DNA of 64,000 nt from Trebouxia sp. TZW2008 (lineage: Eukaryota; Chlorophyta; Trebouxiophyceae; Trebouxiales; Trebouxiaceae): the NCBI GenBank assembly GCA_002118135.1, contig BDIU01000119.1:88357-152356 (forward strand), read 5' to 3'. The notes beneath the pieces are model-generated. The model had not been told where the DNA came from. It searched no databases and was given only the letters and a program-made list of their open reading frames with translations. The translations under genes and the position numbers were made by a program. This document shows, one piece after another, positions 1 to 64,000 of the stretch (position 1 is the first letter of the stretch; every line of letters starts with the position of its first letter).

Positions 1-3000
1 TAATACCGCCTGCTGAGGCGCACACCATTTTTTGTTCTATGTGCTGCTTGCAGGCATGCCCACGACATCTGACCCATTTGCTACTTCCAGGGCCAGATGG
101 CAAGGAACACAACAATTATGGTGGCTAACAGTCTTTGTTCAAAAGAAGCGTACAGTATGCTTTCACATGCGCAACAGCAAGGGAAAGATAAAGGACAGAT
201 GCAGGAGCTCACCCATTCACTGATGCCAGTGCCTCCTGTGAACCAAGGCCTGGTGTGAAGGAACAAAGCGCTCATGGTATGTGCTTGCAAAAGAGCAGCC
301 ATGGTAGCCAGCAGTTTCCAGTGAACAGAAGAAGAGCAAAGAAGAGAGAAGACTGGAAAGGCAGAAAATAAAATGCAAGAGCTCACCCATTTACTGGTGC
401 CAGTTCCTCCTGTGAACCAAGGCCTGGTGCTGAGGAACACAGCGTTCATGGTATGTGCTGCTTGCAAGCGTATAGCCATGGCAGGCAACAGATTGCAGTG
501 AACAGAACAAGAGAGGCAGAAGAAAAGAGAGAAGACATAGAAAGACAGACAACAAAATGTAAGAGCTCACCCATGTGCTGGTCCCAGTTCCTCCTGTGAA
601 CCAAGGCCTGGTGTGAAGGAACAAAGCGCTCATGGTATGTGCTTGCAAAAGAGCAGCCATGGTAGCCAGCAGTTTCCAGTGAACAGAAGAAGAGCAAAGA
701 AGAGAGAAGACTGGAAAGGCAGAAAATAAAATGCAAGAGCTCACCCATTTACTGGTGCCAGTTCCTCCTGTGAACCAAGGCCTGGTGCTGAGGAACACAG
801 CGTTCATGGTATGTGCTGCTTGCAAGCGTATAGCCATGGCAGGCAACAGATTGCAGTGAACAGAACAAGAGAAGCAGAAGAAAAGAGAGAAGACATAGAA
901 AGACAGACAACAAAATGTAAGAGCTCACCCATGTGCTGGTCCCAGTTCCTCCTGTGAACCAAGGCCTGGTGCTGAGGAACACAGCGTTCATGGTATGTGC
1001 TGCTTGCAAGAGAGCAGCCATGGTGGCCAACAGCGCTAGGCCCGGAAGTGTGCTGATGAGGGGCCGCGGTTTATGCCTGTTCATGGTGTCAAGAGGCGCC
1101 ACTAAGCACGCTGAAAGGCAGATTGCCATAGCCTGAGCATCAATGGTTTGCAACTGCAGCACAGACACAGCACAAGTGAAATTGATGCACAGAACAGCTG
1201 CTGATGAGGGGCACTGGTTTGTGCCTGTTGATGTCGTCAAGAGGCGCCACTAAGCACGCTGAAAGGCAGATTGCCATAGCCTGAGCATCAATGGTTTGCA
1301 ACTGCAGCACAGACGCAGCACAAGTGAAATTGATGCACAGAAGAGCTGCTGATGGGGGGCAATGCTTTGTGCCTGTTCATGGTGTCAAAGGACGCCACCA
1401 AGCAAGCAGACACGCAGATTGCCATGGCTTGAGCATAAGCAGTTGTCAGCTGCAGCACAAGCACAGCGCAACTGGACAGAAGAAGAAGAAAGGAAGACAT
1501 TGGAGAGCACTCATGATGGCAAGCATCACAAGCGGACCCTCTATAAGTAAATGCAACACAGGATGAAGTTAGGGTGTTCAGGGTTTAGGGTTGAACCATA
1601 AATTTAGTCAAGGGCGGATGTGCACCCTGATTCAGAAATCAGCTGTCCAAGCAAAAGCACAGATTTGCTCATTGTGATTCAGCGGCATCAAGTCTATGCC
1701 CTCTTTAGGAGGTAGCAGCTGCATCAGTGACTAGCTTGTGCAACAGTGAGGTCACAGAGAGTTTTGAGCCACTAGGGACATTGTAACTTGATGGGTTTTT
1801 GAAGTTGCTGCCATGCTTGAGAGTGCTGAGCCATCACAGAAGAAGCTGGGCCCCTTGAGCTTGCCTAGCATGGGTTGTGAATGCATGCATGAATGAATGC
1901 ATGAATGAATGCATGCATGAACGAGTTCATGAATGAATTGATGGAAGAATGAAAGTATGAGTTGACAAATGACAGTGTCAATGCGCCAATGGGGCTGTTT
2001 ACATACCGCCATGCTGGAGAATGACGACCCATCCAGGAAGAAGCTGGTAGCAGTTGCCTCGGCCACAATGCACTCGTATATCACCAAATACTGCAGCCAG
2101 CAACTGTAAGCTTCTAACATTTTTGTTGTTTGAGATACACGCATGCAAATAATTGCCATTAGAACGACCGTGCAAAACAGTTACTCGCAGGATTGCAGCA
2201 CATGCTGATCATTTGAATCCATTAGAAAACACTCATAAAGACACTGTGAATACCATCAATCCTTGGCAATGCCTCATGTATGCCTTGACTTCTGACCCTG
2301 CCAGAATAATTTTCTTCCTATGACAGAGACTAAGACCGCACAGCCTCAATTACACCAGCTGCTGAATTCTTCACACACCATGCCATACAGTGCGCATGCA
2401 GCAAAAATTCTGCCATGATCGTACCACTCATGGTAATCAGAAACATGTGCAGATGCTTACATGAATAAAGCAGTCCGCTGCTGATGATGCAGCACCACAG
2501 CCATTTGATGTGACTCAGACATACATTCCAAAGAAAAACGCTAAATTTGTACAGTTGGCAGACATTTCCTTGATGTATAGAACAGGCAGCACAGAGTGCT
2601 CAATGTTGTGCATTGACTGGACGTATGCATGCAAGGTAGCTGCTGTCCAACAAGGCGAGCAAGTTAGCATGATTGTGCAAGCATACCTTGAACAGGGACG
2701 ACATCATGGCATGGGATGCTTTGCCAACCCTGACGAAACTGCACACACCTGCAACAGCATGAAACCATTTGTTTGCATGACTGCTGACATGGCAGCTGTC
2801 TTGGCTGATGGCTTCAGACCTGTGATTGCAAGATGGCTAATGCAGCATTGGCATCAGCCGACGGGCTGTCAATGGTACAGGTCTGTGGCTGTCTGATTGA
2901 CTGCAGAAGAGGTGTGAATGCATGACGGCTGATATAGCAGTGGCGTCAGCAAGAGACTGCTGAAATGTATGCTTGTGGCAGAAACCTGTGGCTGTTGACA

Positions 3001-6000
3001 TGTGATTGCATGATGACTGATACAGCAGTGGCATTAGTAACAGACTGCTGAGGACAGTGTTTACAACACAGGTCTGTGGTTGTCTGGCTTACTGTAGAAG
3101 ACATGAGATTGTGTGATGGCTGACACAGCAGTGGCGTCAGCAAGAGACTGCTGAAATGTATGCTTGTGGCAGAAACCTGTGGCTGTTGACATGTGATTGC
3201 ATGATGACTGATACAGCAGTGNNNNNNNNNNNNNNNNNNNNNTGATTGCATGATGACTGATACAGCAGTGGCATTAGTAACAGACTGCTGAGGACAGTGT
3301 TTACATCACAGGTCTGTGGTTGTCTGGCTTACTGTAGAAGACATGAGATTGTATGATGGCTGACACAGCAGTGGCGTCAGCAAGAGACTGCTGAAGACCA
3401 CACTTGCGACAGAAGTTTTGGGTGTTGACTTGTGATTGCATGATGGCTGATACAACAGTGGCATCAGTAAGAGACTGCTGAACATTATGCTTGTGGTGAG
3501 GATCTCAGACTGCATGTATTGTAGGGCAAAGGCGTACGCAGTCACTGAGTTGAAAGAGCTGATCATCTGATGCTGAAGGAAGGTGGCTTGCATGCGCATC
3601 TCAATCAATTTATTGATGCCTTGATGACTATAAATGGTCCAAATTAGGATAGGACCAGTTTGGTTGGAGACGATTGATTGCTCCAGTACGTACCTAGCTG
3701 GGCCTGCTGAGCCTGTCTAGAAGGCGTTCTGGATGATACCGATGCCGGAAGTCAAATACAGATGACACGAACATTGAAAGCTCGTTGCGTTAGTTACTGG
3801 CAGCCTCTGATGGAACAAGGCAAGTCTGAGAAAATGCAGGGAACTGTTGATCACAGTGTGTTCATGGACATTGATTCTGTGGTGAAAGCTGCAGTCAATG
3901 TCCATGAACACGCAGCTGAATGATCCTCATCCTCTGCATAGGTCCTCAGCAGCAAACAACGGCAAACAAGCAAATGGCAAACAAGATGCACAGGGAGCAA
4001 TATGCAAAGGCAGCTGACGTGCTTCAAACCCTGATCAGCATCACCATGCAAGAAGAAGAAGGAGGAGGAAAAAGAAGAAGATGCCGCGTAATGACCAAGA
4101 ACAGCTGACCTGCCACAGAGCCGTGGAAATCCCATCAGTCTGTCAAGCAAATGAATAACAGAGAAAGAAAAAAAGAGATTGATTTTCCCCCCCAAAAAAC
4201 AGACTGAGTGATTTTTCATCAGCATGCAGCAGACCTAAGCAACTCAAGATGGACAGGCGGCATTCTGGCTCAGAAACTGTCTGTTTGGCAATCAACAGAC
4301 AAGATTAAGTACTCTTGTCAGCAGAGGCATCAGTGCTGACTGCCATGTTGTTTTACTCTTGGCTTTAAGAACTTGACCATTATGCATGGGGACGGTCCTT
4401 TCATTGTTTTTGTGTTGACATTGCATGTGGCGTGATTGGAAAGTACTGAAGGTAGCAACAAAGGCAAGCGCAGGTTTGATGTTGACAACAGGCGTAACAT
4501 GTGGCAGCATTTCCATTGTCTGGGCAGCAGACCTGCCACAGAGCCATGGATTGTGGACAGTGCTGCAGCAATGACTGCAGCTTTTGCCCCAATAGCCATA
4601 CACAGTTGAGCATCGCCGTTGGCAACTCAAGACAATTGAGGTGCAAAGACAGCTTTTTGGGCTGCCTTTGGAAGCAACAGCTCCCAGTTTGTGCCTGATG
4701 CGCACAAGATGCATAAGAGGGTGGGGAGCAGACCTGCGACAGAGCCATGAATGGTGGACAGTGCTGCAGCAATGAATGCGTCTGTTGTCCCAACAGCCTA
4801 CACATTTGAGCATCACCTTGTGGCAACTCAAGACATTTCAGATGCAAAGACAGCTTTTTGGGCTGTCTTTGGAAGCAACAGCTCCCAGTTTGTGTTTGAT
4901 GCGCACAAGATGAATAAGAGGGTGGGGAGCAGACCTGCGACAGAGCCATGAGTGGTGGACAGCGCTGCAGCAATGACTGCATCTGTCGCCCCAATGGCCA
5001 TGCCCACATCAGCTGCTGAGAGAGCTGCCAAGTCGTTGATGCCATCACCACAGAACATGGTCATCATTCCCAGCCCCTGCAATATGCAGTGTAGCTGAAA
5101 ACACTGACCAGAAGGATTTCAAGCACTGGCGATGACAGAGCTGCCAGGTCATTGATGCCGTAGCCACAGAACATGGTCATCATCCCCCAGCCCTGCAATA
5201 TGCAGACAAGAAGTCAGAGCCGAACATCAAACGCCTTGGTGATGGAAGATCTTAGGCATGCCGTTCATGTTGATGGGGTCACATCAGGACTGTGAGGGAG
5301 CATAAAAATACAGTGTGACTGTCTGTTACAGATGTTAGGCAACGAGGGTCAACAAGACATGGAAGACATGTACAATATCTGAACAATCTCAGCTAGCCAG
5401 CAAACATTCAAGCTTGGTTACCATGACAACCTGAAATTTGGAAGGTGAAAGATATGACAATCAAGCATTGACAGTGTCACAGCCCAGTGTAAAAAGACGT
5501 GCAGATGCATGCTTTGTACCCATGTGATATGCATGACATAACGGAAGCACCTAGGTACACCAGCATCAAATGCAATAAGCAGCTTGAACAGCAGTCATGG
5601 TCATCATCAGCTCATATAGATAGGCAGGAACACTGGCAAGGGCATACCGGTATGAAGCGTGGGCGTCCATTGAACAGCTGATGGATGCCATGAACGCTCA
5701 GCAGATTCATGACTTGGCCTTTCTGATGCGGCTGCATGCGAGAGAACACCACTGCATTGCGCATGACCGTTTCCAGTAAGGATAAGTCATGATGCTGCAG
5801 CATGTGTTCAAAGGCATTGCCAGTCACAGCACATTGCACCTGCCCCTCTGCTAGGGCTGTGAGTGCGTTGGAGGCCTCTAAGGTCTCATGACTCATGGTC
5901 AGGAACCTGAGACCCTCCCAGGAGGGCTCAGGGGCGGCAGGGGGGATGGAGATGGAGAGGGGGATGGCAGGGCGGCCGCTGGGTGACAAGACGAGGTGTG

Positions 6001-9000
6001 GGGCTGAGGCGGGGGGCACTTCTTCTTCTACTGATGGTTTCGGAGTATGGCCGAGGAAGAAGGTGCCAAGCCGTGCCAAACCAGTGGCGTGGAAGCGCTG
6101 TGTGGACGAGTGATGACTGGTGCTGTCCGCTGCATTGGTAGACTGAGCTGTGAAGAGACTCAACAGCCTTGACTTGACTCTGCTGAGTCCAGATGTGGTC
6201 GGCTGAACACGCTGTGCACGCTCCGGCTGAGTTTGACCTTCTGCAGGGTCCTGAGCTTCCAGCCAATCTGGCAACCCAGACTTGAGGCTTGCAACCTGAC
6301 TGGGGTCTTTTTGAAGCTCAGCGTGCTCAGCATGGTCATGCTGTGCATGATGTGAGGGGGCATCAACCTGGAGGCGGAATCGTGACTTTGTCTTCCTAGG
6401 ACGCATGTGCTGCCTGTGATGACCATCACTCTGATTGTCTACACCAGTGGGGGACGGTTGCTGCTGACCAGTAGACAGTGACTCTGTGGGACGAAGCAAG
6501 GGAAGCTCTTGACTGTGCTGCTGGCTAGATGCTAAACTTTGACTTGGCAGCTGATGAGTGCCTGAAAGCTGGTTTGTCAAAGCTGACTTCATTGCCAGAG
6601 CATCATGCAATGTTGGCAGTGTGTGCTGATTGCTCAACTGCTTGAAGCTTCTGCCAGTGGATAGCATAAGCTCAGACTGGCTCTGGCTAAACCAGTCAGA
6701 GGGTGCTGTCTGAAGCCGGTCAGCAAACACATCCTGCTCAGCTGGAACATCTGGATGAGCCTGCTGCAGATCAGGATCATTCCCAAGATCCATGCTTGCT
6801 GGCTGATCTTCTTGAGTCATTGGCAGTTGCCTCAGAGAGGCAGCTCGCAAGGCAATTTTAGCAGCAGCTGTGAGGGGCGAGTTCATGGCTGACAGCTCAG
6901 TTCGTAACTCAGGTAAGCCTATGGTGTCTATGACCACCACTTTCCCTTGCAGTGGGATCATGCCAACATCCCTGGCCACTGCAATGGCTGTGTGGTGGTA
7001 GTCACCCGTGATCATCATTGTCCGCATGCCACCTCTGCAGAAGCAGTGACCACTTCAGCAACCACCTGAGTGAGGATCGTCCTTTGTTGAATGATGCACG
7101 AGTTATGCCAGTTGGTCAAACCCTGCAATTACATGCCATTACACCCAACGCACTGATTTACAAGATGAGCTGCAAACAAGTGCCCTTTTGACTTTGACAA
7201 GTGTGTTTGAGTGGTGCAGATGCAGCATGCTTACGCTCACACTCATATCACAGTGATGCAGTCAGGATGCCTGCAGCTCAAAAAGCACAAATGACAAAGA
7301 CACTACAGCTGCACAGGCAACGACAATTCTTACTCATCTTGCACTTCAGTGATCGTTGCCTTAGAGTCCTCCCTGATGCTGTTGGTGGTGACTACCAAGC
7401 TCAGCAGTTCCATGTTGGTTGCACAGCCCTCAATCTGATGCTGTGTCATGCGTGACAGATCCAGCTTGTTTACGTTGGGAATGACACCTGCTGCAACAGC
7501 CAGCAGACGAAAGCTTCTGGCGCTGTAGTCATCCATCACCTGCGCAGTCATTACACTCGTGTGATTTGGGAGCTCTTGTGCTGATGCTGTGTCATGCCTG
7601 ACAAGACCAGCTTGTTTACATCGGGGATTGCACCTGCTGCAACAGCCAGCAGCGGAAAGCTTCTGGCTGAAGTCATCTGAAGTCATCCATCACCTGCTCA
7701 GTCACACAGCACTCATGTGGTTGGGGAGCTCTCATGGTGATGTAGTATGACATGTGGTAAACACAAAGTGCCTACATTGGGAATGACCCCTGCTGCAATG
7801 ACCAGCAGCTGCAAGCTTAGTCCTCCATCACACACGCATTTACTGCAGTTGCGTGGTTTGGGATGCCTTCCGATGCCTTCAGGGCTCACGCAGTGTGTAT
7901 GCATGTGGCACAAGCCTCATGTCACCACAGGACAATCGGGCCATGTGTTTTGCAAAGCCAGGTGCATTTGCAGAACTATGTTGTTATGCTGTTGACTTCG
8001 CATTGTTATGGTGTCACACCGTTGACTTTGTATGAATCTGGAGCATGGCTTGTTGTCAACATTTCAGCTGGAGGTGGCAGCTCAGCAAACAGGCAAGGCC
8101 TGCAGTGCTAAATGCCGCTGTAAAAATTATCAGTGACAGCAATTGGTTAAACTTTCTAGTACATGTGCTAGGTGTGTGTGGTCCAAGTCTTGTCTCGCCA
8201 GGCTGGCTTGTTCTGAGCATCACGGTAAGGATTGGCCTGCTGAGCCTGTTTAGCCCGCGTTTACAATGAAAGAATGAATGAATCACGGTAAGGATGGTTG
8301 GGCTTGAACATCAGACAAAGCAATGTCCTTCCAACTTAATGCTGCTGCAGTGTCAAACTTGCCTCATCAAAGTTCTGAGGAACGCTAGAGGGATCCACTA
8401 GGCTCCTGATGACTGCAGGGGCACCCCTCAGAAACAACAGGGCTGACCCCAGGGGGGTCTCACTTGAGCCCACCACTGCTCCAGACCTGAGCGTTTGTGA
8501 GCTGAACTCCAGAACCCTCCTGATGGTCAACTTGCTCATGTGAGTTGTGGACTTTGAAGCAGAGCGTTTTGGCAACACCACCGTCTGCCTGTCCTGTGAA
8601 AAGACCGAGTCAGTTAGTCAGTTAGTTCAGCTTTCAGTGAGCATTTTGGCAACACTACTGCCTGCCTGTCTTGCAGCAAAGCTGTCAGTCAGTCATTCAG
8701 TCAGTCCAGCTTTGAGTGAGCATTTTGGCAACATCACTGTCTGCCTGTCCTGCAGAAAAGCTGTCAGTCAGTTGGCCAGTCATTCAGTCAGCTGGTCAAT
8801 CAGCCAGTCGGTCAGACAGCCAGTCGAACAGCCAGTCAATCAGTCAGTCAGCCGGTCAGCTAGTCAGTCATGCCAGTAACATCCTGGACAGATGACAGAT
8901 GACAAGTCAAACACTTGGCAGGAAATTTTCCTGGCTTTCTGATGAAGCCTGGCTAATTGACTCACCAGGAAACGAGCTTCCACCATTCTGAACAGGGCTC

Positions 9001-12000
9001 GCTCCAAATCATGCCCAGCAACGGTTGACTTGTCGATCATGTTCAGGCTGTGGCACGTTGCTACTGCCTGTTTGAGGCGTTCGCTCCACAGCATGGCGCT
9101 CTGCTGCATGGCTGTGAATGCGCCCGTTTCAACAGGCAGCATGCCATGAAGCTTGGCCTGCACAGATTAATCTCATCAATTGGCTGCTTCAGCAAGAAAC
9201 AAGCAAGACAGGTAGCATGCCATGCAGTTTGGCCTGCACGTATCAAGCACCACTTCAGCGATAAGAAATGCAAGCAAGCAAGCAAGCTAACAGCAGACAA
9301 AGAAAGCAACAACGCAACAAACAAAGCAACAAATAAACAAGCCAGCAAACATGCAAGCTGTCCAGCAAGCAAGCAATCTATTGCAGCTGTGATATAGATC
9401 AACCAACCAACCAGACAATAGCTCATCAACCACACAACCATGCATCACCGAAACATGCATGACTTACTGTGCTATGGGTGAGGGTCCCAGTCTTGTCAAA
9501 GCACACACAGTCAATGGCCGCTCCCCGCTTGAGCACTTCAGGGAACATCAGCAGGATCCCATTCCTCTTCAGCCTCCAACGGGCCACCACACCCACCAGC
9601 AGCATCACGGTGGGGAGCCCGGGGGGTGCAGCGTATGTGAGTGTGTCAAGAAGCCTCATGACTACGTCCCAGGGGGTTTGGGAGCGCTCGCTAGCTTTGA
9701 TCAGGTAAGGTATCAGCAGCAGCAGCTGAAGCAACAATGCAAAGGCGTACAGCCTCACAACATCCTGCATGCAAGAAGAGGTTGCAATTAACTGGAACAA
9801 AACAGTGCATAGGGGAGATAGACAGGCAAGGAATCAGTAGCAGCACCTGCAGCACAAGTGCAACGCGTGCAGTTGCACAATGTTCTGCAAGAAGGATTTG
9901 CACCCAGCACCAAGAAAAAACAGTGCACCGGAGATAGACAGATAAGGAATCAGTAGCAGCAGATCAAGCACCAATGCAAAGGTGTAGAGCCTAACAACAT
10001 TCTTCATGCAGAGAGAAGTTGCACTCAAAACAGGGAAAGTTACACTGCACAGACAAGATAGACAGGTGCAGGACCAGCAGCAGCAGCTGCAGCACTATTG
10101 CAAATGCACACAGCCACACGGCGTGCTGCAAGAAAGACTTGCACCCAGCACTGGGGAAGCAACAGCTCACAGGTGAGACACACAGGCAGGGAACCAGCAG
10201 CTGAATTACAAGTGCAATGCAAACAGCCTCAGGACATCTTGCGCGCAAGAAGAATTTGCAGTCAGTACCACAAAAGAAACAGTGCACAGGGGAGATAGAC
10301 AGGTAAGGAAGTAGCAGCAGATGAAGCACCAATGCAAAGTTGTGTAGCCTCACACCCCTGTTGCTTATGCAACACTGCGCATGGCAGTGCAGCAAAATGA
10401 TGCTGTTTGCAAAGTCACAAGGCTCAGCACAAAGCATAAGTCTGGCGCACAGACAGTGACTTGGACCATACCGGGATGAATGGGTCCTTTTCTTTGGCAG
10501 CTTGGGAGGGGGCTACTAACTGCCGCACCATCCGTCCCATGGTGGTATGAAGCCCTGTGCGGCACACCATCACCAACACCTCGTCCTCATTGTTCTCCGG
10601 GTTCCACACCTGCTTGCATCCATGACACAAAGCATGACAGCAGTGAATTGGGTTGTTTGGGGAGGGGCTACTAACTGCCGCACCATCCATCCCATGGTGG
10701 TGTGAAGCCCCGTGCGGCACACCATCACCAGCATCTCGTCCTCATTATTCTCTGGGTTCCACACCTGCTTGCACCATCACATGCACGACACCGATGTCAT
10801 GGGGTACAGGGCAAATGTGCGTTGCAGCAGCTGCCAAAGCGTGGTGGTTCAAAAGCATCTTCAGCACACCATCACCAGCACCTGATCCTCCTTATTCTCT
10901 GGGTTCTACACCTGCTTGCACCATCACATGCATGACACCAATGTAATCGGATACAGGGCAGATGTGCATTGCATCAGCTGTCAAAGCAGCCTCTGCACGA
11001 TGGTGTGAAGCCCTGTGCAGCAAATATCTGCAGCAGCTCATCTTCACTGTGTTCTGTGTTCCAGCTGTACCTGCTTGACAGAAGTTGTTTGGGTTGCTTG
11101 TGCTTTGTTGGTGGTGAGCAGATGACAATGGCAGTGAGCAATGCAGCAGCAAGCTTGCTAGCTGCTCTGTTAGTAACATGACATACTTTGATGCTCATCA
11201 GCCTGGTGCAAGAATACTTGATTATGATACACAGCCTTCTGCCATGCATGCAGATACCATCTTCTTGTCTGCAGTGACGCTATAAATTTGTTGTTGCAAA
11301 GGCATGAAGCGCATGACTCAACACCTAGATACCTGCACTGCTGGCAAGCTGATGCAGCTAATTGGGTCTTGCAAGTAATCAAGCATGAGCAGCAGGTGTT
11401 GATGTCCCATACCTGTTGCACAATAGTGCCAGCGTATATTGTGGATGACTGGTTCCTGTCAGGATGATAGTCAGCAGCTGCATCTGGAATGAAGCTGCTC
11501 TTCCTGACTTGTGCAGCCTACATGACATCGCAAGCCTGTTGCACACCTTGGACGTGGCTTTCACAGTGCAATGCGGGCACAGTATGTTTTGCATGCGCAT
11601 GACATCAGAAACCCATGTTGCATACCTTGACTGTGGCCTTGACAGTGCCATGCAGGAATAGTGTGGTTTGGAGAAAAGTTGTTGCACATGGATTCAGGCA
11701 GACTGCTTGAACTGTGTGGCAGCTGCTTAGCAGACAGTGCTGAGATTTGACCAGCTGAGCTGCGATGAGCTGTGATGAGCTGTGCTGTTCTGTGCTGCCT
11801 TATGCTGGTAAAGTTGTGTATTAACATTCAAAAGCTGCAATTGGAAGTGCTGTCAATGTAGACCATGGTGTGCATTCACTACCACTGAGCCTGAGCTGAG
11901 TTGCGCTAAGCCACGGCTCACCACGCTGCTGTAATATCTGCTCATGAGCAACCTACTGTGCTTGCTCATTTTGACACTAACATATGCGCCCCCTAGATTG

Positions 12001-15000
12001 CCTTCACCATTCGCTCCTTGCCACCTGCTGCATGTTGGCATTGCAGCAGCAGTGTCACACATGCAATACCAAAGCATGGAACCAAGTTGCTGGCACCACA
12101 GCAGCAGTCAGGAGACTGGCGGCAACTGAGTCCAAAGAAGTAAGGCAAGCAACAGAACATACTTCCCCAGAAAGCATAGCATCATTGACCAGGCACACAG
12201 CACGCAGCAGAACCATGTTGCACCTAGCTTGGCACCTTGGCAGCACATGTGCATCAATGAGGACAGCATTGTATGCTGATGATCCCATCAGTCAACATTG
12301 CAATCCGTCAAGACAGCAGATTTACCTCCCCAGAAAGCATGGCCTCATTGACCAGGCATGCACCACGCAGCAGCAGCATGTCAAACATGGCCTTGCCACG
12401 CTGCAGAACCACAACGTCTCCAGGCACAAGCCGGTGTGAAGAGATCGCTCTGACCCACTTGTCTTGCACCACAGGGATTAAGCAACGCTGGTTCACCAAT
12501 GCCAGAATCTTGCTGTGCTGCTGAGACAGTGTGATGGTGAGGGTCATGATGGCTGCTACAGAGAAGCTGATGATTAGAATTGGGTAGAAGTAGCGCGCTC
12601 TGTAGATCAGGTAAGCCACCTCCAGATTCTGCGTGGAAATAACAAATTGTTATACAGTACATATACATACAGTGTACATGCAATGCATCATTGCATCTCT
12701 CATTTGCATGCTCATCTTGACTCGCAGCAACCTTACAATGAAGAAGCGAACTTGTAAGTGAGGCCAATAGCTGCCATTTCTGCATACACTGAAAATGCTT
12801 ATATCTGGCATTGTGTTTCGACCAGCATGCGTTTGCCCCTACATGCCCTGGCGAAGCTGACTCGCAAGTGAATAAGTAGTGCAAGCCAAGTACACAAAGA
12901 ACAGGAATACATGATCCAGATGCTGATGCAACTCACACTGGACATCCAAGCAGACAAGCAACAGCAACATGTACATGGCTGCTTGAACGGTGTGCACAAA
13001 TCTTGAACCAGGCAACAGGTGCTCTATGCTGAGTACTGCTGACTCAAAGCCATCAGCCCGGTGATCCTGAACATCAAGCACATGATGCAAATGTACCTGA
13101 ATGGCGAAGAAGACCCCAAGTGAGTGCTGTCCTACATCGCGGTACATGACCATGCGCCGCGAGACATGGCGCTTGCTGGTGCCATACAGGCGCAACATGT
13201 CCCGCCGCAATTTGTGCTGCTCAAGATTGAAGATACGCCACTCAGCCCCTGCACAGCAAATGCCTCACCTTCGTACAGAGTTGCAATGACTTGAAATTTA
13301 TGCATCTGCTCATTGTATGTTTTTGAGTACGCACATGTGCTTTGCATGATGTCTGTAAGCCTTCACATCTGTCATGATATAGCGCAGGCCATATCAACAA
13401 TGCTGCATCAAAGCTGTAAGTCGCCAGATTGGTCTATCCATGCTTCTATATGCTGTACCTACTGTTTCAATGTAATGTAAAGCTTCAGAAGCTCTGTTGA
13501 TCTCGTATGGCATGTGATCGGGCATGCCTGGCAACTGCTCAAAGCCATCTGTACCTGGCACATACGCTCAAAACCAGAGGAACAGCGGCATGAATACTGC
13601 TGTTTCAGTTTGCTGGCACATACACGTAAGATCGGAGAACAAGCCGGATGTCACCTGCTGTTTCAATGTTGCGTAGAGCTTCAAGAGCTCTGCCGATCTG
13701 CTGTGGCAGGTGATAGGGCATGCCTAGCATTTGCTCAAAGCCATTTGATTCTGCTACATATGCTAAAGCCAGAGGACCAGCCGCATGTTTCAGTTTGCTG
13801 GCGCATACACGTCAGACCAGAGAAACAGTCAGATTTTACCTGCTTTTTCAATGTGGCGTAGGGCTTCAAGAGCCCTGCCGATCTGCTGTGGCAGGTGATA
13901 GGGCATGCCTGGAATTGGCTCAAAGCCATGCTTTTCTGGCACATACACATAAGACCGCAGGAACAGCCGAAAGCCACGCAGCTCTTGTGACTCTAACCCA
14001 GAGCTTGAGCGGCCCTGCATGGTTTGCAGTACTGATCAGGACAAATGCTGATGCCTGCTCACTTGTTGCTGCGGGCCAGGGTCACATTATGCAGAGTGTT
14101 TAGACCTGATACCTCAGGGAGCCTATGTGCGCTGAGGCAAGAACAGAACAGAACCGCCGCATCATAAGCAGCAACATAATCAGCATTGAAATGACATAGG
14201 GCACATGCTAGTTCATAACAGCAGCTGGACTGAGCACATGGGGTTGATCCTCAGACCTCTCAGCAATGCTTCATGCAGGTGTGCATCTTGTTGATCATGT
14301 CCAACCAAGTAGCATACAAATGCAGAAGATGCAATGCAGTAGGCAGCTCACCAGTGTGCTTTGCAGGATCTGCTTATTTGCCACTGATAGCCTGTGAACC
14401 TTCAGGAGCTGCCGCCGACCATCAAGAAGCTGTTTTGCAGCCACAACAGATTGAAGGTCAGACACAGGAAGTATCAGCAGTGTTCTGCTTTTTGCGGTGG
14501 TGCCTTGCATTGCATCTTGCAGGAGGCAGGGCATAGACTTTGAGCATCTGTGCAGATGCAGCATTGCCGTGGTATTGCATAAAAAGTTACCCGGACTAGC
14601 ACATATTGTGCCTGGCTCAAGGAACAGGGATGGAGAAGCTTGGCAGCCTGAAGAGGTGCGAGCCGCCCCAGTGACCATGTCAGGGCTCCAATGAATGGAT
14701 GGCACACCACATTGTGAACAAGGTTCCCTGAACGGCGCCTATAGCCCAGGCAATTTTGCACAACCTGTAGTGTGATGGCAAAGGTCTCACTGTTTTGATG
14801 CGGTGTCTTCGAGGTGCTACGAGCAGCTCTGATTGCTCAAATCCTTGGGCAGTTCGAGCACCTTTTCAGTTTGTTCCGCCTCAGCATTATGGTTCATGGC
14901 ACAACGCGCTCCTGCGTAACCCTGTAGCTGACATGCATGCTGTGCTCAGGTCTCAATTGGTATTGTCATGTGGCCTGACATTGGTCTGACGCTGTTTCGT

Positions 15001-15200
15001 TGAGATCAACATCAGCGACACTTCGATAGCGCCAATAGCTGCGGCATGTTGGACCGATCACTCCTGCCGATCGAGTGCATCTTTGCAATATGACTAACTT
15101 CCCAAGTCGTCCCAATCTCTCGAGGAACTTCCTGCTAATCAGAGTCATACGTTCCAAAGTTGCAGAAGGCACCTCAGACCTGAGGTGAAATGTCTCTCTC
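1..15200 (-). CDS. P5-type (P5B-like) transport ATPase, 3' end outside the window
   Basis: Minus-strand, intron-rich gene for a P-type ATPase of the P5 (ATP13A) family, an endomembrane pump expected in ER or vacuolar/lysosomal membranes. Exons whose phases join without conflict: 14352-14484 (probable), 13840-14014, 13097-13248, 12326-12628, 11413-11517, 10472-10609, 9468-9764, 8966-9157, 8363-8593, 7334-7539, 5648-7034 and 4935-5076, about 1,150 residues. Further exons are 929-1153 (M7/M8) and possibly about 3454-3602. Family motifs in order: VNEAMLSGE of the actuator domain, PPGLP in M4, DKTGTLT phosphorylation site, ATCHSLN, MITGDY, GDGIND. The first exon was not identified; a CpG-rich island near 15 kb probably marks the promoter, so the right boundary is inferred. 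The last exons lie left of position 1. PPGLP and GDGIND differ from common P5B forms (PPALP, GDGAND). P5A is less likely because its PPELP signature is absent. Confidence 0.82.
30..928. repeat. tandem array: 3' ends of exon 929-1153 with donor
   Basis: About five units of roughly 165-185 bp, alternating between two subtypes. Each holds the TRPWFTGGTGTS-coding end of the P5 M7/M8 exon followed by the donor context gtgagctctt and intron start. In the gene's orientation these are downstream copies. The overlapping minus-strand open frames here are copies of one exon end, not separate genes. Confidence 0.8.
929..1153 (-). CDS. P5 ATPase exon, M7/M8 region
   Basis: 75 codons, phase 0, acceptor gtgctgcag and donor gtgagctctt. 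It encodes RHKPRPLISTLPGLALLATM followed by a hydrophobic stretch and FLSTRPWFTGG, matching the P5 segment RxRPPGxLLSxPVLxSL...LxxQPWF at M7/M8. This places the gene's 3' end left of the window. It sits at the centre of the left-edge repeat array: 5' copies upstream (1154-1480) and 3' copies downstream (30-928). Confidence 0.65.
1154..1480. repeat. tandem array: 5' ends of exon 929-1153 with acceptor
   Basis: Two further units of about 148 bp, upstream of the genuine exon, each with CTGCAG acceptor context and the AMAICLSACLVAPLDTMNRH-coding start. Together with the downstream array this shows duplication on both sides of one exon. Confidence 0.78.
1877..1925. repeat. simple repeat (GAAT/GCAT)n
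   Basis: Alternating GAATGCAT and GAATGAAT units in a P5 intron. Confidence 0.8.
2870..3500. repeat. tandem array in P5 intron, interrupted by the gap
   Basis: Units of about 90-120 bp arranged as a roughly 200-bp higher-order repeat around TGATTGCATGATGACTGATA and CAGCAAGAGACTGCTGA. Probably copies of the end of the possible M5/M6 exon. The assembly gap falls within it. Confidence 0.7.
3222..3242. other. assembly gap (21 N)
   Basis: Run of N flanked on both sides by the same repeat phrase (TGATTGCATGATGACTGATA), so the number of repeat units here is unknown. Confidence 0.99.
3454..3602 (-). CDS. possible P5 ATPase M5/M6 exon
   Basis: An open minus-strand stretch reads MISSFNSVTAYAFALQYMQS and then ILTTS, which loosely resembles the TSFxxFKFMALYxxIQ helix after the GDGxND region. 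Splice boundaries are uncertain: acceptors at gcatgcaag or nearby fit the phase left by the previous exon, and a gtatcag donor is possible at about 3453. Without alignment this could equally be intron sequence. Confidence 0.3.
3648..3735. repeat. dispersed repeat family 2, copy
   Basis: Shares the block GGGCCTGCTGAGCCTGTCTAG and upstream AGGACCAGTTTGGTTG-like sequence with 18552-18650 (AGGACCGAACTGGTTG). Possibly a decayed mobile element or another non-coding repeat. Confidence 0.48.
4530..4934. repeat. tandem array: 3' ends of the GDGIND exon
   Basis: Two units of about 200 bp, each with the AVIAAALSTIHGSVA-coding part and gtctgctccc-type donor. A further remnant is near 4109-4135. They are diverged enough to be old. 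Confidence 0.78.
4935..5076 (-). CDS. P5 ATPase exon with GDGIND hinge motif
   Basis: 47 codons plus one base. It encodes GLGMMTMFCGDGINDLAALS followed by AADVGMAIGATDAVIAAAL. The second Asp of GDGxND coordinates magnesium in P-type ATPases. The donor is gtctgctccc. Two complete copies of its 3' half with the same donor lie downstream (about 4531-4934, about 200 bp apart) and one copy of its 5' half lies upstream (5101-5205). Confidence 0.88.
5101..5205. repeat. 5' copy of the GDGIND exon, mutated to GYGIND
   Basis: Upstream partial copy with acceptor context and MMTMFCGYGINDLAALSS. The catalytic Asp codon GAT reads TAC. It has no matching 3' half, so it is a pseudo-exon. Confidence 0.8.
5648..7034 (-). 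CDS. P5 ATPase large exon with a roughly 300-residue P-domain insertion
   Basis: Longest exon of the gene, 1,387 bases. It begins with MRTMMITGDYHHTAIAVARD (TGD motif of the P domain) and ends with AVTGNAFEHMLQ, LLETVMRNAVVFSRMQPHQK and GQVMNLL, the typical P5 stretch before GDGxND. Between these, roughly 5940-6860, lies about 300 residues rich in Gln, Ser, His and Pro with no recognisable fold; in ordinary P5 pumps this gap is several times shorter. The exon ends before gtatgccc and joins the GDGIND exon in phase. Confidence 0.85.
7334..7539 (-). CDS. P5 ATPase exon, nucleotide-binding to P-domain hinge
   Basis: Encodes DDYSARSFRLLAVAAGVIP and later NMELLSLVVTTNSIRED, matching the family stretches YTxxGxRVLAxAxxxL and LxFLGLLVxxNxLK. 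Leading phase 0, two spare bases at the end that complete a Glu codon with the next exon. Upstream copies of the first half lie at about 7600-7690 and 7760-7845. Confidence 0.8.
7540..7850. repeat. 5' copies of P5 exon 7334-7539
   Basis: Two diverged copies (about 7600-7690 and 7760-7845) of the AVAAGVIPNVNKL-coding part, each preceded by intron-tail sequence. Confidence 0.72.
8363..8593 (-). CDS. P5 ATPase exon, nucleotide-binding domain, GC donor
   Basis: 77 codons, phase 0 at both ends. It carries VLEFSSQTLRSGAVV and LLFLRGAPAVIRSL, equivalent to the FxFSSxLxRMSV and KGAPExI motifs that contact the nucleotide in P5 ATPases. The exon must end at GATGAG followed by GCAAGT, a GC-AG intron: the frame hits a stop about 11 codons further on, and the next exon (7334-7539) joins in phase only from here. 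Two copies of its 5' end lie upstream within a CAGT-rich stretch. Confidence 0.82.
8594..8875. repeat. 5' copies of P5 exon 8363-8593 plus CAGT-rich simple repeat
   Basis: Two copies of the exon start (AGGCAGACAGTGATGTTGCC-like on the minus strand) embedded in a long run of CAGT/CAGC tetramers. Confidence 0.7.
8966..9157 (-). CDS. P5 ATPase exon, nucleotide-binding domain start
   Basis: 64 codons, phase 0 at both ends. It encodes VATCHSLNMIDKSTVAGHDL, the conserved (A/C)xCHSL...GDPL-type region at the start of the P5 nucleotide-binding domain. A short copy of its acceptor side is seen near 9200-9245. Confidence 0.82.
9468..9764 (-). CDS. P5 ATPase exon with M3, M4 and phosphorylation site
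   Basis: 99 codons, phase 0 at both ends, acceptor cttgcatgcag and donor gtaagtcatg. It begins with a hydrophobic helix (LYAFALLLQLLLLIPYL), then LLDTLTYAAPPGLPTVMLL (M4 with the PPxxP signature of P5 pumps), RLKRNGILL and CVCFDKTGTLTHST. The Asp of DKTGT is the residue phosphorylated during transport. Placement and spacing match the family. The intron upstream carries five diverged copies of the first 75-80 bases. Confidence 0.9.
9765..10400. repeat. acceptor array: 5' copies of the P5 M3/M4 exon
   Basis: Five units of about 110-125 bp upstream of exon 9468-9764. Each keeps a TTCTTGCAG-like or TGCATG-type acceptor region and a hydrophobic LxxFAxVLxLLLLxPYL-coding piece, then reverts to intron tail. 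Confidence 0.85.
10472..10609 (-). CDS. P5 ATPase exon, segment before M3/M4
   Basis: 46 codons, phase 0 at both ends. It encodes VLVMVCRTGLHTTMGRMVRQ, equivalent to the VVRTGFxTxKGxLVR stretch of P5 ATPases, so it joins the actuator to the M3 helix. Three upstream copies of its acceptor and first part (10610-11080) are more than 80 percent alike by eye. This exon is the genuine one because it alone continues into AKEKDPFIP and a donor. Confidence 0.8.
10610..11080. repeat. 5' copies of P5 exon 10472-10609
   Basis: Three units of about 140 bp with acceptor AAGCAG followed by GTGTGGAACCCAGAG-like exon start. The nearest copy is almost identical over 90 bases; the farthest is clearly decayed. 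Confidence 0.82.
12150..12290. repeat. 3' copy of the actuator exon
   Basis: One copy of the end of exon 12326-12628, including the MLSGE-coding region followed by a gtatgttctg donor-like site. Confidence 0.68.
12326..12628 (-). CDS. P5 ATPase exon, M2/M3 and actuator domain
   Basis: 101 codons in phase 0 at both ends, acceptor ccacgcag and donor gtaaatctg. It holds a hydrophobic helix (FYPILIISFSVAAIMTLTIT) followed by RLVPGDVVVL and LLLRGACLVNEAMLSGE, the actuator (dephosphorylation) loop of P5 ATPases; the family form is usually NE(A/S)xLTGES. The next exon (11413-11517) continues with AAQVRK and then STIYAGTIVQQ, matching the family HTLFxGTxVxQ segment. A single diverged copy of the 3' half lies at about 12150-12290. 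Confidence 0.82.
13490..13839. repeat. 3' copies of P5 exon 13840-14014
   Basis: Two clear and one decayed unit of about 150-190 bp, with GMPYHLPQQIGRALEAL-coding sequence and donor gtgacatcc-like sites. Confidence 0.75.
13840..14014 (-). CDS. P5 ATPase exon, N-terminal cytoplasmic region
   Basis: Exon with acceptor ...catgcag and donor gtaaaatctg, starting in phase 0 and ending with one spare base. It encodes the FRLFLRSYVYVPEKHGF segment followed by PIPGMP. This resembles the conserved stretch just before M2 in P5B pumps, where a YVY/YVW motif is followed by an F-x-P loop. Three diverged copies of its 3' half with donor lie just downstream (13490-13839). An upstream open exon, 14352-14484, joins it in phase and probably encodes the preceding segment. 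Confidence 0.7.
14985..15200. promoter_or_regulatory. CpG-rich island, probable P5 ATPase promoter
   Basis: By hand count about 9 CG dinucleotides in 15001-15140, against about 3 in similar lengths of intron elsewhere. It sits between the GH63 stop (15427) and the first P5 ATPase exons. A minus-strand open frame starting MNERETFHLRSEV (14966-15208) may be a first exon, but no clear donor or family match was found. Confidence 0.45.
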
Positions 15201-15426
15201 TCGTTCAAGCCTCACATTCACACAGCTCACAAGCTAACGCATCGGACTTCGTTCATATGCTGAATGCATAGTGTTACGCTCTGCAGTATGATATCATATG
15301 ACGCATGCCATTCAGAAGACGAATTCAACTTAATGCATCTGGCAGGCCAATCCAGACCATGATGGTGACAAGCTGCAGATTGCATTCTGTGGTGATCTGT
15401 TGGCACCAGCGGGCTGTGCATGCACA

Positions 15427-15555
15427 TTAGTAAGTCTGCCCCGCTACAAGAACCAAAAGAGCTGTCCAGCCAGTAAAAGGACGGCTGCCCTTGCCATGAC
15501 CATCAGCATCGTCATAGTTTTCCCACAGATACCCACTTTCCTGGTACACCTTCAC
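15427..15555 (-). CDS. GH63 last exon and stop
   Basis: Short exon, 42 codons plus TAA at 15427-15429. Acceptor gatgctttag. It reads [20 protein letters not shown] and then [17 protein letters not shown], the standard GH63 C terminus with the catalytic Glu region. It has no internal start codon, so simple ORF calling misses it. Confidence 0.92.
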   Translation of the reverse strand: MKVYQESGYLWENYDDADGHGKGSRPFTGWTALLVLVAGQTY

Positions 15556-18500
15556 CTAAAGCATCAACAGGCACGATGGAAAGCACACTCATCAGCAGTA
15601 ATGGCACATCGTTGCATTACGTTATGCTTTTTGTCATGTCAATGCATTTATACTTGCCGTTGGTCATAACGAAGGTTTTGACACTGTATATGCAGAAGGA
15701 GAGGCAGCAGGGCAGACTGAAGCTCCCTGTTTGACGTGGCTCCAATGATACCCATGCAAATCTGTTGAGCAGTTCTGCAGACTTATGCTTGCCATACATG
15801 CCGACTCTGCTGGATCAAACGACTGCATCACCTTTTCTTCAAGCCATCAAGAAGACCCTGGACAGTGACAGCGACAGCAACAGCAACTAGATATATCTGC
15901 ATGGCTCACCAGATTGCGCAGCAAGTTATCCCTCAGCTCTGTATGAAGCTGTTTCGCTTGACTGGCGTGGGGGCCGTCAGTCGTGCTGTAGAAATGCAGG
16001 GCTCTGAGTGCAAGGAAGTTGATGTTGCACCAGATAGGTCCTCGCCAATACGGCCCATCATGCTCAGTGTTGTAGGCATTGTGCATTGAGCTGCTCTTGC
16101 TCAACGACCTGGATATCACAACAACACCCCACTGAGTAACATGGAGTGTGCATGGCTGACAGTGGCCATCAGCCATGTTGTAGTGGTGCAGGGCTCTGAG
16201 TGCTAGGAAGTTGATGTTGCACCACACAGGTCCTCGCCAGTACAGCCCATCATGCTCAGTGTTGTAGGCGTTGTGCATTGAGCTGCTCTTGCTCAAGGAC
16301 CTGAATGTTGTGACAACCTTCTGCCCAGCTTTGTGGGCGCTGTGCTTTGAGCTTGCTTTGCTGAGCGAGCTCAAACACGAACAGCCTCACGTTTGGTGTT
16401 GCAGGAGCTGTGCGTCAAACTGCTCATGCTCAGGGATCTAAATGACGTGACAATCCCATGCTCAGTGTGGTAGAGATTGCTCATCGAACACTTCAAGGGC
16501 ATGAAGCATGTGACAAGCACTGTCATTCCTGTCACAATGTGCATTGAGCTGCTCCTGCCTAGTTAATGATGACAACCACAACTTTGATCAGTACGCTCTG
16601 GTTTGTAGGCCCTGGGCTTTTGGTCCTTTGTTGTAGGCATTGCGGACAAAATGGCTCTTGTTTGTTGACTTGAGTATTGCACCACACTAAAACTTGACTG
16701 CCATGCTTAGCTTTTTGCTACTGCAAGCAAGCTCATGGCAAGAGTTTGTGGACTTGTTGGTGGCTGATGGTCACAGAGTGCCAAAATTGGTGACTACCTT
16801 AGCCCAAAGGGTGTCCACAGCAGGTCAGGTTGATGCAGCAGGTGCAGCTGTTGCCCAAGCTCTGGACTGGCAGGGTCCAGGAGTGTCATCAAGAAGGGGA
16901 AGAGGCTCACATACCTACAGCAAGGTACCAGACACTCAGATTTCAAGGCCCATGTGAATGCAGTACCACCCAGTAGAACAAGCAAGCAGGTAAAATGTCA
17001 CATGTGAACACCTGTCCAGCACATGAACTTTAGACCCTTATTATGCATATGCAGACAAGAAGGGGGGGGAGCTAAGGAAGAGGAAGAGCAGACTGACCCA
17101 AAGTGAGGTACTAGCCGCAGTTTAGGAGGCTGTGATGACCTCATCAGCTTCCGCTGCAAGGGCCCTTGGACAACACCTTGTGGCGTTCTGTACATCACAT
17201 GCTGCAGCTTCATGGCATCTGTGTGATTGCCAAAGTCCAGAAACTGCCCAGTGCTCTTGTCACAGTGCAAGTGCTTCAGGCTTGCAGTGTCCTCCAGCAA
17301 GCGTGCTGTCTCATCGAAGGGCTTCACCTAATCAAGGGAGCAAACACAAGCTGATTGGGTCTGTATTTAGTCTATCATGTGCTGCAACTGCATGGCGTCT
17401 GTGTGATTGCCAAATGTCAGAACTTGTTCATTGCTTTTGTCATAGTGCAATTGCTTCAGGCTTGCAGTGTCCTCCAGCAAGCGAGCTGTCGCATCAAATG
17501 GCTTGACCTAAATAAAAGAGCAAACACAGGCCGGCTAGGCGGTTACAGGAGAGTTGTTGTTTATGCCCCTTGATCTTGTTGTAGTGTGAGTGCTTGAATC
17601 TTGCAGTGTCTTCCAGCAGGTGGGCTGTCTCATCAAAAGGGTTCACCTACGCAAGACATCAAATATATGCTGGCTCTTTTGTATGCTCCCTTGCGTGCAG
17701 TGACCTTGTGTGCCAGACGACTCAACCCATGCTTTCAAGCTCAAAACCTTGAGAGCTCCCCACAATGGAGTGGAAGGTTTGGCAATGGACTGCTTGGATG
17801 TGTGATAGAGAGGCCTGGCTTTAAGGCAGTTTGAAATTACTGCCTGTAGCGGCAAGGGCCTGAATGCGGTTGTGACAGCGGTATCTGATTTTGATGCACA
17901 GCGTTGTGAGTTCAGCTTTGATTTGCACTACTTTCTACTGTCGCGTGTTGCAGTTGCGTACAAATACCTGGCTGTGAGGCAGTTTGAGGTGGTTGCCTAT
18001 TGTGGCAAGGGCCCTTGCAGCAAGGGCCATCCAGCAGCGCAGGTCCAAGTGGCGCTCATCCTCAGATGGATGCGACGCCCGTGGGAAGTCGTCCAACCCT
18101 GCAGCAACCCCACGCATGTAGCAATCATGAATCCCTTCAGCCCATTTCGCATGCTGAGACCAAGCCAAAGGAGCAAGAACTCAGGGCGCCTTAGCTGATT
18201 GTGCACAAATGCAAGCACAGGAAACTCTCTGTGTAAGGACACTTGATGTAAGGACAATCTCGATGTAAGGACAAAGCCATTGGTATGCAAGCACTGAATT
18301 CTGACTGCATTCTTCCGAACGGTCTTGATGTAAGGACAGTTTTTGGTGACCAAAGCAGTCGTTACAAAGAGAGTTTACTGTAGACCAGCACCAGAGCTCA
18401 AAGTGTATGTTGGGTCTTGTGGCTTAGACTGTTCTGAAACGAGTGCTGGCAGGAGCCAACTGTCAGGCAATGCTGTATGCAGCAATGCAAAAGAGGAGAG

Positions 18501-21500
18501 AGCATGCGCTACAAGGCTACAATGCATGCACAGTTCAAATTGTTCAGGATAGCACAGGACCGAACTGGTTGAAGACAAGTGCTTGCTCCAGGACGTTCTC
18601 CAGCTGGGCCTGCTGAGCCTGTCTAGCACACGCCTAGAATGGATTGAACAAAATGAAGGCTACAAGGCTTACGGACAGGTGAGTATTTTGACAGGTATCT
18701 TGACAGGTTGACAGGTGTATCTTGACAGGTGGCTTGACAGGTGCTGCCACACTCACCTGAGGCGAGTGTCTTGGGACTCAGCTCAATGAGGGAATTTGCG
18801 TCTTTGCCCTGCCACCGGTAGCATTGAAATTCATGGTTGGGAATTCAGATGAAGCTCATAAGACTTGCAGTGTTGAAGCTTGTATATAGAGATGCAAGTA
18901 TTGGGTTCAGCTTGATCATCAAATACAGAGTAACAGAACCGTCTGAGGTGAGTGCCCACTAACTACGCACAAACAGCAGCTGTTATCTGGTACAGTGATG
19001 ACCAGATGACACCACTGGTACTAGGAAGTGAGTACAATGACTGAGGCGAGTGTATCACCTGAGGTGAGAGTCTTAGGGTTGAGCTCAGTGGGGGAGTTGG
19101 CATCTCTGCCCCGCCATCGGTAGCTTCCTGGCACAGGCCCGGCCTGGGTGGTATTGAACCAGGTGAACCAAGCTGACAACCTGGGAAATGCTGCACCAAC
19201 ACACAACAAAGTCAGCAGAATGAAAAACAAGTCAAGGACAATGTGTCCTGCACCTGCATGGCATGACTGGCGTTGAAGCAGCTGAACCAGGCTCATAACC
19301 TGGGAAGCGCTGCATCAATGCATGGAGTCATGCATACAATGCCAATGACTAAGTTTTCGTTCAACAGCAGTGCATGGCCATACTGACAATGGCTGCATCG
19401 CCTGGCTGGAGTCATGAGGCGGAACAGGCTGACAACCTTGAGTTTGCCGCAGGAACATACAAAGTGAGTGGACTGACCAGACAGCTCAACCAAAGGAGGC
19501 GCATTGCATGACTAAGGTTTGCACCGGTGAATCAGGCTGACAATCTGGAAAATGGTGCACCGTGTGCTCATCGCGGCAAAAGATGAAAAAGAGGTCGGTC
19601 CTGCTTGACCGGTGTCAAAGTGGGTGGGAGAGGTCAATGGCAACACTGCAACTGACTGCACGTTTTGATGCAGCCTTTCCTAGGGTGCCAGCTTGATTCC
19701 TCGCAAACGCTGCAACAAAGCAGGCAGGCTGCAACTAAGCATGCAGTCAGCAAAGCTGATGCCATTGACTTGACAACCGGCCAAATGGTGACAGGACTTG
19801 CGCCTGCAGTACAGTTGGCCGCAGAACTTCACCATGCTGATTTGGTCTGCATTGCCTGGCTGATGTTGAACCAGGCTGACAACTTTTGAATAGGCTGCAG
19901 CAATGTGCAGAATTAGTGAACAGAGTTGGACAATGGATGACAGGCAATGCCACTCTGCTCTGCTATAAACATCTGCACTGACTGTTTGCATCTGACACCA
20001 GACTGAGACCCGAGAACATGCTGTTGTGATGCGCAGCACACACATGTCATTGCTGACATCAGACCAGTAGGCCCTAGCATTGCTCAGCAACAGCAGCAAT
20101 ATTGTCAGCACCATCTGCTGCAGTTGTACAGCAGAGTGTAAGCACCTGCTTTCAAAAACTGCTCCTGATGTTGCATCTGCTCAGCAGTTTTGCCTGAGGC
20201 GCTGGCTAGCTGAGAGGCCATTTGAGCCAGCACTAGGAAGAGGGTGGGTGGGTTCGCGCTCGTAGGATGCTGCACTACGTACTCACTTGGAACTCTAGAT
20301 TGCGCTTCAGCACCCAAGATCTGCCCAATCAAAGGTTTTCACATATTGCTCAACAGCATGACATGTAAAGCTAAAGAGCCTGCAACCCAAGACGGGTCTG
20401 AACGCAATATGTAGCAGTTGCATGACATGGACTGTTTGGAGGTTGTGCCATTCAGATCAAATACGGTGTAAAAATTTGCGGCATTGCATGCTGGAGTAGC
20501 ATAGACAGTTGGGCTCAAGCTGAGCAGTTGCAGGCAGGAACATTGCTTTGTGACTATTACTCAACAGCAAGTGCAACTGATGGGCGCATTTCCGAAAACT
20601 TGTTGAAACCAGGCTATTACATATGAAAGGAAAAATGGTCAGCCAAATTGCTTCAGCATGATCAATGACGCCTGACTCAAAAAGAAAACTCTAGACATGT
20701 TTAGACCCTTGTGGTTTGCTTTCTGATCTCCATGGGTATTTATTTCTCTGTAAGTTTGTATGCATGCACCTGTTCCCTTGCTATCCAGCCCTGTTTGTTC
20801 ATGAGGTCCAGCCAGTGCGCCACCATGTCACGGCTCATCTCAGGATCCCACTTGCTGATCAGCAGCTGCATCCAGCAGAGCTGAGTCATGTCATGTCATG
20901 TCATGTCATCTCATCTCATAAAGTGCTCTGCTGCGCCCACCACGCCATGCAGACACGAATCATGTTCAGGCTTACCTCACTGCTTCCCAACATGAGTGAC
21001 AAACACAAAATACGCAGTGCAACATGCATGAAGCCATGACATGCAATGCCAGATTCTGCACATCCAAAAATGCCAACAGCATAAAAACTTGCATGCAGCT
21101 GGAGCTGGGTCATGCCACGCCATGGACGGCATCAGCTGACCCGTGTAATTGCAGTTGACTGTGATCTCTGAATGTCAGCTTACTTGACGAAATCCTTCGT
21201 CCCACAAGAAATCCCTTGGGGAGCAGGATCTGCTAGGCACAGCAGTGAACGATGCTGCTTTAGGGCTAGACCCTGAACCCTGACCATTACCCAAAACTTA
21301 GATCATAGGCTCACCTGATGGAAGCCTTCATCCCACAAGAAACCCCTTGGGAAGAAGGATCTGCTAGGTACAGCAGTGAACAGGGCCGTTTTTGGGCTAG
21401 GCACTGATTGGCCATTGAGACTGATCTGAGAGCTGCCATAGAAGTAGCCAATCCCGCCCAGCATGTTGCTCAGAGCTGCTTTGGCCACTGCTTGTGTGCC

Positions 21501-24500
21501 TGCAACAGAAGCATTTTGACTTCAATAGCACACGATTGAAACCAAGGATTGATGACCCAGCATGTTGCTCAGAGCTGCTTCGGCAACTGCTTGTATGCCT
21601 GTAGCAGCATGTGCAGTCAGAGCTTTTGCAAGCAAACAGCTGAGATTGGACACCAAAAGTGGAACAGAGGACAGCACATACTGTCAGTAGCCAATCCCGC
21701 CCAGCAGGTTGCTCAGAACTGCTGAGAGGGCAACTGCTTGTGTGCTTGCAACATAAAGAGCAGACAGTAGCAGTCAGATAGTGATGTCAGGGAGTGATTG
21801 GCGCACAACTGAAGCAGCCAATGCCACCCAGCATGTTGCGCAGAGCCGCTTTGGCCACTGTTGCCAGCATTTGCCAACAACATCTGACAGCAGAAAAGTG
21901 AAGTGAGCAAGTGATATTGACGCATGGCTAGCTCACACCTGAACTCAGAATTTGATGTCAAAGTGTTGACAGCACAAACTTCAAGTCAGACAGCAATTCC
22001 AGCAAGAGGACAGCGAACTTTTGAAGTAGCTGTGCCCACTCAGCATGTTGCTCGCCGCTTTGGCCACGGCCTGTGCGCTTGCAGCATGTGCACTCAAGAG
22101 TTTGCACCTGAAGGTAGGGCTTGAAGGTTACTGTAAACTCTCTTTGTGACGACTGCTTTTGTTACCAAGAAATTTGTCCTTACATTGAATTGTCCTTACT
22201 CAGGGGGACCACTGCAGTCAGAATGCAGTGATTGGTAACCAATGGCGTTGTCCTTACATTGAGATTGTCCTTACATTGAGTGTCCTTACAATGAGAGTTT
22301 ACTGTACCAAACATTGCATAGCATAAAAAGCAATCTTTGCTGAGCTTAGACTTGACCCACGTGCTCTGCTGTATGCAAGGTGTGGAAAGACGTTAGACTC
22401 AAGAGAAGACTGCACGTATGAGCAAGCAGCCTTAGCACGACAAGCAAGACAGCAAGAGCAGCAGTGACATACTTTCTGGCAAGCCCCGCATGGAGAGCTG
22501 ACCAGATGTACAAGCTGGTGCCGATGCCAATAAAATACACACTCCAGCACAGATGCTTGGTTCTGAAAAAATGTGCAAGTGGCCAGAACAGCAGAACAGT
22601 AAATGCATTGATAACAGCTCACCTTCCGGCAAGCCTTGACTTGACAGCTGACCAAAAGTGGCTGCAAAGCGCTCATCAAATTCCTGCTCCTTGGTCTCCA
22701 GCAGCTGCTGCAGTGGCTTCCCTGCAGCACAGGCAGAAGCTAAGATCAAGTGTCAAAGATCATGATAGTGGCATGAGCAGGCCTTACAATTGCATGCTGA
22801 GCTTGAGATACAATTTATGAGTTTGAGTTGCCACATGTTCTCTCAAGTAATGTGTGCCTGCCAAGAAAATCAAGGTGGAGAAACTTTTTAGAAACAAAAA
22901 AGGGAACTGCACGTATATTAGGCCTAGTCACAACAGGTCAAACCAGGATTGCTGTCTGCACAAAAAGTTTGACACCTAGCCGCACATGCGATGGCGTTCT
23001 GGGCGAGCGCAACTGACCCTTCATGGATTTACTGTCACAACGCAAGATTGACCTGCCTGTGAGTGCTCTCAGCCTTTCAGAGTGGGACTCTGGCCTGGTC
23101 TTTTCACTTGGTGAACAGCCAGCACACATGGTAACTGGACCTCCCATAGTCTTCTGTTCAGCGCTTGGGCCGCCCAAAAACGCCACTTCAAAGCTGAATG
23201 GCAGTGTGGCTGTTAGCTGAAAGACGGCTCCATTGGCATCTGCTGCGTGTGTGTTTGGAAGCTGGTAGGAAGGACCACCCCTGAGCAATGTATTGAGAAA
23301 ATTCATATTGCTACCAGGGAGCCCATGAGCAGTGTAATAAGTCAGACCAGAATGGAAGCAAGCAGAATGCAGAAGTAACACATTCAATGTGGTCAACGGG
23401 TCTGATAGCATGTGCTCAGGCAATCAAAGTACTGATTCACTCTTGCATGCACTCAAGCATGTGCTCGGATAAGAGGTGGTTGAGGATAGAGGGCAAGTAA
23501 GGGTGCTGCATGGCTGCAAATATACATGCGGCCTTGCTCATCACAAGTGAGACGTGCATCGATTGTTTCCTGTTACATGAGCAAGTCATTTGAGTGCGGA
23601 ACCAAGCGTAAAATTGTAAGAAGCAAACGACGCAATGGCAGGACATGGAAAGGCAGCAGGCAGTACCTACTTTGACCTTTTGGTCTTCTGAGCACCAAGG
23701 ATTGCTGCACCAGGTCTGTCAGATTGTGCATGTCAGGACTTTTTGTGCCCAGGTGACGCAGCTTAGCCTGACCTGCACTCAGCATCCATCAATCTTTTAC
23801 AATGGCCCTCAAAAAGCTTGTTTTGGGGGTGTTGGTGTGTCAGGTTGTGCATGTCAGGCGTTTTGACACCCAAAGTGTCGCAGCTTCCCCTGGCCTGCAA
23901 AGAACATGCTACCGGATTTGCCATTGGAAGAGTCCTTGTGATTGATCAAGGCCTGTTCCGTCTCCATGAGCCTTCTTCTGGACTCTTTGTTAATGGAAGG
24001 GAGCTTGTTCTGCAAAGTTTGTCCTTGAAAACAGGCCTGCCTTGCGTTGAGCATGGGTCATACTACTATATCAGTGGCATTGAGTGTCAAAGGCCTAGCA
24101 CAGTCACGCAAGCATACAATTATACATTTGATAATGGTCAAGGTAGGAATGGACTGGCTAAGCAATGAAAGATGATGTTCAACACAATTTCTGTTGCTCA
24201 GATGCATGCACATGCTTTCAGCTTTGCCACTCAGACTATCAACAACCAAATTGACTGCACATGACAATTGACTGGGCGACTTGGTATGCAGCAATCTATA
24301 AGCCTCTGTGCCAACAAAGTGTCTATGCAAGCACTGCGCAAAGATTATGATGTGTGATGCAGCATCAGTGTTGTCCTCTGTGCATGCACAAATGAGGTAA
24401 GTAAGAAGAGCAAGACATGACTGCATTTGTGAAACCTGTCGATGCAAATATTTTGTTCAGGCAAGTAAGGAGAGCAAGGCATGACTGGTCTCATCATATT

Positions 24501-27038
24501 GTTGACACAAGGAACAGAGTGCAATGCACAACTGATCTCATGTCAGCTGTTATTGCCTAAAGGGCACCAAAATTGTATGATTGCACTGCCTTACTGGACG
24601 ATGTAATATGCATCTGCCAGTCCCCGGCAATTGGATGCTGACCAGAGCTGACTAATGCAGCTTCTTCTTCATTGCTCTGAGCCTTGTGACCGTCATCATG
24701 GATCTCCAATCCCCGCTCCTCTTCATCAGCGACATAGAACAGCACTGACAGGCGCTGTGGCTGACTTTCTGAAGAAGAAGAGTCTTTTTCATCATGTGGT
24801 GAGGAAGACTGAAGGTTCTGTTCAGCATTCAGCTTGACTGCCCAATCACCGCCGTTACCACAGCCCAAGCACTGCCGTTTTGCCTGCAAGTTTGCACAAG
24901 GTCAGGATTGCACCATTTTGTTGAATCTTGATGCCTTCAAGACAGGGTTCTTCTCAGAAGTCAATCTGCGACACACCTGAAATGCTGTCCTTTGCAGCGG
25001 CAAAGATGAATACGACTGATGTGACTTTTGAAGTGACTGTGATGAAATCATCACAGCCACAAACAGCTGAACAGGTATGATCTTGAGTCCCCCAGGCGTT
25101 TTGCAACATGGTACACAATCAGCCAGGCCTCAGTGGGACAACAGCACAACAAACATAGTGGCTAATGCAAGGCTCAGGTCATCCAGCCATCACTGACTGG
25201 GACCACATGCATCTAGACTGTACACTAGAACATGTAATTCATGACCATCACTATGCCTACTGCAAATTACTAAGCAGGTACAAAACATCACAGGGCATGT
25301 GCTGCAAGGAATGCTACATACCCAAGAGGTGGTCAGGTGGATGTCTTTGTCATACAGCTCCTGCCGGCCTCACAGACGTGACATGACCGCTGTTACTGGC
25401 CTCACAATAGAACTGACACGTGAACAGCTGCAAGACATAATCTGCAGTGTTTCAACGGGAATGCTCAATACCCAAGAGGTGGTCAGGTGGATGTCTTTGT
25501 CATAGAGCTTCTGCCGGTCTCAATAACTGACTTGCAAATCAGCAAACAGGTGCATAACCTTGTATTCAATCTATGCGAGGCATGCTACATACCCAAGAGG
25601 TGGTGAGGTGAACGTCTCTGTCATACAGCTCCTGCCGGCCAAAGCTTCTGCCATCATGGGCCTCCCAGCCATACTTGCTCAATCCTGCAAGTTTGCCCAA
25701 CAAATATATATATAATATTTTCACATTGGCATACACACATTGTCACTATGCACTCCAGTACAGACTCTGCCATCATGCGCATCCCAGCCATGTTTGCTCA
25801 GTCCTGCAGATTTGCATGCACCCTCTCAAGCAACTGCATACAGCATACTCATGGTTGCATGCAGCATATGAAGCATTCTGTGCTGCCCAGCCATAATTGC
25901 TCAGTCTTGCAAAGTTGCATTCAGCGGGTCAAGCATTGGATGCAGCGAGTCAAGCGTCACTTGCTTCATCCTGCAAGCTTGCATGCAGCATGTTGCGCAT
26001 TGGAGCATTAAGTTGTCTAGTCCTACAAGCTTGCATGCAGCATATTCAGCATCACTTGCTCAGGCCTGCAAGCTGGCATGCAGCGTGATTAGCACTGTAT
26101 GCAGCATATTCAATGTTGCGTGCAGGTTTTAGGCATTGCATATCGCGGGCTTGCCAACCATACTCGCTCAATTCTGCAGGCTTGCATTCAGTGTGCCAAA
26201 AGCTGAAAAGAGCATGTTCAGCACTGCACGCAGCATGTGAAACACTGCATGCAGCGTGCTTAGTCCCCTCGTGAACAGAGCCAGACTTCCACCCATATTG
26301 TGCAATGCGCAGCAGAGCTGTGACACACGTGACAAGTTTTGCTGTACATGGTGTATGCAGTGGCACAAAAGCGCAGATCGGGTATTGCAATCTAATGCAT
26401 GGTGGTCACCGTCTCTCTCCTGCGCGTTGTGTCTGATGTTTTCTGTCGTCTGAGGATCAAACCACATCAGGCCTGCCAGCAGAGACTTTGGAGTCCTCAT
26501 TCGCATTCCTGCCAGCACACATGCTGCTGACCAGTGACCACAAGAAGTCTGCTTCAAGGGCAGCAGATGCGCGTCGCTGAAAATGCCTTATGGCGTTTGT
26601 TGCAACATCACACTTGGAACATGGTGTATAGGGCTGACTCAGAATAGAAGTAATGGACACATTTGTAGCTTACCGAAATATTGACCAGGCCGGTAGGTAG
26701 ACCACAGCAGATCCTGCGCATGTTGCCCTGAGAACTGGTCTAGCTTTGTCAATTTGGAAGCGGAGAACGGTGCTATTTCTGGGGGTCTTTGGGAATCTGC
26801 ACACAGCATCAGCCTGGCTTGTCTGGCGTGCTGTGAAGCAAAGCTGCACAAGCTCGTATCGGCACAACCGCTGCTTACATGGTAGAACCGCCGCAAACAC
26901 AACGGCAGCAGCGGCAAAGATGAACAAAGTCAATCTTCGAGATGAACTCTGAATGTATTGGTATCTGCCCTGCCTGGCATCTGCACGGGATGCGACCTGC
27001 GAGGGTTCGGGGGAAGCAGTTGCGTCCTCCGCGTCCAT
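15427..27038 (-). CDS. Mannosyl-oligosaccharide glucosidase (ER alpha-glucosidase I, GH63), complete
   Basis: Removes the outermost alpha-1,2-glucose from the Glc3Man9GlcNAc2 glycan in the ER lumen, the first trimming step of N-glycosylation. Eighteen exons, all in phase: 26879-27038, 26674-26796, 26410-26508, 25593-25684, 24595-24883, 23913-24023, 23667-23772, 23018-23280, 22623-22721, 21315-21499, 20770-20865, 20146-20320, 19059-19190, 17968-18098, 17098-17327, 16798-16914, 15910-16108, 15427-15555; about 911 residues (human enzyme about 837). The N terminus is cytosolic, then one helix near residues 36-53 ([18 protein letters not shown]), typical of a type II membrane protein. Family motifs: [65 protein letters not shown] (about 496-509), [36 protein letters not shown] and [15 protein letters not shown] near the C terminus. 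Catalytic acid and base are expected in the WDEGFH and WENYDD regions. Confidence 0.94.
15910..16108 (-). CDS. GH63 exon with YWRGPIW motif
   Basis: 66 codons; leading base G completes an Arg codon from the previous exon. It carries [17 protein letters not shown], then [20 protein letters not shown] near-identical copy begins at 16300 with its own acceptor and is open in the same frame through to this exon. Confidence 0.9.
16109..16650. repeat. 5' copies of the GH63 YWRGPIW exon
   Basis: The nearest copy (about 16175-16300) is nearly intact and open; three or four shorter remnants follow to about 16650, each with the HNAYN-coding start. Confidence 0.82.
17328..17655. repeat. 5' copies of GH63 exon 17098-17327
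   Basis: One long copy (17375-17510) and one shorter (17590-17650) of the [25 protein letters not shown] start with acceptor. Confidence 0.78.
17813..17967. repeat. 3' copy of GH63 exon 17968-18098
   Basis: One diverged copy of the exon end and donor side, alike over about 55 bases. Confidence 0.55.
18218..18380. mobile_element. MITE-like element, copy 1
   Basis: About 163 bp with ends CAGGAAACTCTCTGTG and (reverse) CAGTAAACTCTCTTTG; right flank TA. The interior repeats ATGTAAGGACA several times. It lies in a GH63 intron (between exons 19059-19190 and 17968-18098). No coding capacity; non-autonomous, perhaps Tc1/mariner- or pogo-like by its TA flanks. Confidence 0.75.
18552..18650. repeat. 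dispersed repeat family 2, copy
   Basis: About 95 bp alike to 3648-3735, sharing GCTTGCTCCAG/GATTGCTCCAG and GGGCCTGCTGAGCCTGTCTAG. A shorter relative with TTGGCCTGCTGAGCCTGTTTAG lies at about 8230-8262. No ends or target duplications were identified. Confidence 0.5.
18674..18753. repeat. minisatellite TTGACAGGT
   Basis: Five to six copies of TTGACAGGT with short spacers in a GH63 intron. Confidence 0.8.
18750..18850. repeat. 3' copy of GH63 exon 19059-19190
   Basis: Copy of the end coding [10 protein letters not shown]...ELNPKTL, downstream of the genuine exon, with donor context kept. Confidence 0.72.
19191..19915. repeat. 5' copies of GH63 exon 19059-19190
   Basis: Four to five units of about 110-170 bp with the [14 protein letters not shown] start (CAGGTTGTCAGC-like) and intron tail, increasingly decayed with distance. 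Confidence 0.7.
20883..20921. repeat. microsatellite (GTCAT)n
   Basis: Pentamer array GTCAT/CTCAT, about seven units, in a GH63 intron just upstream of exon 20770-20865. Confidence 0.85.
21180..21290. repeat. 3' copy of the GH63 WDEGFH exon
   Basis: Copy of the [21 protein letters not shown] end, with changed residues ([15 protein letters not shown] by eye), downstream of the genuine exon. Confidence 0.72.
21315..21499 (-). CDS. GH63 exon with catalytic WDEGFH motif
   Basis: Encodes [17 protein letters not shown] and [20 protein letters not shown], the most conserved block of GH63. In this family the Asp of the WDEGFH motif belongs to the active site. One 3' copy lies downstream (21180-21290) and four 5' copies upstream (21540-22095). 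Confidence 0.92.
21540..22095. repeat. 5' copies of the GH63 WDEGFH exon
   Basis: Four units of about 120-190 bp with the [19 protein letters not shown] start and an acceptor region. Confidence 0.75.
22131..22304. mobile_element. MITE-like element, copy 2
   Basis: About 174 bp, flanked by TA on both sides, ends CTGTAAACTCTCTTTG and (reverse) CAGTAAACTCTCATTG. It contains three or four TGTCCTTACATTGA units. Lies in the GH63 intron between exons 22623-22721 and 21315-21499. This is the cleanest copy for defining the ends. Confidence 0.82.
22470..22520. repeat. 3' copy of GH63 exon 22623-22721
   Basis: Short copy of the exon end, coding a [15 protein letters not shown] peptide, followed by a gtatgtcact-type donor. 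Confidence 0.6.
23820..23905. repeat. 5' copy of GH63 exon 23667-23772
   Basis: Copy with acceptor tctttgcag and [15 protein letters not shown] start, broken in frame after about ten codons. Confidence 0.72.
25310..25592. repeat. 3' copies of GH63 exon 25593-25684
   Basis: Two units of about 140-150 bp with the [19 protein letters not shown] end and donor gtatgtagc. Confidence 0.78.
25685..26175. repeat. acceptor array: 5' copies of GH63 exon 25593-25684
   Basis: About seven short units (roughly 40-110 bp) of intron tail GCATGCAAGCTTGCAG followed by GACTGAGCAA-like exon start. The shortest units keep little more than the acceptor. Confidence 0.75.
26879..27038 (-). CDS. GH63 first exon: start codon and membrane anchor
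   Basis: The ATG at 27036-27038 opens a 53-codon exon with an acidic start (MDAEDA), a basic stretch and a single hydrophobic helix. It lies within the CpG-rich island. Donor gtaagcagcg; the one spare base completes a Tyr codon with the next exon, which reads on to the family LLW(G/S)TYRPG motif. The start was chosen because it is the first ATG in the frame and precedes the anchor directly. Confidence 0.85.
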
Positions 27039-27250
27039 ATGCTGACCGGCTTCACGTCATATAGCTATTGTGCTGTACAAAAGCTGGGCGGCAGGCGGGC
27101 CAGACGTGCTCAGACTGATCAGGTCGACGTGCGTTGCGAAAATCGAGTAACGGAAGACCGACAAAGTCGACTAGTCTATGCTGCGGCGGTTTGTGTTGAC
27201 CTATTACGCGCAGCACTATCGCACGATGCTGAGACCGGAAACAGGGCTAT
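26955..27250. promoter_or_regulatory. CpG-rich island at the GH63 start
   Basis: CG-dense stretch (about 13 CG in 27001-27140 by eye) covering the GH63 start codon at 27038 and sequence upstream. Probable promoter and 5' untranslated region. No TATA-like box was identified with confidence. Confidence 0.55.
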
Positions 27251-27758
27251 TGATTGAGCATGCGCAGAAGCAGGTCGAGGTCATTTGCGATGGTCTCGGA
27301 GCATGCACAAAAGAAGTGCGATGCCTTGCAGTGCGATGCCTTGCAGGCTTGCAGCGACTGTAGCGTCATTTTGTATACACCACCCGCTGCTGGTCAAACC
27401 TGGACCGGGAGGGTAGCCCAGGCGTAGCAGGTCAAAGTGAGTCTCATTGGGATTTGTCAATCCTGACTCACTCGACGCTGCAATCACAGTCAAGCTCATA
27501 TCAAGTCAAGCTATCGAACACATAGCACCAGCAGTGATGCTCTTTCACCTGCTTTCCTTGCTGATCAACTGAGACTCCAAGCTTAGCCTGTGGCGAGCAA
27601 GCGTTGCCATCATTCCAAACACACAGGTCCAGCTGCAAACAGACTGCCGTTTGTCCACAATACAGGTAGCAGCTGTCCTGCTGTTGGTCTGGTAGTGAAG
27701 TGAGCGGCAAGCTAGCTTTAACAAGTGCAGAACGTCCCTGGGACTGCTTTCGCCCATA

Positions 27759-27915
27759 CAGTAAACTCTCTTTGTGACAAGTGCTCTGGTTGCCAAGAAA
27801 TTTGTCCTTGCATTGATTTGTCCTTACTCAGAGGGACCACTGCACTCAAAATGCAGTGATTGGTCACCAATGGCGTCGTTCTTACATCAAGTGTCCTTAC
27901 AAAGAGAATATACTG
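27759..27915. mobile_element. MITE-like element, copy 3
   Basis: About 157 bp, left flank TA, ends CAGTAAACTCTCTTTG and (reverse) CAGTATATTCTCTTTG. Intergenic, upstream of GH63. Interior closely matches copy 2 (TTTGTCCTTACTCAG, GGACCACTGCA). Confidence 0.8.
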
Positions 27916-28014
27916 CATTTGCAATGCAGAGTTGGTGTCAGTGTGCAATTTGAAGAAAGCCAAGTTGGCCAAGCGGAGTGTTTGTCAACAGCATTTTCAG
28001 ATAGTCATCACCGT

Positions 28015-28136
28015 AGTCTGAACTATGCTGAGCCTTGCACAGAAAGGCCAGTCTTCGGGTGAAGCTTTTCAAACAAGTCTGAACTATGCTGAGCCTTGCA
28101 CAGAAAGCCCAGTCTTTGAGTGAAGCTTTTCAAACA
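28015..28136. repeat. 61-bp direct tandem duplication
   Basis: Two adjacent copies starting AGTCTGAACTATGCTGAGCC with a few mismatches, intergenic between GH63 and CBM1. Confidence 0.88.
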
Positions 28137-29159
28137 AGACAATAAAGTCAGCTTGATGCAGATTGGATGTCATTGTCTGCGCACCTTTGGGTGATGAGGT
28201 AAGTGTGCTGCATGGCCTACAGAAACAGGGTGAGGCAAAGACGCGTGTCACCTACCGCGCATCACGCGGGCACAGCTGTCAAACGAAGCAATGATGCAGC
28301 TGAACTCATTTTCTCAAAGAATGAGCTTTGTGCCCCTTGCGTGATACACAAGTCTCGTGAAGCTCTACACTTCAGAATGCTGCACAATGACCCTGCACTA
28401 CATGTCTTGCTGTGACAGTGAATGAAACTGCGAGCCTAAGGTCTTCATCAGATTCTGCAGCTGCATAATCACTGAGCCAAATGATGTCATCACGCACTGA
28501 TGTCTTTGTGGACATAGCAATCTCGAGGCAGAGTCAAACTTACTATGATTTTCAACAGCTGTTCAGGGTAGCTGGCTGTTTGACAGTATACTTCTTAGAC
28601 TGTAGCTTGTGCATGAAGTTCAAAGCCAGTTGGTGGTGAGTAGTCTGTCTTGCATGTATGAATAGGTACATGTATGCAGCTCATGTAGCATCAACAGATG
28701 GATGCATTCCAGGTCGTACAGATTTATAATATAGATATTATGTGGATGAGCAGGCTACTGTACATGGCATCTTGCATGCTTATTATATAATTATGGCTAA
28801 AGCTGTCTGGTGTGCACACATGCATAGGCCACAACAGTACGACACAATGATTGCTTGAAGGCGTCTGAGGTGAGGCTCATACGCAGTGTAGGGATCAGCT
28901 TGCAACACCAAGAGGTCTGCATGACCTAGACAAGCTTGAATGCCACGTTGCATGCGTCAAAGATACTTTTTGCAGCATGCAACTCGACACTGAGATTTGC
29001 CTCGAAGTACAGCCTGAACAGCTGGCACTGATATGCCGGCTGTGCACGGTGTCTTCGAAATAAAATTGGCAATCATGCCCGCTGCTGCATCTTGCGAGAC
29101 TTCAGTTTTGACAATTCAAAAAGCAATTTCACGTTACCAAATTGATTAGTCATGGCAAA

Positions 29160-29600
29160 GCGACACCTGTAACTTGTTCCGGAGCTGGCCGAAACAACTT
29201 CGGCACCAGAGCTGCAGTAGCAGCTTCGCGCTCAAGCTCGCCGTTTCGAACACAGCTGGCAGAAATGGCGAGCCGAATTTGCGGATCTACGTGGACCCGC
29301 TCACATGATGCAAATCGTGCTGTTATGCAAAGGTCGTTCCTGATACCTAGCAACATCCCCACAGAACTTGCAGTCAACACTGCCAACCGGTTCCCGCTGC
29401 AAGTAGCAAGATCGCAACTTAACCGCTTGCACTCGAAATCATCAAGCAAGTTGTATCATCAGCAGGCCTCCTCGCAAAGCGGCGTTTACCATCGGCACAC
29501 CTCACTGCGACATGTGTTGAGTGCTCAGCGCTGTCGCTTATTTCGCTGTCAGAGACAGACCTAGTGCACCGACCGATGATTGCAAGTCCGATGCTTGGCA
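29160..29600. promoter_or_regulatory. CpG-rich island upstream of the CBM1 gene
   Basis: About 14 CG dinucleotides in 29161-29300. It ends at the signal-peptide exon (29576). Long open frames on both strands here (plus 29142-29564, minus 29150-29449) look like by-products of base composition, not genes. Confidence 0.55.
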
Positions 29601-31015
29601 TAGCAGTCTGTCTCTTGAGCATGGTTCTCAATTCAGGTGATACTCGCGCCCGTCTTTGATCAATGTCTGCATCACGACGTACCGCGCCGCTGAAGACTGA
29701 CTGCGTTTGTGCGTTTGCTCACATTGCATTCGCATGGTGTTGTGCTTTTGTTGAATCAAACTAGCCAATCATGCCTTGACGCAAGCTTAGCTTAAATTGT
29801 GCTGCTGTACACAAGTGGTGTACATGCCACCTGCTTGCCAGTTCACTCCACACTGCAATGTGCATCAGGACTGAATGTTGTCTGTGCACCATTCACCTCA
29901 CAGCAACTGACATTGCTCATGCAGGCGTACAAGCTGAATCTCTTCACAGACGTATACTCGGCAGCGCCTGTGCTGTGACATATGGGCAATGTGGCGGTAT
30001 CACTTGCACAAACGGTCAGACAACCTGCAGTGACTCAGCCTACAGTTGCTGCCCTGCTGAATTCAGCTGTCAGCGGCAGAACCAGTGGTATTGGCAGTGC
30101 TTGCCGGGAGGCCCCTCAAACACCCCGCCAGCTGAAGCTAACCCCGCCCAGACCCCGGTCAGCACCCCCACACAGACCCCAGCTAGCACCCCCACACAGA
30201 CACCAGCTAGCACTCCCATACAGACCTCAGTCAGCAACCCCATACAGACTCCAATTGGCACCCTCACACTGTCAGGTACGAGATCAAGATTCTCTTGAAG
30301 GCTAGCCAGTCTCAGATACAGTACGTTTTTGCGCTGGGCGCTGCACCAGGGCATACAAATACAAAGCATACTGTGCACCAGCAACAGCGTCTTTGTGCAA
30401 TTACTGTGTAGCCATGTGCATAGCTGTTCATAAAGGCAGGACTCTTGTTGCCTTTGCCCATAGCCTTTGTGCGTGAGACTGTGCGTACATGATTGCGGCT
30501 GCACATGCCTGCACTCGCACACTTGGTTGACAACTTTCACAATGCCACATAAGTTCACTTGCACTCCTATGGCTAGATCACATGAGCAACTACAGGCATG
30601 ACAGGATCAGCACATGTTTGCACCAAGACCATGTCTGACAATGTCATGTTACGGGAGAAAATTACTTCAACCCCATCTCTTGAAAACATGTGTTGAAGGC
30701 ATTTTTGTTTCATATGCAGGCAGCAGTCCATTTCCTCCAATGGCGTATGAATCCCATGTTGCCACCGTGCCGTCCAGTCAATGCCAAGTAGTGGATGACA
30801 ACTCCCAATACCCAAATGGGCTGCAATGCCAAGGCAGTATGTCCTTCCCTGCCTGCTGTTCAGGCTCTGAATGCAATGTCTACCAATATTGGCACCCTGA
30901 CTGGATCAACACTGCCTGGTCGTCACAATCACCAGGCGCTGGCCTGGCAGGATCTGATGGAGCATGCTATAAGGACTTCCTTTTGGGCTGTTGTCCGCCA
31001 GTACTCATAGGATGA
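29576..31015 (+). CDS. Small secreted protein with a CBM1-type cellulose-binding module
   Basis: Three exons in phase: 29576-29636, 29925-30275, 30720-31015; about 235 residues. Exon 1 encodes MIASPMLGIAVCLLSMVLNS, a signal peptide, with likely cleavage near NSGVQA. Residues 36-81 form a CBM1-like module (VTYGQCGGITC ... NQWYWQCLP) with the YGQCGG start and aromatic face of fungal cellulose-binding domains, plus an inserted Cys-rich loop (SYSCCPAEFSC type). A Thr/Pro/Gln linker with repeated TQTPASTP follows (about 84-136), then a Cys-rich C-terminal domain with PACCSGSECNVYQYW and GCCPPVLIG. No catalytic domain is seen, so a wall- or polysaccharide-binding role is inferred. The start was chosen because the upstream exon supplies a signal peptide in the right phase; the ATG at 29858 would not. 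It is the only plus-strand gene here. Confidence 0.83.
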
Positions 31016-31200
31016 TGGGATGAATTCTAGGGTTTAGGTCTGATGGAGCAATTTTCTTTTGGGCTGATGTCCGTCGGTGCCCACAGCATGATGGGTTTGA
31101 GTGTAGGGTTTAGGTTCTGATGAAGCATGCCATACGAATTTCCTGTGGGCTGCTGTCCGCCTGTGCCGATAGGATGATGGGTTGGGGTTCAGAATTCAGG
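31016..31200. repeat. two copies of the CBM1 gene's 3' end, with TTTAGGG-like motifs
   Basis: Two further copies of the last coding bases (GGCTGTTGTCCGCC-like), stop region and following GATGATGGG. Units are linked by TCTAGGGTTTAGG and TGTAGGGTTTAGG, which resemble the plant/algal telomere repeat TTTAGGG. Confidence 0.72.
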
Positions 31201-32654
31201 ATTTGACCAACAGCATGATGTCAGCACTGTAGTAACGACTGTATATACTGCATGAATAAGTTTGGAGGTACTCGTAGGCACTTGTTTGACTATGAGTTCA
31301 TGACGCTTTGAAGAACTGTTGTGACTGAAGTTCTGTGAACCGAATGTCAGTCTTGTATAAGGGCTGCCAGAGTGTTGGCTTAGACCAGGGGCAGCATGTA
31401 CCTCTAGTAAGTTTTGGGCTGCAATTGATTTCATGAACTTCCTTTTGTGCAGTCCAGATTTGAGTTAGCTTTTTGTGGGCTTCTTCTTTCAGCATCAGGG
31501 GTGGGCTTGGTGCGTTGTCTTGCAGCACTGACCAACACATGAGATTCGCGTTCTTTTGATTTGATGGGCTGCTTGATTGTCTTTGAAGTATCTTGATCTT
31601 TTTGCTGTCTAAACATAGCTTCGACTTGGCTTCTACGTTTAGACACCAGAACAAGCTAGGTTTGACACACATCAGGATTGACTTAGGATCTGTGATAAGA
31701 CATCAGAACAAGCTAGATTTGACACAACTCTAGGATTGATATGAAAGCTGTTTGACACAAACTTTCTGATAGATCTCCTGCGTTGCAATGCAGACCCAGC
31801 ACTGGATTGTGACAAAGTCAGCTCTTTGACTGTGTGACTAGCTTTGACTTACAGACATTTTGCCGAGAAGGCAGACCTGGCTGGTCATACTTCAGGCTGC
31901 CCACACAATGATGCACAGTTGACATGCAAGATCTGTGCAGCATAGACGTTGTGCATCTGTTCATTCTGCAAATATGCCTGCTGCTTGTTACCACAATGGA
32001 CAGGACAAAGGAAGGCTGTGAATCTTGCCAGCCATCAACTTATCAAGGTTTAGCATTTCCATGCAGGCTGCATGATAATGTATCCTGCAGCCTCTGCAAA
32101 TGCTGTATTGCACTGCTGGCAGCTTTTGTCAACATGCTGCAGCAGGCCCACAAGATGTCACGGTGACAATGGCGACTGTTGAGTCAACAGCAGATCAAAA
32201 ATTGTACAAGTTACACAAACTCATGTAGCGTAAGTGTAGCAAGTCAATTGAGCTATTGTTGTCGTATCAATGTACAAGTATATCAAATGCTTTGGTCTAG
32301 CAATACTCAAGCCAGATGCCTCACAACAAACAGTTGTCACGATACATGTCGATAACGCAACGCCTACTCAACAAGTTCTATGTATGCTGCAGCCATGTTT
32401 GGCACGTAACAGCACTCAATCATATTTAATTCACCCTAAACATCATGATGAAATTTGGCATGTCAGCCAATGAAGAAGAAAAGCAGTAGTAATGCCAAGC
32501 TTCAGTCATCCTGGTGACCCTTAGCTGGATCAAGAAACATCCTTGGTCTGTGTCTGTCACAGCTCCAGCAGTACACACAGGCCTCAGAGCCAGTGATCAG
32601 GCTGGCAGCCTGAGTGAGGTGAACAGAGACCCTCAGTTTCTGGCAGTCACACAT
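31201..32654. other. intergenic region between CBM1 and the lipase 3' end
   Basis: Convergent-gene spacer. It contains a roughly 58-bp direct duplication around ACAAGCTAG(G/A)TTTGACACA (about 31640-31740) and the possible lipase tail exon at 31431-31650. No poly(A) signal could be assigned. Confidence 0.5.
31431..31650 (-). other. open hydrophilic stretch, possible alternative lipase 3' exon
   Basis: Minus-strand open frame of about 70 residues, rich in Lys, Arg and Gln (SKRRSQVEAMFRQQKDQ), ending in a stop at about 31431. It looks like a charged C-terminal tail and lies between the lipase stop and the CBM1 gene. The lipase last exon has an internal gtacagcgg donor that could splice here, but phase fit is not clear. 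Confidence 0.25.
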
Positions 32655-35600
32655 TCAGTATGGCAGGGTTGCTGAGCGAGCCATTCCCTCCCCTTCTTGC
32701 ATAGGAAAGTCATCATCTGTCCTTCGCTGCAACTGCCGCTGTACCTTTGACAGCAAGCTGCGCCTGCTCTTGTTGCGCTTGCCTGCCACTGGGCTCTTGC
32801 GCCCTGCTGGCACATTCCCAAAGACTGCACCAGTCTGCAAGCCACAAAAGCGTGAAGCAGGGTTGACTGTCAGCAACATACTTTTTGTGAATGCAGCAGC
32901 CTGGTACATTGCATGCAGCAATTCAAGTCTTGTTGTTTTGTCAGACCACTTTTTATGCCTCTGTGAGAAGACTGGTACTGTCTGCAAAGCATGGTCTGCT
33001 TGGGTTGTGCATGAAGGGCTCTGGCGTGCATGGGCATGCTTTGCTAGGCTTGCAATACCTGCAGCATGTCTTCTTCTTTGATGCTGGACTGATTGCTGCC
33101 GCCACTGCTCTCATTGATGCGGTCCAGCTGTGGTTTGCGCCGCGTAGAAGAACCCTTCAGGGCTGAGGGCCGTTTGGGAGCTGCCCCAGGGCCCTGGCTG
33201 CCCTTCCAGGGTCTTTGGCGAGGGCTGTCTGGCGAAGTGCCCTCGCCAGCCTCTTCATCTTCTGTTGTTGAGGCAGCGCCACTGACTACGTCAGAGTCTA
33301 AGGGCTCCTCCTGCGGCAAGAGTGAAGAAGAAGATTGGTCAAAACAGGCAGAGTCATTGAAAGAAAAGGAGAGGAAAGCACATTCAACCGACGCTCCAAG
33401 TGTTTGCCTAGGATGGGTGGCAAGCAGTATAAATGTTTGGGGGTTTGGAGTCAGTTCTGTCAAGAACATAACAGCACATCAAATGCATATGCTGTTGTAG
33501 ATGAGGAGGCGCTTGAGCCTGACAGCAACATAGCACTGCAACATCAGCAAATAAAGACTTTAGTGTCAGGCGAAGATTGCTGACACTAGCAGACCAGTGC
33601 AGCATCAGCAAACTTGTTCTTCTGGGTGAGGAGGCGCTCTAGCCTGTGTTCCTTGTGTGCAATCAATCCCTCTCCCTCATCAATACAGCATCAAGAACAG
33701 ATTCATTAGAGGCAAGTAAAGTGTGGTCAAGCAGGTGCCAGTCCAGTGTGACCAATGCAACATCAGGGAAGATATGCATTTATCTGATGTACCTTACAAA
33801 ATTTGTCAGCAACATACCAGTGTATCATCAGTAAACATGGTTTTATGTGTGAAGATGCGCTCTACACTGTGCTTCTTGACGGCAACAACTCCTTCTATCT
33901 TACCCACGCACCCAACGCACTGAATGCAACAGCAATGAAAGTATCCTTTTGTCTCATGTACCATGAGTTTCTGATCAAAGACCATACCGGTGCATCATCA
34001 GCAAATATGCTCTTCTGTGTGAGGAGGCGCTCCAGCCTGTGCTCCTTGTGCGCAATGACCCCTTCAGCCTCATCAATGCACCCAATGTCCTGCTCCAAGG
34101 CAGCTCTGGTCAAAGCCCTTTCCAGCTCCTTCCTGCATGCCTTGCCCTGATTCTCCACCTGCATTGAAGGAAATGTCTTTGTCACACACGTATCTGTGAT
34201 GCTTGACATGCTTCTTGTGTCCAATGACCCCCTCTACATCGTCAATGCACCCAATGTCCTGCTCCAAGGCAGCTCTGGTCGAAGCCCTTTCCAGCTCCTT
34301 CCTGCATGCTTTGCCCTGGTTCTCCACCTACAGTGAACAGCAGAAGGTTCGATGAAAAAAGTTATGTGGTTTGCTGATGTGCGCTGCCCAATCAATGCAG
34401 CCAATGTCCTGCTCTAGTGCAGCTCTGGTAAAAGCCCTTTCCAGCTCCTTTGTGCATGCCTTGCCCTGATTCTCCACCTGCATTGCAGAGAATCACGCTT
34501 GCCAGGAACAACAGTATGTCCTGATCACACTTGCGTTGTCATTGCAAAGCTGATACGACACTGCAGATGCTGACATCTGTTTGACAAATGACTTAATCAT
34601 AGAATCTGCTGCTGACAGCCCAAAGCAACAGTGCTGTTGAGATGCTTTGCCTCAGGGCTCAGCTTACTGGGTTAGTAATGGAGGGGTCAAGCTCGCTGCT
34701 AACTCCAGAGGGTGCTTCCTCCAGGATTTCCTCTTCTTCTGCTTGCTCCTCTTCTGCTTCGTCCAGGTCAGCACTGGAGGCAGGAGGGTCAAAGGGGCTG
34801 GCCATGCGGCGACCCCACCTGCGGCCCCCTTGCTGCCTGATGGGTCGCAGGGGGGTCAGAGCCTCCCTTGAGGAGATGTACTTGGTGGCTGACAGCTCGT
34901 CGTCTTGTTCAGAGTCCTGCAATAGGGTGTTCCGACAGTTGACCTGCTGTTGCTGATGGTTGACATCATTACTTGAAAGGCAATATGAGAGAGAGTTTTA
35001 GCCAGCCAACAAGGCTGATTGCATGTGCCACACAGTGGCAATGACTATATGTTCATGAGGCTCAGGCAGTCTACGACAAAGTGATGACATATGTGCTGAC
35101 AGCCTTTCCCCTGTGTTTTGCATGAGAGAGCACAGCATGATAATGCCACGGGAAAGATTCTGTAGCAGGTGTGAGCTTCTGAATCAACTCCAAGCCTGCC
35201 GCCAGCAAAATTGTCGAGCACGTGAGGCTGAGATTGCATGCAGATTTGCCTGGTCATAAACTAAGTGCCATGTTCAGCACTTTGACAAGGCATGTGGAAC
35301 AGGCTGTGCATGTCAGCACATGCACATCATGTAGCCTTTAGCAAGACAAGACTTGCGCCATATCTTTCTAATGTGTCATCAACTTGAAACATTCACATTA
35401 TGTCATGATACTGTAGCTTGTGTGCATAGTATGTTTCTGTTGCAGCATACCTCTTCAGGTGGTTGCATGTCACCCAAAACCCTTGAGGCGTACTGGCGTA
35501 ACCTAAAGGCAGGACCCTTCTGCCGTGTCAGCTCAACCCTCTCCACATACCCTGGCAGCCGACGTACCCTGGCCTCCACCATATCTTGCCTGCAATCACC

Positions 35601-38600
35601 TTGATAGACTGTACAGGGTATCCTTCTTGATCAAACTGTTCAAAATGGTCATGCCTGCTAAGGAACATGCACATTGTGATACCAGCATGCAAGCAGTCAA
35701 GCAGGGTCATGCCTATTTGTGAAACATGCACATAACGAACAGCAGCGTGTGAGGAGTCAAGCAGGGCATGCCTATTGAAGACCATGCGCATGGTGATTGC
35801 AGCCTTGAAGGGCTCAGAAATTGCACCAGACAATACTGCACTCCCCAAACAACACTGTGCATGACATGCATGAAAATGCGCACAAGCAGTCCAGCAGGGT
35901 CTTGCCTGTTGAGGCCCATGCACGTTGATGTAACATGCAGACGCTCAGGACAGACCATCATTGCACTGCACATACATGTGAGCGCTGATGACGTGCACAA
36001 GTGCTATGCAAAAGGGCAAGCAGTCCCGTGCCTGTTGAAGACCATGCGCATGGTGGCAGCAGCCTTTGTGGGCGCAAAGGGCTTCCAGAACACGCCGGCG
36101 AGCACAGCAGGCAAAGCGCGGTGCAGGCAAAAATGAGTCATTGCTGAAAATGCAAATTGTAAGTATGCTTATACCAGCATGTAAGCAGGGTCTTGCCTGT
36201 TGAAGACCATGCGCATGGTGGCGGCGGCCTTGGTGGGCACAAAGGACTCCCAGAAGACGCCAGCCAGCACAGCAGGCAAAGCGCGGTGCAGGCGGTGCGC
36301 TCTGGGCCAGCTCAGCATCTCCACATACCTCTTCGGCCTCCCAGTGTCATAGTCAAACGCCTGCACAGCACAACAGGTCTGAACCTATTCATGGTGGCAG
36401 CGGCCTTGCTGGGGACAGTGGACTCCTGGGATATGCAGCCTAGCACAGCAGGCAAAGCGCGGTGCAGGTGGTGCGCTCTGGGCCAGCTCAGCATCTCACC
36501 ATACCTCTTTGGCCTCCCAGTGTCATAGTCAAACGCCTGCACAGACACACTTGCAGTCTCCAGTCGACACTTTTGCATGCCACAATTACATGCAAACTGC
36601 GCATAATCTATGCTGGGCGATGCCAGATCAATCAGCTGTGCATACACTGACTCATGTTGCAGAGCTGACATGCATGCATAGTCTGAACCAGACCCGGCAA
36701 GCACAATTCCTTAGGCCTGCTGCTGTGATTCTATTTCAGGGCGCACCAGTCGCGCCATATTCTGTATGCTATATCAGGCTGTTGCCAACACAGAAGTTTC
36801 ACTCGAGCTGGCCCTTTGTGAGGCGAGTCAATGAGAATCCCTACCAGGGCCATGTTCCACATGCTGTGGTCGTTCATGACATCCTTGCAGGTCGTGCCAA
36901 GGCGGGCAGCCATGTAGAGGCCCGTGTTACGCAGGCAGCTGAAGGCCGCCCCAAGCAGTGCTGCGGGCCGCAACACCAACTCCCCAGCCACCACATGCTT
37001 GTCCCCAGGCTGCATCTGCAACAAATGCAACATCCTTAAGTGCAGGTCATGAGACTGGAGTCTGCAGTGCACATTGCTGAGCTGCATCTGCAATCAGATA
37101 GCAACCTCTGATAGGTACAGCCCAGTGTTGCGCAGGCGGCTGAAGGCTGCCCCTAGCAAGGCTGCCGGCCGCAGCACCAGCTCCCCAGCCACCACATGCT
37201 TGTCCCCGGGCTGCAGCTACAACATCCACACACCCTGAGAGATTCCTACTTTGCCCATCACCAGGCTGTGTTTGCAACAGAAAGGCCTCTCATGTACGCA
37301 GAACAGTGTGTGAGACTGAGGGCCGGCCCCAGCAAGGCTGCCGGCCGCAGCACAAGCTCTCCTGCCACCACATGCATGTCCTCTGGCTGCATCTGCAACA
37401 TCCACACACAATGACACATTCCTACTTTGCCCCTCACCAGGCTGCCTTTGCAACAGACAGGACGCTCATGTATGCAGGACAGTGTGTGAGACTGAAGGCC
37501 GCCCCTAGCAAGGCTGCAGGGCGCAAAAGCAGCTCTCCTGCCACCACGTGTTTGTCCCCAGGCTGCATCTGCAGACACACACACTGACACATTCCTATTT
37601 TCCCCATCATCAGACTGCCTTTGCAACAGACAGGAATCTCATGTATGCAGGACAGTGTGTAAGACTGGAGGTTGCCTCCAGCAGGGCTGCTAAACGCAAC
37701 AGCAACTTCCCAGCCAGTACACGCTTGTCTGCAGGCTGCATCAGCACTAGCAAACAAACTGCACTAGGAACATGTGTATGGTGACAAAAACATCCACGAC
37801 CCAGATGATGATGTTGATGAATGCATGATTTTGAATCACGTGAAGAACTGGAAAGCCTGGCAAGGATCACAGGAGGAGAGTGGGAACAAAGATGAATGCA
37901 ATGCCGCAGATTATGTACATGGCAATTCAAACTATAAAGTGCATGCTGTTCAGTGACAGCTTGATGCAGATGGGTATCAAATGCTTCTACTGCAGCGAGG
38001 GTCAGGATTCAATGGCTGCTTGGAGTTACCTGAAAGGCTAGGAAACGGTTGGCAGGGCAAGGTACAGAGGAAGGCAATGCACATTGAAGAGCAACTGTCA
38101 AAAGCTAGGGCATAAGTCACCTGAAGGGCTGGGAAGCGCTTCGCGAGGTACATGACTCCAGGAGACCAGCTCTTGAAGGCTCTGATCAGCACCTTGGCGG
38201 CCAGCCAGCAGTTGAGAGCCTGCATGCCCGTGCCCACCAGGCACCGCGCTATGTGTCCCAAACTCAAAGGCTCATACATCTTCTGCTGATACACTCTGAT
38301 CATGAGACCTAGATGTCGCTGGCAGGTGTTGATAGGGTTTGGCACAGACAGGTAGTTGACCACACGCTGCTGCCAGTAGTCTTTGGACCCTCCTTGACGC
38401 GCCAAGCTGTGGTAGAAGCTGGTGAGGCCGGGACTCTCAAAGGTGGTCACCCTTAGAATGTCCTTGAAGAAGATAGCACTGCAGGCCGCCGTAAAGCCTC
38501 CCAGGCTGTGCCCTGCATTAGTGCAATCATTCATTTCTTACTTTCATTGTGGCCTCCATTCTGCATACATGTGTCTGACATTCAGCATTCAAGTCGTAAC

Positions 38601-41600
38601 ACTCATGAACTCATTCTGTGACGCCGCCAACATATCCACTCACTTGCTGGACACAAGAGCACTTGCTGAGTCAGGACCCTTGAGCTTTTTTGTTATTTCA
38701 CTCACCTGAGCAGAAGAAGCCCCATTGTATGCCAGGATGCTGCCTTTCCAACTGATCTATCGCCAATCAATTGTGGCAGCAATTGCTTAAAGAGTATCTA
38801 AAAAGAAGTGAGGTACCTGTGCAAAAGAATCCCCACTGGACACCAGGATACTGCCTTTGCAGCTGAGCCATCTCCAGCCTTATGTGCTTCACAGCACGCG
38901 CAGCAAAGTACAGATCCCGGTTGGCATTCCTCCAGACATCAATGTCAGCTGCAAAGTTGCTGCGCTTGGTCAGCACTGTGCCTCTAAAGCAGAAGACTGC
39001 TGCAGCCACCTGCACAGCTGTCATGCAGCCTTCAAACTATACTGGTGGGGCAGCAACAAGTGCACCGCCGTATACTCTGTGCATGCACAACATTGCTTCA
39101 TATGGCGTGTCATTCCCAGATTTGCTGCACTCAGTCAACGTTGTGCCTGAAACGTCGTAGCCACCTGCTCAGCTGTCATGCAGCCTTCAGGCAATACTCT
39201 TGGGCTGTACAAGCACACCACTGCTTTGCTATGAGTCATGTCATGCTCAAGTTTGCTGCAGTCAATCAGCATCGCGCTGAAAATTTCTGTACTTAGTCAG
39301 CACTGTGCCTCTGAAGCAGAAGACTGCGGCAGCTGCCTGCACAGCTGTCATTCACCCTTCAAACAACTTGTTTGGGTGGCAGCGAGATGACAATCAACTG
39401 TGACTTGCAACAGTGCTGTTGTGCTCAGTGACGTATGCCGTGAAGATGTCAGGCTCAGAGCACATGGAACACATTGAAACATGCAGTTCAGTTGATTGTA
39501 TGTGAGTACGATGGTCTTTGTAATGGGCAGTGATGCACTAAGCAGTCCGGCCCTGTCATTGCATCTGCACTTGTGGAAATGCTATAGCGGGACAAAGTCC
39601 TGATGAGTACCTTCTGTCTTGGAGTTATGCTCTGAACCTTGGATACAAAGGTGGTCATGCCCAGGCCGACAGCCCCATCCTCAATCTGAGCAATGGCTCT
39701 TAAGCCTCCTGTAGAACACATGATGTACATGAGTACATAACGCAGCGGTAAATTCTCCTTGGCTAGACACTTGATGTAAAGACAATCTTGATGCAAGGAC
39801 AATGCATTTGGGAAGCAATTGCTGTATTCTGACTGCAAGGGTAACTCTCAGTAGGGAAAATGTATGTAAGGACAACCTTATCAGTACCGAAAGCAGTCGT
39901 TGCAAAGAGAAGTCACCGTACAAATGATGGCCTTTATATCAACAATAACAACAATGTCAGCAGCAATCAGAGCCATGATGACAACAAATGTCACATTCTA
40001 GCACAGGCGTTAAGTGCATGTGACCAGATTAGAGCAATTTTACTGTACATCCTATGACTATAGTAAAGACACAAACACACATTAGGGAAATGAAAAGAAA
40101 TGCCTGACTTGTTGGCACATTCCAGCACAGATGCTAAGTGTATTGGCTGAATTTGGTATTGCTGTACTTGATATCAGAGACTTAGACACAAATGAAAGAA
40201 AAGAAACCCCTGGCCTATTGGCACATCCGACACAGATGCTAAGTGTATGTGGCTGAAATCAGTATTGCTGTACTTGATATCAAAGACTGAAACACAAATA
40301 AGATAAATGCCTGACCTGTCGGCACATGCCAGCGCTTGGACAGCTTCTCCAGCTCAATCTGAGCTGGCAGCATATCTCGCTGGGTCCCCTCCCCTTGCTT
40401 CTCCCCGTAACCCCCAGCGCTGCACAGCGCCAGCTGTGCATCTGTGGGTGACACCAGGGCCTGCAATGCCTCCCTGCACCAATCATGCTACCTTTCATGA
40501 CAACGTCTACAAGTCTTAGCTCTCAAAGGGTGGTGCAAAAAGGGATGCTGCTATTTGCTGAATGTTTCTGCCATGCTTCTCCCCATACCCTCCAGCGCTG
40601 CGCAATGCTGACTGTGCATTTGTGGGTGACACTAGAGCCTACAAAGCCTCCCTACATCAACCAAAGCCCTTGTGAAGGCAGTCTGTGTGAGTCTGTGACA
40701 TGTGTGATGTGCGCAGAGCGTTTTATTGCTGTGTCCCATTGTTTCCCTCCTTGCTGCTCACCATAACCCCCAGCGCTGCACACTGCCAGCTGTGCATCTG
40801 TGGGTGACACCAGGGCCTGCAATGCATCCCTACAGTGGTCAACACCCTTGTCAAGACACTGTTCTGAAGTCCCTTGACTTTGGAGAATGGTTCAACAGAA
40901 GCTGTTCATTGCTGTGCTCTGCTTCACTTTCTGATGCTTCTCTCTGTATCCTCAGCGCTACACAATGCCAGCTATGCATCAGTGGGTGACACCAGGGCCT
41001 TGCAAGGCCTCCCTGCAACACTCAGAAGCCTCCTTGACACTCTTAAAAACAATGTCTTTTGTGAGCTTCAGGCACTCTTACAAACAATGTCTTGTGTGAG
41101 CTTCAGGCAAAGTGAACATCAACGAAGAGTACAGTGACATAGAGCAGCGTTGCATTGAAGTGAACCTTGTGCGTGCAGACTTTGTGCATGCTCAGATGCG
41201 TGGCTGGAACCATAGAGATGATCAGAGCATTTCACACTGCTTGACTTAGCTGCGTCACTGCGACAGCTGTGACTGTGAGCAGTGTGCACTGCAAAACGCT
41301 GGGAGGCTTGGAGCGGCCAGTGCGACGGATGTAGTCGCATTTGGGGGGCAGTCAGGCTGGCAAGATCAGCAGAGAGTGGTGTCTGACGTGCTATGCTTCC
41401 AAAGCACGACGATCATGCTTTGTCCTGTCAACCCTTCTTTGCTGAGGTGCCTTGTTTGCAAAGCAGCAGCAAGGTGTATTCTTGTGTGCAGTACAGTGGC
41501 AAGCGAGTTTGCAGATTGGATCGCAGACAAATGCTAGGCAACATGTGCTTGGCAAATAATGCATCGACATGATGCAGACAGAACTCAGGCGCACCTGTCT

Positions 41601-41875
41601 ACTGGCTGTGCTGGAGCTACTTTAGGGGAGTTGAGCACTTCCTGCTCATCATCTGACAAATCAGCTGCGCCAAATTCGTCCAGAGCAGCGTAGCGACGCA
41701 GGACCAAGTGAGCATTGGACAAGCCTGGTTGAATGCTCAAGTGACCAGGTTTGAACCCCTTGACTGGTTTCCTAGGCCTGGTCGTATGTCTGAGACTCTC
41801 GTCGCCAGAGCCATCTTCAGAAGTGCCTGGTGAAAATTTGACTGATTTGTTGCGCTTGGGAGCTGCGTGCTGCAT
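32655..41875 (-). CDS. Class-3 (fungal-type) lipase-domain protein, complete
   Basis: Alpha/beta-hydrolase expected to cleave acyl glycerols. Thirteen exons in phase: 41595-41875, 41290-41356, 40316-40460, 39611-39708, 38817-39009, 38121-38512, 36803-37015, 36197-36360, 35451-35589, 34668-34916, 33988-34158, 33059-33310, 32655-32834; about 847 residues. The N terminus is basic and unstructured. The lipase core holds VFCFRGTVLTK (about 202-212; FRGT oxyanion motif) and GFFCTGHSLGGFTAACSA, nucleophile Ser near residue 264. The stretch NYLSVPNPINTCQRHLG stands where class-3 lipases usually have Asp and later His, so the acid residue is not obvious. The C-terminal third is charged and low complexity, ending SATLPY. 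No signal peptide is seen. The donor inside the 36197-36360 region is GC. An alternative 3' extension into 31431-31650 is possible. Confidence 0.85.
33480..33987. repeat. 3' copies of lipase exon 33988-34158
   Basis: Three diverged units with the HKEHRLERLLTQK-coding end and donor side, about 130-200 bp apart. Confidence 0.7.
34159..34490. repeat. 5' copies of lipase exon 33988-34158
   Basis: Two units with GKACRKELERASTRAALEQD-type coding start and acceptor; the nearer is very similar to the genuine exon. Confidence 0.78.
35630..36196. repeat. 3' copies of lipase exon 36197-36360
   Basis: Four units of about 110-150 bp coding the TMRMVFNR end; all keep the GC donor context (AACAGGCA or AATAGGCA). 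Confidence 0.75.
36361..36545. repeat. 5' copy of lipase exon 36197-36360
   Basis: Nearly full-length copy with acceptor, coding AFDYDTGRPKRYGEMLSWPR; then diverges before the donor. Confidence 0.8.
37016..37750. repeat. 5' copies of lipase exon 36803-37015
   Basis: Four units of about 180 bp with the PGDKHVVAGELVLRPAALLG-coding start, acceptor and intron tail; the farthest is the most decayed. Confidence 0.82.
38121..39009 (-). CDS. Lipase catalytic exons (FRGT and GHSLGG)
   Basis: Two exons, 38817-39009 and 38121-38512, joined in phase through the glycine of GHSLGG. The first contains VFCFRGTVLTK and ends WGFFCTG; the second starts HSLGGFTAACS, VTTFESPGL and NYLSVPNPINTC. These are the oxyanion-hole and nucleophile-elbow motifs of class-3 lipases. 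Each exon is flanked by partial copies of itself. Confidence 0.88.
39010..39365. repeat. 5' copies of lipase FRGT exon
   Basis: Two to three units of about 100-150 bp coding the VAAAVFCFRGTVLTK start, with mutated residues; a 3' copy lies at 38700-38745 downstream. Confidence 0.72.
39746..39918. mobile_element. MITE-like element, copy 4
   Basis: About 173 bp, the most decayed copy: ends CGGTAAATTCTCCTTG and (reverse) CGGTGACTTCTCTTTG, right flank TA. Lies in the lipase intron upstream of exon 39611-39708. Interior keeps TGATGTAAAGACA-like units. Confidence 0.68.
40090..40315. repeat. 3' copies of lipase exon 40316-40460
   Basis: Two units of about 105 bp with the RWHVPTG-coding end, donor GTCAGGCATTT-like and intron start. 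Confidence 0.68.
40461..41030. repeat. 5' copies of lipase exon 40316-40460
   Basis: Three units of about 170-190 bp with acceptor and the ALVSPTDAQLALCSAGGYGE-coding start. Confidence 0.8.
41290..41356 (-). CDS. Lipase small exon 2
   Basis: 67-base exon inferred from phase: it links the first exon (two spare bases) to the third (phase 0). Acceptor cttgccag, donor gtgcacactg. Encodes LTAPQMRLHPSHWPLQASQR. Without it the two neighbours do not join in frame. Confidence 0.55.
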
Positions 41876-41879
41876 TTAG

Positions 41880-42260
41880 CCAAGCTACACTGCGCACAGC
41901 ATGCTGGGTTGAGCTGTCCGGGTTTTTCAGAGCTGAAAAGCTGAGCCGCACCGCCGGGCCACGGTGAAGCAGCCCGAGACAGGGTCAAAGGGACATGCCA
42001 CAGGCTGGATTGCAAAGACTGCTGCGAGGCTTGCGAGCCAGCAGACGCGAGTACAAAGCTGCCCTGGGATGGTCTTGTGCCCTCAGCCCCTAAAAACCTC
42101 GGCAATTCAAACGCACACGCTGACAACAGCACTCGGAACAGTCAACTGTACAGCTTGTTCAACGACAGTTCGTTGCGCAATGCTGCAGGTGCAACCAGGA
42201 TAAAAGCTCGGTGATCTAGATCACAAGAAAGTCGTTGAGCTCTTCGCGCTGAGCGTGTGC
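41880..42260. promoter_or_regulatory. CpG-rich island at the lipase gene start
   Basis: About 12 CG dinucleotides in 41881-42060 and about 10 in 42121-42260, directly upstream of the lipase start codon (41875). Probable promoter. Confidence 0.55.
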
Positions 42261-42386
42261 TCGCAGAAGATGCGACTTCAAGCTGTATGTTGCATGTGTT
42301 CCTCACTGCAGGTATTCGGAACATGCGCTGTCCAGCCACGTGCGTCATGTCTTGCATGCTGCGCGTGCCTACGCCGTAAGTTTACT

Positions 42387-42554
42387 ATGAACAGCTCCGG
42401 AACCAGACCGGAATTGCTGCCCTTTTTGTCTGGACCGGCTGACAAGCAACTAGCTGGTCAGTTCACAGCTGTGAAGCCCACGGCCTGGCAATTGGATGCA
42501 GTCAACGTTATGAGGTCGGGCCTTTCAACGCGAGAGTTTGACATCAAGCTTTAA
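42387..42554 (+). CDS. small open frame, uncertain
   Basis: Plus-strand frame of 55 codons starting at an ATG, reading MNSSGTRPELLPFLSG at its N terminus and ending FDIKL. It lies just upstream of the lipase promoter island in divergent orientation. A plausible acceptor (cactgcag) precedes it. No family recognised; it may be a shadow of the CpG-rich island or a divergent transcript. Confidence 0.2.
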   Translation: MNSSGTRPELLPFLSGPADKQLAGQFTAVKPTAWQLDAVNVMRSGLSTREFDIKL

Positions 42555-43418
42555 CATATTGTTTGCTGCATTGTCTCTTCTCTGGCGATACCAGTAATAT
42601 CATGTCATCATGCCAAGGTGTGGAGCATGATAATCAGTGTATAGATGAGATGAGCTGTCATTATTTGACTTGTTTGCAAAATTCCAGACTGAGTGTGAAG
42701 AATCATATTGCAGCGTAAGTCAGCACAATTGGCTTGCCCAGATGTTTTGTAAAAGAAATACACAATCACTGTAGCACTGTCAATTAATCAAGGCAAGAGT
42801 TGGCAAAAGCAGGGTGCAGGTCGTAAAGTATCGTCTGCTTTGAAAGAAGCATGTACATTGATGTGTTCTGGTCTATCAACGATAAACATGAGTCAAGTAT
42901 CCAGCCCCAACGAGTCATCAATCACAGCTTGATGATGTACAACACAAAAACAAGGCATATCAAATCAACATCAGAAAACTTTGACGTCAATTGATGCCTT
43001 GCAGATCAGCCCTGGATGAGATCAAATTGCACCACACACATTATGTTGTCCTCTCAACACACAAGCAAACAGACACTTTGCAATCTCTGTAAAGATCCCT
43101 AAGATGGTGTAAATTAAAGGAAGTCTGTAAACAAAACCCAGTAGTCAGTCAGAAAGTATACACCCGCACGCTCTCAATCAGCTTGTTGCCTGAATCTTGA
43201 TTATGCAACATGACAACAAGCATATTTCACTGCTTTGAGTGCATAGCCACCTGATGAGGCTGTGCAAATATCTATTTGTAACACGCCTAACTAGAGGCAA
43301 ATCTGAAAGCGTTGGGAGGCCACACGCTGTACTGAGAGCGTGCCCTGCCGCCATTGCTGCTGTTGGTCAAAACTCAAGCTGGTGCTGCTGACATCAATCA
43401 GACAGGACGCATCTCCTG
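42555..43418. other. intergenic region between the lipase promoter and the polycystin 3' end
   Basis: About 860 bp, AT-richer than its surroundings, no open frame of note. The part next to 43419 should be the polycystin 3' untranslated region. Confidence 0.55.
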
Positions 43419-46400
43419 CTATGTCTTCTTGGAGGAATCAACTCGCTGGCCAGCCATTGTGACCCCTGGGGGTCGGCCCAAGGGCGCTCTGCCTACCCCA
43501 GCTGATGTACTAGAGCCTGATCTGTGGTCAGTATCACCATATCTGAAGGAGTGCCGCCGCCGCAGCAGCTGGGGTTCACTTGCGTCAGCTTCAAGGTCTT
43601 GGCTATGCTGCCGAGCTCTCAACTCATCCGAAGGCATCGCTGCAGCTGCAAACAAGAATGAATTAACTCAAGTCTAAGCACTTGTGAAAAGGGTAATCAT
43701 CTGAGGTGTGCCAGTCTGCAGCAAAGAGCATCACAGCAACACCAGGGTTGGGCACCAAGGGGAGTCAGTTTTTGACCAACATCCATCATCAGAAGCATGC
43801 GCGCCGTGCAATCAGTCACCCAGTGCACACTGCAGCCAAAAGCAAAGTTCCTGACCTTGATTCTGCTCTGTACCCTGCTGCAGCTCTGGTACACTCAGAC
43901 TGCTACTGGGATCTTGACTTGAACTCAGCACATCCTGTTGCCTTGAATCTGCTGATGCATTCGCCTGCGGATTCTGTACCAACAGGCGGTGCTCACTGAG
44001 CTGTGACAGTGCTCTCTCAAGGCCAATGAGCAGCTCAGCCTGTTGCAGTGACTGTTGGTGCACTAGTCTAGACGTTGCTTCCAGTTCTGCTGACAAAGCA
44101 GTTGACTCTGCTGAGCCTGGCTGCAACCGTGAAGCACCAGCTGCTGCATCAGTGCCTGCAGTACTCATGCCCGAAGCTGCTGCAGCAGCTGGTGAAACTG
44201 CAGCTACTGTATCAGCGTCTGCAATTCTCATGCCTGAAGCTGCAGCGCTTGTGATTCGTGCACCTGCTTGAGAAGCTTGTGCTGCTGCTGAAGTGTCAGC
44301 AGCTGCTGTTGTCACTGAGCTCCTTCTGGACATGTGTCTTGCTGGAGTTGCAGCACGTTGCTGTGGAGCAGCTTGTGCTGATGCTGAATTATCATCGGCT
44401 GCTGTTCTGACTGAACTCCGCCTGGACATATGTCTTGCAGAGGTTGTTGCAGCAGTCAGGTGTGGCGACGCATCAGCATCCTTCTGATGCCAGAAGTCAA
44501 ACAGCCGCTGGCCCTTGGGCGTAGGAACAGGCTGAGGTGCAGGATTGGGAGTTGAACCTGGGACCTCAGTGTTGTCACTGGGCGTTCTTGAGGGGACTGC
44601 AGAGGGTATAGCAAGGGCAGCAGGGCGTTTCTTGGCTGCCATACTTTGCTGTACCTCGAGTGCTGCCTGAGCTGCAGACTGCTCTTTTTGCTCTGCAGGT
44701 GGGCCTTCTAGGCTTGAGTCATCAGCTTCTGATGGCAAAGCTGGTTTCAGAGCTGCCCAGTCTACCCACTGCGGCAGAGCTTCTTCTTCGCTGTCATCAT
44801 TGACACTGCTGTTGCCATCATACTCTGCATTGTCTAGAGGGGCATAGACAGCTTCAGCAGCAGTTGCCACGTTATTCCCGGGCTGAGAACTGAGACCCAG
44901 AGTCTGATTGAGCCACTCAGGTAGGTAACTCGCATCACGCGGCAGAGCTCTTCTTCTACTGGGCGGCGTTGCCTGTTGCTCTTCTTCTGACGCATGAGCC
45001 TCAAGCATAGCATAGCCAGGCTGTCTAGGAAGGGATAAAGCGCCTCTGAGAGCAGACACAAGCTTTTCACCCAGGCTGGGGCGTCGTGCTGGGGGCCCTA
45101 AGGGCCCAATGCTGCTGCCCTTGCTGGAAGCCTGACTAAGCCCTGACAAATGCACGCTGTCAGCATCTAGCGGCGTGTCAGCTGACTGTGCCTGCTGAGG
45201 CTGCGCTGAGGTGTTGAGGGCTTGTGCTGAGTCAACTGCCGCTCTTGCAGCAGAGTCTGACTCTTGCATCTTCTGAGCAGCCCTCTTCAGCATTGCAGCC
45301 AGGGAAGATCCCTTGGCAGTGCCCTTCAGTTGCCCTTCAGACTGACTGGGCTGCCTTTCAGGCTGCCCATTGACCATATTTGATGGGCCAGCAGCTGCAG
45401 CAGAGTCTGAGTCCTGCATCTTCTGGGCAGCTTTCTTCAGAATTGCAGCCAGGGACTGTTTCCCATTGGAAGCTGCCTTTGGCTGCCCTTGAGACTGCCC
45501 ATTTGGTCGCCCATCGTTGCTAGCAAGTGAGCTAGCAGCAGCAGCAGCAGAGTCTGCCTCCTGCATCTTTTGGGCAGTTTTCTTGAGAAGGGCACCCAAG
45601 GCCTTCTTCCCATTGGCAGCTGCCTTTGGCTGCCCTTCAGGCTGCCCACTGGTTTGCCCATCAGAGCCAGCAGCTGCAGCTGATGCTGCTTGTGCTGCTG
45701 CCTCTGCCTTGGCTTGGTTGACTGCTCGCCTCATAAGGGCTGCTAGCCCAGGCTTGGCACTGCTGTCAGATTGCACAGAGCTCTGCAGATCCAAGTGACT
45801 AGTCATATATATGCTGATGTTGCGTGCACTTTTGACGAACAGCAGTGGTCTTCACAACGCACCATCAAGGTGAATGTGTCCTTGATGGACATGCATGCGC
45901 CATCAGCTTGTATGCAACGAAGGTCTGCACTAAGGGAGGCAGCATGCAACACTCCATGCTCATGTCACAGGCTACAGCATCTTGCATCACTGGCTTCAAG
46001 GACAGAAGCGGCACACCAGTGCTATAGCAATAGCTAAACGAGTTTAGACAGCAATATACTTGGCATTTACCATGCTGCTTGGTATTTGCTTACCCTCATG
46101 GACTTGAGCCTGGCCAAAGGGTTGCCAGAGAACATGCGCGCCAGAATGCTTTTGGTGCGGGTCACTTTCTGCACCTTCATCTGCTCCATGGCCTGCTTGA
46201 AGACGCCTGCCAGGTTGTCACCTCGGGTCTGCTGAGCCTTGAAGTAGCTCTCAGGCCAGTCATGCAACAGCCCACCAAACCTGCATTCAGTCACTGACAC
46301 AGTGAGCTAAGATTGTCTTGGGCTTGAAGTCATGCATGCACTTGTTCATTCATGTCTTGTTTTGGTATGAAACGCTTGTTGGACCTTTGCCTGCTCCATG

Positions 46401-48045
46401 GCCTGCTTGAAGACACCTGCCAGGTTGTGACCCCGGGTCTGCTGGGCCTTGAAGTAGCTGTCACGCGAGTCGTGCAGCAGGCCATCAGACCTGCATTCAT
46501 TCCCTTGCACTGTGAGTCAATCACCATGATAACTTGAATTTGCTCTTGAAGCACTGCGTGCAGTTGCTCTGAGTCAGTTTCTGGACCTTCATCTGCTCCA
46601 TGCTCTGCTTGAAGACGCCTGCCAGGTTGTCACCTTGGGTTTGCTGGGCCTTGAAGAAGCTCTGAGGCCAGTTGTGCAACAGCCCACCAAACCTGCAATC
46701 ATTAATTCGCTCAGTCAGTCACACATCATTTTGCTCTATACTTCATTCTTTCTTGCACTTTGTGAAGTGCACACTCTTTGAGTCCCTCATTCACCTTGCA
46801 TGTATAGTCCGTTTGATATTGAGGAGCCTGTGGTCAACAAAATGTCACACACTGCATATCATCAGTCGCATTTATGTGATTTAGTGTCTGCCTGTCAATC
46901 CTCACATAATCGTCAGCCAGCTCACAGAAATCATGATCACTCAAAGTCAGACGCATGTCAAAAGCTTGCAATGCATAAGTGCATGCAAAGCGCTTCTTGA
47001 CGTCCTCATGCATGTGCAGAGAGTATAACAGTCCATGCTGTCATGTTGACAATGTGACATGCTATTGGTCAATAACCTCACAGGTAGGGAGAGTATGACA
47101 GCGTTAAGGTCCTGCAGGTCTGGGGGAGGACCATCTTACACACAAATGATGATCACAACATAAGGATTTGCTGGCCGCGCAAGGAAGAAACCCAGAAAGG
47201 ACACAGCAACTACAGAGAGTATGACAGCGCTAAGGTCCTGCAGGTCTAGGGGGAGATCATGGTACACACAAATGACAATTACAAGAGAAAGATTCTCAAC
47301 TGCACGATAAAAAGAATTGTTGGCTGTGCAAACGAGATAACAAGGAACAATAAAGCATGTACCTGGAGAGTATGACAGCGCTAAGGTCTTGCAGGTCTGG
47401 TGGAGGGCCGTCTAGGTGCAGCGCCGTCCTGTGGATCACCTCTCCCAGCAGCCGCTGCACCTCATGGCTGTCCAGATGCTCGTCCAGGGAGTGCACATGA
47501 ATGCCCAGTATGCCCTGCCTCTGTCTCTCCTGTAAAAGCAAGAAACAGCTCTAGCAAGATTGCAGCAGCATATGTACCTTTCCGCAAAACTTCAGGACAC
47601 TAGCATCACTGTCACTGTTGCATGTGAAGCTTGACAGTGAGTGTCTCTTGATGGCCTCTAAGTTTTGCCCACACATTGGTCTTGATGTTGCCAGGGGGCA
47701 GTGAATAACAGCATACGAGGCTTGATTGATGTTGCAAGAGGGCCGTGTGACTGACAAAATGCAACCTTTGACTGATCTAGCAAGAGGGGTAGTGTGAATG
47801 ACAAGATACAAACCTTGATAGTGAGTGTCTCTTGTTGTCCTCTCAGCCTTGCCCACACATTGGTCTTCATCTTGCGCGGGGCAGCTTTTTGAAACAGCCC
47901 TGCCAGAAGGGCATTGCTGGGCGCCCCTGCCAGCCTTTGGCTCTGCTCCTTGAACAGCACTGCCAGATCATTGTGAATGCCCACCACATGCTTCTGACCA
48001 GCGGCAGACTCTCTGAAGGAAGACACTATGATGACCCTCAGGAAC
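43419..48045 (-). CDS. Polycystin-like gene: cytoplasmic tail with repeated amphipathic motif
   Basis: Exons 47814-48045 to 43419-43645, about 890 residues after S6. Exon 43856-45782 begins with four repeats of about 47 residues around SLAAILKKAAQKMQDSDSAA, separated by Gly/Gln/Pro linkers, followed by Ala/Ser/Gln-rich low complexity with HMSRRSSV repeats resembling basophilic kinase sites. Similar motifs occur earlier (NALLAGLFQKAAPRKM, NLAGVFKQAMEQMK). The last exon ends VDSSKKT with the stop at 43419-43421. Confidence 0.83.
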
Positions 48046-51000
48046 CTGCAGACCGTTCAGATGTTGTCAATAGCTTCAGATGACACACGCCAAGCGCTGT
48101 GGATGCCCACCACATGCTTCTGACCAGCAGCAGACTCTTTAAAGGAGGACATTATGATGACTGTCAGAAACCCGCAGATCATCTGGAAATCAAACCTAAA
48201 ACAACAACAATCACAAATTGGCATTGCAATGACAACATGGATGATGGCAAATCAGCTCACAACAACAGCAACAGCAGCAGTAGCAGCATCAGCAGCAGTA
48301 ACAGCAGCAGCGATGACAACAACCTCGACCTGTTGCCAGTAGAGCTTGCAGAGGCCACTCAGTATACAAGTGTCTCCCATAAGGGCTGCAGGGTGGCTCA
48401 TTGGTAGAGGATAAAGGTGATGGGTGGCAAGAACCTCCTCCTTTGCATAGCACACATAATGCTCAACAGCACTGGGACAGAAAGGCATTGCAGTCACCCA
48501 TTGATCCTGGCTGACGAACGTCACTGTGAAGGAGCTCATAATCAGGAATGCAAATTGCATCATTCTCAAGATTAGCAAACGAAGGTAGTACAGGAAGGCT
48601 CACCAGTAAAGGATGAGGATGGAGGTGATGGGTGGCAAGAAGTACCAGAAGTAGGCTTCAGACCGGTACAGCCAGTTCATCTGCATGGACCCTGTTGTTG
48701 TCACCCCCAAGTCTTGGTTGTAAGGGGCCACCTGCTGTGTGAAGAACACCTGAAAGTAGCCTGCAGCACATCGGCAATGGCTTGTGTGATGTACTGCTGC
48801 ATGCATAATTGCATTGCTGTGATGCAAACATCCATTGCTTGCAAGCTATTGCAATCGCAGCTAGGGTGAGGTCTCTGGTGAGGGAAGGTCACGTGACATT
48901 TGGACGTGGGTGACGGTGAATACGCTGCTGCTGCTTGAAATCATATGCAGCATGCGGCACATCCCGGACTGTAACATTGACTGCACAGTTAAATGATTGA
49001 TCAACTGTTTGACAGACTAATTTCTTGCTTGCTTGCTTGTCTGGTTGATAGCTTGGTTGTTTGGCTAGCTTGGTTGTTTGGCTAGCTTGGTTGTTTGGCT
49101 AGCTGATCAAGTCATTGATTGATTGCCTGACTCTTTGGCTTTGCAGCTTCAGGGCAATTGCAGGAGCAATGCAAGCATAAGCAGAAGTTGCATCTCTTGA
49201 TCTGTAGCACACAGAACAGATCACCTGAAATGGAGTCTGGTAAGCTGGTCATGGTGGACTCAAAGTCTCCAAACAGCACATGACCCATCACAGCTACCAG
49301 CAACGCCACAGCCAGTATTGTGTAGCCCACATCCAGGATCCACGGCAACGCCTACAGCCACAGGATGAAGTTGACATTGGCAGTTGGGCAGTGCTTGCAG
49401 TTAGGCAAGCCTGCCCGCTTCACAATTGCTAACTGCAGCTCCGTCTTCTCAACACAGCCACCAACAATGCCACAGCTAGTATTGTGTAGCTCACATCCAG
49501 AATCCATGGTCACGCCTGCAGCCAAGACAAAAGCACTTGGACACTTTCGGCATGCTTCATCGTTGCTGTCTGCTCAGGCATATTTATTCATGATTTGGGC
49601 AAGGCGTTCATTGTGGACTCAAGGTCTCCAAACAGTTGGTGGCCCAATGCAGCCACCAACCATGCCACATGTATTGTGTAGCCACATCCAGGATGCATGG
49701 CAATGCCTGCATTCCAGGCAGAAGAATTTCGTCATAGTTTGCATGTCCAGCGCCATGGCATCTAGACGCATGCGTTGTACTTCATGACTACCTGCAACCC
49801 ACGTTCATTCACAGCCATCAGCAACGCCAAAGCCAACATTCCATATCCACATCCAAAAGTCACAGTCAAGCCCACACCTAAGGCAACCTTGATGGTTGTC
49901 TTGGTCAGGATGGAAAGGTGCTGCTGGGCAGACGGAATCTTGATTTGCGGAAGAGCAGTTGCAGCCTTGTCATTGTTTAAGTCAAGATTAGCAACAAGCT
50001 CAAGCAGGTGAGTGTCTGTGAGGAAGCACACCTTGATGGTTGTCTTAGTCAGGATGGAAAGGCGCTTTTGGGCAGACAATATCTTGATGAGCCGCAAGAT
50101 GAGCAGCTGCAGCGTGATTCCCTGGAGCGTGGTAAACAGCGTGATCTGGTTGGACATGGTGTCTACTGCAGAGTAGACAGCCGCCATGCTGTCCAGGCCT
50201 GTCTCCACGTCAGGTAAGGTCCAGCGCCCTGGCCCTCCGGGCACTTCAGCATAGAAGTCCAGGGCAGATGCTGCATGAGCACGAGGATTAGACCCAGCAA
50301 TAGCTACAAGGCATCACTCATTATGAGTAATTGCCGGGCATCAATTCAATCACCGCGTGATAAAATCAGAGAGAGGCAGTTGTGTGTAGCCTTTGCGTAG
50401 CTGGCTGTGCATGCCACGCTGAGAGCATGTCTGACAAGGTCACATACTGCATGATGCATGACAGGTGTTGCTGCTGATGATTGCAAAACAAATGCTCCCA
50501 GCCATGGTATTGAATTCCAGGACTGCTTGGTTGCCAAAGTCACGACCTACCATTGTGCACTGTAGGAGCCTTCTTGGGCAGCAGCAAACGAGCCTGAGCC
50601 GCTCCAAGAGAGTCATACACCTCATATGTGTTTTGCGGCTGAAAGTCCACCAGCCTCTCAATAAAGACGCTGTAGGTGATGAGGCAGATGAGCATGGCGG
50701 TCAGTACGCTGATATCATACAGCACCCAGGTCTCTCCAAGAGCATCCTGCATGATGGCAAAAGATCTTGATGATGGTGTTTTTTACTACTGTGCAACATA
50801 TGACAACAAAGGGCAAAGCTGCAGTGATGAGGCAGATGAGCATGGCGGTCAACACGTTCATGTCATACAGCACCCACGTCTCTCCAAGAGCGTCCTGCAT
50901 GATGTTGTACGGCGTGAACGATGGTGCTGTTGACCACTAGGCAATGCATGACGACCAATGCCAGGATGGTGGCAGTGTTGCTCGAGCATGACATGCATGA

Positions 51001-54000
51001 CACTGTACAGCTGACTTGACTAGTGACCCGTCAAGCCTCACGATGCGAATTCAGGTTTGTGGAATGCCTTTGAACTGCAAGCTTTGGGTCTGAATGCATA
51101 CGGCCATATCACGACATGTCTGAAACATACCACTGAAACCTATCATCATATCATCCTAGAAGACATGATTGACAGCAACAACAAGAGCTTCACCAGCACA
51201 ATCTTCCAGATGGAGGTGGCTTTCTGCACTCTGCCCCAAATGGCAAACCCCACAGCGGCCCCTTGGGCTGCTGTCAGCAGCACCAGCAGAATGAAGGCAG
51301 CCAGAATGGTCCTGTCACTCTTGTTGCTGGTGGATCCCAGTGTCACATCAGGCACAGCTTGGAAGTGTGTGACCACACTGATTGAACCTGCATCGCCCCA
51401 TGTGAAATCCACTCTGGCATACCTGCAACCCGCACGCTATCTTTGCTTCTTTACTATCACCACGTACATGGAATATAGCCCATTTTATTCTGTCACTGTG
51501 ATTGCTGGTAGACCCTAGTGTCACATCAGGCACAGCTTAAAAGTGGGTCACCACATTGATGGAGCCTGAGGCACCATGTGAAGTCCACCGCAGCACACCT
51601 GCAACATACTCATCTGGTTCTTCAGCTAGCTAATCAAGTGTGCCCAGGACATACAAAATTTCAGCTAGCTAATCAACTGTGCAGAGCATGAACAGCTTGA
51701 AGTCACAACGTGCAATCTCATAGACGGCAGTGCTGACTTTGCTGCCTTACAACAAAGCCGGCTTAGTGCTTGAAGCTTGATATAATGCATGTGACCATGA
51801 CAAACAGCAACGAGTATAACACGTCCATGATGATAACCAACTTTGAGGAGACATTTCTCAACCGTACACCTTGAGCTCTGACTTGAGGTCAGCAGCCGCA
51901 GCGTCAATGTATCCGCATTTGCAGTCAAACAGACTTGACTTTGACGACCGTTTGCTTTTGGCAATTATTTCTTACCCATAGATCTTGAGCTCTGAGTTGA
52001 GAGTCAGTAGCCGCAGCGTCAATGTAGCCGTGTTTGCATCAAGGTAGACCCCATCTGTCAGGACTGCCATCAACCTCTGAGAGTTATTCTGACTCAGCCT
52101 GTTGTCAAAGACAGCTGGGAAGCCCATTTCAAACCCTGGCATGCCTCTGGGGTGAAACCCAAAAGGCGTGCCGATATGAGGCTGAATGTCTGAGTCTGAG
52201 GAGGTGTTGTAGAAATCACCTGCACCAAGGGAAGCTGTACTAAGAGAAATGTGCGCTGTCAGCAGGGTGCAAGTGAGCAACAGAGCGGATGCCCATACTT
52301 CTGCGTCAGAGATGCATCAACAATACAGCGGGATAGTTGTGATTGTTTGCTGCAAGCTCATGGGGAAAAGGCTTGCTTCTGCTGCCAGAAAACTTGCTAA
52401 TGATGCTCACCTACACTGCGTCTAACAGCAGGCTTCTTTAGCACCAGAGATGCTTGCAGGTCCAAGTTTACTGCACATGATATGAGCGAGTGCCCGTATA
52501 TCTGACTGCTGCACATACAAAGCAGCATTTATAGGTCAACTGTCAACTTTGCAAGTGGACCATCTATGATCAGGCTGCTGTTGTACACACAAGTGGGTCT
52601 TGCAGAAACATAGCATCGACCTTATGCGGGCAAATTGCACAAGGGTGTGTAAATGACTTACCTATGCTCAGACTGCTGTCGTACACAGGTGAGTCTTGCA
52701 GAAACACAGCATCAACCCCATAAGGCGACAGGCCTCCAGTGGATGCCATTGGATTCACCACAATTTCCCCAGTTGCGTCATCATACACTGTAGCTGTATA
52801 TGTGCATTTGGTCTGAAACTTGGAGAAGCGGCTGTCACAGTTTTTACTGACTGTGTTCTGTGTGGTCTGCATGAGCAGCCCACCAACCACTTGATTTCCA
52901 TTCCAGCCTGCAGTGCAAACCATCCTCAGTTCCATACACTGCCCTCAGAAGCAGTCAACTGCACTCAGATGCAGGTTTGGGCACAAAACTGCATGGGCAA
53001 AGTCCATAGCCTCTGGTTGATAGCAACATCCGCAGCGCAATCACCAGACTGCCTGAATCTCATGGACAAATAGTCATTGCCATGGTGTGGCACATGCAAT
53101 CAGCCTTGTTAGCTGGCTGAGGCATGTATTATTACTCTCTCTTTAGCCAGTGGACCGCCACATGTGTTGCTGAATGTGAGACCATGCCCATGTTGTATGT
53201 GATGCACAGCAGCACTCTGCATGTGTTTGTTTAGCTCTGCTTGCCAAAGCGCTTGCACTGGCGGTAAATGCAATGAGTGATGCAGCAGTGCTGGGTGACA
53301 AAGCTTGGTCGACTTGACAAGCCCGTATGAAGCACTGATCTTACCTATAACACGGGATAGCTGCTGCTGTTCATAGGCGGCGTCTGAAGAGTTGGTGTAG
53401 TTGTACGCATTGGTGCTGTTGGCCTGGACTGTGACCACAGCTGCAGTGTAGTTCAGCGCCAACTGCATACAAGGCAATCCATTCTTGATCGCTGCACCCA
53501 GAACAAATGGGCTTGAAGACACAGCGCAGCTACTGTCAGCTGCTGTCATCAGTGCTTGTGTCTAGCAGAGGAAAAATGCAGCACGATGGAACAGCAGTCA
53601 GTAACTCTTTGCTGGTGTGCGCTTGTGGTGGGCATCTCTTTTTCCTCAAAATGGTTTGCATAGGTATCAAACCAGATGACATGTTGCTGAGGAAAAGCAG
53701 CACAAACTTGGTCAAGACTGTACAGTAAAGCAGACGTCAAACAGGACTGCCTGTGTGCTGAGCATAACACAGCTGGCAGAAGGTGTGGCACATTGGTTCA
53801 AACAGCTTTGGTCACACGCTGTGCTGTGCAACACAGAAGGCAGAGATGTTTCATCTGGTGGCTGCTGAAGCTGCAGATATCATAGCATACAATATACAAG
53901 CAGAGGACAGCCAAAGTCACTGAGGTTCTGTCGTCGGCACCGTCAGAGGACACAAAACAACTGCTGATAACGCAAGCACAACATGGAATGCAGTACAGAA

Positions 54001-57000
54001 GCAGAGATCAGACAACGTACTGAGGTGCCGTCAGTGGCACTGCATGGAGTTGACAGCAAGCGCCGCCTGCTGTCAGAAACACCATCAATCTCAGCCGTCA
54101 CATTGTCAGCCGCGACCCTAAACTCGACCCTTAAGTCACCCGTGACCTCTCTGTCACACCCTGCTGTCAGGCTTAGTGAGGCGCTTGAAGAAGAAGTACT
54201 CGTCAGGGAGGAAGTGGATGAGGAAGACGAGTTAGTAATGGAGGCTGTCACGTCTGCTTTGAAGGTATTGTAGATGTTAGTCATGATGAAGACTGATTGC
54301 TGCAGCAGGCACCAAAGATAGGTCAGTTGATTCAATGACTGACTAACTGACTGCTTGATTGATTGATGGATGGGTTTCTTGACTGATGGGTGGGTGGATG
54401 GATGGATGGATGGATTGATTGATTGATTGGTTGACTGACGGACTAAATAATTGCTTGAAACAAAGACATTCTCTAGTAGTCTTGACAGATGCACTGTGTT
54501 GCACTTCCTATACTTGAATCTCAGGCTCTGTTCTGATAGGACGCTGTTCTGACAAGAATATATAGACAGGCACTACTGATGCTGGCTTCACTTTTCACTT
54601 GCTTCACTGCTGACCAAGGTCAACAGCATGTTTGATACCATGTCTACAACTTTGTTGTATGTGATACCAATAAGCTTCAGTGCCCTGTTCCAATCAACAC
54701 ATGTATCTGAAAAGCAATTTCTGTAGACCTTTCTACAAGACAGAGATCTGCAAAGGAGCTGATGTGCTACCTGAACATAGGCTGAGTAGTCATCTATCAG
54801 CTCTTCATAGTCACCCTTGACAGTGGTGTAGGGCACAATCCAGGGTGGGTTTACTCCAACAGACATGGCCGCTTCCATCTCATAAAGCTCTGCTTGAATG
54901 CAGGACAGATTTGCCAGCAAGCCTACAAGTCGCAAACACAAGTGTTGGCATGTCAAACGCAATGTGCAGAAGACTAAGCAGGGCAAAGTTGCAGGCCAAG
55001 TAGCATGTGTTCCACCTGAGAGCAGTGGAGAAGTGTTGTCCAATGCAGCAGCATGACAGTCGTTGGCTCTTCAAGTGAGCTGCGCACTGCCTGTGCTATC
55101 AGCTGCTGCTATCCAGTCAAAGCAACAACAGTGCACGTGCTACATGTTAAGTGCTACTGAGCCTACACTGTTTGACACGCACTTCACCTGAGAGCGCAAG
55201 GGAAGTGTTGTCCACAGCAGCAGTAGTCAAGTTGTAGCTGGTGAGCTGTGCACCGCCTGTGCTGCTAGCGCTGCTGCTGTCCACTGCTGCTAGGCTCAAG
55301 TTCAGGGCACTGTTCAAGCTAGAGCTGACCATTGTGGAGTTCATCACCAAATCTGCAGGTGGACCACCACGTTTATTCTGGCTGTTTTGTAACATGAAAT
55401 TAGGCTAATTCAGGCATGTTCTCTTCAGCAGGAGACACCAGCAGCATGCCGATGCAGGCAAACAGGTGTGACTTGCAGTTTCAGTATTGCTGGTAGCTAC
55501 TGTTGCAGCAATTGTGCGGTCATGCACAAAGGTCAGCTTGTGAAGGTTGTGAAGAACTCACTGCTGCTGGATTGCAGAAGCCTCCGCCTGCCGGACGCAA
55601 CAGCCCCTGGAGCAACCCCTGACACAGCCCCTGAGATGTGGAGCTCAGCAGTCATGCTCAAAGTCAGCAGCGCTGAATCTGAGCTGATCATTGTTGACGA
55701 GTCCTGGTCAACTTGAATGACTGTAAGAGAAACAGGTGCCCAGGTCAGATTCTGAGCCGCTGCTGCTGCTGTCAAATTGGGTGCACTACCAAACTCTGCA
55801 GCAACAAAGTCCACAATACGCATTTGCTGATTGAGCAGCACAAATTGCGTTTATTCTATGCAAAACAGCGTGCAGCATGGCAAAGCACAGCATGAATGTG
55901 GAGTGCAGCGCTCAAAGCATAACACAACAAAGAGGGCAGCACAGCACAGCACAGCACGGAGCCCAGCACAGCACAGCACATAGCCCAGCACATCAGTAAG
56001 CCGGGTGAGAGCACAGCAACTCAACTCAGTGCTGCTCACTCACCTGATATGAGTCCAGCTGTCACAGCAGTGCTCAAAATGCTGAAGTCTGCAGTCAGAA
56101 TGTCACTCTGGGCCTGGGCAGCGTTCAGATCGGTAGCAGGCACCACAAAGGGAAGAGTGAAGGTAATGCTGTACTGCTGCTGCACTTGTACAAGCCTCCA
56201 GGCTGATGCCAATTGGGCATAGCTGTCTTTTGCCCTGCATAGATATGCACACTTTAAATTTTGCTCTGGGCCTGAGCAGCGTCCAGGTGAGCATCAGGCA
56301 CAACAAAAGCAAGAGTGAAGGTGATGATTTACTGCTGCTGCACCTGTGCAAGCCTCCAGGCTGATGCCAGCTGGGCGTAGCTGTCCTTTGCCCTGCAAAG
56401 AATGCACAATCAGAATCTCACTCTGGGCCTGAGCAGCGTTCAGGTGAGCATCAAGCACAACAAAAGCAAGAGTGAAGGTGATGCTGTACTGCTGTTACAT
56501 GCATACCAGCCTCCAGGCTGATGCCAAGTGGGCATAGCTGTCTTTTGCCCTGTGCAGCAAACACCTGCTTTGTACTGTGTCCCCAGAAAGACTTTGTTCT
56601 GGATTGTTTGGAGGCTCTCCAAACACAGAACTGGCTCCATATGCATCTATTAGGGTTCTGGAACCTCACAATCTGAGGAAATGCTGCTGATGATAACAAC
56701 AGCCGCAAGTACACCGCTGGTGTCTTGTGGGTGAGTCCTCACTGAGGAATTGCAGTTGGCATGAGTGTGAGCACATGCAAGCTGCTGCAGAGTTTAATGC
56801 AAGGCACAGCCTCTGTGCAAAACTGCAGCAAAGGTCTGGTAGTGCTTGAGCACTGCTTGGGGTTGAAGAGAAGAAAGTCTGTGCTGGTGGCCTCCATACC
56901 ACCGTGAACATACGCAGCTGAAGGGTGCTCTACAGGATGTTTACAGAAGCAGGTGGTGGGCACTGACAATTCAGCAATGCCCACAGTAGATTTGTAAGCA

Positions 57001-60000
57001 ACAATGTACAACACTCACAAATTCAGATGCATTTGACATACATACATGTGACAACTTGGTCAGCCCCTCATGTCTTCTGTCACCTCAGACTCTGGCACAA
57101 GCAAATGATTGGGAGCAACGTCAAAAGCATGCAAGCTCACAGCCATGAATGCTACCGACTGCCAGATGGTTACCTGTACAGATACAGGTACGATCCCGGC
57201 AGACACAGCCCAGCTGCTGCATAGGTGATGTCACAGGCTGAGCACACAGTGCCATTTGGGCAAGGAGTCACGTCCACTGCCACAATGCTGCTGGAGATGT
57301 CCCGGCCTGTGCTGTCTAGAGCAATCGCACCGCAATCCTGCATAATGCAATACGCCTCACAATGGGTCTTGACACATGGCACCATTTGCACATGTAGCTT
57401 TGGCACAATGAACAGGACCACATAACACTGAAGCGGCTGTGCATTGTGTTGCATGGTAGACATCAATATTGCTTGCAGCGTGTGTAGTGACATCGAGGTA
57501 CACAAAGGTCAGTAAGGTTTGCAGCACGTTGTGTGAGACAGAGGCACACCGTTGAATTGGTCGAGCTTGTGCAAGGCAGCAGCGGCACTGACGTCGCCAC
57601 ACCATACCCTGTTGTGACACTGGACAGGTTGCCATAAGCAGTGAAGGTCACCCCTGGCGGACCTTGCACCAATGCGTCCCTGCAGCGTATCATGAGCATG
57701 ATCATCATCATCATCACCATCATTTGCAGTACGCTCTCAGGTCTTGGTGGTGCTCACTCCATCTGTCAAGATGCTCAAGGCTGACATAAGCAGTGGCCAT
57801 CCTTCTGGGAGGGCACTGCATTAGCGCATCCCCAGACACCATTCTGTTTGACCTGCAGACTGTCAAGATACTGGCAGCTGTGACATGAGGTCTCGCCAGC
57901 CTTCACATCGGGAGCAGCTTTAGCAATCAGAGGCAACAGCAAGCCTCACAGAAAGATCAAAGCAGGCACGCATGCTTGCTGATGGCAGGAGCGATCAGTC
58001 TGACTTGGCATTGCACATGCTGAGAGACTGCAGACACCCTGGAATTGGTATACCTAAGTACTAGACACCTGTAATGCATGCAGCCAGCCTTGCCCTTGGG
58101 CGCAGAACCAGCAAACTGCATCTGCATGCTGGCAGCATCCATCATATGCAGCAAGTCAGGCAAGTAATTTGGCGTTGTACGCACAGGGAGACTGCAGAGC
58201 TGACCTGAGATCACAAGCAACTGCACTGCAGGTCCCATCAGAACAAAGGTATTGCCCAGAGTCACACGGGTTGATGATGCTGATGGTGCGTGTGACACTG
58301 GCGTTCAGGCTAGGAATGGAGTAGTCAAACACCATCAAGGTGACATTGAAAGTTGTCCCCACAACTTCAGAGGTGTTGACGGCACATGACTTGATTCCTT
58401 GACTGGCAAAAGAATAGCCTGCAAGCAACAAGTGTGGTGATCAGACATTGAGCTGTCATCTGCTGCTCAGGGCTGTGTACACATGTCAACCCTCGTCCTA
58501 GCAGCTCATGGGTTGTGCTATGCTGTTGCATAACGTTGAATGCGGTTCTGTTGCGCGCTTGTTAGTTTCAAGTCAGACAGCTGCAGCTGTTGCTCAGTGT
58601 GCAGATCTGAGTGCTGCATCAAATACATGCAGCAGCTGCAACGAAGGCATACAAGCATTCATCCTTGCATGTCTTAGCAATGCACTGTCTTTTATAATAA
58701 TTTGATATGTTGTTGAACAGCAGCAATGGCAGCATTATTGGCTCACCTGGACAAGACGTTGCCAGACAAGACGCAGGTGGGCAGGCAAGTATCCTGCTGG
58801 TCAGATTGCCATCTTGAGCGCTTGTTGCAGTAGCACCTAGCTCACAAAGCACCCCTGCAAACACACAGCAGGTTCTGCACTTGTCAGGTCAAGTGTGTTT
58901 TTAGTGTGGGATGCGTTTCACAGACAGACAAGTCATGTAAATCACAGCAACAGCAGGCTTTGCATTTGTCAGGAAAAAGGTATTCTTGGCATGAGGTGCA
59001 GTTCAGAGACAGACAAGCCAGATCAGTCACAGCAAACGCAGGCTGGCAATAGTCTGCAGCCGTTTGCCGGCTTGGCGCGCACATAATCAGCACAGTGTGC
59101 ACATGAGACAGTACGGCTACTGTCCTACCTGCTGTTGGAGCTTGCCCGTCTTTGCACGCAACATAACTGTGGCCCTGCAGCATATCACATGTTTGGCGTG
59201 TCCAGCAATCCATGATTTGCATCAACCAGTGATGATCATGGGAGGCAGGTCCAAGTATTTAGCAACGATGCCAAGAGCAGTCAAAGCATCAGTGCATTTG
59301 ACCCTTGACATGTTCTGGCACTGACATGCTGACCTGACTTGTAGCACCAGTCCTTAGTCAACTTTGGCCAATTGCGCAACACACAGCAAGCAGCGTGATT
59401 GATACAATCGTCAACTTTTTCAAGAATTGCAGCATATGAGGCAGGCACAATTGCCATAGTCAAAGCAGTCTTTTGCAGGTTGCATTTGCATGGCATCCAA
59501 ACTTAACAAATGCTTTGGACACAGTCAGAATGTGATGAGGCAGGTCTGGGGCATACCTGCTTGACTTGTATCAAGCCTGTCAGGTAGGTGCTGTTAGTCA
59601 GGGTAATCACTGGGGGGCTGTTTGGTGTTAGTGCTAGTGCAGTACTCCCAATGCAGAGACCGCTCTTGCTGCAAGAAACCTGCAGATGCACCAATCATCA
59701 CCTGACACCTGTGCTGTCCACGACTTGGTTTTTGCGCAGTGTGCTGAGTAGATACTGCCTCTCCCACAGACGCACTCTGATATGATTGTTATTATCTCTT
59801 GATATAATGATACTGCTATCACAGTTGCCATTGTGACATCTTGCAGGCTGCATACTATCACCCACATACTATTGATGACAGGTGAGTCTGGCAGCTTGTC
59901 ACAAGGAGCAATACCTTGCGGGAGATATTCCTAGATTTGGCAATGACTGCAACTAGAAGGATGTCAAAACGGCAGTTTGCATGTTGGCAGCGCTAGACTG

Positions 60001-63000
60001 CCAGTGTTGACATGTCAAATGTTGCTCCATATAGCAAGACCCTGGACACCACTGTCAACAAACAGTGTGAAGGTGATACAATACTACTTAGCATGCTGTG
60101 CAAACACTCAACTGGCCATCTCCACTGCATGCTAGATTGCATTATGTGCAAGAAAAGCACAGACGGGACCTTGCATGCTGCAGGCATGTGCTCCCGAGAT
60201 GCCTTGTGATAAGCGGGCCAACAAACTGCAAGCAATGCTGACAATGCTGCATACTGGTTTGCCGAACACAAACAGGATCCTAGAGCTGCTCTGCTATTGC
60301 AAGGTCTTAACAGCCTTTCCAGACCTGGATTCGTGATGCACGATGTGCTTCCTATTGCGTGTTGAGTCAAAGCAGAATTATGGCAGGGTGTACATGTTCT
60401 GACACTTTGTTATGACTCAAGCATAAGGATTATACCTTATTGGAGCACAGACTCTCCCCAACAGGGCACACAGGCTCAACCACGAGCTTGCGACTGACAG
60501 TGGCTGACATATTCTGGCTGTTGGTCACGCTGAAGACAATGCTGTACACACCTGCGACCTTCATGTTGTAACTGCAGGCATTGATGCCTGTGCTTGAAAA
60601 CAAATACCTGCAGCAAGCCAAAGTGCTTGTTTGCATGCTGATTTGGAGAGATTGCATGTCAGCTCAGCGCCTTCAGATGCAGCTGAACATGGTCAAGTGA
60701 AGACTGCTGCAGGCCTGATTTGCGAGTTGGTATATGTACAGGTTGACAACAATATAAAGACACGGAGGACAAGGACCAATCTCCCTGCACATCGTTGAAT
60801 TTGAATAAAGCCATTCATTGCAGAAAGTGTTGCAAATTTGGCTGAAGAGCAACACAGCTTGGAGAGAGATCTTCAGCATTGCATTGTCAAAAAGGGTTGC
60901 ATGCTTGCTAGAACAACAATGAAGGGGGTTTCAACGGTGGTCAATTCAGACCAAACACGGGCAAGGAAAGTATTGATCACAGCTTACTTTGCAGAAGCAG
61001 TAGAACAGGCCTGAACTCTGGGCGTCAGGACGCCATCTAAAGAATCTGAAGCTGAGCAGCCCCTGCACACAAAGGTGATGTTCAAAGTTCAACGTATGCT
61101 GGGCCTGCTGCGCTTTGGCAGCAATTTTGACGCCCTACAGCTGTGTTGACAGCTTGTATGTCGCATGTACTGCGTCTTGGAAGCAGTCAACTACAAGAAT
61201 GTGACAAGATATGCTGAGGCAGCAGCCGAGGTCAGGCAAGCAAGGTATTGCGCGGCAGTGTCAGGAGTGTGTTACAACATAGTGTGTATACGGAGCTGCA
61301 GTCATCTTCCAGATAGGCAAGACTGCAACAGCTCCTGCAGTTGGGTATGAGAAGGACCTCACCTGTCACAGATCACATTGGTGACTTGAGACTCAGGGCA
61401 AGCTAAATACGAGGAGCCCTGAGTCACCCCCAAAACAGCCTGCCCAATCAACTTGATAGTTGGGTACGTCGCTGTGCTGACAGTCGTTGCTGCAGTCTGT
61501 ATGCAAAGGCCAGAGCTGGTACTGCAGAATAGCGAGCCATCACTAGCAGTGCACGTTTTGGTGGGCGCTTTGCAGGCCACTATCACTTCTCTCAGCCCCT
61601 GAGTAGCTGCGTTGCCAGCTGCATCAGTGACGTCATATGTGATAATGTAGGGGTTGGAGGCGGAAGTTGGGGCTGTTGTGGCAACAGCCCCAATGCCAAA
61701 GGTGGACAGCCGGCTGGTGATGTCACCATCAACATTGTCCGTTGCTGTCGCGCCTAGGTCCACATATGGGGTTCCTAGCAAACAATAACGATGATCACAA
61801 TTCTTACAGGTTCAAGCACATGTGCTAGGGGCATGGCATACATTTTGTCCCTGCCACAGACAAAATCAGCATGACACAGACAATTTCAGTTGTTTGTTGA
61901 CGGTCACAGCCTCAAGATGCTCTAGACTGGATCCAACAGATTTGCAGCTAAGACTTTAGATGCTTGTGCCAACATTGAAGGGAGGCTGAAAGAGCTCTGT
62001 CTGGCTAGAGACGTTCTGATGCTGGCAAGAGTATAATTGCCCACGGGACGAGGGACAGCAGGGCATGCAGTAGTGAACATCACCAAGCTCTCACCACTTG
62101 GCGATGGACACACTAAGGGACAGAAAATCACACAATGTTTGGGGTTCAGTGCAGAACAGGCAGACAAGGGTCATAGCTACACACAACACAAGGGTGTGGC
62201 AAACAAACAGTACAAGTGAGGCATAACCAGAAGAGCAGCACATGACTGCATACAGAGGGATGAACAAGCAGAGAAGCAGCATACCAACATATACTGTAGT
62301 CACAACCAGAATTTGGCCACTGGGTGTGGTGGCATTGACACTGAAGGAATTCAACAGGACTGTGACGACTGGGGGAGTGGTGTCAGCAAGCACAGTGTTG
62401 GCACTTGCTGACGCACAGACAGACGATGCTGCCAAACACACAGAGTATACTGAACACCTGCAATGCAGCAGCAGCAAATCGCAATGTCAGCGCCTTGACG
62501 CGATGTGAGATGCATACAGAAGACCTGTTGCTCAAGGGCGACATTTGACAAACTCTGTCTGAGTGTCTTGGTGTAAGTTTGCTGGCATTTTGGACAGATG
62601 CTACTGGGAAAAGGATGCTCCTAGCCTGCCTTTGATCAACATTGACATTAAGTACAAGCATGCACTACCCAAAGGCAATGCTGAGTGTTTTGAGCCAAAG
62701 TGAACACTGTACTAACTCACGCAATAGCGCTGATCAGGCCTGTACTACAAGTCAGTGGATTGCTGCTTCAGCAGATGCTAGATGCTCAAGTGGGATGCTC
62801 AGTAAACAGAAACAAGGCTGTATCCCATCTGACTATTTGTAGATGGCTGAGGTGCTTGATGCACAAACAGGCACACTTTTTTTGACAGGTAGCGCAGCCT
62901 AAGAGAACTGGACTACAAAACCCATGCTCTGCGTACCTGCAAGTTGCTGTACAGAAGTGCTCTGGGCTGACACAAGGACTGACCACTCTGACAGTTCTGG

Positions 63001-64000
63001 TGGCAGTTGCAACATTCCCAGCAGCATCTTGTGCAGTGTATGTGACAGTATAAGAAGCAGCCTGCATAAGGGCCGCCTGGTCAGAGGATTGCGCAGTTTG
63101 CCTGTCATGAGCATCGATGCTCAGCATATGCTTGTCACAAGTCAGGCATGCAGCGTCCCAAAAGCAGAATGTGTGACAGCTTAGTGCAGCCAAAAGGTTG
63201 ATTAGACAGTTGTGACTAAGCACAGCAGAAGCAGCAGGACCCAAGTTTGCTGCAGGGTCACAAAAGGATGAGCGTACACTGCAAATGTGTGCAGTTATGT
63301 CTTATTTGTCGATGCTGCCAAGAATGGCAGAAATGCACTGCATGGACACTTTTGCTTGCAGGGTTCTGTGGACAAGATGAATAACAGCTAAAGGCATGCA
63401 AACTACTAACATTCAGCAAGGCGTAGAGGGCACTAACATGCAGGGCATGGAGAGCAAGCTAGGTGCTCACCACCATTGTGTTTATGGCACTGACGCCTGT
63501 AACAGTGATACTGGTGATTATGCCATCAACAGCATCATATGCAGTGGCACCAGGATCACTGTATGCTTGGCCCTGCATTAGACATCACTTCAACCAAATG
63601 CACATGAACAGTTTGACCCATGAAAGCAAGCTGCACACTGCATGCTGCAGCACACGGCACAGCAAGGACATCCGTCTATGAGGAGAGCAGCAACAGGCAG
63701 CACCTAAATGCTAAGGGATGATAGGATATCTTGAAAGATACACAAGCACTGAGCACATTTACTTTGGCATGTCTGCAGACACTCCTTTGTTCATGATATG
63801 AAAGCACTGAGCGGATACATAGGCACTGGGCAGGCAGTACCTGTGTCACCCTGTATGGGTTTGAGCCAACCACAGTGATCACTGGTGGCACTGTGTCAGG
63901 TGGCGCAGCAAGTGTAGCAAAAGTGTTAGTGACATTGACTGCTGGCACCAGAATCTGCCCAGGTGGTGGTGGGGGAGACGGTGGGGGTGGAGATGGGGGC
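43419..64000 (-). CDS. Giant polycystin-like (PKD/TRPP) cation channel with Ig-like ectodomain, 5' end outside the window
   Basis: Thirty exons seen: 63841->64000, 63471-63572, 62937-63061, 62285-62457, 61363-61774, 60988-61062, 60436-60607, 59567-59679, 58747-58854, 58205-58418, 57550-57679, 57192-57337, 56044-56234, 55562-55720, 55188-55352, 54771-54922, 54021-54299, 53345-53561, 52662-52907, 51976-52219, 51194-51422, 50551-50746, 50032-50270, 49225-49351, 48604-48760, 47814-48045, 47363-47529, 46094-46280, 43856-45782, 43419-43645; at least about 2,420 residues. All junctions agree in phase except 59567/58854, which is unresolved. Order: Pro-rich start, four or more Ig-like (DUF5011/HYR-type) modules, Ser/Asn-rich glycosylated region with RRRLL motifs, polycystin extracellular domain, channel helices, long cytoplasmic tail. 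Probably a plasma- or ciliary-membrane calcium-permeable channel; no clear S1 helix. Confidence 0.88.
46281..46700. repeat. 5' copies of polycystin exon 46094-46280
   Basis: Two units of about 190-210 bp coding FGGLL.DW...SYFKAQQTRGD and the FKQAMEQM region, with acceptor. Confidence 0.82.
47080..47362. repeat. 3' copies of polycystin exon 47363-47529
   Basis: Two units of about 130-140 bp with PPDLQDLSAVILS-type coding end and donor. Confidence 0.75.
47814..51422 (-). CDS. Polycystin-like gene: channel helices S2-S6
   Basis: Five hydrophobic segments in order. S2: ILAAFILLVLLTAAQGAAVG (51194-51422). S3: TWVLYDISVLTAMLICLITY (50551-50746). S4 and linker: LQGITLQLLILRLIKILSAQ with KRLSILTKTTIK (50032-50270), like the LxxLxxRLxKxLxxxxRLSxLTxTL linker of polycystins. 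S5: VGYTILAVALLVAVMGHVLF then GDFESTMTSLPDSIS (49225-49351), the FGxxxxxFxxxxxS pore entry. S6: YFWYFLPPITSILILYWFLR (48604-48760 into 47814-48045). The pore loop reads QVFFTQQVAPYNQDL, without the LGD filter of animal PKD2. Confidence 0.87.
48046..48190. repeat. 5' copy of polycystin exon 47814-48045
   Basis: One copy coding VIIMSSFKESAAGQKHVVGI with acceptor; a 3' copy of the same exon is near 47640-47700. Confidence 0.72.
49021..49110. repeat. GCTT-rich repeat with TTGGTTGTTTGGCTAGC x3
   Basis: A 19-bp unit repeated about three times next to a CTTG tetramer run, in a polycystin intron. Confidence 0.82.
49352..49870. repeat. 5' copies of the polycystin S5 exon
   Basis: Three units of about 170 bp with PWILDVGYTILAVAL-coding start; the last one abuts 3' copies of the S4 exon (about 49880-49945). 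Confidence 0.75.
50747..50910. repeat. 5' copy of the polycystin S3 exon
   Basis: One copy with acceptor, coding ALGETWVLYDMNVLTAMLIC and then diverging after LIT. Confidence 0.8.
51194..56234 (-). CDS. Polycystin-like gene: glycosylated stalk and polycystin extracellular domain
   Basis: Exons 56044-56234 to 51976-52219 plus the start of 51194-51422. Asn-X-Ser/Thr sites are frequent (NLSLAAV, NYTAAVV, NSTNAYN). SGRRRLLQSS and SRRRLLST motifs resemble those of algal extracellular proteins. The later part reads NQVVGGLLMQTTQ, PYGVDAVFLQDSP, LTDGVYLDANTATLTLRLL and NSELKIYGYARVDFTWGDAG, matching the end of the TOP/polycystin domain (WLDxxTxxxxxxFxxYNxxxxLF) that precedes S2. Confidence 0.8.
51423..51610. 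repeat. 5' copy of the polycystin S2 exon
   Basis: One copy coding VVTHFKAVPDVTLGSTS-like sequence; a 3' copy of exon 51976-52219 is at about 51865-51960. Confidence 0.72.
54330..54450. repeat. simple repeat (TTGA/TGGA)n
   Basis: Long tetramer-based tract of GATT, GATG and GACT units in a polycystin intron. Confidence 0.82.
55936..55995. repeat. microsatellite (AGCAC)n
   Basis: About nine AGCAC units in two blocks, in a polycystin intron. Confidence 0.85.
56235..56570. repeat. copies of polycystin exon 56044-56234
   Basis: Two units of about 155 bp coding DSYAQLASAWRLAQVQQ-like starts with the acceptor. The genuine exon is 56044-56234, the only one joining neighbours in phase and having a donor. 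Confidence 0.75.
57550..64000 (-). CDS. Polycystin-like gene: Ig-like (DUF5011-type) ectodomain repeats
   Basis: Starts with a PPSPPPPSPPPPPG run at the window edge, then repeating modules of the pattern PPVITV, DPGATAYDAVDG, VTYTAQDAAGN and a Cys motif. Module 1: exons 63841->64000, 63471-63572, 62937-63061. Module 2: 62285-62457 and 61363-61774 (VDLGATATDNVDGDITSRL, YDVTDAAGNAATQG). Module 3: late 61363-61774 to 60436-60607. Module 4: 59567-59679, 58747-58854, 58205-58418. Each ends in a short Cys motif such as CDSGQYLCSDGTC. These beta-sandwich modules are usually extracellular adhesion or stalk domains. Confidence 0.85.
61928..62112. repeat. open but unused copy of the end of exon 62285-62457
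   Basis: Open frame with acceptor-like cccttag; SPSGESLVMFTTACP resembles TPSGQILVVTTVYVG of the upstream exon. It does not fit the phase of either neighbour, whereas 62285-62457 joins 61363-61774 directly. Confidence 0.5.

What the first reader, a model, noticed from the sequence alone, without database searches (positions are those of the whole stretch)
1..64000. Introns are filled with tandem, diverged copies of the neighbouring exon-intron junction
In four of the five genes, nearly every large intron holds partial copies of the flanking exon. Upstream copies always carry intron tail, acceptor and exon 5' part; downstream copies carry exon 3' part, donor and intron start. Units are about 50-210 bp, 1-7 copies, and decay with distance from the genuine exon. 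I count well over 25 exons affected. This looks like repeated tandem duplication across splice junctions as a mode of intron growth, and it leaves arrays of competing splice sites. The pattern accounts for most tandem repeats and most false open frames here. I know of no standard description of an intron system like this.
Basis: partly seen in the sequence, partly recalled or inferred. Interest (0 to 1): 0.88.

Follow-up and report, generated by a model that had tools for sequence, protein, structure and literature searches.

The report
Introns padded by duplicated exon edges
In this alga-like genome many introns are lengthened by decaying tandem copies of the edge of the neighbouring exon together with its splice site, which is what repeated small duplications leave behind when selection keeps one intact copy of each exon.

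Summary
The pattern is real and not confined to the window. With junctions from a self-trained gene finder, 69 of 236 predicted exons (31 of 65 in the window) have partial copies in a flanking intron. Polarity is nearly strict: exon 5' ends upstream or 3' ends downstream in 78 of 436 tests, the opposite in 9 of 436; 15 against 2 of 166 in 80 kb held out from training. Units are mostly 65-210 bp, median 155. Copies decay like non-functional sequence (copy-exon dN/dS 0.595; 83 of 138 with frameshift or stop). Copies account for the extra length of affected introns. Best explanation: tandem duplication filtered by selection (junction-crossing units leave one intact exon), then near-neutral decay. 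Random placement does not explain everything: outside the window 59 of 80 loci pair exon with intron sequence against 29.8 expected, although the held-out 80 kb alone show only a weak excess (13 of 24 against 9.3, p = 0.09). 'Decay with distance' is not supported (29 against 28). No simple Rogers-type intron-gain pair was seen; use of the extra splice sites could not be tested. A striking, apparently undescribed variant of a known mutational process.

The parts
12326..12628 (-). P5-type ATPase exon (LVPGDVVVL...LSGE), genuine copy
   Evidence: gene model; colinear with ATP13A2
12160..12218 (-). donor-type copy: exon 3' part + donor + intron start, in the downstream intron
   Evidence: BLAST pair with 12323-12381, 86%; spacing 163
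10472..10609 (-). ATPase exon, genuine
10657..11077 (-). three acceptor-type copies of exon 10472-10609 at spacings 155, 302, 457
9468..9764 (-). ATPase exon with the DKTGT motif (motif name recalled), genuine
9823..10354 (-). acceptor-type copies at spacings 120, 237, 361, 595
7334..7539 (-). ATPase exon, genuine
7581..7863 (-). two acceptor-type copies at 154 and 292
4935..5076 (-). ATPase exon (GDGINDLAALS), genuine; outside the piece compared with ATP13A2
5133..5205 (-). acceptor-type copy that reads GYGINDLAALS where the exon reads GDGINDLAALS
   Evidence: BLAST 86%; frame, alignment
4521..4793 (-). two donor-type copies at 201 and 402
929..1153 (-). predicted exon, genuine
1199..1474 (-). 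two acceptor-type copies, unit 148
199..849 (-). donor-type copies, units of about 184 and 174 (one further copy at 959)
13840..14014 (-). exon with donor-type copies at 185, 323, 381
13456..13783 (-). the donor-type copies of 13840-14014
15972..16306 (-). two copies of a GH63 exon edge; counted as 'intron only' because the gene finder missed this exon
   Evidence: PF03200, two stretches; BLAST 89.5%
17194..17675 (-). three copies of a coding-looking piece ([19 protein letters not shown]) beside the GH63 exons, missed by the gene finder; not tested against Pfam
21315..21499 (-). exon with four acceptor-type copies (99-579) and one donor-type copy (131)
36197..36360 (-). exon with acceptor copy (176) and donor copies (165, 425)
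40316..40473 (-). exon with acceptor copies at 178, 356, 539
49225..49351 (-). exon with acceptor copies at 164, 355
50551..50746 (-). exon with acceptor copy at 148 (50824-50904)
52662..52907 (-). exon with donor copy at 98 (52564-52621)
56044..56234 (-). exon with two acceptor copies at 158, 315 (56264-56552)
45246..45664 (-). exon-internal repeat, periods 150 and 297 (multiples of 3): in-frame counterpart inside a coding exon

Best explanation
Segments of about 65-210 bp are repeatedly duplicated in tandem in and around genes of this genome (shown: the tandem units). Selection then decides what stays (inferred from what survives): a unit inside an exon survives mainly if it keeps frame; a unit across one acceptor leaves a truncated copy (intron tail, AG, exon 5' part) upstream of an intact exon; a unit across one donor leaves exon 3' part, GT and intron start downstream of it. 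The spare copy lands in the intron, is little or not constrained and decays while the exon stays, so introns grow inward from both ends (shown: decay close to neutral, polarity, length budget). Beyond this filter, duplication seems to hit exonic DNA more often than intronic or intergenic DNA (statistical excess shown for most stretches, uneven, cause unknown; the mutational step is inferred).
For: Polarity 78 against 9 of 436 comparisons each, p = 4e-16, and 15 against 2 of 166 in held-out sequence, p = 0.002. The intron part belongs to the unit in at least part of the cases: 43 of 74 nearest copies beat the 99% level of a random-intron null. Copies are close to neutral: dN/dS to the exon 0.595 (0.534-0.648; 129 copies), near the 0.5-0.6 I expect for one constrained and one free lineage; 83 of 138 have a frameshift gap or stop. 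Frame filter: exon-only loci have periods divisible by 3 in 7 of 8, junction loci 33/26/20 by remainder. Introns with copies are longer (668 against 346 bp, p = 1e-10) and lose the excess when the copies are subtracted (318 bp). Excess over random placement: of 106 loci in 224 kb 79 pair exon with intron, 13 are intron-only, 4 intergenic, 8 exon-only, 2 exon-intergenic, where decay-and-detection models given 79-81 such loci or events expect 61-120 intron-only and 24-48 intergenic. Outside the window 59 of 80 against 29.8 expected, odds ratio 4.7; counting only the 51 loci with a match that crosses a junction, 51 of 72 against 26.8; by pairs 107 of 156 against 57.2.
Against: The excess is uneven: absent in 40 kb of C36 (6 seen, 5.6-6.1 expected), p = 0.09 for the held-out 80 kb. 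The gene finder was trained on the 224 kb in which the excess is strongest, the window was chosen for the pattern, and overlapping pairs are merged into loci, which absorbs intron-intron pairs into junction loci. Against a null of other splice sites the intron side of the units is only modestly more alike (mostly 0.59-0.71 against 0.52-0.65; no excess in the 5 nt next to the site; 48 events), and in 37 of 58 nearest copies it is below 0.68, though their dS is only modestly higher (0.283 against 0.221). The fit of the intron part to neutral decay needs about 0.3 indels per substitution, more than the 205 gaps per 2006 differences seen in exon parts, and no setting matches both tails. Not all copies look neutral: changes unique to one copy are uneven over codon positions (0.208, 0.166, 0.254; p = 1e-9, non-independent pairs), the two most similar quarters differ 2.0-2.2 times as often at position 3 (I expect about 1.5), and copied acceptors score above the neutral expectation (median 5.3 against 4.1). 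Few very young copies are seen (6 of 81 under 5% change at positions 1-2), so the process may have slowed, or the assembly may have collapsed recent ones.
Confidence: 0.66

Rival explanations
1. Pure random tandem duplication with no exon bias: units fall anywhere, selection and slower decay of the exon half make junction-crossing ones the ones we see.
For: Polarity and frame filter follow from it without further assumption. In C36 the loci match it (6 seen, 5.6-6.1 expected). Exon-bearing pairs stay detectable longer (at k = 0.2, 0.67 against 0.22).
Against: After modelling decay and detection, intron-only loci are about 5-9 and intergenic loci 6-12 times too few in the 224 kb, and 59 of 80 loci outside the window pair exon with intron against 29.8 expected. 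One of the 13 'intron-only' loci contains a GH63 exon missed by the gene finder and a second looks coding, which widens the gap.
Confidence: 0.24
2. Compact ancestor: introns and spacers were short when the duplications happened, so nearly every viable unit had to cross a junction; introns grew since.
For: Would give both polarity and the junction excess. Among introns without a detected copy, right-polarity weak matches of score 17 or more are 15 against 6, a hint of older copies.
Against: Introns without copies have median 346 bp, and affected introns without their copies 318 bp, room enough for 155-bp intron-only units. Over all 210 junctions without a copy the right-polarity excess is not significant (means 12.43 against 12.28, p = 0.26).
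Confidence: 0.12
3. Copies are alternative or mutually exclusive exons, or selected decoy splice sites.
For: Some copies differ from the exon mostly at synonymous sites (for example the copy of C115 gene 0 exon 11, read by eye); 49 of 129 copies are open, dN/dS 0.43; codon-position unevenness in copies; acceptor scores above neutral expectation.
Against: 80 of 129 are disrupted; overall dN/dS 0.595; splice cores kept at 42 of 54 and 37 of 47, near neutral expectation; spacing has no frame preference (27/25/24); most copies hold only part of the exon (exon part at least 95% of the exon in 4%).
Confidence: 0.08
4. Rogers-type intron gain: tandem duplication inside an exon created the introns themselves.
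For: It also gives copies of exon parts inside introns, and is the best documented tandem-duplication route to introns (PMC3443670 and PMC4974935, passages).
Against: It predicts pairs in which exon end plus intron start match intron end plus exon start. None of 223 near pairs has the simple composition EI with IE; 111 are EI with I or I with IE; a few composite pairs (such as IEI with EIE, one) were not resolved. Introns gained long ago would have lost the signal.
Confidence: 0.02
5. Local gene conversion from the constrained exon keeps refreshing the copies.
For: Would explain why exon-bearing copies persist, why distance does not matter (29 against 28) and why similarity often fades at the splice site.
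Against: The mean identity of the intron parts can be fitted with the age given by synonymous sites, so no refreshing is required; this is not a disproof.
Confidence: 0.06

Closest known systems
Internal gene duplication in eukaryotes (Gao & Lynch 2009, PNAS; not read, seen only as cited in PMC3443670 and PMC4974935)
   Same: Small tandem duplications within genes, described as commonly observed in a passage of PMC4974935.
   Different: As I recall it, attention there is on exon duplication and intron creation; here most detected units cross one existing junction, and the result is intron lengthening with mostly dead copies on a defined side.
Intron gain by tandem genomic duplication (Rogers 1989, Hellsten 2011, as cited; passages of PMC3443670 and PMC4974935)
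   Same: Tandem duplication of exonic sequence, duplicated splice motifs, intron made of exon-derived sequence.
   Different: No simple EI/IE pair was found; existing introns are lengthened instead.
Tandem repeats near intron ends in plants and green algae (PMC3887541, abstract and passages)
   Same: Reports that in Chlamydomonas and Volvox tandem repeats are densest in introns and coding sequence, and more frequent near intron-exon junctions.
   Different: Restricted to units of 1-50 bp; no link to copies of the neighbouring exon or to polarity in the passages seen.
Tandem exon duplication / mutually exclusive exons (recalled)
   Same: Neighbouring exon-like copies in introns.
   Different: Those copies are whole, in frame and conserved; here most are partial and most are disrupted.

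Membership tests
Tandem duplication units crossing a splice junction | Copy is a direct, same-strand, nearby repeat that includes intron sequence beyond the splice site | tested here: met
   223 near same-strand pairs against 1 inverted; in 83 of 92 exon-intron loci a match crosses a junction (32 of 33 window, 51 of 59 outside); intron part above the 99% random-intron null in 43 of 74, modest excess over other splice sites
Tandem duplication units crossing a splice junction | 5' exon parts upstream, 3' parts downstream | tested here: met
   78 against 9 of 436, 15 against 2 of 166
Rogers-type intron gain | Exon end/intron start homologous to intron end/exon start | tested here: not met
   0 of 223 pairs with the simple composition
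Mutually exclusive / alternative exons | Copies complete, in frame, under coding constraint | tested here: not met
   80 of 129 disrupted; dN/dS 0.595; a minority of individual copies remains open
Introner-like elements | Near-identical intron sequence shared by many unrelated introns | tested here: inconclusive
   only 18 far self-matches in 224 kb; introns were not searched against the whole genome
Minisatellite arrays | Many near-identical units of 10-100 bp (range as given in PMC3887541) | tested here: not met
   46 of 81 junctions have a single extra copy, at most 5; units median 155 bp, identity median 0.84
Internal gene duplication (general) | Tandem duplication within a gene, filtered by effect on the product | tested here: met
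   exon-only periods divisible by 3 in 7 of 8 against 33/26/20 for junction loci
Competing splice sites in use | Copies spliced in RNA | not testable with these tools
   no RNA data

The most novel reading that the evidence does not exclude
A duplication process aimed at exons, with a unit size near that of a nucleosome (median 155 bp, upper quartile 178, only 4 of 79 loci above 210), is a main engine of intron growth in this lineage: exon-phased chromatin or lagging-strand replication sets the breakpoints, selection keeps the units that cross junctions, and introns accrete from both edges. The chromatin link is a guess from size alone.
Probability: 0.22. Interest if true: 0.75.

Novelty: new variant of a known kind. 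Interest (0 to 1): 0.55.

Why it matters
Long introns are usually explained by transposons (recalled). Here the stretches out to the farthest recognisable copy of the adjoining exon edge make up 22.5 of 128 kb of predicted intron sequence, and they account for the length difference between affected and unaffected introns. That makes intron growth dateable event by event, with the slowly changing exon as reference, and provides many natural tests of how much sequence a splice site needs. It also warns that gene finders and homology searches in such genomes meet many partial, decaying exon copies with plausible splice sites.

Tried and rejected
Decay with distance: tested, not found. First impression from nine alignments and the profile that similarity stops at the splice site, and hence gene conversion or constraint on the copies: kept only as a rival after the mean intron identity could be fitted by decay at the synonymous rate, with the reservations given under evidence against; sorting by low change at codon positions 1-2 had picked out unusual copies. 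Selection against or for the copied splice sites: core dinucleotides as neutral, acceptor scores somewhat above. Older remnants in introns without detected copies: no significant excess overall, 15 against 6 at score 17 or more. Exon breakpoint tied to exon length: no correlation (rho 0.16, p = 0.18, 71 events). Rogers-type intron gain: simple signature not found. Conserved-domain searches of the whole genome were looked at for adjacent partial duplicates by eye only; one clear case of the expected polarity (C87, a 3' part downstream of its exon) was seen and no count was made. First self-training run over-merged genes and stopped on an error; settings were changed by hand. Literature: eight searches listed no description of this pattern; two searches returned nothing, so the wording may have been too narrow, and most subscription papers are not held. 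No taxon was identified; 'alga-like' rests on 47 matches to the chlorophyll a/b-binding family.

Full report
What the window is. The window is the last 64 kb of contig C115 of a 68.5-Mb, 527-contig genome. It is a photosynthetic eukaryote, since the genome has 47 mostly exon-size matches to the chlorophyll a/b-binding family; the taxon was not identified. Recognisable genes in the window include a P5-type ATPase (about 5-13 kb, minus strand; closest solved structure ATP13A2), a GH63 glucosidase and a protein with Bact_surface_Ig-like domains.

How exons were defined. No annotation was available, so I wrote a gene finder that trains itself on the sequence (window plus 160 kb from C115, C1, C200, C300). 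It knows nothing of repeats. It converged on 18 genes and 236 exons with sharp splice consensus (donor CAG|GTAAG-like, acceptor TGCAG|G). It fuses neighbouring genes and missed at least one GH63 exon, but 571 residues of the predicted ATPase, taken across several predicted junctions, run colinearly with ATP13A2 over residues 42-569. Only this one gene was checked in this way.

Is it there? Yes. In 224 kb there are 223 same-strand self-matches less than 1.5 kb apart, 1 inverted and 18 far ones. Taking 60 nt from each exon end and searching the flanking introns, right-polarity hits number 44 and 34 of 218, wrong-polarity hits 7 and 2 of 218; a control against randomly drawn introns gave 4, 1, 1 and 6 of 218 as the best of eight draws, the draws including the own intron. 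69 of 236 exons are affected, 31 of 65 in the window and 38 of 171 outside; 11 of 18 predicted genes are affected. In 80 kb fetched afterwards and not used for training, right polarity is 15 and wrong 2 of 166 comparisons each; 15 of 91 exons are affected. The window is a rich example of a wider trait.

Anatomy. 81 junctions carry 138 copies (of 143 found, those aligned within 13 nt of the junction); 46 junctions have one, 22 two, 13 three to five. Spacing peaks at 140-160 bp; by locus the median period is 155 (quartiles 120-178) against 88 for 15 intron-only and intergenic loci (two loci with missed exons set aside; p = 0.003). A model with unit lengths spread evenly over 30-700 bp would have put most detected junction units above 220 bp; 4 of 79 are, so the size limit is not set by detection. 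Exon part and intron part both scale with the unit. Copies do not become less similar with distance (29 against 28).

What the copies are. Differences between exon and copy fall at codon positions 1, 2, 3 at 15.0, 13.3 and 23.7%. dN/dS is 0.595 (0.534-0.648, 129 copies), as I expect if the exon is constrained and the copy free. 83 of 138 copies carry a frameshift gap or stop. Their AG is kept in 42 of 54 and their GT/GC in 37 of 47, expectation 74% and 79%. Against pure neutrality: changes unique to one copy are uneven over codon positions, the most similar copies show a stronger third-position excess than expected, and copied acceptors score above expectation; staggered duplication times may explain part of this, and a minority of copies may be or have been coding.

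Does the unit reach into the intron? For 43 of 74 nearest copies the intron side beats the 99% level of a random-intron null, but against a null of other splice sites the gain is modest (48 events), and the most similar exon parts often adjoin dissimilar introns. The mean intron identity (0.668, 58 copies with 40 nt or more) is matched by decay of both sides at k 0.15-0.18 with 0.3 indels per substitution, though the tails are broader than any setting. I take age as the likelier reason and keep gene conversion as a rival.

Why the polarity. A tandem duplication across one acceptor must leave a truncated copy upstream of the intact exon, one across a donor a truncated copy downstream; the opposite arrangements do not arise, and units inside exons change the protein. 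In line with this, loci lying wholly in exons have periods divisible by three in 7 of 8 cases, junction loci 33/26/20 by remainder. Polarity is therefore evidence for tandem duplication and needs no targeting.

Is placement random? I simulated units placed anywhere in the same gene models, decaying with the exon constrained, and detected by the same search. For 79-81 exon-intron loci or events the models expect 61-120 intron-only and 24-48 intergenic loci, over several age distributions and indel rates; 13 and 4 are seen (of 106 loci; 8 exon-only and 2 exon-intergenic are left out). By stretch the excess has p = 5e-7 (C115 outside the window), 2e-10 (window), 5e-5 (C1), 0.04 (C200), 0.001 (C300) and 0.51 (C36); C150 and C273 give 0.10 and 0.05. 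Counting units over several junctions as junction units too, the sequence outside the window has 59 of 80 loci against 29.8 expected (odds ratio 4.7; 6 exon-only and 3 exon-intergenic loci left out); with only loci in which a match crosses a junction, 51 of 72 against 26.8; by unmerged pairs, 107 of 156 against 57.2; held-out alone 13 of 24 against 9.3, p = 0.09. So there is a real but uneven excess, weakest in the sequence least open to bias. Exonic DNA seems to be hit more often; I cannot show why.

Consequence for introns. Introns with copies (71) have median 668 bp, those without (147) 346 bp; subtracting the stretch out to the farthest copy leaves 318 bp, indistinguishable from the latter (p = 0.66). 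These stretches make up 22.5 of 128 kb of intron; by BLAST coverage 17.4% of intron bases lie in near pairs. Introns with no detectable copy show no significant overall excess of hidden remnants, so this process is a part, not the whole, of intron length here.

What was known. Tandem duplication as a route to new introns is established (PMC3443670 and PMC4974935, passages read), but its simple signature is absent here (0 of 223 pairs). A survey of 31 plants and algae reports tandem repeats densest in introns and coding sequence of Chlamydomonas and Volvox and more frequent near intron-exon junctions, with units limited to 1-50 bp (PMC3887541, abstract and passages). Internal gene duplication is called commonly observed in PMC4974935, citing Gao & Lynch 2009, which I did not read. 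I found no description of introns lengthened by polar copies of exon edges in eight searches, which cover open-access papers only.

Verdict. It is a new variant of a known mutational process, remarkable for its density, unit size and uneven exon preference.

Noticed in passing
G000:C392:167156-168562 (minus): Six matches to roughly the same 40-50 residues of PF00122, four of them within one 586-aa open frame; looks like a repeat array rather than an ATPase.
   Followed up: no
61362-61811 and 62789-63301: Bact_surface_Ig-like domains (PF16403) in two open frames of a photosynthetic eukaryote.
   Followed up: no
5648-7034: The ATPase model carries an exon of 1387 bp, most of it a Ser/Gln-rich stretch of about 400 residues, between conserved P-type ATPase motifs (motifs recalled).
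   Followed up: no
22129-22275 and 27757-27901: The longest of only three distant same-strand repeats in the window, 147 bp at 88%.
   Followed up: no
29780-30298 (plus): Open frame with a sub-threshold fungal cellulose-binding domain match (17.2 bits, cut-off 20.6) followed by a 24-bp coding repeat.
   Followed up: no
43815-45851: 679-aa open frame with a partial paralogue on contig C379 (76-87% over two short pieces) and 50 unnamed relatives in the protein search, many probably sharing only its biased composition.
   Followed up: no
all stretches studied: Few very young copies (6 of 81 nearest copies under 5% change at codon positions 1-2): either the process has slowed or recent copies are collapsed in the assembly.
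   Followed up: partly
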